Source: Acinetobacter sp. CS-2
GTDB taxonomy: Bacteria > Pseudomonadota > Gammaproteobacteria > Pseudomonadales > Moraxellaceae
Assembly (NCBI RefSeq): GCF_016599715.1
Contig: NZ_CP067019.1
Location: 186,001-250,000 of the forward strand
Reading direction: 5' to 3'
Length of the DNA: 64,000 nt
Part shown: piece after piece, positions 1 to 64,000 of the stretch
Position numbering within the stretch: position 1 is the first letter of the stretch
Layout of the letters: each line of letters starts with the position of its first letter
Made by a program: the position numbers and the translations under genes
Notes under the pieces: model-generated
Told to the model about the DNA's origin: nothing
Databases searched by the model: none
The model's input: the letters and a program-made list of their open reading frames with translations, nothing else

Positions 1-1
1 A

Positions 2-307
2 CATACTTCACAGTATGTTAATCATATCCTCAGTCAAAAAAGAGACCTTGCCAAAAATATTAAATCATTAAATAAATTCAGAGAATGGATCGTAGATAAA
101 CAAAAATCACATTGTTTGGAAGGCGCTTGTCAATTTGCAATGGAACGCCAGATTTTTACGCTTAAGCGGCTTGAAAGCATTATCACGAATAATGCTTTCC
201 TCATTCAGAAAACGTCAGACATTCAACCTCGTCCACCAACGCCACATCAAAATATTCGTGGTGCAGATTATTATTTGCAGCATTCAGGAGTAACGGCACA
301 TGCTTAA
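2..307 (+). CDS. istA: IS21 transposase IstA, C-terminal fragment (cut by window edge)
   Basis: The reading frame is open from base 2 to the TAA at 305-307 and gives about 101 residues, the C-terminal tail of an IstA transposase. The catalytic DDE core lies upstream, outside the window. The assignment rests mainly on context: the frame ends by overlapping istB by 8 bp, the standard istA/istB arrangement that supports translational coupling. The tail is basic and ends in TAHA. It is a window truncation, not a biological one as far as can be seen. Confidence 0.8.
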   Translation, partial: HTSQYVNHILSQKRDLAKNIKSLNKFREWIVDKQKSHCLEGACQFAMERQIFTLKRLESIITNNAFLIQKTSDIQPRPPTPHQNIRGADYYLQHSGVTAHA

Positions 308-1040
308 AAAGTCAGTAAAAGATAAGCTGGAACAGCTTAAGCTCAAAGGTTTTCTTCGATCAGCAGAAAGCTCACTGGATCAAATGATCAGTCAGGAGGC
401 AAGTATTGAAGAGTTCTTAGATTATTGTCTAGATGCTGAATTGAATGATCGAATAAATCGGAGAATTGAACGGTTATTTTCTCAAGCCAAATTCCGATAT
501 CCAAATGCAAGATTAGAACATATCGACTATGCAGCGGAACGGCAAATTAAAAAAGCAGATATTCATCGCTATGCGAGCTGTGAATGGATTAATGATGGTC
601 GCGGACTTATTATTTCAGGCTCAACGGGTGTAGGAAAATCATGGCTAGCTTGCGCTTTTGGAGCAGAGGCTTGTCATCGCAGTTACAGCACGATGTATTT
701 TAATGCGATTAGCTTATTTGATGAAATTGCCAATGCAATCACTTTAGGTGAAATCAAAGACTTCAAGAAAAAAGTATGTACTGCAAAATTGCTTATTATT
801 GATGATTTTGGTTTAGGTGGATTTAATCAATCATTAGCACCAGCTTTTCTTGAAATTATCGATAAGCAATCTCAGAGCGGTGGACTTTTAATTACAAGCC
901 AAGTTCCTAAAAAATTATGGTTTGAGCAGTTTCAAGATCCTACCATTGCAGATGCAGTCATGGATCGGATTTTACATAGATCTTATGAACTTGAGATTTT
1001 AGGCCGGTCGTACAGAGAGAAAATCTTTTCTCAAAAATAA
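300..1040 (+). CDS. istB: IS21 helper ATPase IstB
   Basis: A 246-residue AAA+ ATPase related to DnaC. It has a Walker A motif GSTGVGKSW near residues 106-114 and a Walker B LLIIDDFG near 162-169. IstB forms an ATP-dependent assembly on target DNA and delivers it to the IstA transposase. Length and motif order match the family and no disruption is seen. The ATG at 300 lies inside the last codons of istA, as in other IS21 elements. Confidence 0.93.
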   Translation: MLKKSVKDKLEQLKLKGFLRSAESSLDQMISQEASIEEFLDYCLDAELNDRINRRIERLFSQAKFRYPNARLEHIDYAAERQIKKADIHRYASCEWINDGRGLIISGSTGVGKSWLACAFGAEACHRSYSTMYFNAISLFDEIANAITLGEIKDFKKKVCTAKLLIIDDFGLGGFNQSLAPAFLEIIDKQSQSGGLLITSQVPKKLWFEQFQDPTIADAVMDRILHRSYELEILGRSYREKIFSQK

Positions 1041-1060
1041 AAGCTTATTTTTTTTAATTT

Positions 1061-1121
1061 GAGTGGCCGACTTGGAATAGGAATGAGTGGTAGACCACGA
1101 ACAAGAATGGGTGGCCGACTT
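1061..1121 (+). repeat. Three 24-bp-spaced repeats at the IS21 right end
   Basis: Related motifs GAGTGGCCGACTT, GAGTGGTAGACC and GGGTGGCCGACTT start at 1061, 1085 and 1109, exactly 24 bp apart. IS21 ends are known to carry repeated transposase binding sites, so these are most likely IstA recognition sites. The middle copy is the most diverged. Confidence 0.75.
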
Positions 1122-1198
1122 ATCCAGTAATTTGCACAGAATGTCATTTTTCCAGCCGATCGGTCATGATCAAAATATAAAAATAGAGGTCAAAAATA

Positions 1199-1846
1199 AT
1201 GATTACACTGCACCATTTAGATCAATCGCGTTCTTTTCGAATTTTATGGGCTTTAGAAGAGCTGGCTCAAGATTATCAGGTCAAGTTTTATAAACGTTTA
1301 CCAACATTTGCTGCACCGCCTGAATTAAAACTGGTTCATCCTTTGGCTAAAGCACCGATCTTGACTGATGAGGACCAGACGATTGTCGAATCGGCAGTGA
1401 TTTTGCAGCATTTGCAAGAAAGTTATGATACAGCGCAGAAATTTAAGCCGAAGGCCAAAAAAGACCAGCAACAATACCGCTACTGGATGCACTATGCCGA
1501 AGGCTCCTTAATGCCGTTATTGCTGATGCAACTGGTGATGAACAATGTACCGAAACGTGTACCCTGGCTGATTAAGCCAGTGGCACATAAAATTACTTCC
1601 GGCGTGAAGGCGGGATTTATTCATCCGCGTTTAAAAGAGCATATTGCTTATCTGGAAGATTATTTATCCATGCATGAATATTTTGCCGGAACATTTTCTT
1701 TTGCCGATATTCAGATGTGGTTTCCACTCGATGCCATTCAATCCAGAACATCCGGTTCATATCCCAATATAACCAAATATCTGAAACGTCTTGAGGAACG
1801 GCCTGCTTTTCAGCGAGCCAGGTTCAAGGAACAAAGCCTGACTTAA
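1199..1846 (+). CDS. Glutathione S-transferase family protein
   Basis: A 215-residue cytosolic GST-like protein. Residues 1-77 form the thioredoxin-like half: the active-site region after strand 1 contains HHLDQSRS, the cis-proline is P53 (KAPIL), and the glutathione-binding Glu-Ser pair is E64-S65 (VESAV). The rest is the all-helical half. Such enzymes conjugate or reduce electrophiles with glutathione; the substrate cannot be told. The ATG at 1199 follows AGAGGT at 1185-1190. It stands alone between the IS21 end and the convergent phoR. Confidence 0.9.
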   Translation: MITLHHLDQSRSFRILWALEELAQDYQVKFYKRLPTFAAPPELKLVHPLAKAPILTDEDQTIVESAVILQHLQESYDTAQKFKPKAKKDQQQYRYWMHYAEGSLMPLLLMQLVMNNVPKRVPWLIKPVAHKITSGVKAGFIHPRLKEHIAYLEDYLSMHEYFAGTFSFADIQMWFPLDAIQSRTSGSYPNITKYLKRLEERPAFQRARFKEQSLT

Positions 1847-1868
1847 AACAGGTAGGTGGCCTGTTTTA
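1845..1868. terminator. Bidirectional hairpin between GST gene and phoR
   Basis: AAAACAGG (1845-1852) and CCTGTTTT (1860-1867) form a stem with a 7-nt loop. A/T runs on both sides let it serve the GST gene and the convergent phoR. The stem overlaps the GST stop codon. Confidence 0.65.
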
Positions 1869-1891
1869 GATCAAGGTTAAAATAGGCAGGT

Positions 1892-3250
1892 CTAGCAGAG
1901 TTTGTACAGGCGTTCTTTAGGGAAAATGACTTTAAAAGTCGAGCCTTCATTCTCTTTGGATTCAATTTCCAGATGTGCGCCGTGTTGCATCAACACATGT
2001 TTGACAATGGCCAGACCTAAGCCAGTGCCACCGGTTTGACGGCTACGCGCACTATCCACACGATAGAAACGTTCGGTTAAACGTGGCAAATGTTTGGGGT
2101 CAATCCCGATGCCGGTATCTTGAACGGTAAAGATACCGTGTTCACCATCATCATGCCAACCCATCGTAATGGTTCCACCTTTAGGGGTGTACTTAATGGC
2201 ATTGGTAATCAGGTTGCTAAAGGCACTGGCCAGCTCGGTCTCGGAACCGATCAGGTCACAATGACTGTCAATGTTGAGATTGAGCGCATGGTGATAGTCG
2301 ACATTATAGGCTTGTGCATCATCAAACAGCTGGTTCATCAGACTTGGCATTTCAATAATCTGGTTTTTCGCGATTTTTTTGTCATTTTCTAAACGCGACA
2401 ATAGCAATAAATCATTCACCAGGGCATTCATGCGCTTGGTTTGCGCCTGCATCTGGTCGAAGGCACGTTTCCAGCGCGGGTTTAAATCTTCCTGATCGGT
2501 AAAGGTTTCAATATAACCGCTGAGTACGGTAAGCGGGGTACGTAATTCATGGGAAATATTGTCGACAAAGTCTGTGCGCATCTGTTCCAGATTATGCATG
2601 CGGGTCACATCATAAGCCACCAGTAAGCGGCTTTCCCCACCAAAGCGGGTCATTTTGACTTGTACATAATGGTCTTCAAAGGCCGAAGATTTCATTTTCA
2701 GGCCATCGGGTGCTTCGTCAATATGGTTAAAATATTCAATAAAACTGGGCTGGCGCAGAATGGTTAAAATATTGCGACCGCGATCTAGCGGTTGAATACC
2801 CAGGAGTTTTTCTGCAGCCGGATTCCACCATTCAATCTGGTGCAGATCATCAATCAGTACCACCGCTTCAGCCAGCGCCACCAGTGAAGATTGCGCCCGA
2901 TCAATCAGGCCGACCATTTCTGCCTGAACAATACGCTCCTGACGCTGCGAACGATAGACATTAAACAGCAAGGCTCCCCAGATGCCATTTAAACTGGGTG
3001 GCACATCATAAGGACGGTTGGAAATCCATTCATTGACCAGATACAGTGAACGCAATTGCAAGGCAAAAAACACCGTAAGGGCGATGAGAATAAAAATCCA
3101 GAAATACCCAATCCCTAAACCGATTAAACCTGCGATCAGCAATAAAAAGGCGAGCAGACGTAAATCTTGCTTGGCAAAAGTCCATAAACTGCTGTAACGG
3201 AACTGTTTATGTTCTCGCGCAATTTCCGGGACGGGGTAGGGTTCATACAT
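1892..3250 (-). CDS. phoR: Phosphate regulon sensor histidine kinase PhoR
   Basis: A 452-residue inner-membrane histidine kinase. A hydrophobic double segment at residues 31-66 is followed by a PAS-like region near 120-220. The dimerisation domain has SHELRTPL with phospho-acceptor His234, and a HATPase domain carries NLITNAIKYTPKGG and DTGIGI and GTGLGL motifs. In this family PhoR phosphorylates PhoB when phosphate is scarce. It starts 25 bp after phoB and the two are surely co-transcribed. The lack of a large periplasmic sensor domain is typical of PhoR. Confidence 0.95.
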   Translation of the reverse strand: MYEPYPVPEIAREHKQFRYSSLWTFAKQDLRLLAFLLLIAGLIGLGIGYFWIFILIALTVFFALQLRSLYLVNEWISNRPYDVPPSLNGIWGALLFNVYRSQRQERIVQAEMVGLIDRAQSSLVALAEAVVLIDDLHQIEWWNPAAEKLLGIQPLDRGRNILTILRQPSFIEYFNHIDEAPDGLKMKSSAFEDHYVQVKMTRFGGESRLLVAYDVTRMHNLEQMRTDFVDNISHELRTPLTVLSGYIETFTDQEDLNPRWKRAFDQMQAQTKRMNALVNDLLLLSRLENDKKIAKNQIIEMPSLMNQLFDDAQAYNVDYHHALNLNIDSHCDLIGSETELASAFSNLITNAIKYTPKGGTITMGWHDDGEHGIFTVQDTGIGIDPKHLPRLTERFYRVDSARSRQTGGTGLGLAIVKHVLMQHGAHLEIESKENEGSTFKVIFPKERLYKLC

Positions 3251-3275
3251 AAAATATAGTTGACCTAAATGACGA

Positions 3276-3986
3276 CTAACCTAAAGCGACATCTGCGCGG
3301 GTAGAAAAACGGTAACCTGTACCACGAACCGTTTGTACATAACGGTCTGCACCAAACGGTTCCAGCACTTTACGCAAACGACGGATATGTACGTCAATGG
3401 TACGATCTTCAATATATACGTTACCACCCCAGACCTGATCCAGCAATTGAGCACGGGTATAGGCACGTTCCGGATGCGTCATAAAAAAGGCCAATAAACG
3501 GTATTCCGTGGGTCCCATTTCTAAAATATTCTGACCATGACTGACCCGCTGGCTGACAGGGTCGAGTACCAGACCATTAGCATCAATGGTTTTTTCACCG
3601 TTTAAGGCATTGGCACGGCGTAACACGGCCTTAATGCGGGAAACCAGTTCCCGGGTAGAAAAGGGTTTGGTCATGTAGTCATCTGCACCGGCATCCAGAC
3701 CTTGTACTTTATGGTCTTCTTCAGCGCGGGCAGTGAGCATGATCACGGGAATTTCTGATAGGGTTTCATCGCGTTTCAGACGGCGGCACAGATCTACACC
3801 GCTGACACCACCCGGTAACATCCAGTCGAGTAGAATAAGCACAGGGCGTTGATCCACAATCATTTGATGGGCCTGTTTGGCATCTTCAGCCTGTAGGCAT
3901 TGGAAGCCCGCCATATCCAGCGAGGTATGGATCATTTCCCGGATCGGGAGCTCATCATCGACGATTAATATATAGTCATCTTTCAC
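3276..3986 (-). CDS. phoB: Phosphate regulon response regulator PhoB
   Basis: A 236-residue OmpR-type response regulator. The receiver domain has acidic residues near 10-11 (VDDE), phospho-acceptor Asp54 (LLDWMLPG) and a conserved Lys in the TKPF motif. The C-terminal winged helix has [16 protein letters not shown] and ends RGTGYRF. It controls phosphate-starvation genes, binding direct repeats called Pho boxes. It is first in the phoBR operon, and possible Pho-like repeats lie upstream at 4031-4065, which would fit autoregulation. Confidence 0.96.
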
Positions 3987-4030
3987 AGCGCAATACCCTA
4001 TTTCACGTAAACGGTGGACCGTTTTATATT

Positions 4031-4065
4031 TATGACAGGCTTATTACAAAGATTAATTATGACAG
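4031..4065 (-). promoter_or_regulatory. Possible Pho-box-like repeats upstream of phoB
   Basis: Read on the minus strand, CTGTCATAA occurs twice, at 4065-4057 and 4038-4030, about 45-80 bp before the phoB start. CTGTCAT is the usual Pho half-site. The spacing is 27 bp rather than the canonical 11 or a multiple of it, with only a weak half-site between, so this is tentative. A further TTGTCACAA lies near 4109-4117. Confidence 0.4.
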
Positions 4066-4226
4066 TATCATTGCAGAATAGGTAGTTCGACTGAATTTAG
4101 CAAAAAAATTGTCACAATTTAAAATAAGATACAATCAAGAATTTAAAATAAATCAGTTAGATAAATATATTAAATTCAAGGTGTTGAGTATTTTTTGACA
4201 GTTTGGTGACTAGGGCTGTGCTGGAA

Positions 4227-4916
4227 TCATATTTTTTCTTTTTTCGAAAAAGTATCAAGCAGTGATAAAAAAACGATACTGCAAGAAGACAGTACCTCCT
4301 CTATGGATAGCTTGAAACCACTGACTACCCAGCGGATGGCGATTTGCGTGACATAGCCATTTAGGCCAGTCGAAATCATCGAAATTTCACGTTCAGAGCG
4401 GTTAATGTTCGGCATCATCAGCATCACAAAGGCATGAATCATGCGGTCAAAACGCGACATGGTTTCATGGATGGTGGCCTGGTTATGCAGCTCCTGAACC
4501 AGCATGGCATCAATATAAATAATCCGTGCCATACCCGGATTGTCTTTCAAGGTGGTGAGCAGGGCGGTTAAACCGGCTTCGATCATTTTCCGCGGATCGG
4601 TCGAGGCCTGCATAATCGCCTGCGTAACATTGTGCTGCAACTGATCAATCAGCTTTAAAAAGATGGTCTGAAACAGTTCATCACTTTTCTTAAAAGATTC
4701 ATAGAAATAGCGTTCAGTCAGTTTGGCTTCCGTACAAATATCCTTGACTGTGACTGCAAAAAAACCATGTGTACCATAGGCTTCAATTCCGGCTTCAATC
4801 AGTTTTTCTCGACGTGCCTGTTTACGTTCGCTTAAAGACATCCCTTTAAATTGACGTTCTTTGGTTTTTGACGGTTTATTTTGATTTTCTTCGAAATTTT
4901 TGTGCTGTTCAGTCAT
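4227..4916 (-). CDS. TetR family transcriptional regulator
   Basis: A 229-residue TetR-type repressor. The helix-turn-helix lies near residues 30-80 (ending LTERYFYESF, the typical TetR recognition-helix signature), followed by an all-helical ligand domain. It is divergent from the short-chain dehydrogenase gene at 5153, with a 236-bp spacer containing a perfect inverted repeat over a promoter, so it most likely represses that gene and perhaps itself. The charged first 25 residues before the HTH are unusual but not exceptional. The ligand is unknown. Confidence 0.9.
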   Translation of the reverse strand: MTEQHKNFEENQNKPSKTKERQFKGMSLSERKQARREKLIEAGIEAYGTHGFFAVTVKDICTEAKLTERYFYESFKKSDELFQTIFLKLIDQLQHNVTQAIMQASTDPRKMIEAGLTALLTTLKDNPGMARIIYIDAMLVQELHNQATIHETMSRFDRMIHAFVMLMMPNINRSEREISMISTGLNGYVTQIAIRWVVSGFKLSIEEVLSSCSIVFLSLLDTFSKKEKI

Positions 4917-5039
4917 AGATGTGGTGTGCCGAATGAAATCGAGATTTTGCCTTATATTAACAATAATTTATCTTTAGACCTATGTTTAAAACAAAGCCGC
5001 AGCTTTGCCAGTACAGGGATCAATAGACGATATATTATA

Positions 5040-5068
5040 TTGACAATGGTTATTGTCAAAATTATATT
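5040..5068 (+). promoter_or_regulatory. Sigma70 promoter overlapped by a perfect TetR-type operator
   Basis: TTGACAAT (5040-5047) and ATTGTCAA (5052-5059) form a perfect inverted repeat with a 4-bp centre. The left arm contains a consensus -35 TTGACA at 5040-5045, and TATATT at 5063-5068 is a good -10 with a 17-bp spacer. A repressor bound here would block transcription of the dehydrogenase gene. The neighbouring TetR regulator is the obvious candidate. Confidence 0.75.
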
Positions 5069-5152
5069 GGATGGATGAACTGCAATCTTCCAGACAGAAA
5101 AACAATCGAGATGTTTAGATGGATGAGGCAGCAAGCTGAATAAGGATAGCTC

Positions 5153-6001
5153 ATGAAAAATTTTAAAAATAAAGTCGCAGCCATTACTGGGGCAGGGTCG
5201 GGTATTGGGCAGCAATTGGCCGTACTTTTGGCCAAGCAAGGCTGTCATTTGTCTTTAAGTGATGTCAATGAACAGGGTTTGGCGAAAACAGTTGAACTGG
5301 TCAAAGACAGTCATGTCCGTGTGACAATAAAAAAAGTCAATGTGGCCAAACTGGAAGAAGTGCGCGCCTGGGCTGCTGAAACTGTTCAGGATCATGGTTC
5401 AGTCAACATGATTTTTAACAATGCCGGTGTGGCATTGGGTTCAACCGTGGAAGGGGCGAGTTACGAAGAACTGGAATGGATTGTGAATATTAATTTCTGG
5501 GGCGTGGTGTATGGCACCAAGGAGTTCTTGCCTTTAATCAAACAATCGGGTGAAGGGCATATTATCAATATTTCCAGTCTGTTTGGTCTAACCGCACAGC
5601 CTACCCAGTCTGCCTATAACGCCACCAAATTTGCGGTACGTGGTTTTACCGAATCCTTGCGGCAGGAACTGGACCTGGAAAACTGTGGCGTGAGTGCACT
5701 CTGTGTGCATCCGGGTGGTATTCGGACCAATATTGCCAATGCGGCAAAAATGAATGACAGTATACGGTCTTTAGGCATGCATCCGGAAAAATCAGCCAGG
5801 TCTTTTAATAAATTATTACGTTGCCCGCCTGAAGAAGCTGCCCGCCAAATTTTGGAAGCGGTGAAAAAAGACAAGCGCCGTCTACTGATTGGCAACGACG
5901 CCAAAACCCTGGATTTAATCCAGCGCATTTTGCCGACCGGTTATCAGCGTGTTACAGCATTTGCCACCAAGTTTAGCAATAAAAACAAAAAATCGGCTTA
6001 A
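5153..6001 (+). CDS. Short-chain dehydrogenase/reductase (SDR)
   Basis: A 282-residue classical SDR. The nucleotide-binding motif TGAGSGIG is at 12-19 and NNAG at 89-92. The catalytic triad is Ser near 141-142 (NISSLFG), Tyr155 and Lys159 (YNATK). Members reduce or oxidise carbonyl or hydroxyl groups with NAD(P)H; the substrate is not evident. The C-terminal 60 residues (ending LPTGYQRVTAFATKF) are longer than the minimal fold, as in SDRs acting on lipophilic substrates. It is probably controlled by the divergent TetR gene. Confidence 0.92.
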   Translation: MKNFKNKVAAITGAGSGIGQQLAVLLAKQGCHLSLSDVNEQGLAKTVELVKDSHVRVTIKKVNVAKLEEVRAWAAETVQDHGSVNMIFNNAGVALGSTVEGASYEELEWIVNINFWGVVYGTKEFLPLIKQSGEGHIINISSLFGLTAQPTQSAYNATKFAVRGFTESLRQELDLENCGVSALCVHPGGIRTNIANAAKMNDSIRSLGMHPEKSARSFNKLLRCPPEEAARQILEAVKKDKRRLLIGNDAKTLDLIQRILPTGYQRVTAFATKFSNKNKKSA

Positions 6002-6013
6002 AATACGGCTTTT

Positions 6014-6041
6014 AAAAAACCCGCAAATTGCGGGTTTTTTT
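6014..6041 (+). terminator. Rho-independent terminator after the SDR gene
   Basis: CCCGCAA...TTGCGGG with an A-run before and a run of T after (6035-6041). Confidence 0.85.
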
Positions 6042-6193
6042 ATGTGCTGAAATGCAGCTTTTCAAATCCTCTCCAAAGTATGCTTTTTTAAGTTTTAACC
6101 CGTCAATTAAAGTGATAGGAGAGACTCAGAAATAATTTGATATCTAAAAATAAGAAATAAAAATAAAAAAACCAGCTGAATTTAAATAAGCAA

Positions 6194-6244
6194 GTGTTGG
6201 AATATCAACACACATATCGCGTTAAAACCAACATTTCTGGTTGG
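6194..6244 (+). promoter_or_regulatory. Two inverted repeats, candidate enhancer sites for a sigma54 activator
   Basis: GTGTTG-N6-CAACAC at 6194-6211 is a perfect inverted repeat. CCAAC-N7-GTTGG at 6228-6244 is a second one. They lie about 45-95 bp upstream of the -24 element at 6288, the usual distance for upstream activator sequences of sigma54 promoters. The core GTTG-N6-CAAC (6196-6209) recurs at 20290-20303 in front of a monooxygenase gene. The likely binding protein is the activator encoded at 16276-17400. The rest of the 341-bp spacer is AT-rich with no gene seen. Confidence 0.55.
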
Positions 6245-6285
6245 GATAATTGTAATAAATTTAATTAAAACAATAACTTAAAATG

Positions 6286-6301
6286 TTGGCATGCTTGTTG
6301 T
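6286..6301 (+). promoter_or_regulatory. Sigma54 (-24/-12) promoter
   Basis: TTGGCATGCTTGTTGT has GG at 6288-6289 and GT at 6300-6301 with exactly 10 bases between, matching YTGGCACG-N4-TTGC except for T at the last position. The start should be near 6312. A strong Shine-Dalgarno (GGGAGGTG, 6310-6317) precedes a four-codon open frame (ATG 6319, TAG 6331-6333) whose stop overlaps the ribosome site of the amidohydrolase gene at 6343. Confidence 0.7.
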
Positions 6302-6342
6302 AATAACAGGGAGGTGTAATGATAAGAAATTAGGTAAATCTC

Positions 6343-7851
6343 ATGACAATTTTAAAAGATTTAAAGGCAAAACAATCGCGTGCTGCTCAAGTACGTTCTC
6401 AACTTGATTATCCAGTGATTGATACGGACATTCATACCAATGCCTACAGTCCTGCACTTGAAGACTATATTGCGCAGTACGGGGGGGCACGTGTGGTGGA
6501 TGTGTTCCGTAGCCATTTAAAAAGTAACGGTTTAAATGCTTTGGCGGCAGAGTGGTACAACGCCAGCCCGGAAGAACGTCAAAACCGTCGTTTGTTCCGC
6601 CCGCCATTTTGGGCACTTCCTTCAGAAAATACCTATGACTTGGCCACGGTTGCCTTACCGGGCTTATTGTATGAGCGTTTAGAAGAACTCGGAACAGACT
6701 ATGCTGTGTTGTATCCAAACCTGGCTTTGTTCCCAATCAATTCATCCAATGACGATTTACGTTTGTCTTTAACCCGTGCGATTAACCATTTCCATGCGGA
6801 CATTTATAAACCCTATGCCGACCGTTTAACCCCAGTGGCTGCGATTCCACTGAATACCCCACAAGAAGGCATTGAAGAGCTTGAATTTGCCCAAAAGCTC
6901 GGTCTAAAAACAGCGTTAATTCCGGGAGCAGTACGTCGTCCAATTCAAGCCGTTGCAGAGAAATATCCTGAAGATAGCGATCTGCGTCGTTATGCTTACT
7001 GGTTGGATTTCTTCGGTATCGACAGTGAATATGACTACGACCCGTTCTGGCAAAAGAGCGTGGATTTGGGCATTAACCTGTCGACCCATTCGGGCAGCCA
7101 AAGCTGGGTGGCACGCAACTCGCCAAGCAACTACATGTTTAACCACATTAACCACTTTGCCGATGCCTCTGAAGCCTTGGCCAAAGCCCTGTTCTTTGGT
7201 GGCGTGACTGAGCGTATTCCACAGCTTCGTATTGCCTTGCTAGAAGCAGGCGCAGCATGGGGTCAAAACGTGTTGACGCATCTGGTTGACCGTTTTGAAA
7301 AACGCGGTAATGAGCATGTGCAACAGTACAACCCTGAACGTCTCAACCGTGAATTGGCAATAGAGCTTTATCGTCAATATGGCCATACCTTGTATCAAGG
7401 TCGCGAACTGAATGAGCAGGAAATCATTGAAAGCTTGTTTGGTGTGGCATCGACTTCACGTTTCCAGGCGCAAAAACCTGAAGAAATCAATGATTTTGCC
7501 TTGGCCAAAATCCAGACCAAACAGGACATCTGGGACCGTTGGGTACCGAATTTCTACTTTGGCAATGAAGCAGACGACCGCACCATCGTGGGTGCATTGA
7601 ATCCCAAAGGTAATCCATTTGGTCAAAAAATTAATGCCCTGTATTCATCCGATTCCGGCCATTGGGATGTGCCTGAATTAACCGAGTCCTTGGCAGAAAC
7701 TTGGGACTTGGTGCAAGAAGGCGCCATTACGGCAGAAGACTTCAAGTCCTTGGTGTTCACCAACCCATACCAGTTCTATACCGCGAACAATCCGGACTTC
7801 TTCAAAGGTACGCAGGTTGAAGCCAAATTAAATAAATCTAGCGCAGCTTAA
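6343..7851 (+). CDS. Amidohydrolase-family metal-dependent hydrolase
   Basis: A 502-residue protein of the amidohydrolase-2 type (TIM barrel, related to decarboxylases such as ACMSD). The first-strand metal motif appears as D27-T-D29-I-H31, and a later STHSG likely gives another metal-binding His. It lacks a signal peptide, so it is cytoplasmic. The reaction cannot be told from sequence: hydrolysis or non-oxidative decarboxylation of an imported compound are both possible. It is the first gene after the sigma54 promoter and is followed by porin and ABC genes, so it probably acts on what they import. Confidence 0.8.
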   Translation: MTILKDLKAKQSRAAQVRSQLDYPVIDTDIHTNAYSPALEDYIAQYGGARVVDVFRSHLKSNGLNALAAEWYNASPEERQNRRLFRPPFWALPSENTYDLATVALPGLLYERLEELGTDYAVLYPNLALFPINSSNDDLRLSLTRAINHFHADIYKPYADRLTPVAAIPLNTPQEGIEELEFAQKLGLKTALIPGAVRRPIQAVAEKYPEDSDLRRYAYWLDFFGIDSEYDYDPFWQKSVDLGINLSTHSGSQSWVARNSPSNYMFNHINHFADASEALAKALFFGGVTERIPQLRIALLEAGAAWGQNVLTHLVDRFEKRGNEHVQQYNPERLNRELAIELYRQYGHTLYQGRELNEQEIIESLFGVASTSRFQAQKPEEINDFALAKIQTKQDIWDRWVPNFYFGNEADDRTIVGALNPKGNPFGQKINALYSSDSGHWDVPELTESLAETWDLVQEGAITAEDFKSLVFTNPYQFYTANNPDFFKGTQVEAKLNKSSAA

Positions 7852-7871
7852 TCCTCATCGTTTCGAGTCGC

Positions 7872-7895
7872 GTCCGCTTACGTCCGTAAGCGGAC
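7872..7895 (+). repeat. Strong inverted repeat between amidohydrolase and porin genes
   Basis: GTCCGCTTAC (7872-7881) and GTAAGCGGAC (7886-7895) form a perfect 10-bp stem with a GTCC loop. A moderate T-rich tract follows (7902-7920). It could be a partial terminator or an mRNA-stabilising hairpin that separates porin expression from the upstream gene. Confidence 0.7.
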
Positions 7896-7937
7896 CTTAG
7901 GGTTTTTATTTTCAATTTTTGATATTTGGGATTTTTT

Positions 7938-9416
7938 GTGGGTAAACAACATTTATTGGCTGTATCAGTCGCTTTGGTTTTACAAGGGTTTTCCCTCACC
8001 GCCCAAGCCAATGATGACACGCAAGCTGAATTACAACAGCTCAAAGCACAAATTGCACAACTGCAAAAACGTTTTGTGCAACTTGAGCAAAAACATACGA
8101 CGCAAACGGTGTCTGAAGACGGCGAGGGCATTGATGCTGAAGATCCAGATGCAGATGTGAATCTTGTACGTGAAGTCAATGCAGACGATATCGATGGCTT
8201 AAAGGGCGATATTGAAAACTTTAAGTATGATGAATCTCGTCGCTACGAGCGGCAAACCGTCAAGTCTACACGTGACACCACCTTGTACGGTACGGTGCAG
8301 GTACGTACCTCTTATCAAGATGAAAGCACCAGCGCAGGCAATCCTGCACCTTCAGGTGATCGCTACTCGACCTTTGATATTCCAACCGCACTGCTTGGAG
8401 TACGAGGCAACTTATTCCGTGATTATAACGAGGGCAAAAACCTCGAGTACCAACTGTCATTTAGCTATTCAAAACAGCCAAGTACAGCGGGCAATAACAG
8501 TAACTTTAACCTGCAAGACGCTTTCTTGCGCTACAACGTATTCTCCACCAATTCAGGCTTAGAAGAGCCACGTTTAAACGTGACTTTAGGTCAGCAGCTC
8601 ATTCCATTTGGTTTGGAAGCACAGTCACCTGAAGATTTACGTCCGACCATTACCCAAGCGATTGCACCGGTGCAATTGGGTCTGACAGCACGTCAAAACG
8701 GGTTGATCGTTCGGGGTGATGTCAAACCATATGTTGACTACGGCGCGAACTACCGTGCACCACTTTTGGAATATGCACTTGGCGTGACCAATGGTAATGG
8801 CATTAACAAAACGGATGACAATGATGGCAAAGACTTCTTGGCACGTGTGGCATATACCTTGCCTGTGGACTATGCCAGCATTTTCCGTGAATTAAAGTTT
8901 GGTGCGTCGTATCTGAAAGGTAAAGCCAATGTCAAAAATGCGGGGGGACTACTCTCTGATAATGCCAAGCGTGACATCTTAGGTTTCGATATTTATTACA
9001 ACCACGCACCGTTTGGCGTGACCTATGAATATATTCAAGCCAGAACAGAACAGGCAACCGCGAGCAACCAGTTGGTGGATACCACTGCTGAAGGGCATAC
9101 CTTCACTGCGTTTTATACTGTCGGTGACCAGTTCTATAACAGTATCAAATCCAACGCCAAATTTGATGACTTCTGGCCGAAGTCGATTCAGGGCTATTAC
9201 CGCTATGACAACTACAACCCGAACAAAGATCAGGACGTGGTCAATGTAGTGGGTAACGGTTTTGGTGAATACACCAGACATTCACTGGGTTTGAACTTCT
9301 TCTTTGCGCAAACCACCAAGTTCCAGCTGGCGCTGAACAATACCCAATATAAACATGAAACTGCGACTCAAAAGGACTTCAACGAAGTCGTTGGTCAATT
9401 CCAATACACCTTCTAA
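7938..9416 (+). CDS. Outer membrane porin (phosphate-selective-porin-like)
   Basis: GTG at 7938 gives a clean signal peptide (MGKQHLLAVSVALVL...LTAQA, about 24 residues); a TTG four codons earlier is the alternative start. After the signal a short coiled coil (AELQQLKAQIAQLQKRF, typical of trimeric porins) leads to a beta-barrel of alternating polar and aromatic strands, ending FQYTF with the terminal Phe used in barrel assembly. At about 492 residues the size suits a 16-18-strand channel. It lies between amidohydrolase and binding-protein genes, so it probably lets the operon's substrate cross the outer membrane. Confidence 0.82.
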   Translation: MGKQHLLAVSVALVLQGFSLTAQANDDTQAELQQLKAQIAQLQKRFVQLEQKHTTQTVSEDGEGIDAEDPDADVNLVREVNADDIDGLKGDIENFKYDESRRYERQTVKSTRDTTLYGTVQVRTSYQDESTSAGNPAPSGDRYSTFDIPTALLGVRGNLFRDYNEGKNLEYQLSFSYSKQPSTAGNNSNFNLQDAFLRYNVFSTNSGLEEPRLNVTLGQQLIPFGLEAQSPEDLRPTITQAIAPVQLGLTARQNGLIVRGDVKPYVDYGANYRAPLLEYALGVTNGNGINKTDDNDGKDFLARVAYTLPVDYASIFRELKFGASYLKGKANVKNAGGLLSDNAKRDILGFDIYYNHAPFGVTYEYIQARTEQATASNQLVDTTAEGHTFTAFYTVGDQFYNSIKSNAKFDDFWPKSIQGYYRYDNYNPNKDQDVVNVVGNGFGEYTRHSLGLNFFFAQTTKFQLALNNTQYKHETATQKDFNEVVGQFQYTF

Positions 9417-9442
9417 TTTTTGTCTTTAGGAATATTGATGTT

Positions 9443-10498
9443 ATGAAATTTCTCTCTAAAAAAATCACAGCAAGTTTACTGGCGCTGTCAGCATTAGGTC
9501 TGAGTCTCAATGTCGTGGCGGCAACGCCAAAAGAAATCCGTATTTCGGTGTCATCGGCAGGTGAGGGTGGGCGTCCTAAAATTGGCGGTGGTTTTATTGC
9601 AACTGCCCATGCACGCGGTGTACTCGAACAAGAATTTAAAAAAGACGGCATTAAAGTGACCTGGCTATTTTTTCCGGGTGCAGGACCTGCAACCAACGAA
9701 GCCTTAGCCAATGGCAAGGTTGACTTTGCAACCCAAGGTGATTTGCCCTCTATCGTGGGTCGTGCATCGGGTTTAAAAACGAAATTGTTATTCGGTACAG
9801 CACGTCTAGGCCCTGTGTATTTTGTGGTGCCGTCGGATTCTTCTGCTAAAAGATTGGCCGACTTAAAGGGCAAGAAAATTGCCAACTTTAAGGGTACCAA
9901 TGGTCAGTTGGTGTTGGCACGTTTATTTAAAAGCCAAAACCTGAATGAAAAAGATTTCCGTGTCATTAACCAAGATACCTATTCATCGCGTACTGCAATC
10001 GCTACAGGAGATATTGATGGCACGATTACCACGCCGTGGAGTTTAGAGGCGCGTGGCGTTGCCAAACGTTTGATCACCTCGAAAGATCCGAAAGTATCAG
10101 CACTTTCCGCGTTCTGGGTATCAGAAGCCTTTGAAAAACAATATCCAGAGGTTGTACAGCGTGTAGTCACCACTCTGGTTAAACAGGCGCACTGGAGCAG
10201 CCAGGAAGCCAACCGTAATGCGCAGTACAAGCTCTGGGCACAAAGTGGTATTCCATATATTGACTATAAAAAAGACTGGGATGGTTGGGATCTGAAAAAA
10301 CGTATCAGCCCACTGATCGATGATTTCCATGTTGCACAGTACACCGATGCGGTCAAACTGTCTAAAGAAGCACGTCTGATTCGCCGTGATGTCGACGTGA
10401 AAACGTGGTACCAACCGAAATATCTCAACAATGCACTCAAAGAACTGAAACTTGAAAACTATTGGCAGCCCTTGAATGCCAATGGCAAGCCAAAGTAA
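9443..10498 (+). CDS. ABC transporter substrate-binding protein (SsuA/TauA-like)
   Basis: A 351-residue periplasmic binding protein. Residues 1-27 are a signal peptide with cleavage expected after VVAA. The mature part has the aliphatic sulfonate / nitrate / taurine family signature: FFPGAGPATNEALANGKVDFATQGDLPSIVGRASG (split here: FFPGAGPATNEAL then GKVDFATQGDLP). The family mainly binds sulfonates, sulfate esters or nitrogen compounds. The ATG follows AGGA at 9427-9430. It is one of two binding proteins in the operon, and the closest in type to SsuA. Confidence 0.85.
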   Translation: MKFLSKKITASLLALSALGLSLNVVAATPKEIRISVSSAGEGGRPKIGGGFIATAHARGVLEQEFKKDGIKVTWLFFPGAGPATNEALANGKVDFATQGDLPSIVGRASGLKTKLLFGTARLGPVYFVVPSDSSAKRLADLKGKKIANFKGTNGQLVLARLFKSQNLNEKDFRVINQDTYSSRTAIATGDIDGTITTPWSLEARGVAKRLITSKDPKVSALSAFWVSEAFEKQYPEVVQRVVTTLVKQAHWSSQEANRNAQYKLWAQSGIPYIDYKKDWDGWDLKKRISPLIDDFHVAQYTDAVKLSKEARLIRRDVDVKTWYQPKYLNNALKELKLENYWQPLNANGKPK

Positions 10499-10508
10499 GG
10501 ACGCTCTG

Positions 10509-11760
10509 ATGTCATCGGTTGAATCAAATCTGGTCTCTACGCCACTGTCGATGAAGTTCATGAGTAGCTTCATTCTACTGAGCGTATTGGCAGGCTTAGG
10601 GATGGGCGTATTTCGCGTCCTGACTTCCCTGTACGGGGTAGAGCTCAACGCGTCTGGTCTACAGCTCGGACTAATTTCTGCAGCACAAAGTATTGGTATT
10701 TTGCTGATGGCTTTGCCGATTGGCGTATTGGTGAAACGCCTCGGTTCTTTGAAGGTATTTACCATCGGGAGCCTAGTGGGCGCTAGCCTGTTCATGGTCG
10801 GTTCACTGTTTCATAACGCATGGGCATTAGTCCTGATTACGGCATTGGTCAGCGCCAATGCGTTTTGTTTCGATCAACACTGTTTTCTTAACGCATCTGC
10901 GTCGTTTAGGGGCATCCAAAGCCGGGTGGTTTCGTGGGTCACATATGATGGGCTTTTTCTTGATTGCACCATCACTGGGGGTGTTTTTTATCTCAACTGT
11001 GGGTTACCAAAAATCATTTTGGTGTGTGGCGGTACTTTTTTTGATTGCACTGATGCTGGCACCGATTTGCTTCGAGCGTAAAACTCAGGATGAACGCAAT
11101 GCCCAACCTAAATTTAAGTTCAAAGAAGTGCTTGAACCCTTACAGCTGATCAAGAGTCATCAACCCTTACGCACTGTCTGTTTACTGGAAATTTTAATCA
11201 GCATCGCGACCAATACCTTTGGTTTCTTCATAGTGGTGATTGCGATTCAAAACTTTGCTTTTGCTGAGCATTCAGCGGTAATGCTTTTGACGGTACAGGG
11301 CATTGTCTTTGTCGGCTCATTATTTGGTTTGGGCGGTTTAGCGGAATGGTTGGGTTATCAGAAGTTTTATCTGATTGGATTGAGCTGTGTCAGTGGAGCA
11401 TTGTTTGCCTTGGCATTACTCAAAGAAGCGATGGGACTTTGGCCTGCGAGTGCGCTATTGGGACTCGGACTTGGCGTACTGCATATTGCAAATTTCATGT
11501 CCTTTGCCAAAGTGGGTGAAGCGACGGAGATGACCAAGGTATCGCCAATTTTAGCCTTGGTTGGCCCTACAGGCGGTCTCTTAGGCGGGGTGATCGGCAT
11601 GGTGTTTGGTTCAAGTGTAGGTCTGCAATGGTTATTCTTACCGATTGCAATCGCCTTTGCGGGTATGACCATTTACATCTATTTCAGTCAACGATTTTTA
11701 ACTTTTATTCAAAGTGATACATCACATACAACACAGCAACTCGAGGGGTCAAAATCATGA
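10509..11760 (+). pseudogene. MFS transporter gene broken by a frameshift
   Basis: The ATG at 10509 (ribosome site TAAGGA at 10496-10501) begins a major facilitator protein with several hydrophobic helices. The frame is lost near 10857-10860 and continues in frame +1 from the ATG at 10858 to the TGA at 11760. Inserting AT to read AAT ATG CGT restores one frame (SAN then MRFVSINTVFLTH) of about 417 residues, the normal MFS length. The downstream half retains good coding character, so this is a recent lesion, a base-call error or a phase-variable site. The stop overlaps the next permease start (ATGA), so an interrupted frame could weaken coupling. Confidence 0.8.
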
Positions 11761-12599
11761 GTATCAATCAGATTGAACACCGTAGTTTTGCATTGCAAAA
11801 CTTACCTAAGCTCCTTTTAGCAGTCAAACAACTGCTTAAAAATGGAGGGCTGCTGTGTTGTGGTTTTGCTCTTCCTCTGGCGGTCTTGGCACTTTGGTAT
11901 GTGGCGACTGAACAGCAGTGGCTTCCAGAGCAGATCTTGCCTGCACCGCAATTGGTGTGGACCACCACCGTAGAACTTTGGCAAATGGGTGATTTGCAAA
12001 GCAACTTTTGGGTCAGTGCTCAACGCATTTTTTGGAGTGTCAGTTTAGGTGCAAGTGTTGGCCTTGTACTCGGTATATGGTTTGCATTGTCTGCAAAGGC
12101 TCGCCATTTGGTGTATCCCAGTATTCAACTGTTGGCGCAGTTTCCAATTTTGGCGTGGATTCCACTGCTGATGATTTTCTTAGGCATTGATGAGGCACTC
12201 AAAATCGTGGCGATCTCACTGGCTGTGATTGCACCCGTCTTAATCGCAACGTTTAAAGGGATTGAACAAGTTCCTCAGCGTCTCATTGAAGTGGCAAAAG
12301 TCTATCAATTTAGCAAATGGCGAACTTTAACGCAGGTCATTGCACCTGCAAGTGCTCCCGCCATTATCAGTGGTTTACGCCAAGGTGTGATGCAGGCCTG
12401 GTTGGCTTTGGTCTTTGTTGAACTGCTTGCGAGCAGTGAAGGTATTGGCTTTTTGATGGTCTGGGGCCGTCAGTTGATGCAGCTGGATATTGTATTTATG
12501 GGCATCATTTTTATTGGTTTAACGGGTTATGTCCTCGACAGCATTCTGGCCGTGATTGAACGTATCGCTCGTTTTTATGCAACACGCGTGAGGGCTTAA
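11757..12599 (+). CDS. ABC transporter permease (SsuC/TauC type), first
   Basis: A 280-residue inner-membrane permease of the binding-protein-dependent transport family with about six hydrophobic segments. The coupling motif is near residues 180-200 (VAKVYQFSKWRTLTQVIAPASAP), the EAA loop that touches the ATPase. It overlaps the MFS stop by 4 bp and is 3 bp from the next permease, so the two are translated together and may form a heterodimeric channel. Confidence 0.9.
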   Translation: MSINQIEHRSFALQNLPKLLLAVKQLLKNGGLLCCGFALPLAVLALWYVATEQQWLPEQILPAPQLVWTTTVELWQMGDLQSNFWVSAQRIFWSVSLGASVGLVLGIWFALSAKARHLVYPSIQLLAQFPILAWIPLLMIFLGIDEALKIVAISLAVIAPVLIATFKGIEQVPQRLIEVAKVYQFSKWRTLTQVIAPASAPAIISGLRQGVMQAWLALVFVELLASSEGIGFLMVWGRQLMQLDIVFMGIIFIGLTGYVLDSILAVIERIARFYATRVRA

Positions 12600-12602
12600 C
12601 AG

Positions 12603-13433
12603 ATGGCTGAACTCATTTTAGAAGAACATAAATCAAGCTCGGTCGAGACCACAAGACCTAAGAACAACAGGTTTTGGCGACCGAACAGCTTGCACGTACA
12701 GGCCTTGATATTACCTGTTGCCTTTTTAGTGCTGTGGAGCATTGCCTCGTATTTCGACTGGGTCAATCCAAAACTGATTCCATCGCCATGGGATGTGGGG
12801 GTGACAGCGGTAGAGACGCTGAGCCAGGCACAATTCTGGCAAGGTGTAGCAGCCAGTTTAAGCCGTAACTTTTCTGGCTATGCCATAGGGGCGAGTTTAG
12901 GTGTGGCTTTTGGTGTATTGCTCGGCACATCGCATTTCGCACAGTGGTTTTTAGCACCGAGTTTCCATGTTCTGCGTCAAGTGTCGTTATTTGCATGGTT
13001 ACCGTTAATTTCTACCTTTTTAGGCTACGGCAATTTTGCCAAGTTGTTATTTATCGGTTTGTCGGTGTTCTACCCAGTGGCATTACATAGCTTAGAGGGT
13101 GTACGTAATATTTCAGATAAATACCGTGAAGTGGCACAGGTCTATCAATTTCCCAAAAGTTATACCTACCGTAAATTGATTTTCCCGGGTGCAAGTCCAC
13201 AGATCTTTGTTGGTCTACAGCTGGGCTTGATTTTTGCGTGGTTGGCGACCATTGGTTCGGAGTTTTTATTGGCCAACTATGGCGTTGGACTGGGCAATCT
13301 GGTGATTCGTGGTCGTGAACAATTTAACGTGCCCCTGATTTTACTTGGCATGTTGATAATTGGCGCCGTCGGATTGGTGCTCAATCGCATATTACAACAC
13401 ATCGAAAAACGTGTGCTGGTATGGCAGAAATAG
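12603..13433 (+). CDS. ABC transporter permease (SsuC/TauC type), second
   Basis: A 276-residue permease similar in fold to its neighbour. The EAA loop reads EVAQVYQFPKSYTYRKLIFP, a close match to the partner's loop, which supports joint use of one ATPase. The charged N-terminus (about 30 residues) precedes the first membrane helix. It overlaps the lipoprotein ORF region slightly if the earlier start of that gene is used; the preferred lipoprotein start at 13445 leaves an 11-bp gap. Confidence 0.9.
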   Translation: MAELILEEHKSSSVETTRPKNNRFWRPNSLHVQALILPVAFLVLWSIASYFDWVNPKLIPSPWDVGVTAVETLSQAQFWQGVAASLSRNFSGYAIGASLGVAFGVLLGTSHFAQWFLAPSFHVLRQVSLFAWLPLISTFLGYGNFAKLLFIGLSVFYPVALHSLEGVRNISDKYREVAQVYQFPKSYTYRKLIFPGASPQIFVGLQLGLIFAWLATIGSEFLLANYGVGLGNLVIRGREQFNVPLILLGMLIIGAVGLVLNRILQHIEKRVLVWQK

Positions 13434-13444
13434 GAGAACAGAAG

Positions 13445-14476
13445 ATGAAAAAAGTATCAGGATGGATCAAAAACATTTCGATTGCACTGATGGCTGGGTT
13501 GACTCTGTCTGCATGTAATATCAGTCGCGTACCCGATGTGTCTCAACCTGTGGCAGAACTGCGTTATCAAAGTACTGCAGGCTTGGTGAATTTACCTGAG
13601 CTGGCACAAGACCTCGGTTATTTGGACAACATTAAACTGAGTTATGTTGGTACGGTGCAAGGCGGCCCTCAAGACTTGCTGACCTTGGTGGCAGGCGATG
13701 TCGATTTCGCATCCGCATTTAATGGTGCTGTGGTCAAAGTGATTGCAGCCGATCTGGATGTGGTGCCTGTAGTGGCATCGTATGGCTGTGATCATAAGCA
13801 GTCGGCGGGCTTTTATGTACTCGAAGATAGTCCGATTCGTACCGCAAAAGACTTCATTGGCAAAAAAGTCGCAATGAATACCTTTGGTGCACATCATGAC
13901 TTTGTACTTCGCGATTGGTTAGAACAAAACGGCCTTACCCCGAAAGAAATTTCAGAAGTCGAATTCATTATGTTGCCCCCTATTACCTCAGAACAAGCAC
14001 TACGCAATGGGCAAATTGATGTGGCGGTATTGACCAGTATTACTGAGCAACGCGCCTTACAAAACGGTGGTGTGCGTAAGATTTTTGCCGATGTCGATAT
14101 GTATGGCGAATTTACCGCGGGCAGTTATTCGATGCGTAAAGACTTTGTTGAGCAACATCCAGAAGTGACCAAAAGTTTTGTGGAAGGTGTCGCGAAGGCA
14201 CACCACTGGTTGCAGACCACCCCCATTGAAGAAGTTCGCGCCCGCTTCGAACGCATCATTGAAGCGCGTGGACGCAACGAAAATCTTGCCCTTATTCCTT
14301 ATTTCAAAGGCTATGGCGTAAACACTACAGGTGGCGTGCAAAAGGCAGAAGACTTTGCACCATGGATTCGATTTATGGAAAAAGACCAAAAGTTGAAACC
14401 TGGACAGCTAAATGCGCAGACCATTTTCAGTAACCGCTTTAACCCATATGCCCAAAATACAGTACAAGGATTATAA
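13445..14476 (+). CDS. ABC transporter substrate-binding lipoprotein
   Basis: The ATG at 13445 is chosen because GGAGAA lies just upstream at 13432-13437 and because it yields a proper lipoprotein signal with lipobox L21-S-A-C24. The mature protein is a NMT1/TauA-like binding protein (GTVQGGPQDLLTLVAGDVDFASAFNG, given here only as GGPQDLLTLVAGDVDFA). It is membrane-anchored, unlike the soluble binding protein at 9443, so the operon has two different binding proteins. The permease partner is unclear: either the 11757/12603 pair before it or the permease at 15337 after it. Confidence 0.87.
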   Translation: MKKVSGWIKNISIALMAGLTLSACNISRVPDVSQPVAELRYQSTAGLVNLPELAQDLGYLDNIKLSYVGTVQGGPQDLLTLVAGDVDFASAFNGAVVKVIAADLDVVPVVASYGCDHKQSAGFYVLEDSPIRTAKDFIGKKVAMNTFGAHHDFVLRDWLEQNGLTPKEISEVEFIMLPPITSEQALRNGQIDVAVLTSITEQRALQNGGVRKIFADVDMYGEFTAGSYSMRKDFVEQHPEVTKSFVEGVAKAHHWLQTTPIEEVRARFERIIEARGRNENLALIPYFKGYGVNTTGGVQKAEDFAPWIRFMEKDQKLKPGQLNAQTIFSNRFNPYAQNTVQGL

Positions 14477-14478
14477 CA

Positions 14479-15309
14479 ATGACTATTGCCCTTAAAATGG
14501 ACCATGTCCGTAAAGAATTTCCGGCCAAAACCACAGGCAAAGAGCCGGCTGCACCATTTGTCGCAGTGGAAAATGTCACGCTGGATATTCAGCAAGGTGA
14601 ATTTGTCTCGATTGTGGGGCCAAGTGGCTGCGGTAAATCGACCTTGTTAGATTTGATCGCGGGGCTGACTCGTCCAAGCTCAGGACAGATTTTGCTGAGT
14701 GGTAAAGAAATTACCAAGCCAGGTTTGGACCGTGGCATTGTGTTCCAGCAATATGCCCTCTATCCCTGGCTGACGGCTCTAGAAAATATTGAATTTGGTC
14801 TGGAAGCCAAAGGCGTAGACAAGAAGACTCGCCGTGAAAAATCGAAATATTACTTAGAATTGGTCGGGTTATCTGGTTTTGAAAACCATTATCCCAACGA
14901 GCTTTCAGGCGGGATGAAACAGCGTGTAGCAATTGCACGAAGTCTGGCTTATGAACCTGAAATTTTATTGATGGATGAGCCTTTTGCCGCACTGGATGCA
15001 CAGACGCGAGAAACCCTACAAGAGGAACTTCTTAATATTTGGCGTAGCTCGAATGCCACCATCATTTTTATTACCCACAGTATCGATGAAGCGATTTACT
15101 TGAGCCAACGTGTCGCGATCATGACCTCACGTCCTGGGCGAATTAAAGAGGTGATCGAGATTCCGCAAAGCTTGCGCCTGCAAAATGCAGACGTCCGTTC
15201 AACCGCTGAATATGGACAATTGCGTCATCGCATTTGGTCACAGCTGAGTGAGGAAGTGATTAAGGCACAGGCACTAGAAAAATCGAAACAACTCAAGCAA
15301 AGCGCTTAA
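14479..15309 (+). CDS. ABC transporter ATP-binding protein (SsuB/TauB type)
   Basis: A 276-residue ATPase with Walker A GPSGCGKST (47-55), Q-loop in IVFQQYALYPW, signature LSGGMKQR (142-149), Walker B ILLMDEP (162-168) and an H-loop His in FITHSIDEA. The SsuB/TauB/NrtD-type motif LYPWLTALENIEFGL is present. It energises import by the adjacent permeases. It starts 2 bp after the lipoprotein gene and is followed by the third permease 27 bp later. Confidence 0.93.
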   Translation: MTIALKMDHVRKEFPAKTTGKEPAAPFVAVENVTLDIQQGEFVSIVGPSGCGKSTLLDLIAGLTRPSSGQILLSGKEITKPGLDRGIVFQQYALYPWLTALENIEFGLEAKGVDKKTRREKSKYYLELVGLSGFENHYPNELSGGMKQRVAIARSLAYEPEILLMDEPFAALDAQTRETLQEELLNIWRSSNATIIFITHSIDEAIYLSQRVAIMTSRPGRIKEVIEIPQSLRLQNADVRSTAEYGQLRHRIWSQLSEEVIKAQALEKSKQLKQSA

Positions 15310-15336
15310 ACAAATATAAGAAAGAGGAATAACATC

Positions 15337-16173
15337 ATGGCATCTGCAAAAAATCAGGCATTGGCCTATCCCAACACGGGCTTTGCTACAAAAAAAGCCA
15401 ATCTTCAACTGGGTTGGTTAAGTTCAGGCTTCAAACGTTCAATTGCAATTGTATTGTTCTTTGCACTTTGGGAAATCCTGCCACGCATTGGTGTGGTGAG
15501 TGCGGCATTTCTACCGCCATTAAGTCAAGTATTCCAAACAGGGTGGGAGCTCTATCAATCGGGTCAACTCAGCCGCCACCTAGCCGTATCATTGCAACGT
15601 TCCGCGATAGGCTTTAGCCTCGCGATTCTATTGGCCATTCCTTTAGGTTTGGTGATCGGCTGGTATAAACTGGTGGCAGAAACCTTAAATCCACTATTAG
15701 AGCTGTTCCGAAACACAACTGCACTCGCCCTCATGCCGGTATTTATTCTATTTTTAGGGATTGGTGAACTCTCTAAAGTGAGTTTGTTGGTCTATGCCTG
15801 CACCTGGCCGATTCTATTGAACACCATTTCAGGTGTGCAAAATGTCGATCCATTACTCATTAAATCTGCACGCACCATGGGTTTACCCCCTCATCAACTG
15901 TTCAGAAAAGTCATTTTGCCAGCGGCAGTTCCGACCATTTTTGTGGGCATCCGTTTGGCAGGTGCAATCTCAATTTTAGCGTTGGTGGCTGTTGAAATGT
16001 TCGGTTCGAAAGCAGGCTTGGGCTACTTGATTATCTATTCCCAATATAGCTTTGAAATTCCACAAATGTTTGTTGGAATTTTAATTATGACGGTACTTGG
16101 ACTTACATTTAACTATGGATTATTGGCCGTTGAAAAACATTTTACAAAATGGAAGAAAAATCCAGTCGAATAA
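15337..16173 (+). CDS. ABC transporter permease (SsuC/TauC type), third
   Basis: A 278-residue permease with six predicted membrane segments and an EAA loop (ARTMGLPPHQLFRKVILPAA) that differs from the loops of the two permeases upstream, suggesting it belongs to a separate importer, probably as a homodimer with the ATPase at 14479. It has GAGGAA as ribosome site. It is the last gene of the operon and is followed by a terminator. Confidence 0.9.
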   Translation: MASAKNQALAYPNTGFATKKANLQLGWLSSGFKRSIAIVLFFALWEILPRIGVVSAAFLPPLSQVFQTGWELYQSGQLSRHLAVSLQRSAIGFSLAILLAIPLGLVIGWYKLVAETLNPLLELFRNTTALALMPVFILFLGIGELSKVSLLVYACTWPILLNTISGVQNVDPLLIKSARTMGLPPHQLFRKVILPAAVPTIFVGIRLAGAISILALVAVEMFGSKAGLGYLIIYSQYSFEIPQMFVGILIMTVLGLTFNYGLLAVEKHFTKWKKNPVE

Positions 16174-16189
16174 AATCCTTAAAATAAAG

Positions 16190-16215
16190 ACACCCAGTTT
16201 AAAATGGGTGTTTTT
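16190..16215 (+). terminator. Terminator of the transport operon
   Basis: ACACCCA (16190-16196) pairs with TGGGTGT (16205-16211), followed by T5. Confidence 0.8.
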
Positions 16216-16275
16216 ATTTCTGATTCAAACAAATAAAATAATAACTTTAAACCAATATAATAAAATTCATTAAAT

Positions 16276-17400
16276 TTAAATCAACCCATATTTTAATAAA
16301 CGCGTGCGAATGACATTACGGGTCACGCCTAATAATTTTGCAGTATGTACCTGGTTGTACTGGCAGTACTCATAGGCACTGCGAATAAATTTTTCTTCAA
16401 TCAGCTCATTGATATTGGTCTGCTTAAACTGTTCCGAAGACTGAAAAATACTTTGAAATGTCTGTTCCAAAAGTTGTCCTGCATCCTGAAGATCCTTAAT
16501 CGTTCCATTCACCGCAGAAATTGAAGCAAAGCTAAAAGGTTCAGCTTTCTGGGCAGCCGACTGAATACTGGAAAACGTAATATCTTCCGGTTCAATCACG
16601 CCATTTTTACTGACTAAAACGGCATGGTGAATGGTGTTTTCCAGCTCGCGGATATTGCCGGGCCAGGGGTGCAAACTCAGTTTCTTAAGCGCCAGTTGGC
16701 TGAGGCGCAATGGGGTCGCATGCGGGTCGGTCTGGTAGACCTGAATAAAGTGTTTGGTTAGCGGCAGAATGTCATCGCGACGCTCTGAAAGCCTTGGAAT
16801 TTTGAGTAAGGCCACATGCAGGCGATAGAATAAATCCTCCCTGAAACGTCCGTCCTGCACGGCTTTTTCCAGATCGACATTGGTCGCGGCAATAATGCGC
16901 ACATTGATCGGAATCGGCTTGAGTGAACCGATGCGCACAATCTCGCGTTCCTGTAACACCCGTAATAATTTGACCTGCATGGACAGCGATAAATCGCCAA
17001 TTTCATCCAGAAACAGGGTGCCATTATGCGCCGCCTCAAACCAGCCCACACGGGTATTAATGGCACCGGTAAAAGCGCCTTTTTCGTGTCCAAAAAGTTC
17101 ACTTTCGACTAATGATTCGGTGAAAGCGCCACAGTTCACCGCCACAAACGGGCCTTTGGCACGATGGCTGAGCTGATGAATCTGCCGGGCGACCAGTTCT
17201 TTGCCCGTACCGGTGTCGCCAATAATCAACGCATTGGCTTCACTTGGCGCAATCTGTTCAATACGGGCAAGCAGCGCCTGTGATAAAGGATCTTCAAATA
17301 CCGTCGCCGTTGCACGCTTATGCTTCAGGGCAGAGGGTACATTGGGGTGGGTTAAAATAGACATGAGATTCTTATACTTGTTGAAAATGTTAATCATCAT
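16276..17400 (-). CDS. Sigma54-dependent activator without a receiver domain (SfnR-like)
   Basis: A 374-residue enhancer-binding protein. After a short N-terminus comes the AAA+ domain: Walker A GDTGTGKE (61-68), sigma54 contact loop GAFTGA (108-113), Walker B LFLDEIGD (129-136). A Fis-type helix-turn-helix closes the protein ([17 protein letters not shown]). With no N-terminal sensory domain it is expected to be active whenever made. The same layout is seen in SfnR, which activates sulfone use in pseudomonads. Start alternatives are 17400 and 17364; neither has a clear ribosome site. It is convergent to the transport operon and likely drives the promoter at 6286. Confidence 0.88.
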
Positions 17401-17593
17401 GAAATATTTAAAATGGAATGATAAATAATATATCGGTATTTGATTATCGCTTTCAGATATAAATTAAAGCTGGGATTCTTTATCTGTTTAAAAGATAAAA
17501 AAAATAGGGATAACTAAAGGATAAATCAAGATAAAGCAAATCAATAATCTGTTTTATATTAGAGATCTCTAAATAACAAAAGGCAGAATTAAA

Positions 17594-17809
17594 ATGGCAA
17601 TTACTTCAGTAAATGTACGTAACCAGTTTAAAGGCATTATTCAAGAAGTATTAGAAGGTGACGTTGTTTCAGAAATAAATGTGGAAACCAAAGCCGGTCT
17701 GTTTACTTCAATTATCAGTACCCGTTCAGTCAAAGACCTAGACCTTAAAGTCGGTTCTGAAGTTGTGGTGTTGATCAAATCGACGGAAGTGTCCCTGGCG
17801 AAGCTTTAA
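17594..17809 (+). CDS. Molbindin-like TOBE-domain protein (Mop)
   Basis: A 71-residue protein made of one Mop/TOBE domain: SVNVRNQFKGIIQEVLEGDV near the start, a central beta segment, and VGSEVVVLIKSTEVSLAKL at the end. Free-standing molbindins form hexamers that bind molybdate or tungstate, and TOBE domains also serve as regulatory tails of ABC ATPases. It is 37 bp upstream of an ABC ATPase that lacks such a tail, so it could store an oxyanion or regulate transport. It is divergent from the sigma54 activator. Confidence 0.85.
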   Translation: MAITSVNVRNQFKGIIQEVLEGDVVSEINVETKAGLFTSIISTRSVKDLDLKVGSEVVVLIKSTEVSLAKL

Positions 17810-17846
17810 TTCGCCAGTGCCTCAAGCTTTACAGGAGAATTGAGAG

Positions 17847-18674
17847 ATGACACAGCAAGCAACAGGCCATGTATCTATTCAGCAGCTCAGCAAAACCTAT
17901 CCGACACAAAACAATGACGCTTTAACTGTGCTGGACGATATTAATTTAGACATCCAGCCGGGTGAATTTATCAGTATTGTCGGCAGCAGTGGCTGCGGCA
18001 AGTCCACACTGTTACGCTTATTGGTAGGACTGGAAAATAGCTATCAAGGCCAGATCCAGGTGGATGGCAAAAAGATTTTTGGCACCAGTTTACAGCGCGG
18101 GATCGTGTTTCAGGACCACCGTCTTTTTCCCTGGTTAAGCGTGCGTGAAAATGTGCGTATTGCACTGCATCAGAGTAAGCTGACACGGGCTGAAGAAGAC
18201 AAACTGATTGATGAACATCTGCAATTGGTCAATCTGACCAGTTTTGCCAATGCCTATCCATCCCAGCTTTCAGGCGGCATGAACCAGCGTGTGGCGATTG
18301 CCCGCAGTTTGGTCAATCGTCCGGAAATTTTATTTCTGGATGAGCCTTTTGGCGCACTGGATGCCTTAACCCGTCAGAACCTGCAAGACGAATTACAGCG
18401 GATTTGGCAGGCAGAAAAAATCACTATGGTGATTGTGACCCATGACGTTGAAGAAGCAGTATTTTTAGGGGATCGTGTGGTGGTGATGCAGCCGCATCCG
18501 GGTCGGATTAAACGTATTGTTGATATCCCGGTTGCCCATCCGCGTAAACGTGAAGATGTACGTTTGCACAATATTAAAAATGACATTTTGACGGATTTTA
18601 GCGATCCGTTAAAAGACCAGTTACACCGTAATAAACCGGCAGCGAAGTTTTCAGATTATCAATTTGCCTGGTAA
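17847..18674 (+). CDS. ABC transporter ATP-binding protein (SsuB-like), no adjacent permease
   Basis: A 275-residue ATPase with Walker A GSSGCGKST (46-54), signature LSGGMNQR, Walker B ILFLDEP and H-loop VTHDVEEA. It belongs to the sulfonate / nitrate / taurine group, like the ATPase at 14479, but differs in many residues. No permease or binding protein sits next to it. The simplest view is that it powers the permease pair at 11757/12603, which lacks its own ATPase. It is co-oriented with mop and probably co-transcribed. Confidence 0.92.
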   Translation: MTQQATGHVSIQQLSKTYPTQNNDALTVLDDINLDIQPGEFISIVGSSGCGKSTLLRLLVGLENSYQGQIQVDGKKIFGTSLQRGIVFQDHRLFPWLSVRENVRIALHQSKLTRAEEDKLIDEHLQLVNLTSFANAYPSQLSGGMNQRVAIARSLVNRPEILFLDEPFGALDALTRQNLQDELQRIWQAEKITMVIVTHDVEEAVFLGDRVVVMQPHPGRIKRIVDIPVAHPRKREDVRLHNIKNDILTDFSDPLKDQLHRNKPAAKFSDYQFAW

Positions 18675-18699
18675 TGCTATGTCCTGTTTTATCCAAAAG

Positions 18700-18720
18700 C
18701 CTGCGTAAAGTAGGTTTTTT
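18700..18720 (+). terminator. Terminator after the second ATPase gene
   Basis: CCTGC-GTAAA-GTAGG hairpin (with one G-T pair) followed by T6. Confidence 0.6.
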
Positions 18721-18751
18721 AATGTCTGCTTAAAATAGCCAGAGATAAAAA

Positions 18752-18771
18752 ATCCCTCACGAATGAGGGAT
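18752..18771 (-). terminator. Terminator of the first monooxygenase gene
   Basis: ATCCCTCA-CGAA-TGAGGGAT; on the minus strand a run of T follows the stem. Confidence 0.8.
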
Positions 18772-18788
18772 ATTCAATTGCTTTTCAA

Positions 18789-20150
18789 TCAAGATGCTTT
18801 GACTTGTTGACCTGCCAGCACATACTGGTTTTCTGGACGTTTCAAACCTAAATTTTCGCGTAAGGTTTTGCCTTCATATTCGGTCCGGAACAGGCCACGG
18901 CGTTGCAGTTCCGGCACAATAAATTCCACAAAGTCATTTAAGCCGGCTGGGGTAGTCGGCGGTAAAATGTTAAAGCCATCCGCTGCTTCATTTTCAAACC
19001 AGTTCTGTAGCTGATCGACCACCTGTTCCGGTGTACCCACCAGCGTCCAGTGCCCACGTGCCGAGGCAATATATTCATACAGCTGGCGAATACTGAAATT
19101 GTGCTTACGCGCAATATCAATCATCATCTGCTGGCGGCTGGAGAAATTAATATCGGCATCTTCAAGTTTAGGGAAGGGGGCATCCAGGTCATATTTCTCC
19201 AGGTTAATTCCACCGGATAAACCTGACAGTAAACTTAAGCCAACTTTGGGATGAATCAGGCTGTTTAATAACTGGTATTTTTCTTGTGCTTCCTGTTCAG
19301 TTTTCGCAACAAAAATGGATACGCCCGGCATGATTTTCAAGTCATCGGCATGACGGCCATATTTCAACAGACGGCTTTTTACATCGCGGTAAAATTCCTG
19401 TGCATCGCTCAGACTTTGCTGCGCGGTGAAAATCACTTCGGCATATTTACCTGCCAGTTCACGGCCATCTTCCGACTGACCTGCCTGTACAATCACCGGG
19501 TAACCTTGTGGTGGACGAGAGACATTTAAGGCGCCATCAACTTTAAAGTATTTTCCTTGATGTTTGGGTTCGTGGAATTTGCTGACATCAAAAAATTGGC
19601 CGCTTTCCTTATTGTAAAGGAATGCATCATCCTCCCAGGAATCCCAGAGTTTTTGTGTCACTTCAATGAATTCATCAGCACGTTCATAGCGTGTTTTCGG
19701 ATCAGGATGCTTTTCCAGTCCGAAGTTACGCGCGGTATCAGCTGAAGCTGTGGTTACGACATTCCAGGCAGCCCGACCTTTGGAAATATGATCCAGCGAG
19801 GCATATTTACGCGCTAAAATGTAGGGATCTTCATAAGTGGTCGATGCGGTGGCAATAAAACCGATATTTTGGGTCACTGCTGAAAGGGCTGCAAATAAGG
19901 TCACCGGTTCAAAACCGACCGCCTTGTCGCCTAAACCCCGTTGGCCTTCTTTTGCATTACCCCAACTGACCGATAAACCATCGGCAAGGAAATAGGCGTC
20001 AAATAAGCCTTTTTCTGCTGTTCGTGCCAGTTCAATTGCATAATCAATATTTAAATGATCTTGCGGACGCGATTCAGGATGACGCCAGCCGGCAGCATGT
20101 TGCGATGTTGTGGGAATAAAGGCACCGAGTTTAATTTGACGCTTAGACAT
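18789..20150 (-). CDS. Flavin-dependent monooxygenase, NtaA/SnaA/DszA family (copy 1)
   Basis: A 453-residue FMNH2-dependent monooxygenase of the bacterial-luciferase-like class. Family features are the N-terminal KLGAFIPTTSQHAAGWRHP, STTYEDPYILARKYASLDH and SKGRAAWNVVTTAS. Relatives oxidise nitrilotriacetate, dibenzothiophene sulfone, pristinamycin and other compounds, and need a separate flavin reductase, which is not in this window. It has its own likely sigma54-type promoter and upstream repeat, and a terminator. It is closely similar along its whole length to the gene at 20451. Confidence 0.93.
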   Translation of the reverse strand: MSKRQIKLGAFIPTTSQHAAGWRHPESRPQDHLNIDYAIELARTAEKGLFDAYFLADGLSVSWGNAKEGQRGLGDKAVGFEPVTLFAALSAVTQNIGFIATASTTYEDPYILARKYASLDHISKGRAAWNVVTTASADTARNFGLEKHPDPKTRYERADEFIEVTQKLWDSWEDDAFLYNKESGQFFDVSKFHEPKHQGKYFKVDGALNVSRPPQGYPVIVQAGQSEDGRELAGKYAEVIFTAQQSLSDAQEFYRDVKSRLLKYGRHADDLKIMPGVSIFVAKTEQEAQEKYQLLNSLIHPKVGLSLLSGLSGGINLEKYDLDAPFPKLEDADINFSSRQQMMIDIARKHNFSIRQLYEYIASARGHWTLVGTPEQVVDQLQNWFENEAADGFNILPPTTPAGLNDFVEFIVPELQRRGLFRTEYEGKTLRENLGLKRPENQYVLAGQQVKAS

Positions 20151-20191
20151 TGTTCTATCCTATGAAGTGTATTTTTCTCAATAGTGTCTAT

Positions 20192-20207
20192 TTCAAGATG
20201 CATGCCA
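20192..20207 (-). promoter_or_regulatory. Sigma54-like promoter for monooxygenase copy 1
   Basis: On the minus strand TGGCATGCATCTTGAA runs from 20207 to 20192: GG, 10 bases, then GA where GC is expected. It shares TGGCATG and TTG with the promoter at 6286 and lies about 45 bp before the start codon. The GA deviation lowers confidence. Confidence 0.45.
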
Positions 20208-20289
20208 TTTTAAAAATATAATTAAAACAATAATATAAAATACATAATATTTTTATGTGTTTAATGTTCAGCAGTAAAAAAGTTGCTTT

Positions 20290-20303
20290 GTTGCAAATGC
20301 AAC
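20290..20303. promoter_or_regulatory. Inverted repeat GTTG-N6-CAAC, candidate activator site
   Basis: GTTGCAAATGCAAC has the same GTTG-N6-CAAC form as 6196-6209 and its centre is about 91 bp upstream of the -24 element (86 bp in the other case). The remainder of the 300-bp spacer 20151-20450 is AT-rich and holds only this site, the promoter and the next gene's terminator. Confidence 0.5.
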
Positions 20304-20417
20304 AGTAGAAAAAATGCAGTACTTATATGAAATAAGGTCGATCTTCAAAAAAGAATACTTTGGGGCAAAGTAGTGATGAGAAAGATTAAAATGAGGTGAA
20401 TTTCAAAATACATAAAA

Positions 20418-20435
20418 AATGCCCCGAAGGGCATT
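20418..20435 (-). terminator. Terminator of monooxygenase copy 2
   Basis: AATGCCC-CGAA-GGGCATT; the minus-strand transcript reads into a T-run. Confidence 0.85.
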
Positions 20436-20450
20436 TGGGTAGTTCTTGAA

Positions 20451-21818
20451 TTAAGAGGCCTGCGCTTGTTTTTGCGCCAGTACATACTGATTTTCCGGAC
20501 GTTTCAGTCCCAAGTTTTCACGAAGGGTGCTACCTTCATATTCAGTACGGAACAGGCCACGGCGCTGCAGTTCTGGCACAATCAGGTTGACAAAATCATT
20601 TAAACCGGCAGGCGTGCTTGGTGGCAGAATATTAAAGCCATCTGCAGCTTCATTTTCAAACCATTCTTGTAGTTGGTTCACAATCTGCTCAGGAGTACCC
20701 ACCAGCGTCCAGTGGCCACGTGCAGAGGCTACATATTCATACAGTTGGCGGATGGTAAAGTTATGCTTGCGGGCAATATCAATCATCATCTGCTGGCGAC
20801 TGCCAAAATTGATCAAGCTTTCATCCAGTTCAGGGAAAGGCTCATCGATGTCATATTGTTCCAGATCGATTCCGCCGGCCAAACCGGAAAGCAGACCCAG
20901 ACCGACTTGTGGATGAATAAGACTGTTTAACAGATCGTATTTTTCCTGTGCTTCTTCTGCCGTTTTTGCCACAAAAATCGAAACACCCGGCATGATTTTC
21001 AGGTCATCCGGATGACGGCCATATTTAGCTAAACGACCTTTCACATCACGGTAAAATTCCTGTGCATCGGCTAAATTCTGCTGTGCAGTAAAAATCACTT
21101 CGGCATATTTTCCAGCCAGCTCACGGCCATCTTCCGACTGACCTGCCTGTACAATCACCGGATAGCCCTGTGGCGGGCGCGGTACGTTTAATGCTCCTTG
21201 CACTTCAAAATATTTGCCCTTGTGCTGAGGTTCATGAAATTTTTCTGGCTGGAAAAACTGTCCAGAGACTTTGTCATATACAAAGGCATCATCTTCCCAG
21301 GAATCCCAGAGTTTCTGTGCAACCTCAATAAATTCATGTGCACGTGCATAGCGGCTTTTTGCATCTGGATGTTCGGACAGGCCAAAATTGCGCGCGACTT
21401 GTTTAGAGGCTGTGGTGACTACATTCCATGCCGCACGTCCTTTGGAAATATGATCCAGTGAGGCGTATTTGCGTGCCAGCGTATATGGGTGCTCATAGGT
21501 GGTCGATGCAGTAGCGACAAAACCAATATTTTTCGTCACTGCAGACAGGGCAGCGAATAGGGTGACTGGTTCAAAGCCAGTATCTTTATCGCCCAGACCC
21601 CAGCCTTTGCTGGTGGCGGAACCCCAGTCGCCGCGTACAGCTAAAGTGTCCGCCAAAAAGTAGGCATCAAATAAACCACGTTCTGCCGTTTTGACCAGCT
21701 CAATGGCATAGTCAATATTTAAATGATTCTGCGGACGTGAGTCCGGATGACGCCAGCCGGCAGCATGCTGAGAAGTGGTTGGAATAAAAGCACCAAGACG
21801 GATTTTACGTTCAGCCAT
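20451..21818 (-). CDS. Flavin-dependent monooxygenase, NtaA/SnaA/DszA family (copy 2)
   Basis: A 455-residue paralogue of the preceding gene, colinear over its whole length and by eye identical at roughly four of five residues. The clearest differences are an insertion near residues 60-75 (RGDWGSATSKGWG against SWGNAKEGQRG), close to the active-site side in this fold, and the C-terminus. Tandem duplication followed by change in substrate range is the likely history. The terminator after it and the separate promoter of copy 1 suggest the two are expressed independently. Confidence 0.93.
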   Translation of the reverse strand: MAERKIRLGAFIPTTSQHAAGWRHPDSRPQNHLNIDYAIELVKTAERGLFDAYFLADTLAVRGDWGSATSKGWGLGDKDTGFEPVTLFAALSAVTKNIGFVATASTTYEHPYTLARKYASLDHISKGRAAWNVVTTASKQVARNFGLSEHPDAKSRYARAHEFIEVAQKLWDSWEDDAFVYDKVSGQFFQPEKFHEPQHKGKYFEVQGALNVPRPPQGYPVIVQAGQSEDGRELAGKYAEVIFTAQQNLADAQEFYRDVKGRLAKYGRHPDDLKIMPGVSIFVAKTAEEAQEKYDLLNSLIHPQVGLGLLSGLAGGIDLEQYDIDEPFPELDESLINFGSRQQMMIDIARKHNFTIRQLYEYVASARGHWTLVGTPEQIVNQLQEWFENEAADGFNILPPSTPAGLNDFVNLIVPELQRRGLFRTEYEGSTLRENLGLKRPENQYVLAQKQAQAS

Positions 21819-21919
21819 GAGAAAAACCTTGTGTTTTTTATGTTGTCAGCTGGTTATAACAAGGAATTTTCAGGCTTAAAAATACGATAAAATTAAATCC
21901 ATATAAAAAATATGGATTA

Positions 21920-21936
21920 AGCAGGAAAAACGCCAA
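21920..21936 (-). promoter_or_regulatory. Possible sigma54 promoter for monooxygenase copy 2
   Basis: On the minus strand TTGGCGTTTTTCCTGCT has GG (21934-21933) and GC (21922-21921) separated by exactly 10 bases. It lies about 100 bp before the start codon. No GTTG-N6-CAAC repeat is visible upstream, so the case is weaker. Confidence 0.4.
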
Positions 21937-21982
21937 TCACAAGTTTTTTGCTTGGATTTATTTCGCTGTTAAAGGCTGAATA

Positions 21983-23353
21983 TTACACCAGTGCCTTAAT
22001 GGTCTTTTTCTTCCACACGAATTGGTAATACATGCCTTGCATGATGCACAGGATGACAAAGGCTAGGGCATAGGCATACCAGATGCCTTGCAAGCCCCAC
22101 CATCGGCTGAACAGGTAGGCACAGGGCACTTCAATCAATAAAATCGCAGCAATATTAATCAGCATCGGTAGGGTCACGGTACCGCTGGCACGCATGATGG
22201 AAGCAAAAATTGCACTGGCACCAAAGAACAGGATGGACCACAGCACAATAAATAACAGCTGCTGTCCCAGTACCACCACCGTCGGGTCGGTGATAAACAG
22301 CGCCATCAGATATTTCGAGAACAGATAGGCTAGAGCCACCAATCCACCGGTAATCACGATATTCATAGCGAGTGCAGTATGGGTCACTTTATTGAGCAGA
22401 TCCGATTTTTCTGCACCAATCGCCTGTGCTGCAAAAATGGAGGCGGCAATGGAAATAGACAGGGCGGGAAACTGGATGTAATTCAAGACCTGATTGACTG
22501 CCCCATAGGCTGCAGTGGCATGTGAACCATAATGGTTGACCAGCCCGACAATCACCAGTCCGGCAACTGAGGTGGTGACCATTTGAACGCCGGTAGGAAT
22601 ACCTAAACGTAGAATAATTATACTCATTTCCGGGTGATGGCGAATGTGGCTGAGCAAATGACGGTCAGGCTTCAGCGGGTGACCTTTTTTATTCAGGTAA
22701 ATGTACAAAAAGATCAGGACTGCCATATAACCGACAGCGGTCGCAATCGCTGGAGCAATAATGCCCATTTTCGGAAAACCAAAATATCCGCCAATCAGCA
22801 CCGGGGTGATCAGGACCCCGATCAGAATGGTCATGGCAGAAGCAATTAGCGGGGTGGTACTGTCACCGACTCCACGCAAAATCGAGCTATAGATAATATA
22901 AACAAACAGTAAAGGACTGCCAGCCAGCATCCACTGTACATAAGGCAGCGATAGGGGCATCACCTCTGGGTCGGTACCTAGGGCCAACAGAATATTTTCG
23001 GCAAAAAACACCCCCAGCAGGGCAATGATACTACCGCCAATGAGGGTCATGAACAGGGTAGACCCCACCACATAGCGCACTTTTTCAATATTTTTTGCTC
23101 CCCAAGCCTGTCCAACCAATACCGTTGCACCTGTGGAAAGCCCAATCACAAAAGCCAGCAGGCAGAACAGAATTGGAAAGAATACCGCCACCGCTGCAAT
23201 GGCATTCACCCCCATCATTTGCCCGACAAAAATGGTATTTATGGTTCCGGACAGGTTTTGCAGAATATTGGTCGCAATCAATGGCCACAGAAAAATCAGA
23301 AATGTTTTCCAAAGTTTTTGCTGGTTGAACAAGGAGTGATGATGAGGAGGCAT
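21983..23353 (-). CDS. MATE family efflux transporter
   Basis: A 456-residue inner-membrane protein with about 12 hydrophobic helices arranged as two similar halves, and the MATE hallmark near the N-terminus (NLSGTINTIFVGQMMG, then VLVGQAWGAKN). MATE proteins export cationic drugs or metabolites using Na+ or H+ gradients. Substrate unknown. The first 15 residues are His-rich (MPPHHHSLF). It stands alone downstream of the sulfur island and is probably not part of it. Confidence 0.93.
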   Translation of the reverse strand: MPPHHHSLFNQQKLWKTFLIFLWPLIATNILQNLSGTINTIFVGQMMGVNAIAAVAVFFPILFCLLAFVIGLSTGATVLVGQAWGAKNIEKVRYVVGSTLFMTLIGGSIIALLGVFFAENILLALGTDPEVMPLSLPYVQWMLAGSPLLFVYIIYSSILRGVGDSTTPLIASAMTILIGVLITPVLIGGYFGFPKMGIIAPAIATAVGYMAVLIFLYIYLNKKGHPLKPDRHLLSHIRHHPEMSIIILRLGIPTGVQMVTTSVAGLVIVGLVNHYGSHATAAYGAVNQVLNYIQFPALSISIAASIFAAQAIGAEKSDLLNKVTHTALAMNIVITGGLVALAYLFSKYLMALFITDPTVVVLGQQLLFIVLWSILFFGASAIFASIMRASGTVTLPMLINIAAILLIEVPCAYLFSRWWGLQGIWYAYALAFVILCIMQGMYYQFVWKKKTIKALV

Positions 23354-23471
23354 GGAACGTCCTGTAACTATTTTTTATCTTTTGATTCTCATTACTAACC
23401 CTACCTGAGTTAGCTTAAACAAGCCTTAGTTTTTCCGTAACCAAGGCCAAATTTGATTGCAAATGATGAAC

Positions 23472-24626
23472 TTAAACAGCCGATAAAATGGCGGTAGCCT
23501 GCTCTAAAGTTTCATCTTTTTTGGCAAAACAGAAACGGATTAAACGTAAGTTTTCCGGTGGCTGCTGATAAAACACAGAGATTGGAATGGCAACAATGCC
23601 ATGCTGTTCAGCCAAGAATTTACACATCTCGACATCATCCAGATCGGGACGGATAGTACTGTAATTCAGGTTCTGGAAATAGGTGCCTTGTGAAGGGGTA
23701 AAATGAAAGCGTGAGTTACGCAGGCCTGAATTAAACAGGTCACGCTTTTCCTGATAAAAATCTGCAAGCCCTTCAATATGTTCGGGATGCTGCTGCATAA
23801 ATGTGGCCAGCGCCATTTGTATTGGTGTCACCCCGCAGAAACTGGCGAACTGATAGACCTGTCTGAATATTTTCATCAGTTCAGGTGAGGCAATACAATA
23901 TCCGGTTTTCCAGCCGGTGACATGGAAAGTTTTACCAAAGGAACCGACTACGATGCTGCGGTCACGTAATTCAGGGAATGACAGCGCCGAATAGTGCTTT
24001 TGACCGTCATAAATCAGGTGCTCATAAACTTCGTCGGATAGGACAATGATATTTTTATCGCGAATCAGTTCAATTAAATTTAACCAGTCCTGACCTGACC
24101 AGATAGCACCGCTCGGATTATGCGGAGTATTCACAATAATCATCCGGGTCTTATTGTTAATGGCATCTTTCACCCGGTTCCAGTCTACGGAAAATTCGGG
24201 TGCAGCCAGAGCAATATGAATGGCTTTGCCACCCACTAATTTAACGCTGGGTCCATAACTATCATAACAGGGGTCGAAAATAATGACTTCATCACCGGCA
24301 TGAATCAGGGCCTGAATGGCAACAAAAATGGCAATCGTGGCTCCGGGGGTAATGGTGATTTCAGTCAGCGGATCAATCACCAATTGATCGCGTTGTAAAA
24401 ATTGCTGGGCTACCTGTTCCCGCAGTGAAATCAAACCATCACTGGGTGCATATTGGTTAAAACCATCTAGAGCAGCTTGGCTTAAGGCTTTAAGCAGCGC
24501 GGGTGGAGCAGCAAAGTCGGGAAAACCCTGAGAGAGATTTAAGGCATTCAGGCGATGTGCCATCGCGGTCATCACGCTGAAAATAGTGACACCCTGTGCC
24601 GGTAGTTTGGAATGAATCTCAAGCAT
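23472..24626 (-). CDS. ybdL: Pyridoxal-phosphate aminotransferase, methionine aminotransferase YbdL-like
   Basis: A 384-residue class I aminotransferase. SQGFPDF near 32-38 and NQYAPSDG near 57-64 are typical of the YbdL / kynurenine aminotransferase group. The PLP lysine is K232 in SFGKTFHVTGWK, with NTPHNPSG (166-173) and the cofactor Asp-Tyr in LSDEVYEH. In E. coli YbdL prefers methionine, so a role in sulfur amino acid salvage is possible but is inference. The separation from the monooxygenases by the MATE gene argues against co-regulation. Confidence 0.9.
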   Translation of the reverse strand: MLEIHSKLPAQGVTIFSVMTAMAHRLNALNLSQGFPDFAAPPALLKALSQAALDGFNQYAPSDGLISLREQVAQQFLQRDQLVIDPLTEITITPGATIAIFVAIQALIHAGDEVIIFDPCYDSYGPSVKLVGGKAIHIALAAPEFSVDWNRVKDAINNKTRMIIVNTPHNPSGAIWSGQDWLNLIELIRDKNIIVLSDEVYEHLIYDGQKHYSALSFPELRDRSIVVGSFGKTFHVTGWKTGYCIASPELMKIFRQVYQFASFCGVTPIQMALATFMQQHPEHIEGLADFYQEKRDLFNSGLRNSRFHFTPSQGTYFQNLNYSTIRPDLDDVEMCKFLAEQHGIVAIPISVFYQQPPENLRLIRFCFAKKDETLEQATAILSAV

Positions 24627-24843
24627 GACCCGAACTCTTCAATATTCTTATGCTGTTCAGTGTAACAGCAAGCGCAGCACAGCAAAATAAAAGGATAGGC
24701 TTAAGCTCTGTACATTTTTATCTAATTTCATCCATTTAAATGAATTACGCTGATGGAGAAATTTAACAAAAAACCTACTGGACGAAAAAAACAACATTTC
24801 CTAGAATGCGTCTCAAATTAAAATAAAGCCATAACAACAATAA

Positions 24844-27714
24844 ATGAACATGTTTAAAAATATCCATACTGTAATGGACAGTGTGGGCTTAAGTTTGCAA
24901 AAGCGCGCCCTGCACATCCAGTTTTCCAATGAGTTGCTGAATGCTCAGGTCTTTATTCAACGTATTGAAGGGCAGCACCGCATCAATCAGGGCCTAAAAG
25001 CTGAACTGATATGTCTGTCGACACATGCCTATATTCCGCTCAAACAATTTATTGGCGGACAGGTGGCTGTGGATCAGGTGACGGATTCAGGCGAGTTATC
25101 CCGAATCACGGGCATCGTGACAGGTGCCAGCCAAGGTCAAAGTGATGGTGCACTGACCCTGTATAAACTGACCCTTGAAGATGCAACGGCACTGTGGCAC
25201 AAGCGCCGTAACAGCCGCGTGTTTATGAACAAAAGCGTGCGTGAGATTAGCGAAATCCTGTTTAAGGAATGGCAAGCTAAAAGTGCGCTATTTTCCGCAA
25301 GTTTAAGCTTGAATACTCAAGGCCTGAGCCGAGAATATGATGTGCGGCCTTTTGTGATGCAATCCAATGAAACCGATTATGAATTTTTAACCCGACTGTG
25401 GCGCAGCGAAGGCATTAATTGGCTGATTGATGAAGCCGAGCATGTCGTTGCCAGCTCGGCAGCAGGCATTCAAGCGCAAAAATTATGTTTGATTGATGAG
25501 AATCATCAGTTTAATGCCTTAAAAAGAAGATCGGTGCGCTTTCATCGCAGCCATGCCGCAGAAGCGTTTGACAGCATCACCAGTTTTATTGCCAAACGCG
25601 CTTTGCAATCGACCGCCGTTCAGGCTCAGCGATGGCAAGCCAGTCTGCTGTCTCAGGATCAACCCTATTCCCAGTTGAGCAAGCATCAGCATAGTGATGT
25701 ACAGGACAATGCAAGTTTAAGTCTGGAACAGGCCTGGAGCATTAGCCCCGCATGGACACCTGACTTAACGGGTACGGATCAAAGTACTGTCTCAAACAAC
25801 CAGCAACTGGAAAAACTGAACCGGCAACTGAGCCAGTACCAAGACTTGCAGGCCAAATATTTTACTGCCCAGAGCAGTGTACGTGATGCTCATGTGGGCT
25901 ACTGGTTTGAATTGCTCGGCCATCCTGAAATTGACCAGCATTCAGGTTCAGACAAAGAATTCCTGATTTTAGGTAAATCTTTTTATAACCAGAATAATTT
26001 GCCAAAAGACATCCATCGGCAAGTCGATAGCTTGTTGAGTTTAAGCCGTTGGCAGCAGCAGGGTGAGGAACGACAGGGAGATGAGCTGTATCTGGTGCGC
26101 CGCAATATTGCCGTAGTACCTGAATATCATCCCCTAAATCACCGACCGGTTGCGTATCCGCAACGAGCCAAAGTGGTCGGTCCGGAAGGGGAAAGTATTT
26201 ATGTCGATCAGTGGGGGCGAATTAAAGTCCGCTTTTTGTTTACCCGTGACGAGGATCATGGACATGATGGCGGAGCCGGCAGCAATGACAATGATAGCGA
26301 TTCAGCTTGGGTGGATGTCCTGACCCCGTGGGCAGGTGAAGGTTATGGTGTGCGTTTTCATCCGCGGATTGGTGAAATTGTGGTGATTGATTTCTTTGAG
26401 GGGGATGTGGACCGGCCTTTTGTGGTGGGGCGGATTCATGAAGCGGAACGCCATCAGACCATGTTTGATGGCAAAGGTAAGTTACCGGAGACCAAAAAGC
26501 TCAGTGGTATCCGCTCGCAGGAAGTTGGTAGTTCGGGTTTTAACCAATTGCGTTTTGATGATACCTCTGGACAGATCAGTAGCCAGTTACAGAGTAGCCA
26601 TGGCGCAAGTCAGCTGAATTTGGGACATCTTAGCCATCCCAAAGCTGCTGAGGCCAGTGAGGGTCGTGGTGAAGGTTTTGAGTTAAGAACAGATCACTGG
26701 GGTGCTGTTCGGGCGGGTGAAGGTTTGCTCATTTCCACACATAAACAAGATAGCGCGGCAGGTCATCATTTAGAGGTGAATCAGGCCAAACGTCAGCTTG
26801 AAAATAGTTTCAATCATTCAAAAGCACTCAACGACATAGCGAAAAATCAGCAAACGGATGCACTCACCATTTTAGACAATTTAAAGCATTTTCTAGAACG
26901 GATGGAACATAAGGATAAAGCTAAAGTAAATGCCTTTAAACAGGCCTTGATGATTCTGGCAGCGCCAAGCTCCATCGCCTGTGTCACCCATGAAGATTTA
27001 CATTTCTCTGCTGATGGGCAGATCAGTCAAACTGCTGGAGATGCAATTAATTTCTCAACGCAAAAGTCATTCATTGGCCATGCTCAAGACAAGATCAGCC
27101 TGTTTGCAGCGCAGCAGGGCTTTAGTGCATATGCGGCGAAAGGCAAAGTCGAGCTTCAAGCACAGGATGATGCTATTGAAGCCATAGCCCGTAAGGTCAT
27201 TAAGCTGATTTCGACTGAAGACCAGATTGAAATCACCAGCCCGAAAGAAATTGTACTGACAGCGGGTGGTTCACAGTTAAAGATCAATGCAGAAGGTATT
27301 TTTACGACTACGGCTGGCAAGTTTGAGAGTAAGGCGGGACAACATAGTTTTGTAGGAGGAGGGAAGGTAGTTATGCCTCAGATCAGTTTACCAATGCTTG
27401 AAACGCCTTATAGTAATCAGCTGGATTACAGCTGGAATCATTTTTCAGAGGGTGAAAAGGAAATTTTTATTGTTGATCAATCAGATGGAAAATTAATTAA
27501 AAATATTAAAAATGAGCTGGATAGTGAAAAAAATATGAGTTCCTTCAGGTTCTATACGCCACAACAAACAGAATTTACCGCCTTGGGATTTAATTCTTTA
27601 AATACTTATTTAAGTCAGGATATATCAAACGATAATAGTGATGAGCTGATAGAAGAAACAGAAGAAGAAATTTTAGAAGATGATGACGTTTACACAGAAG
27701 AGGATTTTGATTAA
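24844..27714 (+). CDS. vgrG: Type VI secretion spike protein VgrG
   Basis: A 956-residue VgrG. The N-terminal gp27-like part (about 1-390) is followed by the OB-fold/gp5 region with GPEGESIYVDQWGRIKVRF and SAWVDVLTPWAGEGYG. A beta-helix with DUF2345-type sequence extends to about 840. VgrG trimers tip the type VI injection tube. The last roughly 110 residues (from PYSNQLDYSW to an acidic tail EETEEEILEDDD) are a C-terminal extension that could bind a cargo effector. No other type VI genes are in the window, so this is an orphan vgrG. The next ORF starts in the stop codon. Confidence 0.95.
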   Translation: MNMFKNIHTVMDSVGLSLQKRALHIQFSNELLNAQVFIQRIEGQHRINQGLKAELICLSTHAYIPLKQFIGGQVAVDQVTDSGELSRITGIVTGASQGQSDGALTLYKLTLEDATALWHKRRNSRVFMNKSVREISEILFKEWQAKSALFSASLSLNTQGLSREYDVRPFVMQSNETDYEFLTRLWRSEGINWLIDEAEHVVASSAAGIQAQKLCLIDENHQFNALKRRSVRFHRSHAAEAFDSITSFIAKRALQSTAVQAQRWQASLLSQDQPYSQLSKHQHSDVQDNASLSLEQAWSISPAWTPDLTGTDQSTVSNNQQLEKLNRQLSQYQDLQAKYFTAQSSVRDAHVGYWFELLGHPEIDQHSGSDKEFLILGKSFYNQNNLPKDIHRQVDSLLSLSRWQQQGEERQGDELYLVRRNIAVVPEYHPLNHRPVAYPQRAKVVGPEGESIYVDQWGRIKVRFLFTRDEDHGHDGGAGSNDNDSDSAWVDVLTPWAGEGYGVRFHPRIGEIVVIDFFEGDVDRPFVVGRIHEAERHQTMFDGKGKLPETKKLSGIRSQEVGSSGFNQLRFDDTSGQISSQLQSSHGASQLNLGHLSHPKAAEASEGRGEGFELRTDHWGAVRAGEGLLISTHKQDSAAGHHLEVNQAKRQLENSFNHSKALNDIAKNQQTDALTILDNLKHFLERMEHKDKAKVNAFKQALMILAAPSSIACVTHEDLHFSADGQISQTAGDAINFSTQKSFIGHAQDKISLFAAQQGFSAYAAKGKVELQAQDDAIEAIARKVIKLISTEDQIEITSPKEIVLTAGGSQLKINAEGIFTTTAGKFESKAGQHSFVGGGKVVMPQISLPMLETPYSNQLDYSWNHFSEGEKEIFIVDQSDGKLIKNIKNELDSEKNMSSFRFYTPQQTEFTALGFNSLNTYLSQDISNDNSDELIEETEEEILEDDDVYTEEDFD

Positions 27715-27783
27715 TGAGTCATCTAATCACAATTTTTTCTAAATTCTATGATAAATCAGGTCAACGAATTATTAATCTAAATG
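27714..27783 (+). pseudogene. Start of a VgrG-linked gene, cut off by an IS5 element
   Basis: The ATG at 27714 overlaps the vgrG stop (TAATG), indicating translational coupling. The frame encodes 23 native residues (MSHLITIFSKFYDKSGQRII...) before the element's left end, and stops at 27830 inside it. Genes in this position usually encode a secreted effector, its adaptor or its immunity protein; this fragment is too short to tell. Sequence beyond the element (28823-28916) may hold a remnant of the 3' part but no frame can be proved. Confidence 0.65.
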
Positions 27784-28822
27784 GGCTTTGTTGCACAAAC
27801 CTATCTGTAAAGGCTTTTTCAGCGATATAATTTTCAAATGAAGAAGCCTACACACAAAATCTACCGCACAACCAATTGGCCCGCATATAACCGAGCACTC
27901 ATGAGTCGCGGAAATATTGCCATTTGGTTTGATCCTGCTACGCAATGGTATGCTCCATCAAAAGGCAAACAAGGGCGAAATCGAACCTACTCCGACGCAG
28001 CTATCCAATGCTGCTTAATGATTAAATCCTTATTCCGTCTATCTTTACGTATGGTCACTGGCTTTGTGCAAAGTCTGATTAAACTTTGCGGATTAAATTG
28101 GACCGCACCAGATTACAGTACGCTTTGTAGAAGACAAAAGCATATTGATATTGCAATCAGCTACCAAAAAAGTAGCGATGGGCTGCATCTACTCGTAGAC
28201 TCTACAGGCATGAAGTTTCTAGGTGAGGGCGAATGGAAACGCAAGAAACATGGAGCTGAATATCGTCGCCAATGGCGTAAACTACATATTGGTATAGATG
28301 CCAAAACCCTACAAATACGCGCTATTCAGCTCACAACCAATAATGTCAGTGATTCACAGGTGCTTGGTGATTTACTTAATCAGATTCCACAAGATGAGCA
28401 GATTGACTCTGTTTATACCGATGGAGTTTATGACACCAAGCAATGCCGTCAGGTCATTGCAGATCGGCAAGCACATGCGGTGATTCCACCTAGAAAAAAT
28501 GCGAAACCATGGAAAGATACAAAGAGTAGCTCGCTAGAGCGAAATGAATTACTTCGAACAGTTAAACGTTTAGGCAGGACATTATGGAAAAAATGGTCAG
28601 GCTATCATCGCCGCAGTTTGGTGGAAACCAAGATGCATTGCATCAAATTATTAGGCGATAAATTAATGGCAAGAAGCTTTCCTAGTCAGGTGAATGAAAT
28701 TCATGCACGTGTAGCAGTCCTCAACAGATTTACGGAATTAGGTCGACCACTTACCCAAGTTACGCCTTAAATTTGGCTCAATTAGGGGCGCTTTGCATTT
28801 CAAATCTTTGTGCAACAAAGCC
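27784..28822 (+). mobile_element. IS5 family (IS903 group, IS17-like) insertion sequence
   Basis: A 1039-bp element bounded by inverted repeats: GGCTTTGTTGCACAAA at 27784-27799 and its complement TTTGTGCAACAAAGCC at 28807-28822. It carries one intact transposase gene. The nine bases on each side (ending ...AAATG and beginning GTATG...) do not match, so no target duplication is seen. That suggests a flanking deletion or recombination between two copies. Confidence 0.93.
27838..28770 (+). CDS. IS5 family transposase
   Basis: A 310-residue DDE transposase of the IS903/IS17 type. The first catalytic Asp is in LLVDSTGMK, the second in VYTDGVYDTKQC, and the Glu in RRSLVETKMHCIK, giving the family's spacing. 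The N-terminus is a DNA-binding region (KGKQGRNRTYSDAAIQCCLMIK, cited in part: GRNRTYSDAA). The ORF appears intact, so the element is probably still active. Confidence 0.93.
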   Translation: MKKPTHKIYRTTNWPAYNRALMSRGNIAIWFDPATQWYAPSKGKQGRNRTYSDAAIQCCLMIKSLFRLSLRMVTGFVQSLIKLCGLNWTAPDYSTLCRRQKHIDIAISYQKSSDGLHLLVDSTGMKFLGEGEWKRKKHGAEYRRQWRKLHIGIDAKTLQIRAIQLTTNNVSDSQVLGDLLNQIPQDEQIDSVYTDGVYDTKQCRQVIADRQAHAVIPPRKNAKPWKDTKSSSLERNELLRTVKRLGRTLWKKWSGYHRRSLVETKMHCIKLLGDKLMARSFPSQVNEIHARVAVLNRFTELGRPLTQVTP

Positions 28823-28916
28823 GTATGTAATTAATTCTTTTGCCTCCTTATGGAACTATGGTGTGCTTTGAGGGGTTTAAGAAAATTCTGACTATTTGAT
28901 TTTTTCTTATATAAAA

Positions 28917-28940
28917 AAGTAGCTACAAAGGTAGCTACTT
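28917..28940. terminator. Terminator of the Dyp peroxidase gene
   Basis: AAGTAGCTAC-AAAG-GTAGCTACTT, a perfect 10-bp stem. The minus-strand side runs into TTTTTTAT, so it serves the peroxidase gene; the plus-strand side has a weaker T-run. Confidence 0.8.
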
Positions 28941-28948
28941 TGAAATTT

Positions 28949-29869
28949 TTATCCTTCCAAAACTTCTTCCAGCAATTCTTCACTCGGTGCAAAGTAATAA
29001 GCCCCGTCCATTGGTGTCACAAAGTGAAGCAAACGGTCATGAATACCATCGCCAGCTGTACCAAACATATGTTCCAGCATATGATCGATAATGTTTAAGT
29101 TTTTGGTATAAGCAATAAAGAATAAACCTTGGTCACCTCGACCTTCACCATAAGGAAGGGAATGGCGTAAAATTTCCATTTCTTCACCTTTCTCATCCTC
29201 AATCACCACACGGGCAATGTGGGCATCTTTAGGCTTCACCTCATCATCCAGTTCAATCGACTCTAACTTGGTTCGACCCATCACATTTTCTTGTGCATCG
29301 ACTTTTAATTTTTTCCATTTTTCCAGGTTATGTGCATAGCGCTGCGCAAAGACAAAAGAGCCATCAGCAAAAATTCCGGCATCTTCATCGAGTAAAGCGA
29401 CTTCGGCACGATCATCGGGGAATTGCGGATTTTCAGTGCCATCTATGAAACCAGTCATGTCACGTCCATCGAAATAACGGAAGCATACCCGTTCATCCAG
29501 TACTTCAACTTTATCTTGAATGTCTTCAAAGAATGACTGGCTTAAGGCAAAGCAGATGTCGGCGCGAGCACTGGCAATATGAATCAGCAGATCAGCAGGG
29601 ACAACAGGCATCTGGAATGAACCTTGAATTGGTTGTAACTGCTTAAAGCCGGCAGGAGTTTGATGATAAAGTCTTGCCCAAAGCTCTGGACCAAAAGCGA
29701 CGCCTGTTTTAATCTGTGCATTCGGATGCTGGGTGATTAAACGGTCACGGGTGCTAAATAAATCTGCAAGTTTTTCTTTTAACTCTTCAATCGTTAAGTC
29801 TTTTAAACGTAAAACAATAAATCGGGCATGATCTGAAGGTAACGGTAAAATTACAGATTGGGCAGTCAT
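28949..29869 (-). CDS. Dyp-type haem peroxidase (YfeX-like)
   Basis: A 306-residue peroxidase with the family signature GFIDGTENP near 137-145, whose Asp is the catalytic distal residue, and the haem-ligand His in the later region around EILRHSLPYGEG. No Tat or other signal peptide is visible, so it is cytoplasmic, like E. coli YfeX and unlike EfeB. These enzymes oxidise dyes or porphyrinogens with peroxide; the physiological substrate is uncertain. Confidence 0.93.
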   Translation of the reverse strand: MTAQSVILPLPSDHARFIVLRLKDLTIEELKEKLADLFSTRDRLITQHPNAQIKTGVAFGPELWARLYHQTPAGFKQLQPIQGSFQMPVVPADLLIHIASARADICFALSQSFFEDIQDKVEVLDERVCFRYFDGRDMTGFIDGTENPQFPDDRAEVALLDEDAGIFADGSFVFAQRYAHNLEKWKKLKVDAQENVMGRTKLESIELDDEVKPKDAHIARVVIEDEKGEEMEILRHSLPYGEGRGDQGLFFIAYTKNLNIIDHMLEHMFGTAGDGIHDRLLHFVTPMDGAYYFAPSEELLEEVLEG

Positions 29870-30031
29870 ACATGGCTCCTAACAATTTTTATAAAATACG
29901 TGTCTGGCTTTATTGTGCCTCATCACTGCTTGAGTGAATAGTCCAAGGCTTGAGTTTGCACTTCGATTTTTAAGCCCTTTAAAAGATGAAAAGTCATATA
30001 ATAAGCCGGTCTTTTTATCTTCTTGTATTTT

Positions 30032-30652
30032 ATGTCTTACCAAGTTTGGCTTGCCTATATGCTGGCATGCTGGGTCATCAGTATTTCTCCTGGAGCAGGT
30101 GCAATTGCTTCGATGTCGAGCGGTTTAAATTATGGTTTTCGACGTGGATACTGGAATGCTTTAGGTTTACAGCTGGCACTTTTAGTGCAAATCGGGATTG
30201 TGGCAGCTGGGGTAGGGGTACTATTTGCCACGACACCTTGGGCTTTTTTGGTTGTGAAATGGTTTGGCGTGGCGTATCTCTTGTATTTGGCATACCTGCA
30301 ATGGACAGCACCCGCACAGGCCATTGAGATTCAACAGGAACAACCGACTAAATCGATTCCTAAATTAGTCTTATATGGCTTCTTGGTCAATATGAGCAAC
30401 CCGAAAGCGATTGTGTTTTTACTTGCCGTGTTGCCACAGTTTCTGGATTTGTCTAAACCACAATGGATTCAGTATCTGATTATGGCAGTCACCATGGTGA
30501 CGATTGATCTAATCGTGATGGCGGGCTATACCGGCTTGGCCGCCAAAGTTTTACGATTACTAAAATCGCCGAAACAGCAGAAATATATGAACCGGACCTT
30601 TGCGGTATTGTTTGCCTGTGCAGCAACGTTATTAAGTTTGGTACATCAATAA
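30032..30652 (+). CDS. LysE/RhtB family amino acid exporter
   Basis: A 206-residue inner-membrane exporter with about six hydrophobic segments. The family hallmark is near the N-terminus: ISPGAGAIASMSSGLNYGFRRG, cited in part as SPGAGAIASMSSG. NMSNPKAIVFLLAVLPQF is also typical. The ATG at 30032 is preferred over a TTG three codons earlier. Exported solute unknown, probably an amino acid or related compound. Confidence 0.9.
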   Translation: MSYQVWLAYMLACWVISISPGAGAIASMSSGLNYGFRRGYWNALGLQLALLVQIGIVAAGVGVLFATTPWAFLVVKWFGVAYLLYLAYLQWTAPAQAIEIQQEQPTKSIPKLVLYGFLVNMSNPKAIVFLLAVLPQFLDLSKPQWIQYLIMAVTMVTIDLIVMAGYTGLAAKVLRLLKSPKQQKYMNRTFAVLFACAATLLSLVHQ

Positions 30653-30664
30653 AATGAGAATGGA

Positions 30665-31176
30665 TTAAGTCGCAGCCTGTTGTTCTTCCATCAGCATAAA
30701 TAGCATATCCAGTTCCGGTGAAGCATAACCCAGAGCCGTCATTGCAGCCGTGATTTGTCCGCGATGATGGGTAGCATGATTGAACACATGCATCAGTGTC
30801 GCTGCATAAGGTAGGCTCATGTCTTGGCTCCGTGTATTCCGGTAATGCAGCACGCCATCTAAAGCTTCCTGGTTTAGCTCTTGTATCAAATCTGCCACTG
30901 CCCAGCACTTTGAAGCAGCCGTTCTAATAATCGATGACGGTCGGTCTCAATCACACTGTTTAAGGCGATAGCGGGTGATTCCCCTTTAGAAAAACGAGAA
31001 AACCAAAGTTCATGTTCAGCAACAAGCAAGTGGTTCAGTGTGCCCAAAATACTTTTTAAGAACAGACCACAATCTTTCAAAAAATCTTCATCAGAAACAG
31101 CGTGTAGAGATATGCTTAAGCGATGGGTGGCCCAAAGATGATAACGTGCCCATAGTTCGAAGGTGTGAATATTCAT
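30665..31176 (-). pseudogene. DinB family protein gene with a frameshift
   Basis: Two overlapping frames together give one DinB/YfiT-like four-helix protein. The first part (31176 down to about 30895) starts MNIHTFELWARYHLWAT and has LNHLLVAEHE, which gives one metal-binding His. The second part continues with ADLIQEL and holds the other ligands in NHATHHRGQ. The shift lies near 30895: adding one G restores Q-W-A-D-L-I-Q. The whole would have about 170 residues. Members are metal-dependent thiol transferases or of unknown function. Confidence 0.8.
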
Positions 31177-31272
31177 TGGGAAACTTATTTTGTTTTTTAT
31201 TTGAACAGTATAAAAGCCGTTTGAAGCTTTGGCTAGAATAAAAAACTATTGCCTGGATAAAGTTGAAATGTA

Positions 31273-31755
31273 TCAGCGTTTAGTCAGTTTTAAAGCCTGA
31301 AGGAATTCATGTTCAGTTAATACCACAATACCCTGTTTCCTAAACAGCGCGGCGGTTACGCCTTCACCCTGAATTTTATGTCCTGTAAATGTTCCATCAT
31401 AAATCAAGTCACTGCCACAGGATGGACTATTTGCTTTCAGGATGGCATGAGTAACCTGATGTTCTTGCGCCAAGGCTAAGGCTGCATAAGCTCCTTGAAT
31501 AAAGGCATCAGAAACATTCATGCCTTCTCGATCTATTACAGTCGCATGATTGTTCAGAACATCTCTACCTGATGCATTCTGAATTTCAGCAGGCGGGCGA
31601 GGGGTAGGCAGTCCGCCACTGATCTCAGGACATAAACTCACATATTGATCAGGTATTAAATCTGAAACTAATTCCCTGACTAAACAATCTTGTCCATCGT
31701 AACGAACTTTTTGTCCAAGCAGACAAGCACTAATAAAGTATCCCTTGCCGGTCAT
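31273..31755 (-). CDS. DUF523 family protein
   Basis: A 160-residue cytoplasmic protein of the DUF523 (YbbK) family. It has the cysteine motifs SACLLG near the start, LCPEISGG in the middle, and NSPSCGS near 110, which suggest an Fe-S or metal site. Function unknown. The ATG at 31755 has AAGG just upstream; a GTG one codon earlier is possible. It begins only a few bases after the znuB stop, so it may be made from the zinc-uptake mRNA. Confidence 0.88.
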   Translation of the reverse strand: MTGKGYFISACLLGQKVRYDGQDCLVRELVSDLIPDQYVSLCPEISGGLPTPRPPAEIQNASGRDVLNNHATVIDREGMNVSDAFIQGAYAALALAQEHQVTHAILKANSPSCGSDLIYDGTFTGHKIQGEGVTAALFRKQGIVVLTEHEFLQALKLTKR

Positions 31756-31759
31756 CACC

Positions 31760-32560
31760 TTAGCTCAGCTTCTTGAACTTTTGTACGGTAAAAATCACCG
31801 CAAATAAAATTGCCATAGTCAGGACAATGGTCAGGCCGGTAGAGGTATCGAGTCCTGCGCTGGACCATAGCCCGACACTAATCCCGATTTGTGCAATCAC
31901 AAAAGCCCAAACCACCATCTGTTTCGGCGAGTTTGCCAACAAACGCGCTGTTAATGCCGGAATCACCAGTAAAGCGCCCATCAACAATGAACCGACCGCA
32001 CGCAAAGCCAATACGGTAAACAGGGCCAGCAGTAGCATAAACACCAGACGTTGCCATTTGGCATTCACGCCTTCACTCACTGCCATATCTGGGTCAATCG
32101 CAATCTGAATCTGTGCTTGCCAGTTTTTATACAACACAGCTAAAGCCGCAATAATGACCAGGGCAAACATCGGCAAGTCTGACCAGGAAATTTGCAGCAG
32201 ATCGCCAAACAAATAGCTGAGCAGTTCAGGTCTTAAACTTGGAATATGTTGAATAAACAGTAAGCCTGAGCAGAGCAGGGTAGCTGAACATAAAGCCAAT
32301 AAAGCATCATTGGGCAGGCGAGGGTCATGCAGTGCCCATAAAATAGCCACCAATAGAAAAGCCAAAAAGCTCACGCCCAACCATAAAGGCAGGCTTAAAG
32401 CACCTGCAATCGCCACGCCCAATAAAGTGCCATGTGCCATGGTGTCGGCAAAAAAAGACATCCGTCGCCATAACATCAGACAGCCCAGCGGAGCCGTCAG
32501 AAACACCAACAGGGTTCCCATGGTCCATGCAGGTAACAAGAGTTGTAACCATTCCATCAT
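31760..32560 (-). CDS. znuB: Zinc ABC transporter permease ZnuB
   Basis: A 266-residue inner-membrane permease of the ABC-3 metal family with about eight hydrophobic helices. The family pattern RRMSFFADTMAHGTLLGVA near 33-50 and RAVGSLLMGALLVIPALTARLLA near 188-210 (cited in part) are clear. It imports Zn2+ together with ZnuC and ZnuA. It starts 3 bp after znuC. Confidence 0.95.
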   Translation of the reverse strand: MMEWLQLLLPAWTMGTLLVFLTAPLGCLMLWRRMSFFADTMAHGTLLGVAIAGALSLPLWLGVSFLAFLLVAILWALHDPRLPNDALLALCSATLLCSGLLFIQHIPSLRPELLSYLFGDLLQISWSDLPMFALVIIAALAVLYKNWQAQIQIAIDPDMAVSEGVNAKWQRLVFMLLLALFTVLALRAVGSLLMGALLVIPALTARLLANSPKQMVVWAFVIAQIGISVGLWSSAGLDTSTGLTIVLTMAILFAVIFTVQKFKKLS

Positions 32561-32563
32561 GGC

Positions 32564-33355
32564 TTAAGCTTCCGGTTCAGGGTGAATATGTGGACGAGGA
32601 TCATGCTGACACGGAGTCGCACTGTCACCATGCGCACAGTGATCATGATGATGCTGATAGAACACGCGGTTGGTACCGAAAATGGCCTGATATTCAGGGT
32701 GCTGTTGCACATTTTCCGGCAAGCCGCTACAGCAGATGTGCTTGTTTAAACACACGACCCGATGCGTACCTTGCATGACCCATTGCAGGTCGTGTGAGAC
32801 CATCAACACGGCACAGCCATATTTGATCGGCAGGCTTCTGACATATTCATACAGTTCAGCCTCGGACTGAATATCCAGACCTTGCATCGGTTCATCTAGT
32901 ACTAGTACATCAGGCAAACGCAGTAAAGCCCGTGCCAGTAATACCCGTTGCCGTTCACCACCTGAAAGTTGCTGAACCTTACAATCCTGTAATTTGGTAA
33001 TGCCGGTATCACGAATAATTTCTGCCTTGATATCTGCATCGCAGTGTTCTAAAGCCAATAAATCCCGCACCCGCAAAGGCAGGCTATGCGATGGACTAAA
33101 CTTTTGCGGCACATAGGAAAATTTGAGTTTTTTATGGCTATGAATTTTTCCTGAATTGGCTTTCACAATGCCTAAAAGCACTTTAATCAGGGTAGATTTT
33201 CCCGCGCCATTCGGACCGATCAGGGTGACAATTTCTCGCTCGTGTAAAGCGAAATCCACATTTTTTAAAATGTCACGGTCATCAATCCGCACACTGATTT
33301 TATTCAGGGCAATTAGGGGATTGACTGTTACTGTTTGTTGCGACACTGCTGACAT
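32564..33355 (-). CDS. znuC: Zinc ABC transporter ATPase ZnuC
   Basis: A 263-residue ATPase with Walker A GPNGAGKST (47-55), signature LSGGERQR, Walker B VLVLDEP and H-loop His in VSHDLQW. The C-terminal 30 residues are rich in His and Cys (YQHHHDHCAHGDS), a likely zinc-handling tail. Its start lies inside the last 28 bp of zur, so regulator and ATPase are translated from one mRNA. Zur repression at 33923 should control it. Confidence 0.95.
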   Translation of the reverse strand: MSAVSQQTVTVNPLIALNKISVRIDDRDILKNVDFALHEREIVTLIGPNGAGKSTLIKVLLGIVKANSGKIHSHKKLKFSYVPQKFSPSHSLPLRVRDLLALEHCDADIKAEIIRDTGITKLQDCKVQQLSGGERQRVLLARALLRLPDVLVLDEPMQGLDIQSEAELYEYVRSLPIKYGCAVLMVSHDLQWVMQGTHRVVCLNKHICCSGLPENVQQHPEYQAIFGTNRVFYQHHHDHCAHGDSATPCQHDPRPHIHPEPEA

Positions 33356-33825
33356 ATCCCGGAAATTTCAATAATACTGTGATGTGCAGTAAATTGATCT
33401 GATGCTGAAAGTTCATCTAATTGTTTTAATAGCCCCTGAGCAGAGGCTTCTTTAACATTTTTGCATTCGGTACAAATTAAAAATGCTGCCTGATGTCCTT
33501 CGCGCGGATGACAACATGGAATATAGGCATTAATCGAAGTTAAACGATGGATTAAACCTTTTTCCAGTAAAAAGTCCAAAGTGCGATATACCGTTGGTGG
33601 TGCAGCAGGACGGTCAGATTCACTCTTGATTTTAGCCAGTAAATCATAGGCACCCATAGGACCGCTGGCATTTAAAATCAGTTCCAGCACTTCTTTACGT
33701 AATGGGGTTAAGCGTGCGCCAGTCGTTGCACAGAGACTTTCTGCTTCAGCAAGGCGTGTTGCTATATTATGATGGTCATGTACGCCATGTAATGCATTGT
33801 GATGTTCGTGCGAACATAAGCTCAT
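33328..33825 (-). CDS. zur: Zinc uptake regulator Zur
   Basis: A 165-residue Fur-family repressor. The ATG at 33825 is chosen because GAGG precedes it; a TTG four codons upstream is the alternative. A His-rich N-terminus (HEHHNALHGVHDHH) is followed by the winged helix and the dimer domain, whose structural Zn site has paired cysteines: CTECKN and CQQCRNKQ. With zinc bound it represses uptake genes. It shares the divergent promoter region with znuA and overlaps znuC. Confidence 0.93.
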   Translation of the reverse strand: MSLCSHEHHNALHGVHDHHNIATRLAEAESLCATTGARLTPLRKEVLELILNASGPMGAYDLLAKIKSESDRPAAPPTVYRTLDFLLEKGLIHRLTSINAYIPCCHPREGHQAAFLICTECKNVKEASAQGLLKQLDELSASDQFTAHHSIIEISGICQQCRNKQ

Positions 33826-33922
33826 AGCCAACCTCAAGTGCGAAATTTATAAAAACAAATGGACATTAAATCTTAACATGAAGCGATACCTGTTTCGATA
33901 AACATAGGTATTTTTGTCGATT

Positions 33923-33937
33923 TGTTATATTATAACA
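33923..33937. promoter_or_regulatory. Zur box between zur-znuCB and znuA
   Basis: TGTTATATTATAACA is a perfect palindrome and matches the core of the known gammaproteobacterial Zur site (GTTATAnTATAAC). Being central in the 140-bp divergent region, it can control both arms. Confidence 0.88.
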
Positions 33938-33964
33938 CTTATTGAGTATTTGGTGATTTTCTTC

Positions 33965-34804
33965 ATGTCCCGTTTCTTTGCATTTTGTGCACTGGCCCTC
34001 TTCAGTAGCTTTGGTTGGACACAGAGTCTGGTGGTTTCTACGCATCCCATTTATCTTATTGCTCAGGAAGTGACTCAGGGCGTGGAGAAGCCTGTGCTCT
34101 TACTAGGGGATCAGTCTGGACATGACATTACCCTGACGCCAGCGCATCGCAAAGCCATTCTTGATGCCTCACTGGTGATCTGGCTGGGTAAGGCACATGA
34201 AGCTCCATTGAATAAGCTGTTGTCTGATAATCCCAAAGCGATTTCGATTTTAGAGTCCGGTATTGTGCAAACCCTGCCGCAGCGTACTACCCGTGGTGTG
34301 GCGTTGAACAATACGGTCGATACACATGTGTGGCTGGATCCCAACAATGCCGTACGTATCGGCTTTTTTATTGCAGCCCTGCGTTCACAACAGTTACCCG
34401 AACATAAAGACGCTTACTGGGCCAATGCCAAACGCTTTGCTCAAGAGATGCTGCTGAGTGCACAACAATACAATAGCCAGACTACAGCCAAACCTTACTG
34501 GGCATATCATGATGCCTATCAGTATCTGGAACGTGCTTTAAACCTGAAATTTTCCGGTGCATTGACCGATGATCCCCATGTGGCACCTACACTGGCTCAA
34601 ATTAAATATTTAAATGACAGCCGTCCAAGTCGCAGTATGTGCCTTTTGGCAGAAGGTCATGCCAGCAAAAACCAGTACCAAAAATTGAATCCGGTGACCT
34701 TCCAGGCGGTCGATGAAAGCATGGGCAGGGAAGGGGACTTTGTGCTGGCGTGGAAGAAACTGGCCGATCAAACATATAAATGTGTACAAAATGCACGGAA
34801 ATGA
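33965..34804 (+). CDS. znuA: Zinc ABC transporter substrate-binding protein ZnuA
   Basis: The ATG at 33965 gives a 279-residue protein with a signal peptide (MSRFFAFCALALFSSFGW). The three zinc ligands of the family are visible as His in VSTHPIYL, His in DTHVWLDPNNA and His in YHDAYQYL. The charged His-rich loop that many ZnuA proteins carry is absent; the linker there is short. Together with ZnuB and ZnuC it forms the high-affinity zinc importer. Confidence 0.93.
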   Translation: MSRFFAFCALALFSSFGWTQSLVVSTHPIYLIAQEVTQGVEKPVLLLGDQSGHDITLTPAHRKAILDASLVIWLGKAHEAPLNKLLSDNPKAISILESGIVQTLPQRTTRGVALNNTVDTHVWLDPNNAVRIGFFIAALRSQQLPEHKDAYWANAKRFAQEMLLSAQQYNSQTTAKPYWAYHDAYQYLERALNLKFSGALTDDPHVAPTLAQIKYLNDSRPSRSMCLLAEGHASKNQYQKLNPVTFQAVDESMGREGDFVLAWKKLADQTYKCVQNARK

Positions 34805-34881
34805 TGCAAAAATTAAGCAACAATTGATGAGTTGAAAAGCGATTTATGTAATTAAAAAATCCGACTTAGGTCGGGAAAAGA

Positions 34882-34910
34882 TTGCATGTTCAGGGGTGTA
34901 ACTCTATAAT
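34882..34910 (+). promoter_or_regulatory. Probable promoter of the ATP synthase operon
   Basis: TTGCAT (34882-34887), a 17-bp spacer and a perfect TATAAT (34905-34910), 65 bp before atpI. A small hairpin CCGAC-TTAG-GTCGG lies just upstream at 34861-34874 and may end znuA transcripts weakly. Confidence 0.7.
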
Positions 34911-34974
34911 GCCTGCGATTAAAAACGATCATCAGCTAAACTTGTCAAGCATGAATGCTGTGAGTGAATAAATA

Positions 34975-35367
34975 ATGAGCCGAACTAGTCGCATGATTGA
35001 TCGACGATTAGCGAAAGCTTTAGTCATCTTACAAGCATGCATGATTCCTGTTTCAGCCTTGATAGCGTGGGTCGTGAAAGACTCAACTGCAGCTTACAGT
35101 GCCGCACTTGGTGCGTTGGTGTGTTGGCTTGCAAGTTGTTATTTTTCTTGGCAATCGTTTCGAGCCGCAGGTGCGCGAGCTTCAAAACAGGTTCTTTCGA
35201 ACATGTATAGAGGCTTGATGGGCAAGTTTGCAATTGTGATTGTTGGTTTCATTTTAATTTTAAGCACTGTCAAACCGTTGTCAGCGGTGGCATTGTTTTG
35301 TGGATTTATACTTGTTCAGACGATGACGTGGGTCGCACCTTTTTGGGCGTCACGACTCCGGAAATAA
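34975..35367 (+). CDS. atpI: ATP synthase accessory protein AtpI
   Basis: A 130-residue membrane protein with four hydrophobic segments, first gene of the operon. AtpI helps assemble the c-ring and is not part of the final enzyme. Sequence is poorly conserved in general; position and topology give the identity. A 111-bp gap to atpB contains an imperfect stem around 35401-35448 that could affect operon expression. Confidence 0.88.
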   Translation: MSRTSRMIDRRLAKALVILQACMIPVSALIAWVVKDSTAAYSAALGALVCWLASCYFSWQSFRAAGARASKQVLSNMYRGLMGKFAIVIVGFILILSTVKPLSAVALFCGFILVQTMTWVAPFWASRLRK

Positions 35368-35475
35368 GTTTAAACACAACAAAAAATTGAAAAGTTTTTT
35401 AGGAGAAGAACGAGATATCAGGCAGCACGCGATGTTCGTTCTCTCTATTTAGTATTTGACATTGACCAGGTGTGA

Positions 35476-36354
<879 letters not shown>

Positions 36355-36427
36355 TGGTATTGCCTGACTGTCAAAGGATGGTTGGGCTTAATTTTTTACT
36401 TTAATTTGGTATATACCTAACCTCTGA

Positions 36428-36682
<255 letters not shown>

Positions 36683-36720
36683 TCAGCTTAATTCCTAAAT
36701 TAAACCATTGAGGAATAGCA

Positions 36721-37191
36721 ATGAATATCAACCTCACATTGATTGGCCAAGCGATTGCATTTGCGATTTTCGTCGCATTCTGCATGAAGTTTGTATGGCC
36801 ACCACTAATCAATGCGATTAGTGAGCGTCAGCGTAAAATCGCTGATGGCTTAAACGCTGCTGAAAAAGCAAAAGCTGACCTTGCCGATGCGCAAGCTCAA
36901 GTGAAAGCTGAATTAGACGCAGCTAAAGCACAAGCGGCTCAATTGATCGAACAAGCGAACCGTCGCGGTGCGCAATTGGTAGAAGAAGCGCGTACTCAAG
37001 CAGCTGCTGAAGGTGAGCGTATTCGTCAACAAGCGAAAGAAGCTGTTGATACTGAAATCAATGCTGCTCGCGAAGAATTACGTCAACAAGTTGCTGCTCT
37101 TGCAGTGATTGGTGCAGAAAAAATTCTGACCCAGCAAGTTGACGCAGAAGCTCACAATGCCATGCTGACTCAGCTGGCTGCTAAACTTTAA
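36721..37191 (+). CDS. atpF: ATP synthase Fo subunit b
   Basis: A 156-residue stator protein: one N-terminal membrane helix ([20 protein letters not shown]) and a long, Ala-rich, charged coiled coil that links Fo to F1. Its length is the usual one. Confidence 0.97.
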
Positions 37192-37203
37192 GAGAGGCGG
37201 ATT

Positions 37204-37740
37204 ATGGCTGAACTCTTGACGTTGGCACGCCCATACGCTAAAGCAGCATTTGCTTACGCTTCTGAGCAAGGTGCAACTGACGCTTGGTCAAATGCATTAA
37301 CTTTGCTCAGTGCTGCGGTGCAAGACGAAGCATTTTCAGCTTACTTAAATCGCCCTGAGCTTACTCCTGCAGAGCAGGTAAGTGTTTTTGCTAAAGTTTT
37401 AGGTGAAGATCAAACCGCAGCAGTGTCAAACTTTTTGACATTGCTTGCTGAAAATGACCGTTTGACTCTTCTTCCTGAAATTGAAACAGAATACGAACAG
37501 CTCAAATCACAGAATAACAACACTGTGGATGTTGTGATTGAATCAGCATTCCCATTGTCTTCTACACAAGAACAACTACTTGCAGATGCGTTGAAAAAAC
37601 GCTTTAACGCTGCGGTAAATGTTTCTGTAGAAGTTAAACCAGAATTAATTGCTGGTGTAGTTATTCGTGCAGGCGACCAAGTGATAGATGATTCTGCGCT
37701 TAACAAGCTTGAAAAAATGCGGACTCGTCTTCTTGCGTAA
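37204..37740 (+). CDS. atpH: ATP synthase F1 subunit delta
   Basis: A 178-residue protein that ties the top of F1 to the b-subunit stalk. The start [20 protein letters not shown] sequence and the end [23 protein letters not shown] are family signatures. It begins 12 bp after atpF. Confidence 0.96.
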
Positions 37741-37803
37741 TTATTTATAAAAAATTACTGCGTAAAAGAAGACTGAACTTTAAAAAGATTGAGGTATAGC
37801 GCA

Positions 37804-39348
37804 ATGCAACAACTGAATCCATCCGAGATCAGTGCGCTCATTAAACAGCGTATCGGCGATCTGGACACCAGCGCGACCGCTAAGAACGAAGGGACCATTG
37901 TTATGGTTTCCGACGGTATTGTGCGTATTCACGGCCTTGCTGATGCAATGTACGGTGAAATGATCGAATTCGACGGCGGCTTATTTGGTATGGCACTGAA
38001 CCTAGAACAGGATTCAGTGGGTGCCGTTGTCTTAGGTAACTACTTAAGCCTTCAAGAAGGTCAAAAAGCGCGTTGCACAGGTCGTGTATTAGAAGTTCCG
38101 GTTGGTCCAGAACTTTTAGGCCGTGTAGTAGATGCTTTGGGTAACCCGATTGATGGTAAAGGCCCTATTGATGCAAAACTTACTGATGCTGTTGAAAAAG
38201 TAGCACCAGGTGTAATTTGGCGTCAATCAGTGGATGAACCTGTACAAACTGGTTATAAATCAGTAGATACAATGATCCCTGTAGGCCGTGGTCAACGTGA
38301 GTTGATCATTGGTGACCGTCAAACTGGTAAAACAGCAATGGCGATCGATGCGATCATCGCTCAGAAAAACTCTGGCATTAAATGTGTATACGTAGCTATT
38401 GGTCAAAAACAATCGACTATTGCTAACGTAGTACGCAAGCTTGAAGAAACTGGCGCTATGGCGTACACAACTGTTGTAGCTGCAGCTGCAGCTGATCCTG
38501 CAGCAATGCAGTATCTAGCTCCTTATGCTGGCTGTACAATGGGTGAGTACTTCCGTGACCGCGGTGAAGACGCGCTTATCATTTATGATGACTTGTCTAA
38601 ACAAGCTGTTGCTTACCGTCAAATTTCATTGCTTTTACGTCGTCCACCAGGTCGTGAAGCATATCCTGGTGACGTATTCTATTTACACAGCCGTTTACTT
38701 GAACGTGCTTCTCGTGTATCTGCTGACTACGTTGAGAAATTCACTAACGGTGAAGTTAAAGGCCAAACTGGTTCATTAACTGCATTGCCGATTATTGAAA
38801 CTCAAGCCGGTGACGTATCTGCATTCGTACCAACCAACGTAATTTCGATTACTGATGGTCAGATCTTCCTTGAAACATCATTGTTCAACGCAGGTATCCG
38901 TCCTGCTGTGAACGCGGGTATATCTGTATCTCGTGTTGGTGGTTCTGCTCAAACCAAGATCATCAAGAAATTGTCTGGTGGTATCCGTACCGCTTTGGCG
39001 CAATATCGTGAATTGGCAGCGTTTGCTCAGTTCGCTTCTGACCTTGACGAAGCAACTCGTAAGCAACTTGAACATGGTCAACGTGTAACTGAGTTAATGA
39101 AGCAAAAACAATATGCTCCTTACTCAATTGCTGACCAGGCTGTTTCAATTTATGCATCTAACGAAGGCTACATGGCTGACGTTGAAGTGAAGAAAATCGT
39201 TGCATTTGATGCTGCGTTAATTGCTTACTTCCGTTCAGAACACGCTGCAGTAATGCAAAAAATTGACGAGACTGGTGCTTGGGACAAAGATATCGAAGCT
39301 GAATTCAAAGCTGGTATTGAAAAGTTCAAAGCGACTCAAACTTACTAA
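37804..39348 (+). CDS. atpA: ATP synthase F1 subunit alpha
   Basis: A 514-residue subunit. The start at 37804 ([10 protein letters not shown]) matches the family's N-terminus and has GAGG upstream. P-loop GDRQTGKT near 170 binds non-catalytic nucleotide. Three copies alternate with beta in the F1 head. An in-frame upstream ATG at 37789 gives five extra residues and is unlikely. Confidence 0.98.
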
Positions 39349-39436
39349 TTTAGCAACTTGCTAGATTAGTGTTGGTTTGGTTCACGGAATCAACCTTCGA
39401 GGGCTCGAAAGAGCCTTCGAATACTAGGTTAAGCGT

Positions 39437-40306
39437 ATGGCAAATTTAAAAGAAATTCGCGCCAAAGTAGCTAGTATCAAAAGCACGCAGAAAATTACTC
39501 GCGCGATGCAGATGGTAGCAGCTTCTAAGATGCGTCGTGCGCAAGAGCGCATGGCTCAAGGCCGTCCGTATGCCGAAAATATGCACCGTGTAATTGCTCA
39601 CTTGGTCCAAGCGAATCCTGAATACAAACACCGTTATATGGTTGAACGCCCAGTTAAGCGCGTTGGCTATATCATTGTGTCATCAGATCGCGGCCTTGCT
39701 GGTGGCTTGAACATTAACCTGTTCAAGAAAGTGGTAAAACACGTTCAACAGCAACAAGAGCAGTCAATTGAAGTTCAATTTGCTTTAATTGGTCAAAAAG
39801 CGGTTTCGTTTTTTAAAAACTACGGCGGTAAAGTGCTTGGTGCAACTACAAACGTAGGTGATGCACCAAGTCTTGAACAGTTAACTGGTTCTGTACAGGT
39901 GATGTTGGACGCTTACGATAAAGGCGAGTTAGATCGTATTTATCTGGTGTCAAACGGCTTTGTCAATGCCATGACTCAAAACCAAAAGATCGAACAGCTC
40001 GTTCCTTTAGCAGCTGCTGAAGAAAGCGAAGGTCTGAACCGTCAATACGGTTGGGACTATATCTATGAACCAGAAGCTGAAGAGCTTTTAAATGGTTTAT
40101 TGGTTCGTTACATCGAGTCTATGGTTTATCAAGGCGTGATTGAAAACATCGCGTGTGAACAGTCTGCACGTATGGTTGCAATGAAAGCTGCAACGGATAA
40201 CGCGGGCGAGCTGATCAAGAGCCTACAACTTATTTATAACAAGCTGCGTCAAGCCGCGATTACTCAGGAAATTTCTGAGATCGTTGGTGGTGCCGCTGCC
40301 GTTTAA
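39437..40306 (+). CDS. atpG: ATP synthase F1 subunit gamma
   Basis: A 289-residue central rotor shaft. N-terminal [30 protein letters not shown] and C-terminal [18 protein letters not shown] are the conserved coiled-coil ends (cited in part as [15 protein letters not shown]). Spacing of 88 bp after atpA is normal. Confidence 0.98.
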
Positions 40307-40320
40307 CATTATTAGTTTGA

Positions 40321-41730
<1,410 letters not shown>

Positions 41731-41756
41731 TTAGCTACCTAATTTAGGAGATTCTC

Positions 41757-42176
41757 ATGGCGACTATGCAATGTGATGTTGTAAGTGTTAAAGAGTCTTT
41801 GTACTCAGGCACTGTAACTATGCTAATTGCTAAAGGTGCTGGTGGTGAGTTGGGTATTATGCCCGGCCATGCTCCGCTAGTAACTTTACTCAAGCCGGGC
41901 GCAATCCGCGTTCTGCTTGAAAATGGTACAGAAGAGTTAATCTATGTATCTGGTGGTGTACTTGAAGTTCAACCGCACGTTGTTACAGTACTTGCAGACA
42001 CTGCAGTACGTGCTGACAACCTTGATGAAGCAGCAATTATTGAAGCTCGTAAACAAGCTGAACAATTGCTAGCAAATCAAAAGAGCGACTTGGACTCTGC
42101 TGCTGCGCTTGCTGCTCTTGCAGAAACTGCTGCACAGCTGGAAACCATCCGCAAAATCAAAAACCGCGCTCAATAA
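41757..42176 (+). CDS. atpC: ATP synthase F1 subunit epsilon
   Basis: A 139-residue subunit: N-terminal beta sandwich (MQCDVVSVKESLYSGTV, GELGIMPGHAPLVT) and two C-terminal helices that can inhibit ATP hydrolysis. It is the last gene of the operon and precedes the terminator. Confidence 0.97.
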   Translation: MATMQCDVVSVKESLYSGTVTMLIAKGAGGELGIMPGHAPLVTLLKPGAIRVLLENGTEELIYVSGGVLEVQPHVVTVLADTAVRADNLDEAAIIEARKQAEQLLANQKSDLDSAAALAALAETAAQLETIRKIKNRAQ

Positions 42177-42195
42177 GACACGGTTTAAGATTGAA

Positions 42196-42218
42196 AAACC
42201 ACCCGATAAGGGTGGTTT
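42196..42218 (+). terminator. Terminator of the ATP synthase operon
   Basis: AAACCACCC-GATAA-GGGTGGTTT followed by more T. Confidence 0.9.
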
Positions 42219-42296
42219 TTTTATTTTTAAATTCTTTTTACTTCCCCAAGAGATTATTCTTGCTTAAAAAGCAGAGTGAATTTTCTATATTTAATT

Positions 42297-43235
42297 CTAT
42301 TTTTCTTTAAAGAAAGCCTGTCTGAGCTGAGCTAACAACAGATCACTCACTTTGTCATCTTGTGTCTTAATCAGTTGCTTTAATTTTTCAGCTTTGGGTG
42401 TATCTTCCGGAACGATAATTTCTTCTCTGGATTGATCAGCATATGAAATAGGTTGTGGGTTTGCTGTGGCTAGATTGGATGAAGCGGGATATTCAACATG
42501 CCAAAGCTGAGTTGAAAGCGCCATGATGTATTTATATTCATCCGTATCTGGCTGAAAACGTTTATACAGTTGCAAATCTTGTAATGCTTCTAAACGATTA
42601 CCTGGGGCAGTGGAGGAAGGATTTTTCCCTTCGACAATGATCGGGTGAATTTCATGTTGCATCAAATGGTAGTCAAGCCAGTCACCAAGCAGGTTGTGGT
42701 CAATATCTGCAACATAATCGCTGTTTTGCTGGACCAACTGTTGTAGCCGTTGCAATACGCTCATTTCTTGTTGTTGAAGTGCGTAACGTGCTTCAGTGTC
42801 CAGTTGTTGCAATTCTTTCATGGGCAAATCTAAAAAACGTTGTTGCTGTTCAAAAGCATCAACAATATTGCTTTGATGGAGATTATTCCATTGCTGCAAG
42901 GCATGAATTTCCAGCTGTTGAATTTCTTTAAATGCTTTGCTTTTGTAGTGACTGAGCTTAATACGTTGAATATTTTGTTGATTAAGTTCAATTCGTTGTT
43001 TGATATATTCAACATAAGGACCAGTTTGCTTTGGGCTGACCGGTTGGATGACATCCACCAATAACAACTGCTGTTGTTGATTATGTTTGAGCCAGTCTTG
43101 AATCAGTTGCACATCTTTGAGGGGGTGAGAAAAAAATTGATTTAAGCGTGGGATAGCTTTTTCAGGCATGATGAAATGCAACACGCCATACGTCATGATT
43201 GTTAAACAGACCACCACTAGAATCATTTTTTTCAT
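42297..43235 (-). CDS. Unrecognised membrane-anchored, Gln-rich coiled-coil protein
   Basis: A 312-residue protein with one N-terminal hydrophobic segment (about residues 4-22, LVVVCLTIMTYGVLHFI) and a short basic start, so it is probably a periplasmic protein held by an uncleaved anchor. The rest is mostly helical, very rich in Gln and Leu, with heptad-like stretches at about 55-190. Domain architecture (anchor then helical bundle) recalls lipase chaperones, but the conserved RxxFDY motif of that family is not seen, so that name is not used. The gene is convergent to atpC and alone. Confidence 0.75.
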   Translation of the reverse strand: MKKMILVVVCLTIMTYGVLHFIMPEKAIPRLNQFFSHPLKDVQLIQDWLKHNQQQQLLLVDVIQPVSPKQTGPYVEYIKQRIELNQQNIQRIKLSHYKSKAFKEIQQLEIHALQQWNNLHQSNIVDAFEQQQRFLDLPMKELQQLDTEARYALQQQEMSVLQRLQQLVQQNSDYVADIDHNLLGDWLDYHLMQHEIHPIIVEGKNPSSTAPGNRLEALQDLQLYKRFQPDTDEYKYIMALSTQLWHVEYPASSNLATANPQPISYADQSREEIIVPEDTPKAEKLKQLIKTQDDKVSDLLLAQLRQAFFKEK

Positions 43236-43596
43236 ATTATAAAATTTTTTCTGTGTTTGCTATTTATACATATAATAGAAAAAATGAGGAGTGGCTAACG
43301 TTTTTTATAAAAAATATTAATTATATATAGTGAAAATGGAAAACAGAGCAGTGTTAATAAATGTTTAGCTTAAAAGCCTCTCATTCCCCCTTCATTCAAA
43401 CTTGGTATCTCTACCTTTTTAGATTACCCATGCGCATGTTTTTACTTTAGGAAAATTGGCTTTTGCCGGGTTATTTCAAGCCAAACAATTTCTATTTCAT
43501 TTTAACAGTGCAAAAATAATATCTAAAGTTGCATAGCTTATAAGCAGGTATTGGGTATAGATTAAAAGTATCTACTTTGAACGCTTATGGTTTTAG
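43236..43596. other. 361-bp AT-rich spacer
   Basis: No gene or RNA seen. A plausible promoter for the next ORF, TTGCAT at about 43530 with a TATAGA-like -10, lies near 43530-43560. An imperfect repeat of GCATG is present at 43429-43440. Confidence 0.4.
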
Positions 43597-43899
43597 ATGA
43601 ACCTTATCGAACATGAACCGCACTTTTGGGAACTTTACCAAGAAGATATTTATTATTACCTTGGTATTGCAGTGGATATGAGCTCGGTCGTATCCTGCTG
43701 GGACTTGGTTTTAACGCAAGATGAAATCCTGGCTTATAAACAGTACGGTCGGAAGAGTATTGAGGAACTGACAAAGTCGATGGTTGCTTCTGTATATAAG
43801 GGTGATTTTTCTGCTATGGAAAGCCGTCTAGCCTCATCTAAAGAAAAACAAGCGATGCAGGCTGCTTTTAAACAATGGCGTGTACAGTCAAATCTATGA
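43597..43899 (+). CDS. Small hypothetical protein
   Basis: A 100-residue soluble protein not recognised. It has an aromatic-rich N-terminus (HEPHFWELYQEDIYYYLG) and a charged helical C-terminus (SSKEKQAMQAAFKQWRVQ). Codon use resembles neighbours and the frame has no stops, so it is probably real, although no Shine-Dalgarno is obvious. No membrane segment or signal. No operon partner. Confidence 0.65.
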   Translation: MNLIEHEPHFWELYQEDIYYYLGIAVDMSSVVSCWDLVLTQDEILAYKQYGRKSIEELTKSMVASVYKGDFSAMESRLASSKEKQAMQAAFKQWRVQSNL

Positions 43900-44278
43900 G
43901 TCGGTAAGAATGAACCTCGTTGCTAAGATGAAAAATCACCTTTAATAATTATGTTTACTCTCTATAAATCTTAGTAAAAATCTGAGTTAAATGCGACATG
44001 TCTAGTTCTTATCCGTTGCCCGAATCCCGACTTTAGCAAGATCGGCTATCCCTTGCTGTTATTTATAGTCTTACCAGGGATTTTTTTCAAATCGGCTTCA
44101 ACTAAGAAACAATTATTTTAGAGCCGGCCCCCCCTTGTACTGCTGAACGGCAAGCACATCTAAAGTGATCAAATCCGATACAAATCCACTCATTTTGATG
44201 ATTTATTGTTCGATATAGTAGAGCTGTGGCTCCTCTAACAAGAGTCTTCTCAGTATGCATAATATGGAGAACATCAAT
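43900..44278. other. 379-bp spacer upstream of adhP with a terminator-like stem
   Basis: ATCCCT (44048-44053) and AGGGAT (44076-44081) flank a 22-nt loop and are followed by T7, a weak terminator-like structure inside the region before adhP. A short C-run (44124-44131) follows. No further gene seen. Confidence 0.4.
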
Positions 44279-45310
44279 ATGGCGAATACAATGAAAGCCG
44301 CGGTGGTTACGGCATTTAACCAGCCGCTGCAAATACAAGAGCTGGAAATTCCGAAAATCAGTCCGGGCAAAGTACTGGTGAAAATTATTGCAACAGGTGT
44401 TTGTCATACCGATCTGCATGCCATGCATGGGGATTGGCCGGTAAAACCGACTTTACCTTTTGTTCCAGGACATGAAGGCGTGGGTGAAGTCATTGAGGTC
44501 GGTGAGGGTGTAGAGCATTTAAAGGTCGGCGATATTGTCGGTGTTCCGTGGCTGTATTCTGCATGTGGTCATTGCGATCATTGCTATGCAGGCTGGGAAA
44601 CCTTGTGCAAGAAGCAGCAAAATTCGGGTTATTCAGTGAATGGCAGTTTTGCTGAATATTGTCTGGCAGATGGTGACTACGTCGGCGTGATTCCTGAAGG
44701 TGTCGATTTGCTGGAAATTGCTCCAATTCTGTGTGCTGGCGTGACAGTCTATAAAGGCTTAAAAATGACTGAGGCCAAAACTGGAGATTGGGTGGCCATT
44801 TCTGGGATTGGTGGCCTAGGTCATGTGGCAATTCAGTATGCCAAGACCATGGGCTTTAATGTGGTGGCAATTGATGTGGATGATTCTAAACTGGAATTGG
44901 CTAAAAACTTGGGTGCCGATGTGACCATTAATGCCCTGAAAGTGGATGTCAAGGAAGAAGTCATGAAAGCCACAGGTGAGGGTTGTCACGGTGTTTTGGT
45001 GACCGCGGTATCGCCAAAGGCATTTGAACAGGCTGTGGCAATTGTTCGTCGTGGTGGTACTATGGTTTTAAACGGTTTGCCAGCGGGAACCTTTGACTTG
45101 TCGATTTTTAATATGGTGCTGGAAGGGATTACCGTGCGCGGCTCGATTGTCGGAACGCGTCTGGACTTGAAAGAAGCACTGGATATTGCAGCGCGCGGCA
45201 AGGTCAAGGCGCATATCCATGTGGAACCGCTTGAGAATATTAACGATATTTTTGAGCGTATGGAGCAGGGTAAAATTGATGGCCGTATCGTGATTGATAT
45301 GAGACTTTAA
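44279..45310 (+). CDS. adhP: Zinc-dependent alcohol dehydrogenase AdhP
   Basis: A 343-residue NAD-dependent medium-chain dehydrogenase. Start ATG 44279 ([13 protein letters not shown]) has GGAGAAC upstream. Catalytic zinc ligands are in GVCHTDLH and GHEGVG; the structural zinc site is the four-cysteine loop [15 protein letters not shown]; the nucleotide motif is GIGGLGHVA near 170. It oxidises ethanol and other primary alcohols or reduces aldehydes. Confidence 0.95.
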
Positions 45311-45324
45311 TCTTCAATTTAAAC

Positions 45325-45356
45325 AGACCAATTCTGCAGGACTGCTGAATTGGTCT
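45325..45356 (+). terminator. Terminator of adhP
   Basis: AGACCAATTC (45325-45334) pairs with GAATTGGTCT (45347-45356), then TTATTTTT. Confidence 0.8.
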
Positions 45357-45386
45357 TTATTTTTAGAGGGTTTATCTACAGGGGGA

Positions 45387-45992
45387 TTAACTTTCCTGAT
45401 CGGATTTACTTTGACCTGAATCATTCTGACTTTCAGGAATCATCATGCCGGCCAGTTTAATCATTTCCGTCTGGATCGTACCCATTTGTTGTTCAATTTT
45501 CTTGAAATCGACCTGAGTCAAGTTGATCTCGCCATTTAAAAACGGGGTAGCTAGTACTTGCTGATTGGCCTGCATTACATTTTGACGAATCGAATCAATT
45601 TCCTGGCTTTTCAGGTTCAAGCTGCTGAGAGCCTGATCAAAACCTTTTAACTGGGCTTTTAAGGATTCTGCAGTGCTTTGTAATTGCTGCTGATCATGAC
45701 TGGAAACGGCCGTTTCTAAATCCGATTGGCTTTGTTTGAGCTGTTCAATATAGTCACCGGTTTTCAATTGCATATCGGCAACATCACGGACAATATAAAA
45801 CATGTTACCGCTTTTCAGTTCGGTTTTAGCTGAGGCTTCTGTAGCTGACGGGGTAGAGACCTGTTCGGAGACTTCGCTGGATGTTTCTTTTTCTGTTGAA
45901 TCCGGTGTACTGGCTTGTTCACAACCAATCAGCAAAAGGCCCGCACTAAACATCACAAAAGGAGAAACCGCATTTTGGATGAATTTTTTCAT
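45387..45992 (-). CDS. Lipoprotein with coiled-coil domain (paralogue 1)
   Basis: A 201-residue probable lipoprotein. Basic start MKKFIQ, hydrophobic core, and lipobox L-I-G-C near residue 24. A Ser/Thr/Glu-rich linker (about 26-58) leads to a helical domain with Gln-rich heptads. The stretch FDQALSSLNLKSQEIDSIRQ resembles FNRDLDALALKSTELDKVRS of the lipoprotein at 47724, so the two belong to one family. Function unknown; envelope-associated. Confidence 0.85.
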   Translation of the reverse strand: MKKFIQNAVSPFVMFSAGLLLIGCEQASTPDSTEKETSSEVSEQVSTPSATEASAKTELKSGNMFYIVRDVADMQLKTGDYIEQLKQSQSDLETAVSSHDQQQLQSTAESLKAQLKGFDQALSSLNLKSQEIDSIRQNVMQANQQVLATPFLNGEINLTQVDFKKIEQQMGTIQTEMIKLAGMMIPESQNDSGQSKSDQES

Positions 45993-46111
45993 ATCTCTTT
46001 CATTTCAGCTTCAATCAATACATCACAATATAGGGACAGAATGTGGAGAAAAAACTAATTGTTGCAAAGTGATAACAAATATTTTGAATATAAGCGCTTG
46101 AGTTATTAAAA

Positions 46112-46131
46112 AAGAGCGCTGCAGCGCTCTT
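46112..46131 (-). terminator. Terminator of the RcnB-like gene
   Basis: Perfect palindrome AAGAGCGCT/GC/AGCGCTCTT; on the minus strand it runs into TTTTTT. Confidence 0.8.
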
Positions 46132-46153
46132 AACTTTACATAAATGACTAAGC

Positions 46154-46537
46154 TCAATTTGTCATAATTTTCACAATACTGTGATTGAGCGTGTTAATCA
46201 GTACATAGTCGCCATTGACGCGAATCCAGCGCTGGTTTTTGCCCGGTTTACTCAGATTTTTATAACGCTTATGATCAATTGCATAGCCTTTACCATAATA
46301 ATGTGAAGGCAGGGCTTGGCCGGCTTTCCAGTCGCGGGATGGTTTTAAAACCCGGTTTTGTACGACTTCATGATGACGCTGTTCAGCGTGCTGTTGGCCA
46401 TGTGCGTCACCCGGATGCATATTTTGGGCATGGTCGTTATTTTCATGGGCATGAGCAGGTGGCGCGGCGATTGCTGCAGGTGCTGCAAGCACGGCAGTGG
46501 TTAAAGCAAAGAGTCCAGCATGTACTAGTTTTTTCAT
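46154..46537 (-). CDS. RcnB family periplasmic protein
   Basis: A 127-residue protein with a signal peptide (MKKLVHAGLFALTTAVLAAPAAIA). A His-rich stretch (about 28-58, HAHENNDHAQNMHPGDAHGQ) could bind metal. The RcnB-like C-terminal part has YYGKGYAIDHKRYKNLSKP and RWIRVNGDYVLINTLNHSIVKI, typical of the family. RcnB itself aids nickel/cobalt homeostasis in E. coli; the role of Acinetobacter relatives is not established. Confidence 0.85.
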   Translation of the reverse strand: MKKLVHAGLFALTTAVLAAPAAIAAPPAHAHENNDHAQNMHPGDAHGQQHAEQRHHEVVQNRVLKPSRDWKAGQALPSHYYGKGYAIDHKRYKNLSKPGKNQRWIRVNGDYVLINTLNHSIVKIMTN

Positions 46538-47026
46538 GGGTTTACCTACGCTTAAAATAGCTGTCAGCCAATATTTTTATTTCACCTCTAAGTTAAAGAG
46601 AAAACGTGAATAATCCATTGTATAAATGTAATTTGCCGCCTGCTCTGAAGCATTGATGGCATGGAACTCTCTGAATTCCTGCCTTGATTTGAATCTGCTA
46701 ATTTCTGGGGACAACCAGCTCCGATGTCCCTTTTCTGGCTGATCGGGAATTTTCAAAGTGCTAGGGCAATCGGCTTTCATTATCCGTCAGTAGCGTGTTT
46801 TGTCTGGTGATGATTTTGATCGGCATCTTATTCATGGAACAGGTTGTTTCACTTGTGTGATTATAAAAACTGCTGATAGAAATAGCCTAATGTTCGTTCA
46901 GTTTTGGGTCATGTTTAACAGACATCATATTTGGACAGTTTTTTGAAAGTTAAAATGATTAGAGAAAAATAAAGCCGACTTCAGCCTGAATTAAACAAGC
47001 TGAGCCGGCCAGTTTAGAGCATGCTT
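46538..47026. other. 489-bp spacer without a convincing gene
   Basis: A 67-codon frame on the minus strand (46780-46577) exists but has no good ribosome site and no recognisable content. An imperfect hairpin at about 46971-47010 (AAGCCGAC... / ...GAGCCGGCC) likely ends the glutathione peroxidase transcript. Confidence 0.4.
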
Positions 47027-47572
47027 TTATTTGGCAAGTTCTGCATTAATCGCATCGACAATACGCGGATCATCGGCTGTGATGTCCGGGGCAAAGCGGG
47101 CAACCACTTCCCCTTTTTTATTGATCAGGAATTTTTCAAAGTTCCATAATACTTCAGGTGGCTCATTTGGAGTCAGGCCATAATCGACCAGATCTTTCCA
47201 CCAAGGTCCTTCGCCAATACGTTCAGGAATGGCCTGAGTCAGGGTTTGATAAAGTGGATGCTTATCTTCACCTGCTACGGAAATTTTAGAAAATAGCGGA
47301 AAATCCACCTGATAATTCAAAGAACAAAATTCCTGGATTTCTGCATCAGAACCCGGTTCTTGAGCCAGGAAATTATTGGCAGGAAAACCTAAAATTTCCA
47401 GTCCTTGGTCTTTCTTTTCTTTATACAGTTTTTCTAAGCCTTCATATTGCGGGGTTAAACCGCATTTAGAGGCGACATTCACCAACAGCAATACTTTGCC
47501 TGCATATTGATTTAAGGTGATGTCCTGTCCGGCAATGGTCTTGACCGGAATATCATAAACAGATTGGCTCAT
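47027..47572 (-). CDS. Glutathione peroxidase (cysteine type)
   Basis: A 181-residue thioredoxin-fold peroxidase. Peroxidatic Cys37 lies in NVASKCGLTPQY where eukaryotic enzymes have selenocysteine. The second motif is FPANNFLAQEPGS and the third WNFEKFLINKKGEV. It reduces peroxides with thioredoxin or glutathione in the cytoplasm. Length is normal for bacterial BtuE-like enzymes. Confidence 0.95.
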   Translation of the reverse strand: MSQSVYDIPVKTIAGQDITLNQYAGKVLLLVNVASKCGLTPQYEGLEKLYKEKKDQGLEILGFPANNFLAQEPGSDAEIQEFCSLNYQVDFPLFSKISVAGEDKHPLYQTLTQAIPERIGEGPWWKDLVDYGLTPNEPPEVLWNFEKFLINKKGEVVARFAPDITADDPRIVDAINAELAK

Positions 47573-47685
47573 GAGAAAGTCCTTGAATATTTGAATTTGA
47601 ATGACTGCTTTGTTTTAAAGCTTATTGTGTCGATCGACAAGTCTTTATTGAGATCTGGATGGTAATCTTTCATGCAGGGTAAATA

Positions 47686-47710
47686 AAAACAGGCCAATCG
47701 ACCTGTTTTT
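47686..47710 (-). terminator. Terminator of the second lipoprotein gene
   Basis: AAAACAGG-CCAATCGA-CCTGTTTTT; the minus-strand transcript reads into TTTTATTT. Confidence 0.75.
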
Positions 47711-47723
47711 ATCATGCAATACC

Positions 47724-48266
47724 TTATTGTGCAGTTTTGACTTTGTTTTCCAGAGCCTGCATGTCGGCGACCAGTTCTTTTTGCAATTGCGTTGCCCGGT
47801 CTCGCAGTTCAGCAATTTTTTTCATATCCGGTTTTTCGGCAATACTTTCTTCAGAAAGTTCGATACCCAGATTATTGGATTCTTTAATTTTGCTACGTAC
47901 TTTGTCTAGCTCGGTACTTTTCAGGGCTAAAGCATCCAGATCCCGGTTAAAGTTCGCAATATAGGTCTTCATTTCTGCAACGATCGTATTTAGTGCGACT
48001 TTATCATTTTTTTGCGCAGCCTGATTAGCTTTATTTTGCAAGTCTAAAGCCTCTTTGGAGCGATTTTGGGAGAGGGTCTGGATTTCAATTAAATCATTTT
48101 TAATATCTTTGATATTGTTTGTACTTAGCACTGCGGTTGCAGGTTGTGTACTTGCAGGGGAAGCGCTTGTAGCTGCTGACGATGTGGGTGCTTCATTGGG
48201 TTTTTTATCACAGGCTGTTAATGCCAGAGCTGCAACACAGAGTGAAGCCAGTAATAGTGTTTTCAT
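47724..48266 (-). CDS. Lipoprotein with coiled-coil domain (paralogue 2)
   Basis: A 180-residue lipoprotein: signal MKTLLLASLCVAALALTAC with lipobox L-T-A-C19, a Ser/Ala/Pro/Thr linker (about 25-48) and a charged helical bundle. It shares the pattern LxLKSxExDxxRxxxxxxN with the lipoprotein at 45387, which has the same layout and strand, with an RcnB-like gene and a peroxidase between them. Function unknown. Confidence 0.88.
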   Translation of the reverse strand: MKTLLLASLCVAALALTACDKKPNEAPTSSAATSASPASTQPATAVLSTNNIKDIKNDLIEIQTLSQNRSKEALDLQNKANQAAQKNDKVALNTIVAEMKTYIANFNRDLDALALKSTELDKVRSKIKESNNLGIELSEESIAEKPDMKKIAELRDRATQLQKELVADMQALENKVKTAQ

Positions 48267-48455
48267 ATCGCATCCTTATAGATCCAATGACAACATCAGA
48301 CCTAAAACATTAAAGACGTTAAGAAATATATGCTAGAGACTCCCTTTAATAGAGTGCTGCCATCAAAATGGCATAGGACTTTAGCCCGTAACTAGGACAT
48401 TTTTGTTGTTAAGCTGCTGCAAATTGCAAAGCAGTTATTTAAGTTCATGTAAGTA

Positions 48456-49208
48456 TTAGATATCACGCAGTTGTGCAGGTGTTTGTTCGGTATAGCGTTT
48501 AAAAAACTCAATAAAGCTGGAACTGTGTTGATAACCCAGCTCATAGGCCAATTTTTTCACTGTCTTGCCTTGGCGAATTTGAGCAATCGCATATAAAATT
48601 TTGGCCCGATTGCGCCATTCGGATAAGCTCAATTGTAATTCTTGCTGGCTCAAGCGCAGTAAATGTCGTTCGCTCATAGGCGAGCCGCTGAGAAGTTGCT
48701 GCAAGCTCTTGTGAAATAGCTGTGGATTGGCCAATTGCTGTAATAGCGGCTTAAGCAAAACATGGTTGGTTTGCGGTAAATAGTGATCATATGCCGCTGC
48801 AGTTTTTAGTTGATCCATCAGTACCAGTAATAAATGCTGATAATGTAGTGTGGTTCTACCCTGTTGTTTTTGCTCTAAGATTTCATGTACCAAATGCCGA
48901 AGAAAGGGGCGAATACTTAAGGTTTTGGTACAAGCTGCAAAATGCTGACATAAGCAAGGATGTACTCGAATACAGATATAGTGGGTGATTTGTTCATCTA
49001 GTGCGATAGAGGTATGTGCTGTGTGTGGAGGGAGCCAGAGACCATAATTCGGTGGCGACAGATAAATTTGTCCTTCAATTTCATATTCCAAAATACCATT
49101 CAGACTAAAATTGAAATCACCCCATAATGAACTGTGTGGCGCAATAATTTCATCTTTCTGATAAAAGAATTCATCCACTTCTATATAGTTTTGAATCTGC
49201 TGGAGCAT
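48456..49208 (-). CDS. AraC family transcriptional regulator
   Basis: A 250-residue regulator. The N-terminal half is a cupin-like sensing domain (SPPNYGLWLPPHTAHTS is typical of AraC cupins). The C-terminal 100 residues are the double helix-turn-helix, ending YELGYQHSSSFIEFFKRYTEQTPAQLR. It is divergent from the EamA transporter gene at 49392 and a 9-bp inverted repeat lies in the shared region, so it likely controls that exporter. Inducer unknown. Confidence 0.93.
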   Translation of the reverse strand: MLQQIQNYIEVDEFFYQKDEIIAPHSSLWGDFNFSLNGILEYEIEGQIYLSPPNYGLWLPPHTAHTSIALDEQITHYICIRVHPCLCQHFAACTKTLSIRPFLRHLVHEILEQKQQGRTTLHYQHLLLVLMDQLKTAAAYDHYLPQTNHVLLKPLLQQLANPQLFHKSLQQLLSGSPMSERHLLRLSQQELQLSLSEWRNRAKILYAIAQIRQGKTVKKLAYELGYQHSSSFIEFFKRYTEQTPAQLRDI

Positions 49209-49316
49209 GTGAATATCCTTGATTTTTATGTATGCGTATATTCATGCCTGAAAGATCTTGGGTGTCATTTCAATCGTCACAACCCAATGCTTCAGTGTCC
49301 TGAGCGCAGTATTAAT

Positions 49317-49348
49317 GTCTGAAATTCGATATTCTAATTATTTCAGAC
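49317..49348. promoter_or_regulatory. Inverted repeat upstream of the EamA gene, candidate regulator site
   Basis: GTCTGAAAT (49317-49325) and ATTTCAGAC (49340-49348), perfect arms with a 14-bp AT-rich centre, 43 bp before the EamA start. AraC proteins more often use direct repeats, so the assignment to the neighbouring regulator is tentative. Confidence 0.5.
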
Positions 49349-49391
49349 TTCAGTAAAAATAAAAACTGAACATTCAAGCAGGGTACAGGGC

Positions 49392-50306
49392 ATGACACAG
49401 CAACACAAAACAGTCTGGTGGGCATTTGTTTTGCCATTACTTGCAGTTTTAATCTGGTCGATGAACATTACTGTAACCCGTTATGTGGCGGACTATATTT
49501 CTCCGGTTAGCATCAGTTTCTATCGCTGGCTGGTAGCTTTTATCGTCTTAACCCCGTTTATGCTGGGCAAGGTCTGGCGTGAACATCAGCTGGTTTTGAC
49601 ACACTGGAAGCAGCTCGCCGTTCTTGGTGCTTTTGGTATGGTGCTGTATCAAGGGTTGGGCTATAGCGCAGCGCATTATACCACTGCGACTAACATGGGC
49701 ATTATCAATGCCTTTATTCCGGTATTTACCATTTTTGTGTCCATGCTCATGCTGAAGGATATGCCTAACCGTTTTGCCGTTGTAGGCAGCATGCTGTCTT
49801 TTGCCGGTTTGCTTTATGTCATGGCTCAGGGAAATTTTACCCATCTGCTGCAATCTGGTGGACATCCGGGCGATATCATGATGGTACTGGCGGTATTTTT
49901 TTATGCGTTTTATGGCGTTTTCCTGAAAAAATGGCAACTGCAGATTCCCTTGCTGATCAGTCTTTATGTTCAGATTATTTTTGCCTTGCTTTACCATTTT
50001 CCCTTCGTTTTATATTTGGGGCTGGATGCAATTGATCAAAACAATGTAAGCAGTGTGCTGTATGCCGGTATTTTTCCCTCTTTGATTGCACCCTTGGTCT
50101 GGATGCTGGCGGTACAGATGATCGGACCGAATCGAACCAGTATTTTTATGAATTTAATGCCAGTCTGTACGGCCATTATTGCCAATCTGTGGTTAGGTGA
50201 AGCATGGACCATGTATCACAGCATCGGTGGTCTGATCATTTTATTGGGTATTTTATTGGCTCAAAAGAAAGATCGGGTGGTAACAACAGCAAAATTAAAT
50301 GCATAA
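49392..50306 (+). CDS. EamA/DMT family transporter
   Basis: A 304-residue inner-membrane protein with ten predicted helices in two EamA repeats. SISFYRWLVAFIVLTPFML in the first half and PLVWMLAVQMIGPNRTSIFMNLMPV in the second are characteristic (cited in part as IGPNRTSIFMNLMPV). Members export metabolites or amino acids. It is divergent from an AraC regulator, and such pairs are common in gammaproteobacteria. Confidence 0.92.
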   Translation: MTQQHKTVWWAFVLPLLAVLIWSMNITVTRYVADYISPVSISFYRWLVAFIVLTPFMLGKVWREHQLVLTHWKQLAVLGAFGMVLYQGLGYSAAHYTTATNMGIINAFIPVFTIFVSMLMLKDMPNRFAVVGSMLSFAGLLYVMAQGNFTHLLQSGGHPGDIMMVLAVFFYAFYGVFLKKWQLQIPLLISLYVQIIFALLYHFPFVLYLGLDAIDQNNVSSVLYAGIFPSLIAPLVWMLAVQMIGPNRTSIFMNLMPVCTAIIANLWLGEAWTMYHSIGGLIILLGILLAQKKDRVVTTAKLNA

Positions 50307-50512
50307 ATGTAAAAACAACAGATTAAAAAGCAGACAAATAAACTGGTTTTATCATTAATTTTTATGGAAATAAAGTCTGAGTCGTGGTTTTAAAAAAGTA
50401 TTTAAAATGGATATTTAGCTAAAAGATAATTAAAAAATAGTGAGATAATTTAAATTATTAATAAAAAGTGATAAATATTTGATAGTTTTTAGCTGTCTTT
50501 TAAGATAAATAA

Positions 50513-50679
50513 TATATTTGTATAAAGAAATTAATTATTACATAATATTTATATCGTGAATGTTTAAGTTACTCTTAACAATCTTTAAACTTTCGCAACC
50601 AGATTTACATACCCTCTGGATGTGATTTATGCACATCCTTTTTATGCTCAACCATCCCTATATGGTTGAGCTTTTTTTT
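50513..50679 (+). ncRNA. Candidate small RNA ending in two tandem hairpins
   Basis: The 418-bp spacer 50307-50724 has no gene. Near its end are GGATGTG-ATTTATG-CACATCC (50618-50638) and GCTCAACCAT-CCCTAT-ATGGTTGAGC (50646-50671), the second followed by T8, an excellent terminator. It is 340 bp after the EamA gene and convergent to tsaC, so it may end an independent transcript. A possible promoter is TTGATA (50479-50484) with TAAGAT (50501-50506). The 5' end is a guess. Identity with a known RNA family not recognised. Confidence 0.45.
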
Positions 50680-50724
50680 GCCTGAAAATAATATTCAGCC
50701 CGTATTATATCAAAATGATCCGCA

Positions 50725-51294
50725 TTAAGCGCGGATCACTTCACCTGTTTCAGCATCCACAATACGGCTAGGTTCTTTGCTTAAACCTAAATCGCCATTT
50801 AAATAATCTACCTGGCTGGAAAAATATTGGCTGGCTTCCTGAAGGGAGCGGGCAGGGTTTTCTCCTGCAGGATTGGCACTGGTCGAGACAATAAAACCGT
50901 TAAAGGCATTGCACAGTGCAACACATAAGGGGTGGGTAGTGACCCGCACCGCTACTTTGGCATGGTTGCCTTTAATCCATGCCGGAATATGGTTGCCTGC
51001 GGGTAACAGCCAGGTGGTTGCGCGTTCGGTCGGAGAGCGATGACTCCATGAATCAATGACCTGTTGGCGCATTTCTGCAGTCAGCGGTTTTAACAGATGT
51101 TCTACCTGTGCAATTTGTGCTGCCAGGAGAATTACCCCTTTTTCAATGGGACGTTGCTTTAAACGTAGAATTTCCAGGAACGCTTGTTCGTTAAAAGGAT
51201 CACAGCCTAAGCCCCAAACTGCCTCTGTGGGATATGCTAAAACATGTCCCTGTTTTAAACATTGAGCAGCTTCGGCAACAGAGGTGCTAATCAT
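50725..51294 (-). CDS. tsaC: Threonylcarbamoyl-AMP synthase TsaC
   Basis: A 189-residue YrdC-fold enzyme that makes threonylcarbamoyl-AMP from threonine, bicarbonate and ATP for the t6A modification of tRNA. Family residues include YPTEAVWGLGCDPFNEQA, LKQRPIEKG and VSTSANPAGENPA. The short, YrdC-only form (not Sua5) matches gammaproteobacteria. It follows dprA on the same strand with a 42-bp gap. Confidence 0.94.
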   Translation of the reverse strand: MISTSVAEAAQCLKQGHVLAYPTEAVWGLGCDPFNEQAFLEILRLKQRPIEKGVILLAAQIAQVEHLLKPLTAEMRQQVIDSWSHRSPTERATTWLLPAGNHIPAWIKGNHAKVAVRVTTHPLCVALCNAFNGFIVSTSANPAGENPARSLQEASQYFSSQVDYLNGDLGLSKEPSRIVDAETGEVIRA

Positions 51295-51336
51295 CAGACC
51301 TTTCTCTTCAAATTGATTAAAGCGCTATTGTGAACC

Positions 51337-52482
51337 TTATTTGCCTGGACGACAACGTAGATACATGCCAGCTTGTTGGGTGCACAAGCCAAGTAATTCC
51401 AGTTCCATCAATTGACTGGTCAGGGTGGCAATGTCTAACTGCAGTTGAATGACCAGTTCATCCAGATGTTGTCCGATCCAGTCTAGCTGATTGTACAAAA
51501 CGCTTAAATGCGCTGGCAGTTCGGGTTGGGTATCCAAAGGGGCAAGTTTGCTGGCCTGTTCGCTGTGCTGTTGCGTATGCCATTGTGTCGGCAGGGCCAG
51601 ATCTTCAATCACCTGTTCAGGATGATCCACTAAAATGGCACCTTCACGAATCAGTTGATGGCAGCCTTGATGATGCTCGCTATAAATATGTCCTGGAATG
51701 GCAAAGATCAATTTGCCTTGTTCCGCTGCCCATTTCGCCGTGATTAAAGAACCACTTTTCAGTGCAGCTTCTGCCACAATCACGCCGAGGCTTAAGGCAC
51801 TGACAATGCGGTTGCGCCGCGGAAAATGCTGCTGTAAAGGAGGGGTTCCGGGTAAGAACTCGGTGATTACCGTACCGGCCTGAGCAAGAATCTGCTGTCG
51901 CAACGGCTGATTTTGACTGGGATAGGTCAGGTCTAGGCCTGTACCCATCACGGCAATGGTGCGATTGTGCTGCAAAGCACCCTGATGGGCGGCTTCATCA
52001 ATGCCTTGTGCCAAGCCACTGCTGATATAAAAGCCTTTTTCACTGAGATAATAAGCAAAGTCATAGGCCACCTGGCGTCCGTGATTGCTGGGTTTACGGC
52101 TACCGACAATGGCAATTTGTGCTTGTAACAGGGTTTGGACATTGCCCTGGCCAAACAGGATCGGCGGCTTATCGGCATAGGGCAGTAGTTGCTGTGGGTA
52201 GTGTGCATCATCCTGCAACAGTACAAAATCACTCTGTTTTTGAATCAGATCAATACAATGCTGAAATTGCCGCTGTGATTCAGGAAGATGAAAATCTCGC
52301 AGCCGCTGAATATGATTTTTGTGAATGCCAAGTTTTTGCCATGTTTCAATTTGGTCAGGCTGTGTTGCTTCGGCCAGATGGGTATAGTATTCCTGGATTT
52401 TATAAAAGCTGGGCAGAGAGTGCTGTACCAGAAACCATAAACGAATGTAATCCAGCTGCAAGGCGCTTAAGGAATTGAGCAT
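51337..52482 (-). CDS. dprA: DNA processing protein DprA
   Basis: A 381-residue DprA/Smf protein. The Rossmann-like core has VGSRKPSNHGRQ, SGLAQGIDEAAHQGAL and GTGLDLTYPSQNQPLRQQI (cited in part). The C-terminal domain is a winged helix (HLDELVIQLQLDIATLTSQLMELELLG). It loads RecA onto incoming single-stranded DNA during transformation, a common trait of Acinetobacter. Confidence 0.95.
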   Translation of the reverse strand: MLNSLSALQLDYIRLWFLVQHSLPSFYKIQEYYTHLAEATQPDQIETWQKLGIHKNHIQRLRDFHLPESQRQFQHCIDLIQKQSDFVLLQDDAHYPQQLLPYADKPPILFGQGNVQTLLQAQIAIVGSRKPSNHGRQVAYDFAYYLSEKGFYISSGLAQGIDEAAHQGALQHNRTIAVMGTGLDLTYPSQNQPLRQQILAQAGTVITEFLPGTPPLQQHFPRRNRIVSALSLGVIVAEAALKSGSLITAKWAAEQGKLIFAIPGHIYSEHHQGCHQLIREGAILVDHPEQVIEDLALPTQWHTQQHSEQASKLAPLDTQPELPAHLSVLYNQLDWIGQHLDELVIQLQLDIATLTSQLMELELLGLCTQQAGMYLRCRPGK

Positions 52483-52532
52483 AACGAGACCTTTAAAGAT
52501 ATCTTCTTTTTATTGTTTAAATTATTGTTTAA

Positions 52533-52561
52533 AAAATAAGGCTGAATCTCAGCCTTATTTT
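52533..52561 (-). terminator. Terminator of the LysM protein gene
   Basis: AAAATAAGGCTGA-ATC-TCAGCCTTATTTT, a 13-bp perfect stem; the minus transcript reads into a T-run. Confidence 0.85.
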
Positions 52562-52576
52562 ATTTTGATTGAAGGA

Positions 52577-53731
52577 TTATTCATCCATTAGTGGTGGCTG
52601 GATGCCAGCACCGACTTTAATTGGCAATTCGCTATCCAGTACATAGGCATAACTCAGGTTATCAAAGCTCTTGAATACCATGATGTTACCAATGTGCTGT
52701 CCAGGGAGTTGAATACGCTCTTTGGTTTTCGGGTCAGTCACGACTTCGCCTTTCTGGCTCACCGTCAATACCTGTCCAGCTTGAACGCCTTGCAAACTAC
52801 CACGGTCAATCGTCACTACACTGTGTTTCGCAGCAGTGCCAATTGATCCCATCACGCGAACCACTTGGCCACCGGCAACCACATCTTCAGCATTGGTTGG
52901 GTAGAATAAGGTTGGAAGCATTGGATCGTATTCAGGCAATACACGGTCGCCACGACGAACTTCAGCATTATAGGTATCTGTCAGTTCAAGCGTAGTAATG
53001 TCATTTTCACCACGGATGGCAATGCCAGATGCCACCTGAATCAATTCAAGACCAGCATTGTATTTTTTGCCTTTTGCATCGGTAAACATATACGGTTCAC
53101 CTTCACGGTAAACGGCATAGCGTTGGCCCACTTCCAGACCATTACCGCGCGCATATACTGTTTGACCTTGAGCCGCCAGAACACGTTGGTCCGCCGTGCC
53201 TAAAATGTATGGCGTACCTGTGATGGATTCAGGTGCAACAATGGTGCTGCGTTCTAACCACTGCTTGATGTGTTCCAGCGGAATGACTGGAATGGCATTG
53301 TTTAATGATTCTACCCGAACCTGAGGTTGTAACTTGGTGCCACCGGTATAACGACGGATAATCCCTTCACAGCCATCACCTTCATCTTTACCAATAATTG
53401 GTTTGCCGTTATAGGTACACATGAGCAGGCGGTCGCCCGGGAAAATCCAGTGTGGGTTTTTCACATGTTTATTGCTGGCCCAGATTTCAGGCCAACGTAC
53501 TGGATTCTTCAAAAATCTTTTGGAAATATCCCATAAAGTATCGCCTTTTTTCACCACATAAACTTGTGGTGCTCCGGCTTTTAATGCAGGTGGATTGATA
53601 TTACGAGCAGGTGCTGCTTCAGCAATGCTGACCATGCCGGCCCCAACACTTACACATACGGCAAGTGCCAACAATTGTTTTTTAAACCCCAAGGCACTAA
53701 AAGTTGGCATGCCCTTCAAAACCTTTTTCAT
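52577..53731 (-). CDS. LysM-domain secreted protein
   Basis: The ATG at 53731 (GGA nine bases upstream) is preferred over the one two codons earlier. The product of 384 residues has a signal peptide (core LLALAVCVSVGAGMVSIAEA). The LysM domain near 57-103 has YVVKKGDTLWDISKRFLKNPVRWPEIW (cited in part as VVKKGDTLWDISKRF). The rest is mainly beta. LysM binds peptidoglycan. Genes of this type sit next to dprA and def in many gammaproteobacteria; the exact function is not known. Confidence 0.88.
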   Translation of the reverse strand: MKKVLKGMPTFSALGFKKQLLALAVCVSVGAGMVSIAEAAPARNINPPALKAGAPQVYVVKKGDTLWDISKRFLKNPVRWPEIWASNKHVKNPHWIFPGDRLLMCTYNGKPIIGKDEGDGCEGIIRRYTGGTKLQPQVRVESLNNAIPVIPLEHIKQWLERSTIVAPESITGTPYILGTADQRVLAAQGQTVYARGNGLEVGQRYAVYREGEPYMFTDAKGKKYNAGLELIQVASGIAIRGENDITTLELTDTYNAEVRRGDRVLPEYDPMLPTLFYPTNAEDVVAGGQVVRVMGSIGTAAKHSVVTIDRGSLQGVQAGQVLTVSQKGEVVTDPKTKERIQLPGQHIGNIMVFKSFDNLSYAYVLDSELPIKVGAGIQPPLMDE

Positions 53732-53850
53732 TATCATAATTCCTAAAATTATGTATGTAGTTGCGTTATAATAACGATATTACACACATTTTTTTGATGA
53801 AGCATTCCTTCATTTTGTTTTTTGATCAATGGCATAAGTGAGGACACCGT

Positions 53851-54381
53851 ATGGCCTTATTACCTATTTTAAGTTTCCCGGATCCCCGTCTGCGTACCAT
53901 TGCTAAACCAGTCGAAGAAGTTACTGATGAAATTCGTCAGCTCGTAGCCGATATGCTTGAAACCATGTATGAAGCCCCAGGTATCGGTTTGGCTGCTACA
54001 CAGGTGGATCGTCATATTCAGCTGATAGTCATGGATTTATCTGAAAATAAAGATCAACCCATGGTCTTTATTAATCCCAAAGTTACGCCATTAACTGAAG
54101 AAACTCAGCCTTATGAAGAAGGCTGTCTGTCAGTGCCCCAAATATACGATAAAGTTGAGCGTCCGTCACGTGTAAAAATCGAGGCAATTAACCTTGAGGG
54201 TCAATCATTTGAGCTGGAAGCAGACGAACTTCTCGCTGTTTGTATTCAACATGAAATGGATCACTTAAATGGTAAATTATTTGTTGATTATTTATCGCCT
54301 TTAAAACGTCAACGTGCACGTGAAAAAGTGGAAAAAGTAGTGCGTCAGCGCCAAAAAGAAAAAGTCGCGGTGAAACGCTAA
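53851..54381 (+). CDS. def: Peptide deformylase
   Basis: A 176-residue metalloenzyme removing the formyl group from new proteins. All three motifs are present: GIGLAATQ (motif 1), EGCLS (motif 2, metal Cys) and HEMDHLNG (motif 3, two metal His and the catalytic Glu). GTGAGGA precedes the ATG. It is divergent from the LysM gene. The gene for methionyl-tRNA formyltransferase, often next to def, is absent here. Confidence 0.97.
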
Positions 54382-54414
54382 TCCATACAACTTCCGGATT
54401 AAATAGTTTAAAAA

Positions 54415-54438
54415 AAAGCCCAATTTAAATTGGGCTTT
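54415..54438 (+). terminator. Terminator of def
   Basis: AAAGCCCAATTT/AAATTGGGCTTT, a perfect palindrome flanked by A and T runs. Confidence 0.85.
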
Positions 54439-54474
54439 GTTATACTGGCCGCCGACAAATTTTAGGATTTGCCT

Positions 54475-54897
54475 GTGCTTTTTCGTAGTGGTCTACTGCT
54501 ATCTTGTATAGCCGTATTTTTACAGATTGCTGTGTTTTTACAGCCTTTGCTGCCGAAGCAATATCAGATTGCTCCGGTCTGTGAAACCATTACGCGTGCA
54601 TTATTGCAAAAACCTGCTTTACCGTACATTTCCGCATCCACACATGCACATCATCAGTTGCATCAAGATCATCAACAGCAGTCTGTAGAACATAGCCATC
54701 AAGATGCCGATCATCAATGTCAGTATTGTACTGTCTACGGTAATTTGGTTTTGCCTCCTGAACTGGAGGTCAAAGAAGTTTTAGACCGTATTCAAGTACG
54801 CTTATTGGCATTCCAGAAGACTTTTAGTCATGTCTGGTTTGTTTTACAGCGACTCTTTCTTCTGCCCCAAGGGCGAGCCCCACCACTATTTGCATAA
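54475..54897 (+). CDS. DUF2946 family protein, His-rich
   Basis: GTG at 54475 is favoured because TTTAGGA (54461-54467) is at the right distance; TTG 54469 is too close. The 140-residue protein has an N-terminal hydrophobic segment, a His-rich segment (STHAHHQLHQDHQQQ, then EHSHQDADHQCQYC) and the QCQYCTVYGN motif of DUF2946. Members are linked to copper genes, and the next gene is a copper receptor. His and Cys suggest metal binding in the periplasm. Confidence 0.85.
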   Translation: MLFRSGLLLSCIAVFLQIAVFLQPLLPKQYQIAPVCETITRALLQKPALPYISASTHAHHQLHQDHQQQSVEHSHQDADHQCQYCTVYGNLVLPPELEVKEVLDRIQVRLLAFQKTFSHVWFVLQRLFLLPQGRAPPLFA

Positions 54898-54984
54898 ATC
54901 AAAAGGTATTTTCGGGTCTTGACTGACTCTAGCCCTTGCGCTGCTTCAACCGCAGCTCATATTTATGTATTAGTGAGATTGAAA

Positions 54985-56997
54985 ATGGCTCAGCCAAAAT
55001 TCTTTTTACAGCCACTTGCGGCTGCGATTTGTGTTGCCGGTTATTCAGCGGCTGTATTTGCCGAGCAACAAACGACTACTGTTCAAACCTTAGCGCCTAT
55101 TGTGGTAACTGCTCATCAGGGCAATGATGCCAATGGTTTGATTGTGCATGCCGATCCCAAACAGCCGATCCAGCCGATTCCGGCGACAGATGGTGCAGAT
55201 TATCTGCAAAGTATTGTCGGTTTTAGTTCAGTCAATAGCGGTGCCGGAACCAATGGGGATGTGACCTTCCGTGGTATGTTTGGTTCACGGATTAAAATTT
55301 TGACCGATGGTACGGAAAACCTCGGGGCATGTCCAAGTCGTATGGATTCACCGACATCTTATATTTCCCCAGAAAGTTATGACCGGATTTCGGTGATCAA
55401 AGGGCCACAAACGGTGCAATATGCCAATACCGGTTCGGCTGCGACGGTTATTTTTGAGCGTGGTCCGGAAACTGAATTAACGGCTGAAAAAAATTATCGT
55501 GGTCAGGCCAGTGTGCTGCTCGGTTCTTATGGTCGTCTGGATCAGAATGTGGAAACGGCAATCGGCGATGAAAAAAAATATATCCGCCTGAATACCAATC
55601 GTTCTGTGTCGGATAGTTATAAAGATGGTGATGGTACCACTGTTCCATCGGACTGGGAACGCTGGAATGCCGATGTCGCATTGGGTTGGACACCGGACGA
55701 AAATACATGGATCGAACTGAGTGGGGGAAAAGCCGACGGTGAAGTGGTGTATGCAGGACGTGATATGGATGGCTCTAAATTTGCCAGGGAAAGTCTAGGC
55801 TTGCGATTTGAGAAAAAGAATATCAATGATGTGATTAAAAAAGTTGAAGGGCAAATCAATTACAACTTTAACGATCATGTCATGGATAACTATAGCTTAC
55901 GAGACGTTCCTGCTGCTGATAAATCCATGAATGTTACGCGCCGTACGCTGAATACCCGTCTTGCAATGACCAGTGAATGGGACAAGTTTCAACTCGTATC
56001 AGGTGTGGATTCACAGCAAAACCATCATGCTGGTGGGATGAGCTCTGCCATGATGACTATGCCAGTGAAGACAGATATGAAGTTTAATTCCTATGGGGCA
56101 TTTGGTGAACTAAGCTATCAGATGACTGAACAACATAAGTTGGTCGGTGGTGCACGCGTTGATGATGTTAGTGTGGAAAAACTTGCAAAAGGGGTGAAGC
56201 GGACTGAGACCATACCAAGTGCCTTTTTACGCTTAGAAAGCCAGCATCCAGATCATAATGCCAAAAGCTATCTTGGTCTTGGCTATGTTGAACGCATGCC
56301 GGATTATTGGGAACTTTTTAGAACTGATTATGAAGGTACGATGCATACCTTCAAACGCTTAGATACTGAAAAAACCTTACAATTGGACTTAGGTTATCAG
56401 CATCAGCATGGTGCATTAAATACTTGGGCTTCAGCTTATGCCGGGCTAATCAATGATTTTATCTTGATGACTTATGATCCAACCAAGATGACCAGTATGA
56501 TGGCCAATGCAGCCGATTCACGTAATGTGGATGCAACCATTGCCGGTGCAGAAGCGGGTATTGGTTATCAGTTTACCGATGCAATTCAGGCGGATGTGAG
56601 TGCGATGTATGCGTGGGGTGAAAATACCACAGACAATACACCGTTACCACAGATAGCACCTTTAGAGGCACGTATCAACTTACGTTATATTCAAGACAAC
56701 TATACTCTGGGTGCATTATGGAGAATAGTGGATGATCAAAGCCGTGTCAGCCAGAATCAAGGCAATATTGTTGGTAAGGACTTTAAGGAAAGCGCAGGTT
56801 TTGCCACTTTATCCCTAAATGGAACTTATCATTTACGAGATGGTGTTGATTTGTCAGTCGGTATTGATAACGTGCTTGATAAAACCTATACCGAGCATCT
56901 AAATAAAGCTGGCAGTGCTGGCTTTGGTTTTGATAGTGATGAACAGTTTAACAATATTGGACGTAACTATTGGGCACGGGTGAGTATGAAGTTCTAA
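54985..56997 (+). CDS. oprC: TonB-dependent copper receptor (OprC-like)
   Basis: A 670-residue outer membrane receptor from ATG 54985, with a signal peptide ending SAAVFA. The TonB-box region (LAPIVVTAHQ) precedes a plug domain with NSGAGTNGDVTFRGMFGSR and NLGACPSRMDSP; the Cys and Met residues there match the copper site described for OprC-type receptors. The barrel ends WARVSMKF, with the terminal Phe. The neighbouring His-rich DUF2946 gene supports copper uptake or sensing. Confidence 0.92.
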   Translation: MAQPKFFLQPLAAAICVAGYSAAVFAEQQTTTVQTLAPIVVTAHQGNDANGLIVHADPKQPIQPIPATDGADYLQSIVGFSSVNSGAGTNGDVTFRGMFGSRIKILTDGTENLGACPSRMDSPTSYISPESYDRISVIKGPQTVQYANTGSAATVIFERGPETELTAEKNYRGQASVLLGSYGRLDQNVETAIGDEKKYIRLNTNRSVSDSYKDGDGTTVPSDWERWNADVALGWTPDENTWIELSGGKADGEVVYAGRDMDGSKFARESLGLRFEKKNINDVIKKVEGQINYNFNDHVMDNYSLRDVPAADKSMNVTRRTLNTRLAMTSEWDKFQLVSGVDSQQNHHAGGMSSAMMTMPVKTDMKFNSYGAFGELSYQMTEQHKLVGGARVDDVSVEKLAKGVKRTETIPSAFLRLESQHPDHNAKSYLGLGYVERMPDYWELFRTDYEGTMHTFKRLDTEKTLQLDLGYQHQHGALNTWASAYAGLINDFILMTYDPTKMTSMMANAADSRNVDATIAGAEAGIGYQFTDAIQADVSAMYAWGENTTDNTPLPQIAPLEARINLRYIQDNYTLGALWRIVDDQSRVSQNQGNIVGKDFKESAGFATLSLNGTYHLRDGVDLSVGIDNVLDKTYTEHLNKAGSAGFGFDSDEQFNNIGRNYWARVSMKF

Positions 56998-57016
56998 TTT
57001 GTCTTTAAATTAGGCA

Positions 57017-57042
57017 AAAAGCAGGAGTATTTTCCTGCTTTT
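57017..57042 (+). terminator. Terminator of the copper receptor gene
   Basis: AAAAGCAGGA-GTATTT-TCCTGCTTTT followed by T. Confidence 0.85.
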
Positions 57043-57352
57043 TTGGTTTTTTATTTTATAAAATTTATATTTTTCATGGTTTTAGGTTGAAGTTACATTT
57101 CTAAATAAAATAATGAATATTTTTATTTAAATAATTTAATTATATAAAACATATACTTATTTATTTTCTGGTTTATAAAATAGACACCCGATTCAACTGC
57201 TTTTAAAAAGGAGTTGCAAGCACATTAAAATGCTGTAGAATGCACATCCATCGGCGGTGATGAAGATTAAAACTTCTGATAAAACAGCAACTTAGCACGA
57301 AGTGTTAAGATTAGGTTTTAGAAAGAAAGTTTAAAATAATTTGAATTACTGA

Positions 57353-57380
57353 TTGACACTAAGGATATTTAGTGTAATAT
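57353..57380 (+). promoter_or_regulatory. rrn operon promoter
   Basis: TTGACA (57353-57358), 16-bp spacer, TAATAT (57375-57380), then a GC-rich discriminator AGCCGACC, as in stringently controlled rRNA promoters. The 586-bp region 56998-57583 has no gene: after the terminator it is AT-rich, then promoter and leader. Leader bases about 57432-57462 can pair with 59137-59168 after 16S to form the RNase III processing stem. Confidence 0.8.
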
Positions 57381-57583
57381 AGCCGACCTAGCTTGCTGGT
57401 GACGAACCAGTAAGAAGATCATTAAGAGATTATGAAGAACAACTTGTGTGGATTTTTACTGGTTGATTGATCGAAATTATTTTCATTGATTGAATGGTAG
57501 AAATTACTCGAAGTTTATTTGAGAAATATTTGTCAGAAAATTGATGAGCCAAGATTGGTAGCCTTTAAGCTACTACTGATTTT

Positions 57584-59121
<1,538 letters not shown>

Positions 59122-59182
59122 ACGAAAGATTGACGATCGGTAAGAATCCACAACAAGTTGTTCTTCATGACGATGTATCTGA

Positions 59183-59259
<77 letters not shown>

Positions 59260-59297
59260 TGACATACTTCATAGATACATTGACTTATTGATAAGCT

Positions 59298-59373
59298 GGG
59301 GACTTAGCTTAGTTGGTAGAGCGCCTGCTTTGCACGCAGGAGGTCAGGAGTTCGACTCTCCTAGTCTCCACCA
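59298..59373 (+). tRNA. tRNA-Ala (TGC anticodon)
   Basis: A 76-base cloverleaf with encoded CCA: acceptor GGGGACT pairs with AGTCTCC (one G-T pair), and the anticodon loop is CTTTGCACG with TGC. Second tRNA in the spacer. Confidence 0.97.
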
Positions 59374-59771
59374 TGTATCTTCGGATGCATAATAAGCAAA
59401 CGGTTAGATAGCTTATAGAGCTTAGTAAGAAAGCGGCGTATAATGCGCGGCATTGTTATTAACCTCTGTGATTTATCACAGTTTCTCGATCTGACGAAGA
59501 CGAGAAAAATCATTAACAGAATATATTTGAGTTGAAATAAATTGTTCATACTCGTTTTGAAATCGACATTAGCAGTCATTTATGACTGATTGATGAAGAT
59601 TAAGAAATGAGTTACTAGCGATTAAACTGAATCAAGCGTTTTGGTATATGAATCTAATTGAAGCTGTACAGTGCTTAAGTGCACAAACGCCAACTGTATG
59701 AGAGTGATGAGAAATCATCATAATCTGTTGCTCATCCTACTTGTAGGGATGAACGACTGTTTGGGGTTGTA
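59374..59771 (+). other. Spacer between tRNA-Ala and 23S
   Basis: About 400 bp of transcribed spacer. Hairpins: CTGTGAT-TT-ATCACAG (59466-59481) and TTCTCG...CGAGAA (59483-59506). The last part, about 59759-59779, pairs with 62657-62679 after 23S, giving the pre-23S processing stem. No protein gene is credible here. Confidence 0.75.
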
Positions 59772-62665
<2,894 letters not shown>

Positions 62666-62841
62666 ACAACACCCAAACAGTTGTTGTATAAAGCATCAAT
62701 TAATTCGATATTCAGCAAAACAGCTTGATTTAGTGAACGCTAAAGAACAAAATACGACAGCTCAGATATACCTGTTAATGAATTCTATTTGACCAAGCAT
62801 TGGCATCTAAATAAGACCAAACGCAAAGTCATAAACAGTTG

Positions 62842-62957
62842 TGCTGGCGACCATAGCAAGAGTGAACCACCTGATCCCTTCCCGAACTCAGAAGTGAAAC
62901 CTCTTAGCGCTGATGGTAGTGTGGGATTACCCATGTGAGAGTAAGTCATCGCCAGCT
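62842..62957 (+). rRNA. rrf: 5S ribosomal RNA
   Basis: About 115 bases, with GCTGGCGA and TCGCCAGC closing the terminal stem and CCCGAACTCAGAAGTGAAAC in the conserved middle. Confidence 0.95.
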
Positions 62958-62970
62958 CATTATTCCTAAA

Positions 62971-62999
62971 AAGCCCCTGCCAAGTGCAGGGGCTTTTTT
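62971..62999 (+). terminator. rrn operon terminator
   Basis: AAGCCCCTGC-CAAGT-GCAGGGGCTT followed by T-run. Confidence 0.92.
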
Positions 63000-63000
63000 T

Positions 63001-63310
63001 ATGCAGGGAATTCTTATTAAAAAGAAGAATGATTAAGAATGTATCGGATCTTAAATTGCGCTTTTTATTTGTTCAAAAGTTTGCTTGATTCGCTGCTTTG
63101 TCCGTGTGTTTAACTATAATTATATAAGTGATCACTTACAGGAGAAGCTTTTTTAACTGAGGTGATTATTTGGGGAAAATAAATTAAATTACTGGTTTTG
63201 TATAAATTATAATCAAGCAAGCTGAGTCTAATTCATGCTAAAATACTCGGCTTTCATCTTTGATCTAATTTTCAGATCTTCCATCATCTGCCAGCCGAGA
63301 ATTGCTAGCC
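63001..63310 (+). promoter_or_regulatory. 310-bp spacer with ygiQ promoter candidates and a structured leader
   Basis: No gene seen. A TATAAT lies at 63208-63213 with a poor -35, and an extended -10 TGCTAAAAT at 63236-63244. CTCGGCT (63246-63252) and AGCCGAG (63293-63299) can close a stem around an inner hairpin GATCT-AATTTTC-AGATC (63262-63278). The ygiQ ATG is 11 bases after this stem, with no clear Shine-Dalgarno. A small palindrome AAGTGATCACTT is at about 63126-63137. Confidence 0.45.
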
Positions 63311-64000
63311 ATGTCTACTGCTTATACCATGCAGACTGCGCCAAAAGCGTTGTTTGATTACGACAAATATTGGGCGTCCTGTTTTGAACCTGCGCCATTT
63401 TTGCCGATGTCACGCGAGGAGATGGATCAACTCGGTTGGGATAGTTGCGACTTTATTTTAGTCTGCGGTGATGCGTATATAGATCATCCCTCTTTCTGTT
63501 CGGGCATTATTGGCCGTACTTTAGAAGCTCAAGGTTTCCGTGTCGGGATTATTGCCCAGCCGGACTGGACCAGCGTGGATGCATTCCGAGTATTGGGTAA
63601 GCCGAATATTGCTTGGGGTGTGACTGCGGGTAATATGGATTCCATGATCAACCGCTACACCGCTGACCGTAAAATCCGTTCAGATGATGCCTATTCTCCA
63701 GACAATGTGCCGAATAAACGTCCTGACCGCGCGGCAACCGTATATTGCCAGCGTGTACGTGAAGCCTATCCTGATGTGCCAGTATTGTTAGGGGGTATTG
63801 AAGCTTCTCTACGTCGTATTGCTCATTATGACTATTGGTCAGATAAAGTCCGTCGTTCGGTATTGATGGATTCTAAAGCTGATCTTCTGATGTACGGTAA
63901 TGGCGAACGCTCGATTGTCGAAGTGATGCACCGTTTGGCTAAAGGTGAAAAAATTACTGACATCACGGATGTCCGTGGTACGGCATTTATTGTCAATAAA
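63311..64000 (+). CDS. ygiQ: YgiQ family radical SAM protein, N-terminal part (cut by window edge)
   Basis: The frame is open from ATG 63311 to the end of the window, giving 230 residues. The start ([38 protein letters not shown], cited in part as [17 protein letters not shown]) and [25 protein letters not shown] are highly typical of YgiQ. The CxxxCxxC cluster motif would be beyond the window. Function of the family is not established. Confidence 0.95.

Follow-up and report, generated by a model that had tools for sequence, protein, structure and literature searches.

What does an Acinetobacter cell gain from a 16 kb block of genes set between two core genes of its chromosome, and do these genes act as one system? 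In the 64,000-nt window that we analysed, the island occupies positions 6002..21982, with genes on both strands, between an SDR gene that ends at 6001 and a convergent MATE gene whose stop side lies at 21983. Much of the sulfur in soil is organic, and how bacteria choose among its sources is only partly known. The original prediction described the block as an organosulfur-scavenging island with a dedicated sigma54 regulon. All the genes that it named are present within 6002-21982, and we consider it likely that Acinetobacter uses the island to scavenge organosulfur compounds, with an SfnR-type activator of the island's own in control. This kind of system is already known, and the cells probably live on organic sulfur compounds through the island.

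The first gene, amdH (6343..7851, plus strand), encodes a member of the amidohydrolase-2 family, as judged from PF04909, its relatives and its invariant residues; the predicted metal ligands are among the residues kept. It is followed on the same strand by a gene for a porin-like outer-membrane protein (7926..9416, the ORF as listed, with an uncertain start codon), for which no Pfam or PDB match was found, and then by the importer genes, also on the plus strand. Of ABC system 1 these include SBP1, an SsuA-like binding protein (9443..10498; Pfam and subfamily profiles, PDB relatives), permease 1 (11757..12599; Pfam, profiles and gene order in relatives) and permease 2 (12603..13433; Pfam and gene order in relatives). 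ABC system 2 comprises SBP2 (13421..14476; Pfam and profiles, with a lipobox-like signal recognised by eye), ATPase 1 (14479..15309) and permease 3 (15337..16173), the last two placed from Pfam and gene order in relatives. The predicted MFS carrier gene is present at 10476..11760 on the plus strand, as judged from its ORFs and comparison with relatives, but its reading frame is broken in the window by a frameshift near 10853. Further along on this strand are genes for an SsuF-like TOBE (molbindin) protein (17594..17809; similarity and gene context of relatives) and for ATPase 2 (17847..18674; profiles and gene order in relatives).

The combination with an amidohydrolase, a dedicated porin, an MFS carrier and a molbindin had initially appeared unfamiliar. 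The molbindin-like protein and the extra ATPase are both present, but the molbindin is SsuF-like and so represents a known ssu partner: it is 62% identical to the protein encoded after ssuE-SBP-ssuD-ssuC-SBP-ATPase. The original work on ssuF was reportedly carried out in P. putida. As judged from sequence comparison, this protein and ATPase 2 form part of the first ABC system; the assignment of genes to the two systems is made because of the gene order in Variovorax and in an arrangement found in other Acinetobacter, which we call architecture C (see below). Both binding proteins score under the SsuA subfamily cut-off; the nearest relatives of both are SsuA types, and those of SBP2 also include TauA. 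SBP1 was considered as a DszB-like desulfinase and rejected, with a DszB match of 8e-8 against 1e-50 for SsuA and a signal peptide recognised by eye. The top score of ATPase 2 is with the nitrate family ntrCD, under the cut-off, and this lends something to an alternative in which the island scavenges nitrogen: an aminopolycarboxylate-like compound would be oxidised by the NtaA-type monooxygenases, and nitrogen limitation would be the signal for the sigma54 activator.

The identity of the activator bears directly on this alternative. Its gene (16276..17400, minus strand), classed as SfnR-type from Pfam and the neighbourhoods of relatives, encodes an AAA+ sigma54 domain (PF00158 at residues 36-198) and a Fis-type helix-turn-helix (HTH_8 at 332-371), with no Pfam match ahead of PF00158, so that the protein lacks an N-terminal sensor domain, as had been proposed. 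The two other strong activators of the same genome are 39% and 47% (partial) identical to it, and their alignments with it begin no earlier than residues 138 and 128. Identities of 57% and 55% were found with two activators that flank msuE-ssuD-acyl-CoA dehydrogenase in P. aeruginosa, of 53% with one adjoining msuE-sfnG-sfnB in Burkholderia pyrrocinia, and of 51% with one in B. glumae that lies about 6 kb from msuE-sfnG, with transposases in between. In the records inspected (4 of 149 that matched, 3 of these annotated), the neighbours of the activator relatives are msuE, ssuD/msuD or sfnG, which argues against nitrogen as the signal. CysB reportedly regulates activators of this type, and conserved elements lie upstream of the activator gene. 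We read the control of the island as an SfnR-type sulfur-starvation regulon. Sulfur is further favoured over nitrogen because the neighbours in relatives include TauD, MsuE (over its cut-off), SfnB-like enzymes and ssu genes, SsuF among them; an aliphatic-sulfonate SBP and cysTW also occur near related loci. The proposal of organosulfur scavenging thus finds support both in the msu/sfn genes near the activator relatives and in the TauD, MsuE and SfnB-like enzymes of some related loci.

A sigma54-like promoter with repeats had been noted ahead of the operon. The -24/-12 promoter of the transport operon lies at 6286..6302 (plus strand, TTGGCATGCTTGTTGTA) and is kept in relatives, and a predicted activator-binding palindrome, an SfnR-type box, lies at 6195..6210 (plus strand, TGTTGGAATATCAACA), 75 nt before the -24 element. 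A second sigma54 promoter, absent from the original prediction, was recognised by a sigma54 match and promoter scoring at 20192..20208 on the minus strand, before LLM2, the monooxygenase gene at 18789-20150; the same palindrome is found at 20289..20304 (minus strand), 80 nt before its -24 element. The sequence TGTTGN6CAACA is present at a set distance from both promoters, that of the amidohydrolase and that of one monooxygenase. Promoters were scored with sigma54 consensus weights. In the window, 15 sigma54 sites with at most one mismatch were observed against 14.0 expected, and the background P for the site at 6286-6302 is 0.013; this match alone is at chance level, and we count it as more than chance because it is conserved in relatives.

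The palindrome pattern was defined on the window and then tried on other loci. It was found with at most one mismatch in 24 of the 32 non-window promoters scored and with at most two in 30, at mostly fixed distances, and each of the five amdH promoters scored has it 75 nt before the -24 element. The whole genome of the island's host contains the palindrome at four places, two of them at the island's sigma54 promoters, and a reversed control pattern at one; in other block-bearing genomes the palindrome is not rare (4-29 sites). Weaker cases were also seen: the three B2 loci have sites with two mismatches, varying distance and P of 0.05-0.10, the LLM2 palindrome of locus L040 has three mismatches, and inside LLM2 (18805) a weak sigma54 site is by chance accompanied by a palindrome with one mismatch. 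The msuE promoter of P. aeruginosa carries a perfect palindrome at 82 nt (compared with 80 nt here) and a second site, with two mismatches, at 51 nt, a resemblance in box and spacing that again speaks against nitrogen; no palindrome at the proper distance precedes msuE in two Burkholderia plasmids, so that one of the three msuE promoters examined has the box. The host's own msuE and sfnG were considered as regulon members and set aside; its one MsuE gene over the cut-off, at C1:3111827 and far from the block, has neither box nor sigma54 promoter. The regulon claimed for the island is thus supported for two promoters with a common box, those of the amdH operon and LLM2, but LLM1, whose best-scoring sigma54 candidate (P 0.087) is unconvincing, the TOBE-ATPase 2 pair and the activator itself fall outside it.

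The two monooxygenases, predicted as DszA/NtaA-type, are LLM2 and LLM1 (20451..21818), both encoded on the minus strand and placed in the NtaA/DmoA family from TIGR03860 and their PDB relatives. They score 584 and 583 bits with TIGR03860, above the cut-off of 279.7, and 57 and 55 bits with the SsuD profile TIGR03565, far below its cut-off of 518. No dszB or dszC was recognised within the block. The family name, NtaA/DmoA, is consistent with nitrogen scavenging, as is the presence of nitrilotriacetate and EDTA monooxygenases among the solved relatives, the nitrilotriacetate enzyme (1.7e-97) being near the best. However, the top solved relatives of both proteins are YtnJ/MoxC (E 1.6e-111 and 5.3e-109), with DszA next, and, given also the neighbours and boxes described above, we regard nitrogen scavenging as very improbable. 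The same ranking suggests another possibility, namely that an imported N-acetylated S-alkyl cysteine is acted on in the manner of YtnJ/MoxC and deacylated by the amidohydrolase, so that the island would serve sulfur acquisition but not sulfonate use. In Bacillus, YtnJ belongs to an S-alkyl-cysteine salvage operon, together with a deacetylase of a family other than PF04909. The island's amidohydrolase is of PF04909 and not of that deacetylase family, the binding proteins are closest to SsuA types and, for SBP2, also to TauA, and TauD is recurrent in sister loci; such salvage therefore seems unlikely to us.

Several known systems may be compared with the organosulfur system that we favour. The SfnR / msuEDC-sfnG system for sulfones and methanesulfonate in Pseudomonas uses the same family of sensor-less sigma54 activator and, like the island, two-component flavin monooxygenases for organic sulfur. 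It differs in that the island's boxes precede an operon for transport and a monooxygenase gene of the NtaA/DmoA type instead of msuE, and the amidohydrolase, porin and MFS carrier are extras of the island. The alkanesulfonate operon ssuEADCBF shares with it an SsuA-like SBP, BPD permeases, an ATPase and an SsuF-like TOBE protein, whereas the block has no recognised SsuD or SsuE and has two ABC systems and a sigma54 promoter. An ssu operon distinct from the block, encoding two SBPs, SsuD, a permease and an ATPase, is also present in the same genome. Amidohydrolase clusters on the replicons Variovorax CP063167 and Pseudanabaena AP017563 contain an amdH 55-56% identical to the island's, either beside SBP-permease-permease-ATPase-TauD or near LLM, MFS, aliphatic-sulfonate SBP, TauD and cysTW, but their gene order differs, and the annotation of the stretches viewed shows no sigma54 activator. 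Architecture C occupies this site in other Acinetobacter and has SDR-...-TOBE-porin-SBP1-perm1-perm2-ATPase 2-(LLM)-MATE in common with the island, but with TauD and a Crp-like regulator in place of the sigma54 activator. It has no match to SBP2, ATPase 1, permease 3 or the MFS carrier, and the four loci scanned contained no sigma54 site scoring at least 13.1 with a palindrome of 0-1 mismatch.

These data suggest the following mechanism. A shortage of sulfate or cysteine would raise the level of the activator, probably through CysB. The activator would bind the palindromes, which are seen 75 and 80 nt upstream of the two sigma54 promoters, and turn on LLM2 and the transport operon amdH-porin-SBP1-MFS-permeases-SBP2-ATPase-permease. 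The porin would let an organosulfur compound through; importer 1 would combine SBP1 and permeases 1 and 2 with the SsuF-like TOBE protein and the more distant ATPase 2, and importer 2 would consist of SBP2, permease 3 and ATPase 1, an assignment that gene order in relatives supports. LLM2, perhaps with LLM1, would use reduced flavin from MsuE, encoded elsewhere (the genome also encodes RpoN, SfnG and SsuD), for C-S cleavage that yields sulfite, and the amidohydrolase may trim the substrate or the product. The locus connects a predicted sulfur activator to two promoters with defined DNA boxes and to two ABC importers, so that substrate and regulation are directly testable, and a laboratory strain that is easy to work with exists in Acinetobacter.

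Whether the genes form a single system may be judged from their distribution. The transport core and sigma54 activator are present in 19 of 119 Acinetobacter genomes, counting that of the window, and also in Acinetobacter sp. HR7, the one relative recovered by a genome-contig scan with SBP2 as query; the block map comprises these 20 loci (the window, 18 further Acinetobacter genomes and HR7), and loci L114 and L115 did not enter the comparison. With the porin as sole query, no match at E 1e-40 was found in 292 other order-sample genomes, at least one of them Acinetobacter. The original prediction treated the whole block as one system. The transport core and activator do stay together, but the amidohydrolase, the monooxygenases and the SsuF/ATPase 2 part each vary on their own: six of the nine class A loci carry amdH, block-bearing loci have from one to three monooxygenase copies, and nine genomes have TOBE-porin-SBP1-perm1-perm2-ATPase 2 but lack the sigma54 half. 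This variation, and the 57-84% identity of the transport core to that of genome G037 where the flanks are 94-99% identical (200-nt windows), might reflect independent modules that share a tolerant insertion site by chance. Such an origin is rather improbable in our view, given that the same box recurs with near-fixed spacing at two separate promoters and that seven core genes (porin, SBP1, permeases 1 to 3, ATPase 1 and activator) co-occur in 20 of 20 loci. Among these are the 11 class B loci, whose MATE gene is either over 700 kb away or on a different contig.

The SDR and MATE genes are directly adjacent in 14 of 18 block-less Acinetobacter genomes sampled (gaps of 54-336 nt) and in both sampled genomes that carry the block elsewhere (81 and 342 nt). 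These sequence comparisons show an interchangeable block inserted at a single chromosomal position, with a transport core that has been swapped as a unit, and the locus offers an example of one site at which different sulfur cassettes take each other's place. No description of such a swappable build at one chromosomal site was found in the open-licence literature. A bolder and somewhat doubtful extension is that the site is a socket for whole sulfur-acquisition cassettes with their regulators (SfnR-type or Crp-like), exchanged via recombination in the conserved flanks, and that amidohydrolase-less cassettes are controlled by sulfur at two levels, the second being attenuation in response to cysteine through a short Cys-Cys leader peptide encoded between the porin gene and its sigma54 promoter. 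Polycysteine leader peptides occur in mycobacteria. In L046-L048 the folding of the leaders is no better than that of shuffled sequences, and the attenuator remains a suggestion. An in-frame stop flagged in the SBP3 gene of class B was dismissed, as it sits at the C-terminus in the three loci read. Finally, a hairpin with a T-rich stretch downstream lies between amdH and the porin gene (7872..7895, plus strand); the whole 101-nt stretch has a folding z of -1.7, and a similar hairpin is found in locus L056 (z -1.9).

The block between a short-chain dehydrogenase (SDR) gene and a MATE gene (window 6002-21982) contains the genes listed for it in the original prediction, as judged by ORF, domain and profile checks, and there is no integrase-like ORF among its ORFs. 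From its sequence, it is best regarded as an SfnR-type organosulfur island, the component parts of which are already known; the arrangement and the behaviour of its chromosomal site are new. A search of open-licence papers (titles and abstract beginnings) found no description of the block. In A. baylyi ADP1, dimethyl sulfide is assimilated via MsuE-driven monooxygenases, with induction without sulfate, and no description of the block is met in the excerpt of that paper (PMC13352529).

SBP2, the second binding protein, was matched in 19 of 119 sampled Acinetobacter genomes, including that of CS-2 (3.57 Mb). A map was drawn of 20 loci: the window, 18 other genomes and Acinetobacter sp. HR7. The porin (7926-9416), the first binding protein (SBP1), permeases perm1, perm2 and perm3, ATPase 1 (14479-15309) and the activator (16276-17400, minus strand) are present in 20/20. 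Conservation of the whole block thus holds for these genes but not for the amidohydrolase gene amdH (6343-7851), found in only six of the nine window-like loci (class A; in L042 the contig ends inside it) and absent from all 11 class B stretches. A binding protein lies between perm2 and ATPase 1 in 19 loci (it is absent from L055), and the SsuF-like TOBE gene (17594-17809) with ATPase 2 (17847-18674) is inside the fetched stretch in 19; in the genome of L053 and L105 this pair lies ~10 kb before the porin. In class A, SBP1 and SBP2 are 61-90% identical to their counterparts in the window. Class B comprises eight loci of sub-type B1 and three of B2, with an additional binding protein in 10 of the 11. 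The remaining ORFs were listed for seven class B loci, and seven proteins from three of these were domain-scanned, revealing a TauD dioxygenase, an aldo-keto reductase, a nitroreductase and a Crp-like regulator. Among these proteins, and in L053 only, MsuE scored above its cut-off and an SfnB-like oxidoreductase below its own. By eye, a transposase-like ORF was noted near one class B locus (L045, 2774-3640).

Both flanking genes were seen in seven of the nine class A loci (including MATE in L041); L042 shows a single one of them, and L038, whose contig ends, neither. The MATE gene occurs in 114 of the 119 genomes. When 18 genomes without TOBE were picked by hand, SDR and MATE adjoined in 14, with gaps of 54-336 nt; two carried a single monooxygenase gene at the site (L135, plus other, unassigned sequence, and L142) and two carried monooxygenase fragments. 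The site is also empty in two class B genomes (L148, L149). TOBE is present in 30/119 genomes, the 19 block-bearing ones and 11 more, all of which were inspected. Nine of the 11 hold at the SDR-MATE site what we call architecture C: SDR-TauD-Crp-TOBE-porin-SBP1-perm1-perm2-ATPase 2, with or without a monooxygenase gene, then MATE. Crp is apparently shortened in one of them (G012). In G059, SDR-TauD-Crp-TOBE is present and the stretch fetched lacks both porin and transport genes. G074 has TOBE-ATPase 2-monooxygenase plus a sigma54 activator gene that has decayed and is visible as two fragments (L103, 9593-10120), the transport core being absent. A transposase-like ORF was noted by eye near an architecture C locus (L106, 10550-11375). 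The G+C content of the island is 44.8%, close to the 42.7 and 43.9% of its flanks.

DNA identity to a second Acinetobacter genome, G037, was computed in 200-nt windows. It reaches 96-98% within amdH and, from the activator to ATPase 2 (16400-18600), 94-99% with both edges lower; from 8200 to ~16170 (porin to perm3) it is only 57-84%. A 3-kb stretch nearby gives 98% (2.2 kb) and 90% (0.8 kb). The porin-to-perm3 proteins are 76-94% identical to those of HR7, the HR7 activator only 75%. This low core identity amid high flanks, with the core nearer HR7, shows that one lineage has had its transport core replaced as a whole. Elsewhere, eight other Acinetobacter genomes were searched with window 40000-42227, and seven of them match it at 91-98% DNA identity. 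The gene for the MFS carrier (10476-11760) is in two frames. This is probably a real lesion and not a one-base reading error, because near 10853 the gene lacks 8 nt relative to HR7 (alignment read by eye). Of 19 other loci, 18 keep an intact frame of 415-431 aa, the exception being L046 (196 aa), and the carrier may be dispensable.

The CS-2 genome encodes one RpoN, three strong sigma54 activators and four weak AAA-type matches (23-27 bits). Over 360 aa, the island activator shares 57% identity with a P. aeruginosa activator adjoining msuE-ssuD-acyl-CoA dehydrogenase; its identity to the second activator at that locus is 55% (for P. aeruginosa, see the excerpt of PMC8234197). Burkholderia activators encoded on replicons that also carry msuE and sfnG share 53 and 51% identity with it; in B. 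glumae the activator is ~6 kb from these genes, with transposases in between. At the P. aeruginosa msuE promoter, TTGGTACGGCCCTTGCT is a perfect copy of the palindrome TGTTGN6CAACA, the proposed activator box, and lies 82 nt upstream; another copy, with 2 mismatches, is at 51 nt. These distances fit the 80-82 and 49 nt seen at island-type monooxygenase promoters. These relatives and this spacing support the predicted organosulfur role under a sigma54 activator. Two Burkholderia msuE promoters have sigma54 sites, with no palindrome found at the corresponding place. The msuE gene of CS-2 has neither palindrome nor sigma54 site upstream, which suggests that the SfnR-type target set is different in this genome.

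Sigma54 sites were scored with a weighted consensus matrix. The window's two promoters (background P 0.013 and 0.034) are unimpressive taken alone. A site lies 39-41 nt before amdH at each of the five amdH starts that could be scored, and in 8/8 B1 loci one precedes the porin by 177-191 nt. Monooxygenase genes have one at 38-50 nt, as a rule for a single copy in each locus (two in L039); the weaker monooxygenase sites have P up to 0.07. None precedes the other monooxygenase copies: LLM1 of the window (20451-21818, minus strand) and of HR7, L040 at 1593, L041 at 122 and 3258, and L044 at 1626. In the scored loci no outstanding site precedes TOBE or the activator, barring weak ones in L047 (TOBE, P 0.017) and L053 (activator, P 0.011). 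The dedicated sigma54 regulon originally proposed is supported for the amdH promoter and one monooxygenase promoter, but not for LLM1, TOBE or the activator. The intergenic stretch from which the activator and TOBE genes diverge (window 17401-17593) contains elements conserved in 10 aligned loci.

The palindrome was defined on the window and then sought in 33 further promoters, hand-picked from related loci, with monooxygenase copies lacking a sigma54 site left out; one was too short. It is present with at most one mismatch in 24 of the 32 scored and at most two in 30; given the kinship of the loci, a P pooled over this set is no true probability. For L039, the 4 mismatches scored result from limiting the stretch to 380 nt, and the alignment has the palindrome intact. 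Its distance to the -24 element is 74-75 nt in amdH promoters and the L038 porin promoter, 63-64 nt in B1 porin promoters and 80-82 or 49 nt in monooxygenase promoters; three B2 promoters are weak, with 2 mismatches at 41, 90 and 72 nt. The whole CS-2 genome has the palindrome at 4 places. The two outside the island fall within frames of at least 540 and of 124 codons, with none of the listed TTGGCAYN5TTG sites within 100 nt. Because other block-bearing genomes contain 4-29 copies each, the palindrome by itself is insufficient to define a regulon there. In G014, a sigma54 site with a perfect palindrome 83 nt in front of it (L105 ~2430-2550) lies upstream of ORFs that by eye resemble an acyl-CoA ligase and a Liv-type ABC system, a possible extra regulon member. 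A conserved AT-rich element, ATCTAAAAATAAGAAATAAAAA, lies upstream of the palindrome (window ~6142-6164) and is also aligned in L040, L045, L046 and L048; it could be a CysB site.

A Variovorax cluster has the order amdH-SBP1-perm1-perm2-ATPase-TauD, its ATPase being 54% identical to ATPase 2 and 45% to ATPase 1. This arrangement and that of architecture C indicate that SBP1-perm1-perm2 would be partnered with ATPase 2. SBP2-ATPase 1-perm3 occurs in the same order, without the remaining block, on plasmids of Bradyrhizobium and Pseudonocardia, where TauD and monooxygenase genes are nearby, and also on a replicon of Paraburkholderia. TOBE shares 62% identity with the protein that follows the ssu genes on a Comamonadaceae plasmid; pseudomonad ssu loci encode the molybdopterin-binding protein SsuF (excerpt of PMC8079746). 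Both monooxygenases, LLM1 and LLM2 (18789-20150, minus strand), belong to the NtaA/DmoA family, the nearest PDB sequences being YtnJ/MoxC, then DszA. The sole PDB sequence match of the amidohydrolase at E 0.01 is PtmU3 (6.8e-7). Its residues D29, H31, H249, H268, H271, E301 and D437 are invariant in seven orthologues, and by analogy with the superfamily some would bind metal.

Short ORFs after the sigma54 promoters were selected partly for their Cys content. In the window, no Cys-Cys ORF was noted ahead of amdH. L038, L039 and L041 have ORFs that are rich in Cys but show no recognisable ribosome site. In all eight B1 loci (L045-L052), the gap between the sigma54 promoter and the porin contains a short ORF with a Shine-Dalgarno-like sequence that encodes ...LRCCM... 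(for example L047 ~3470-3502), possibly a cysteine-sensing leader peptide.
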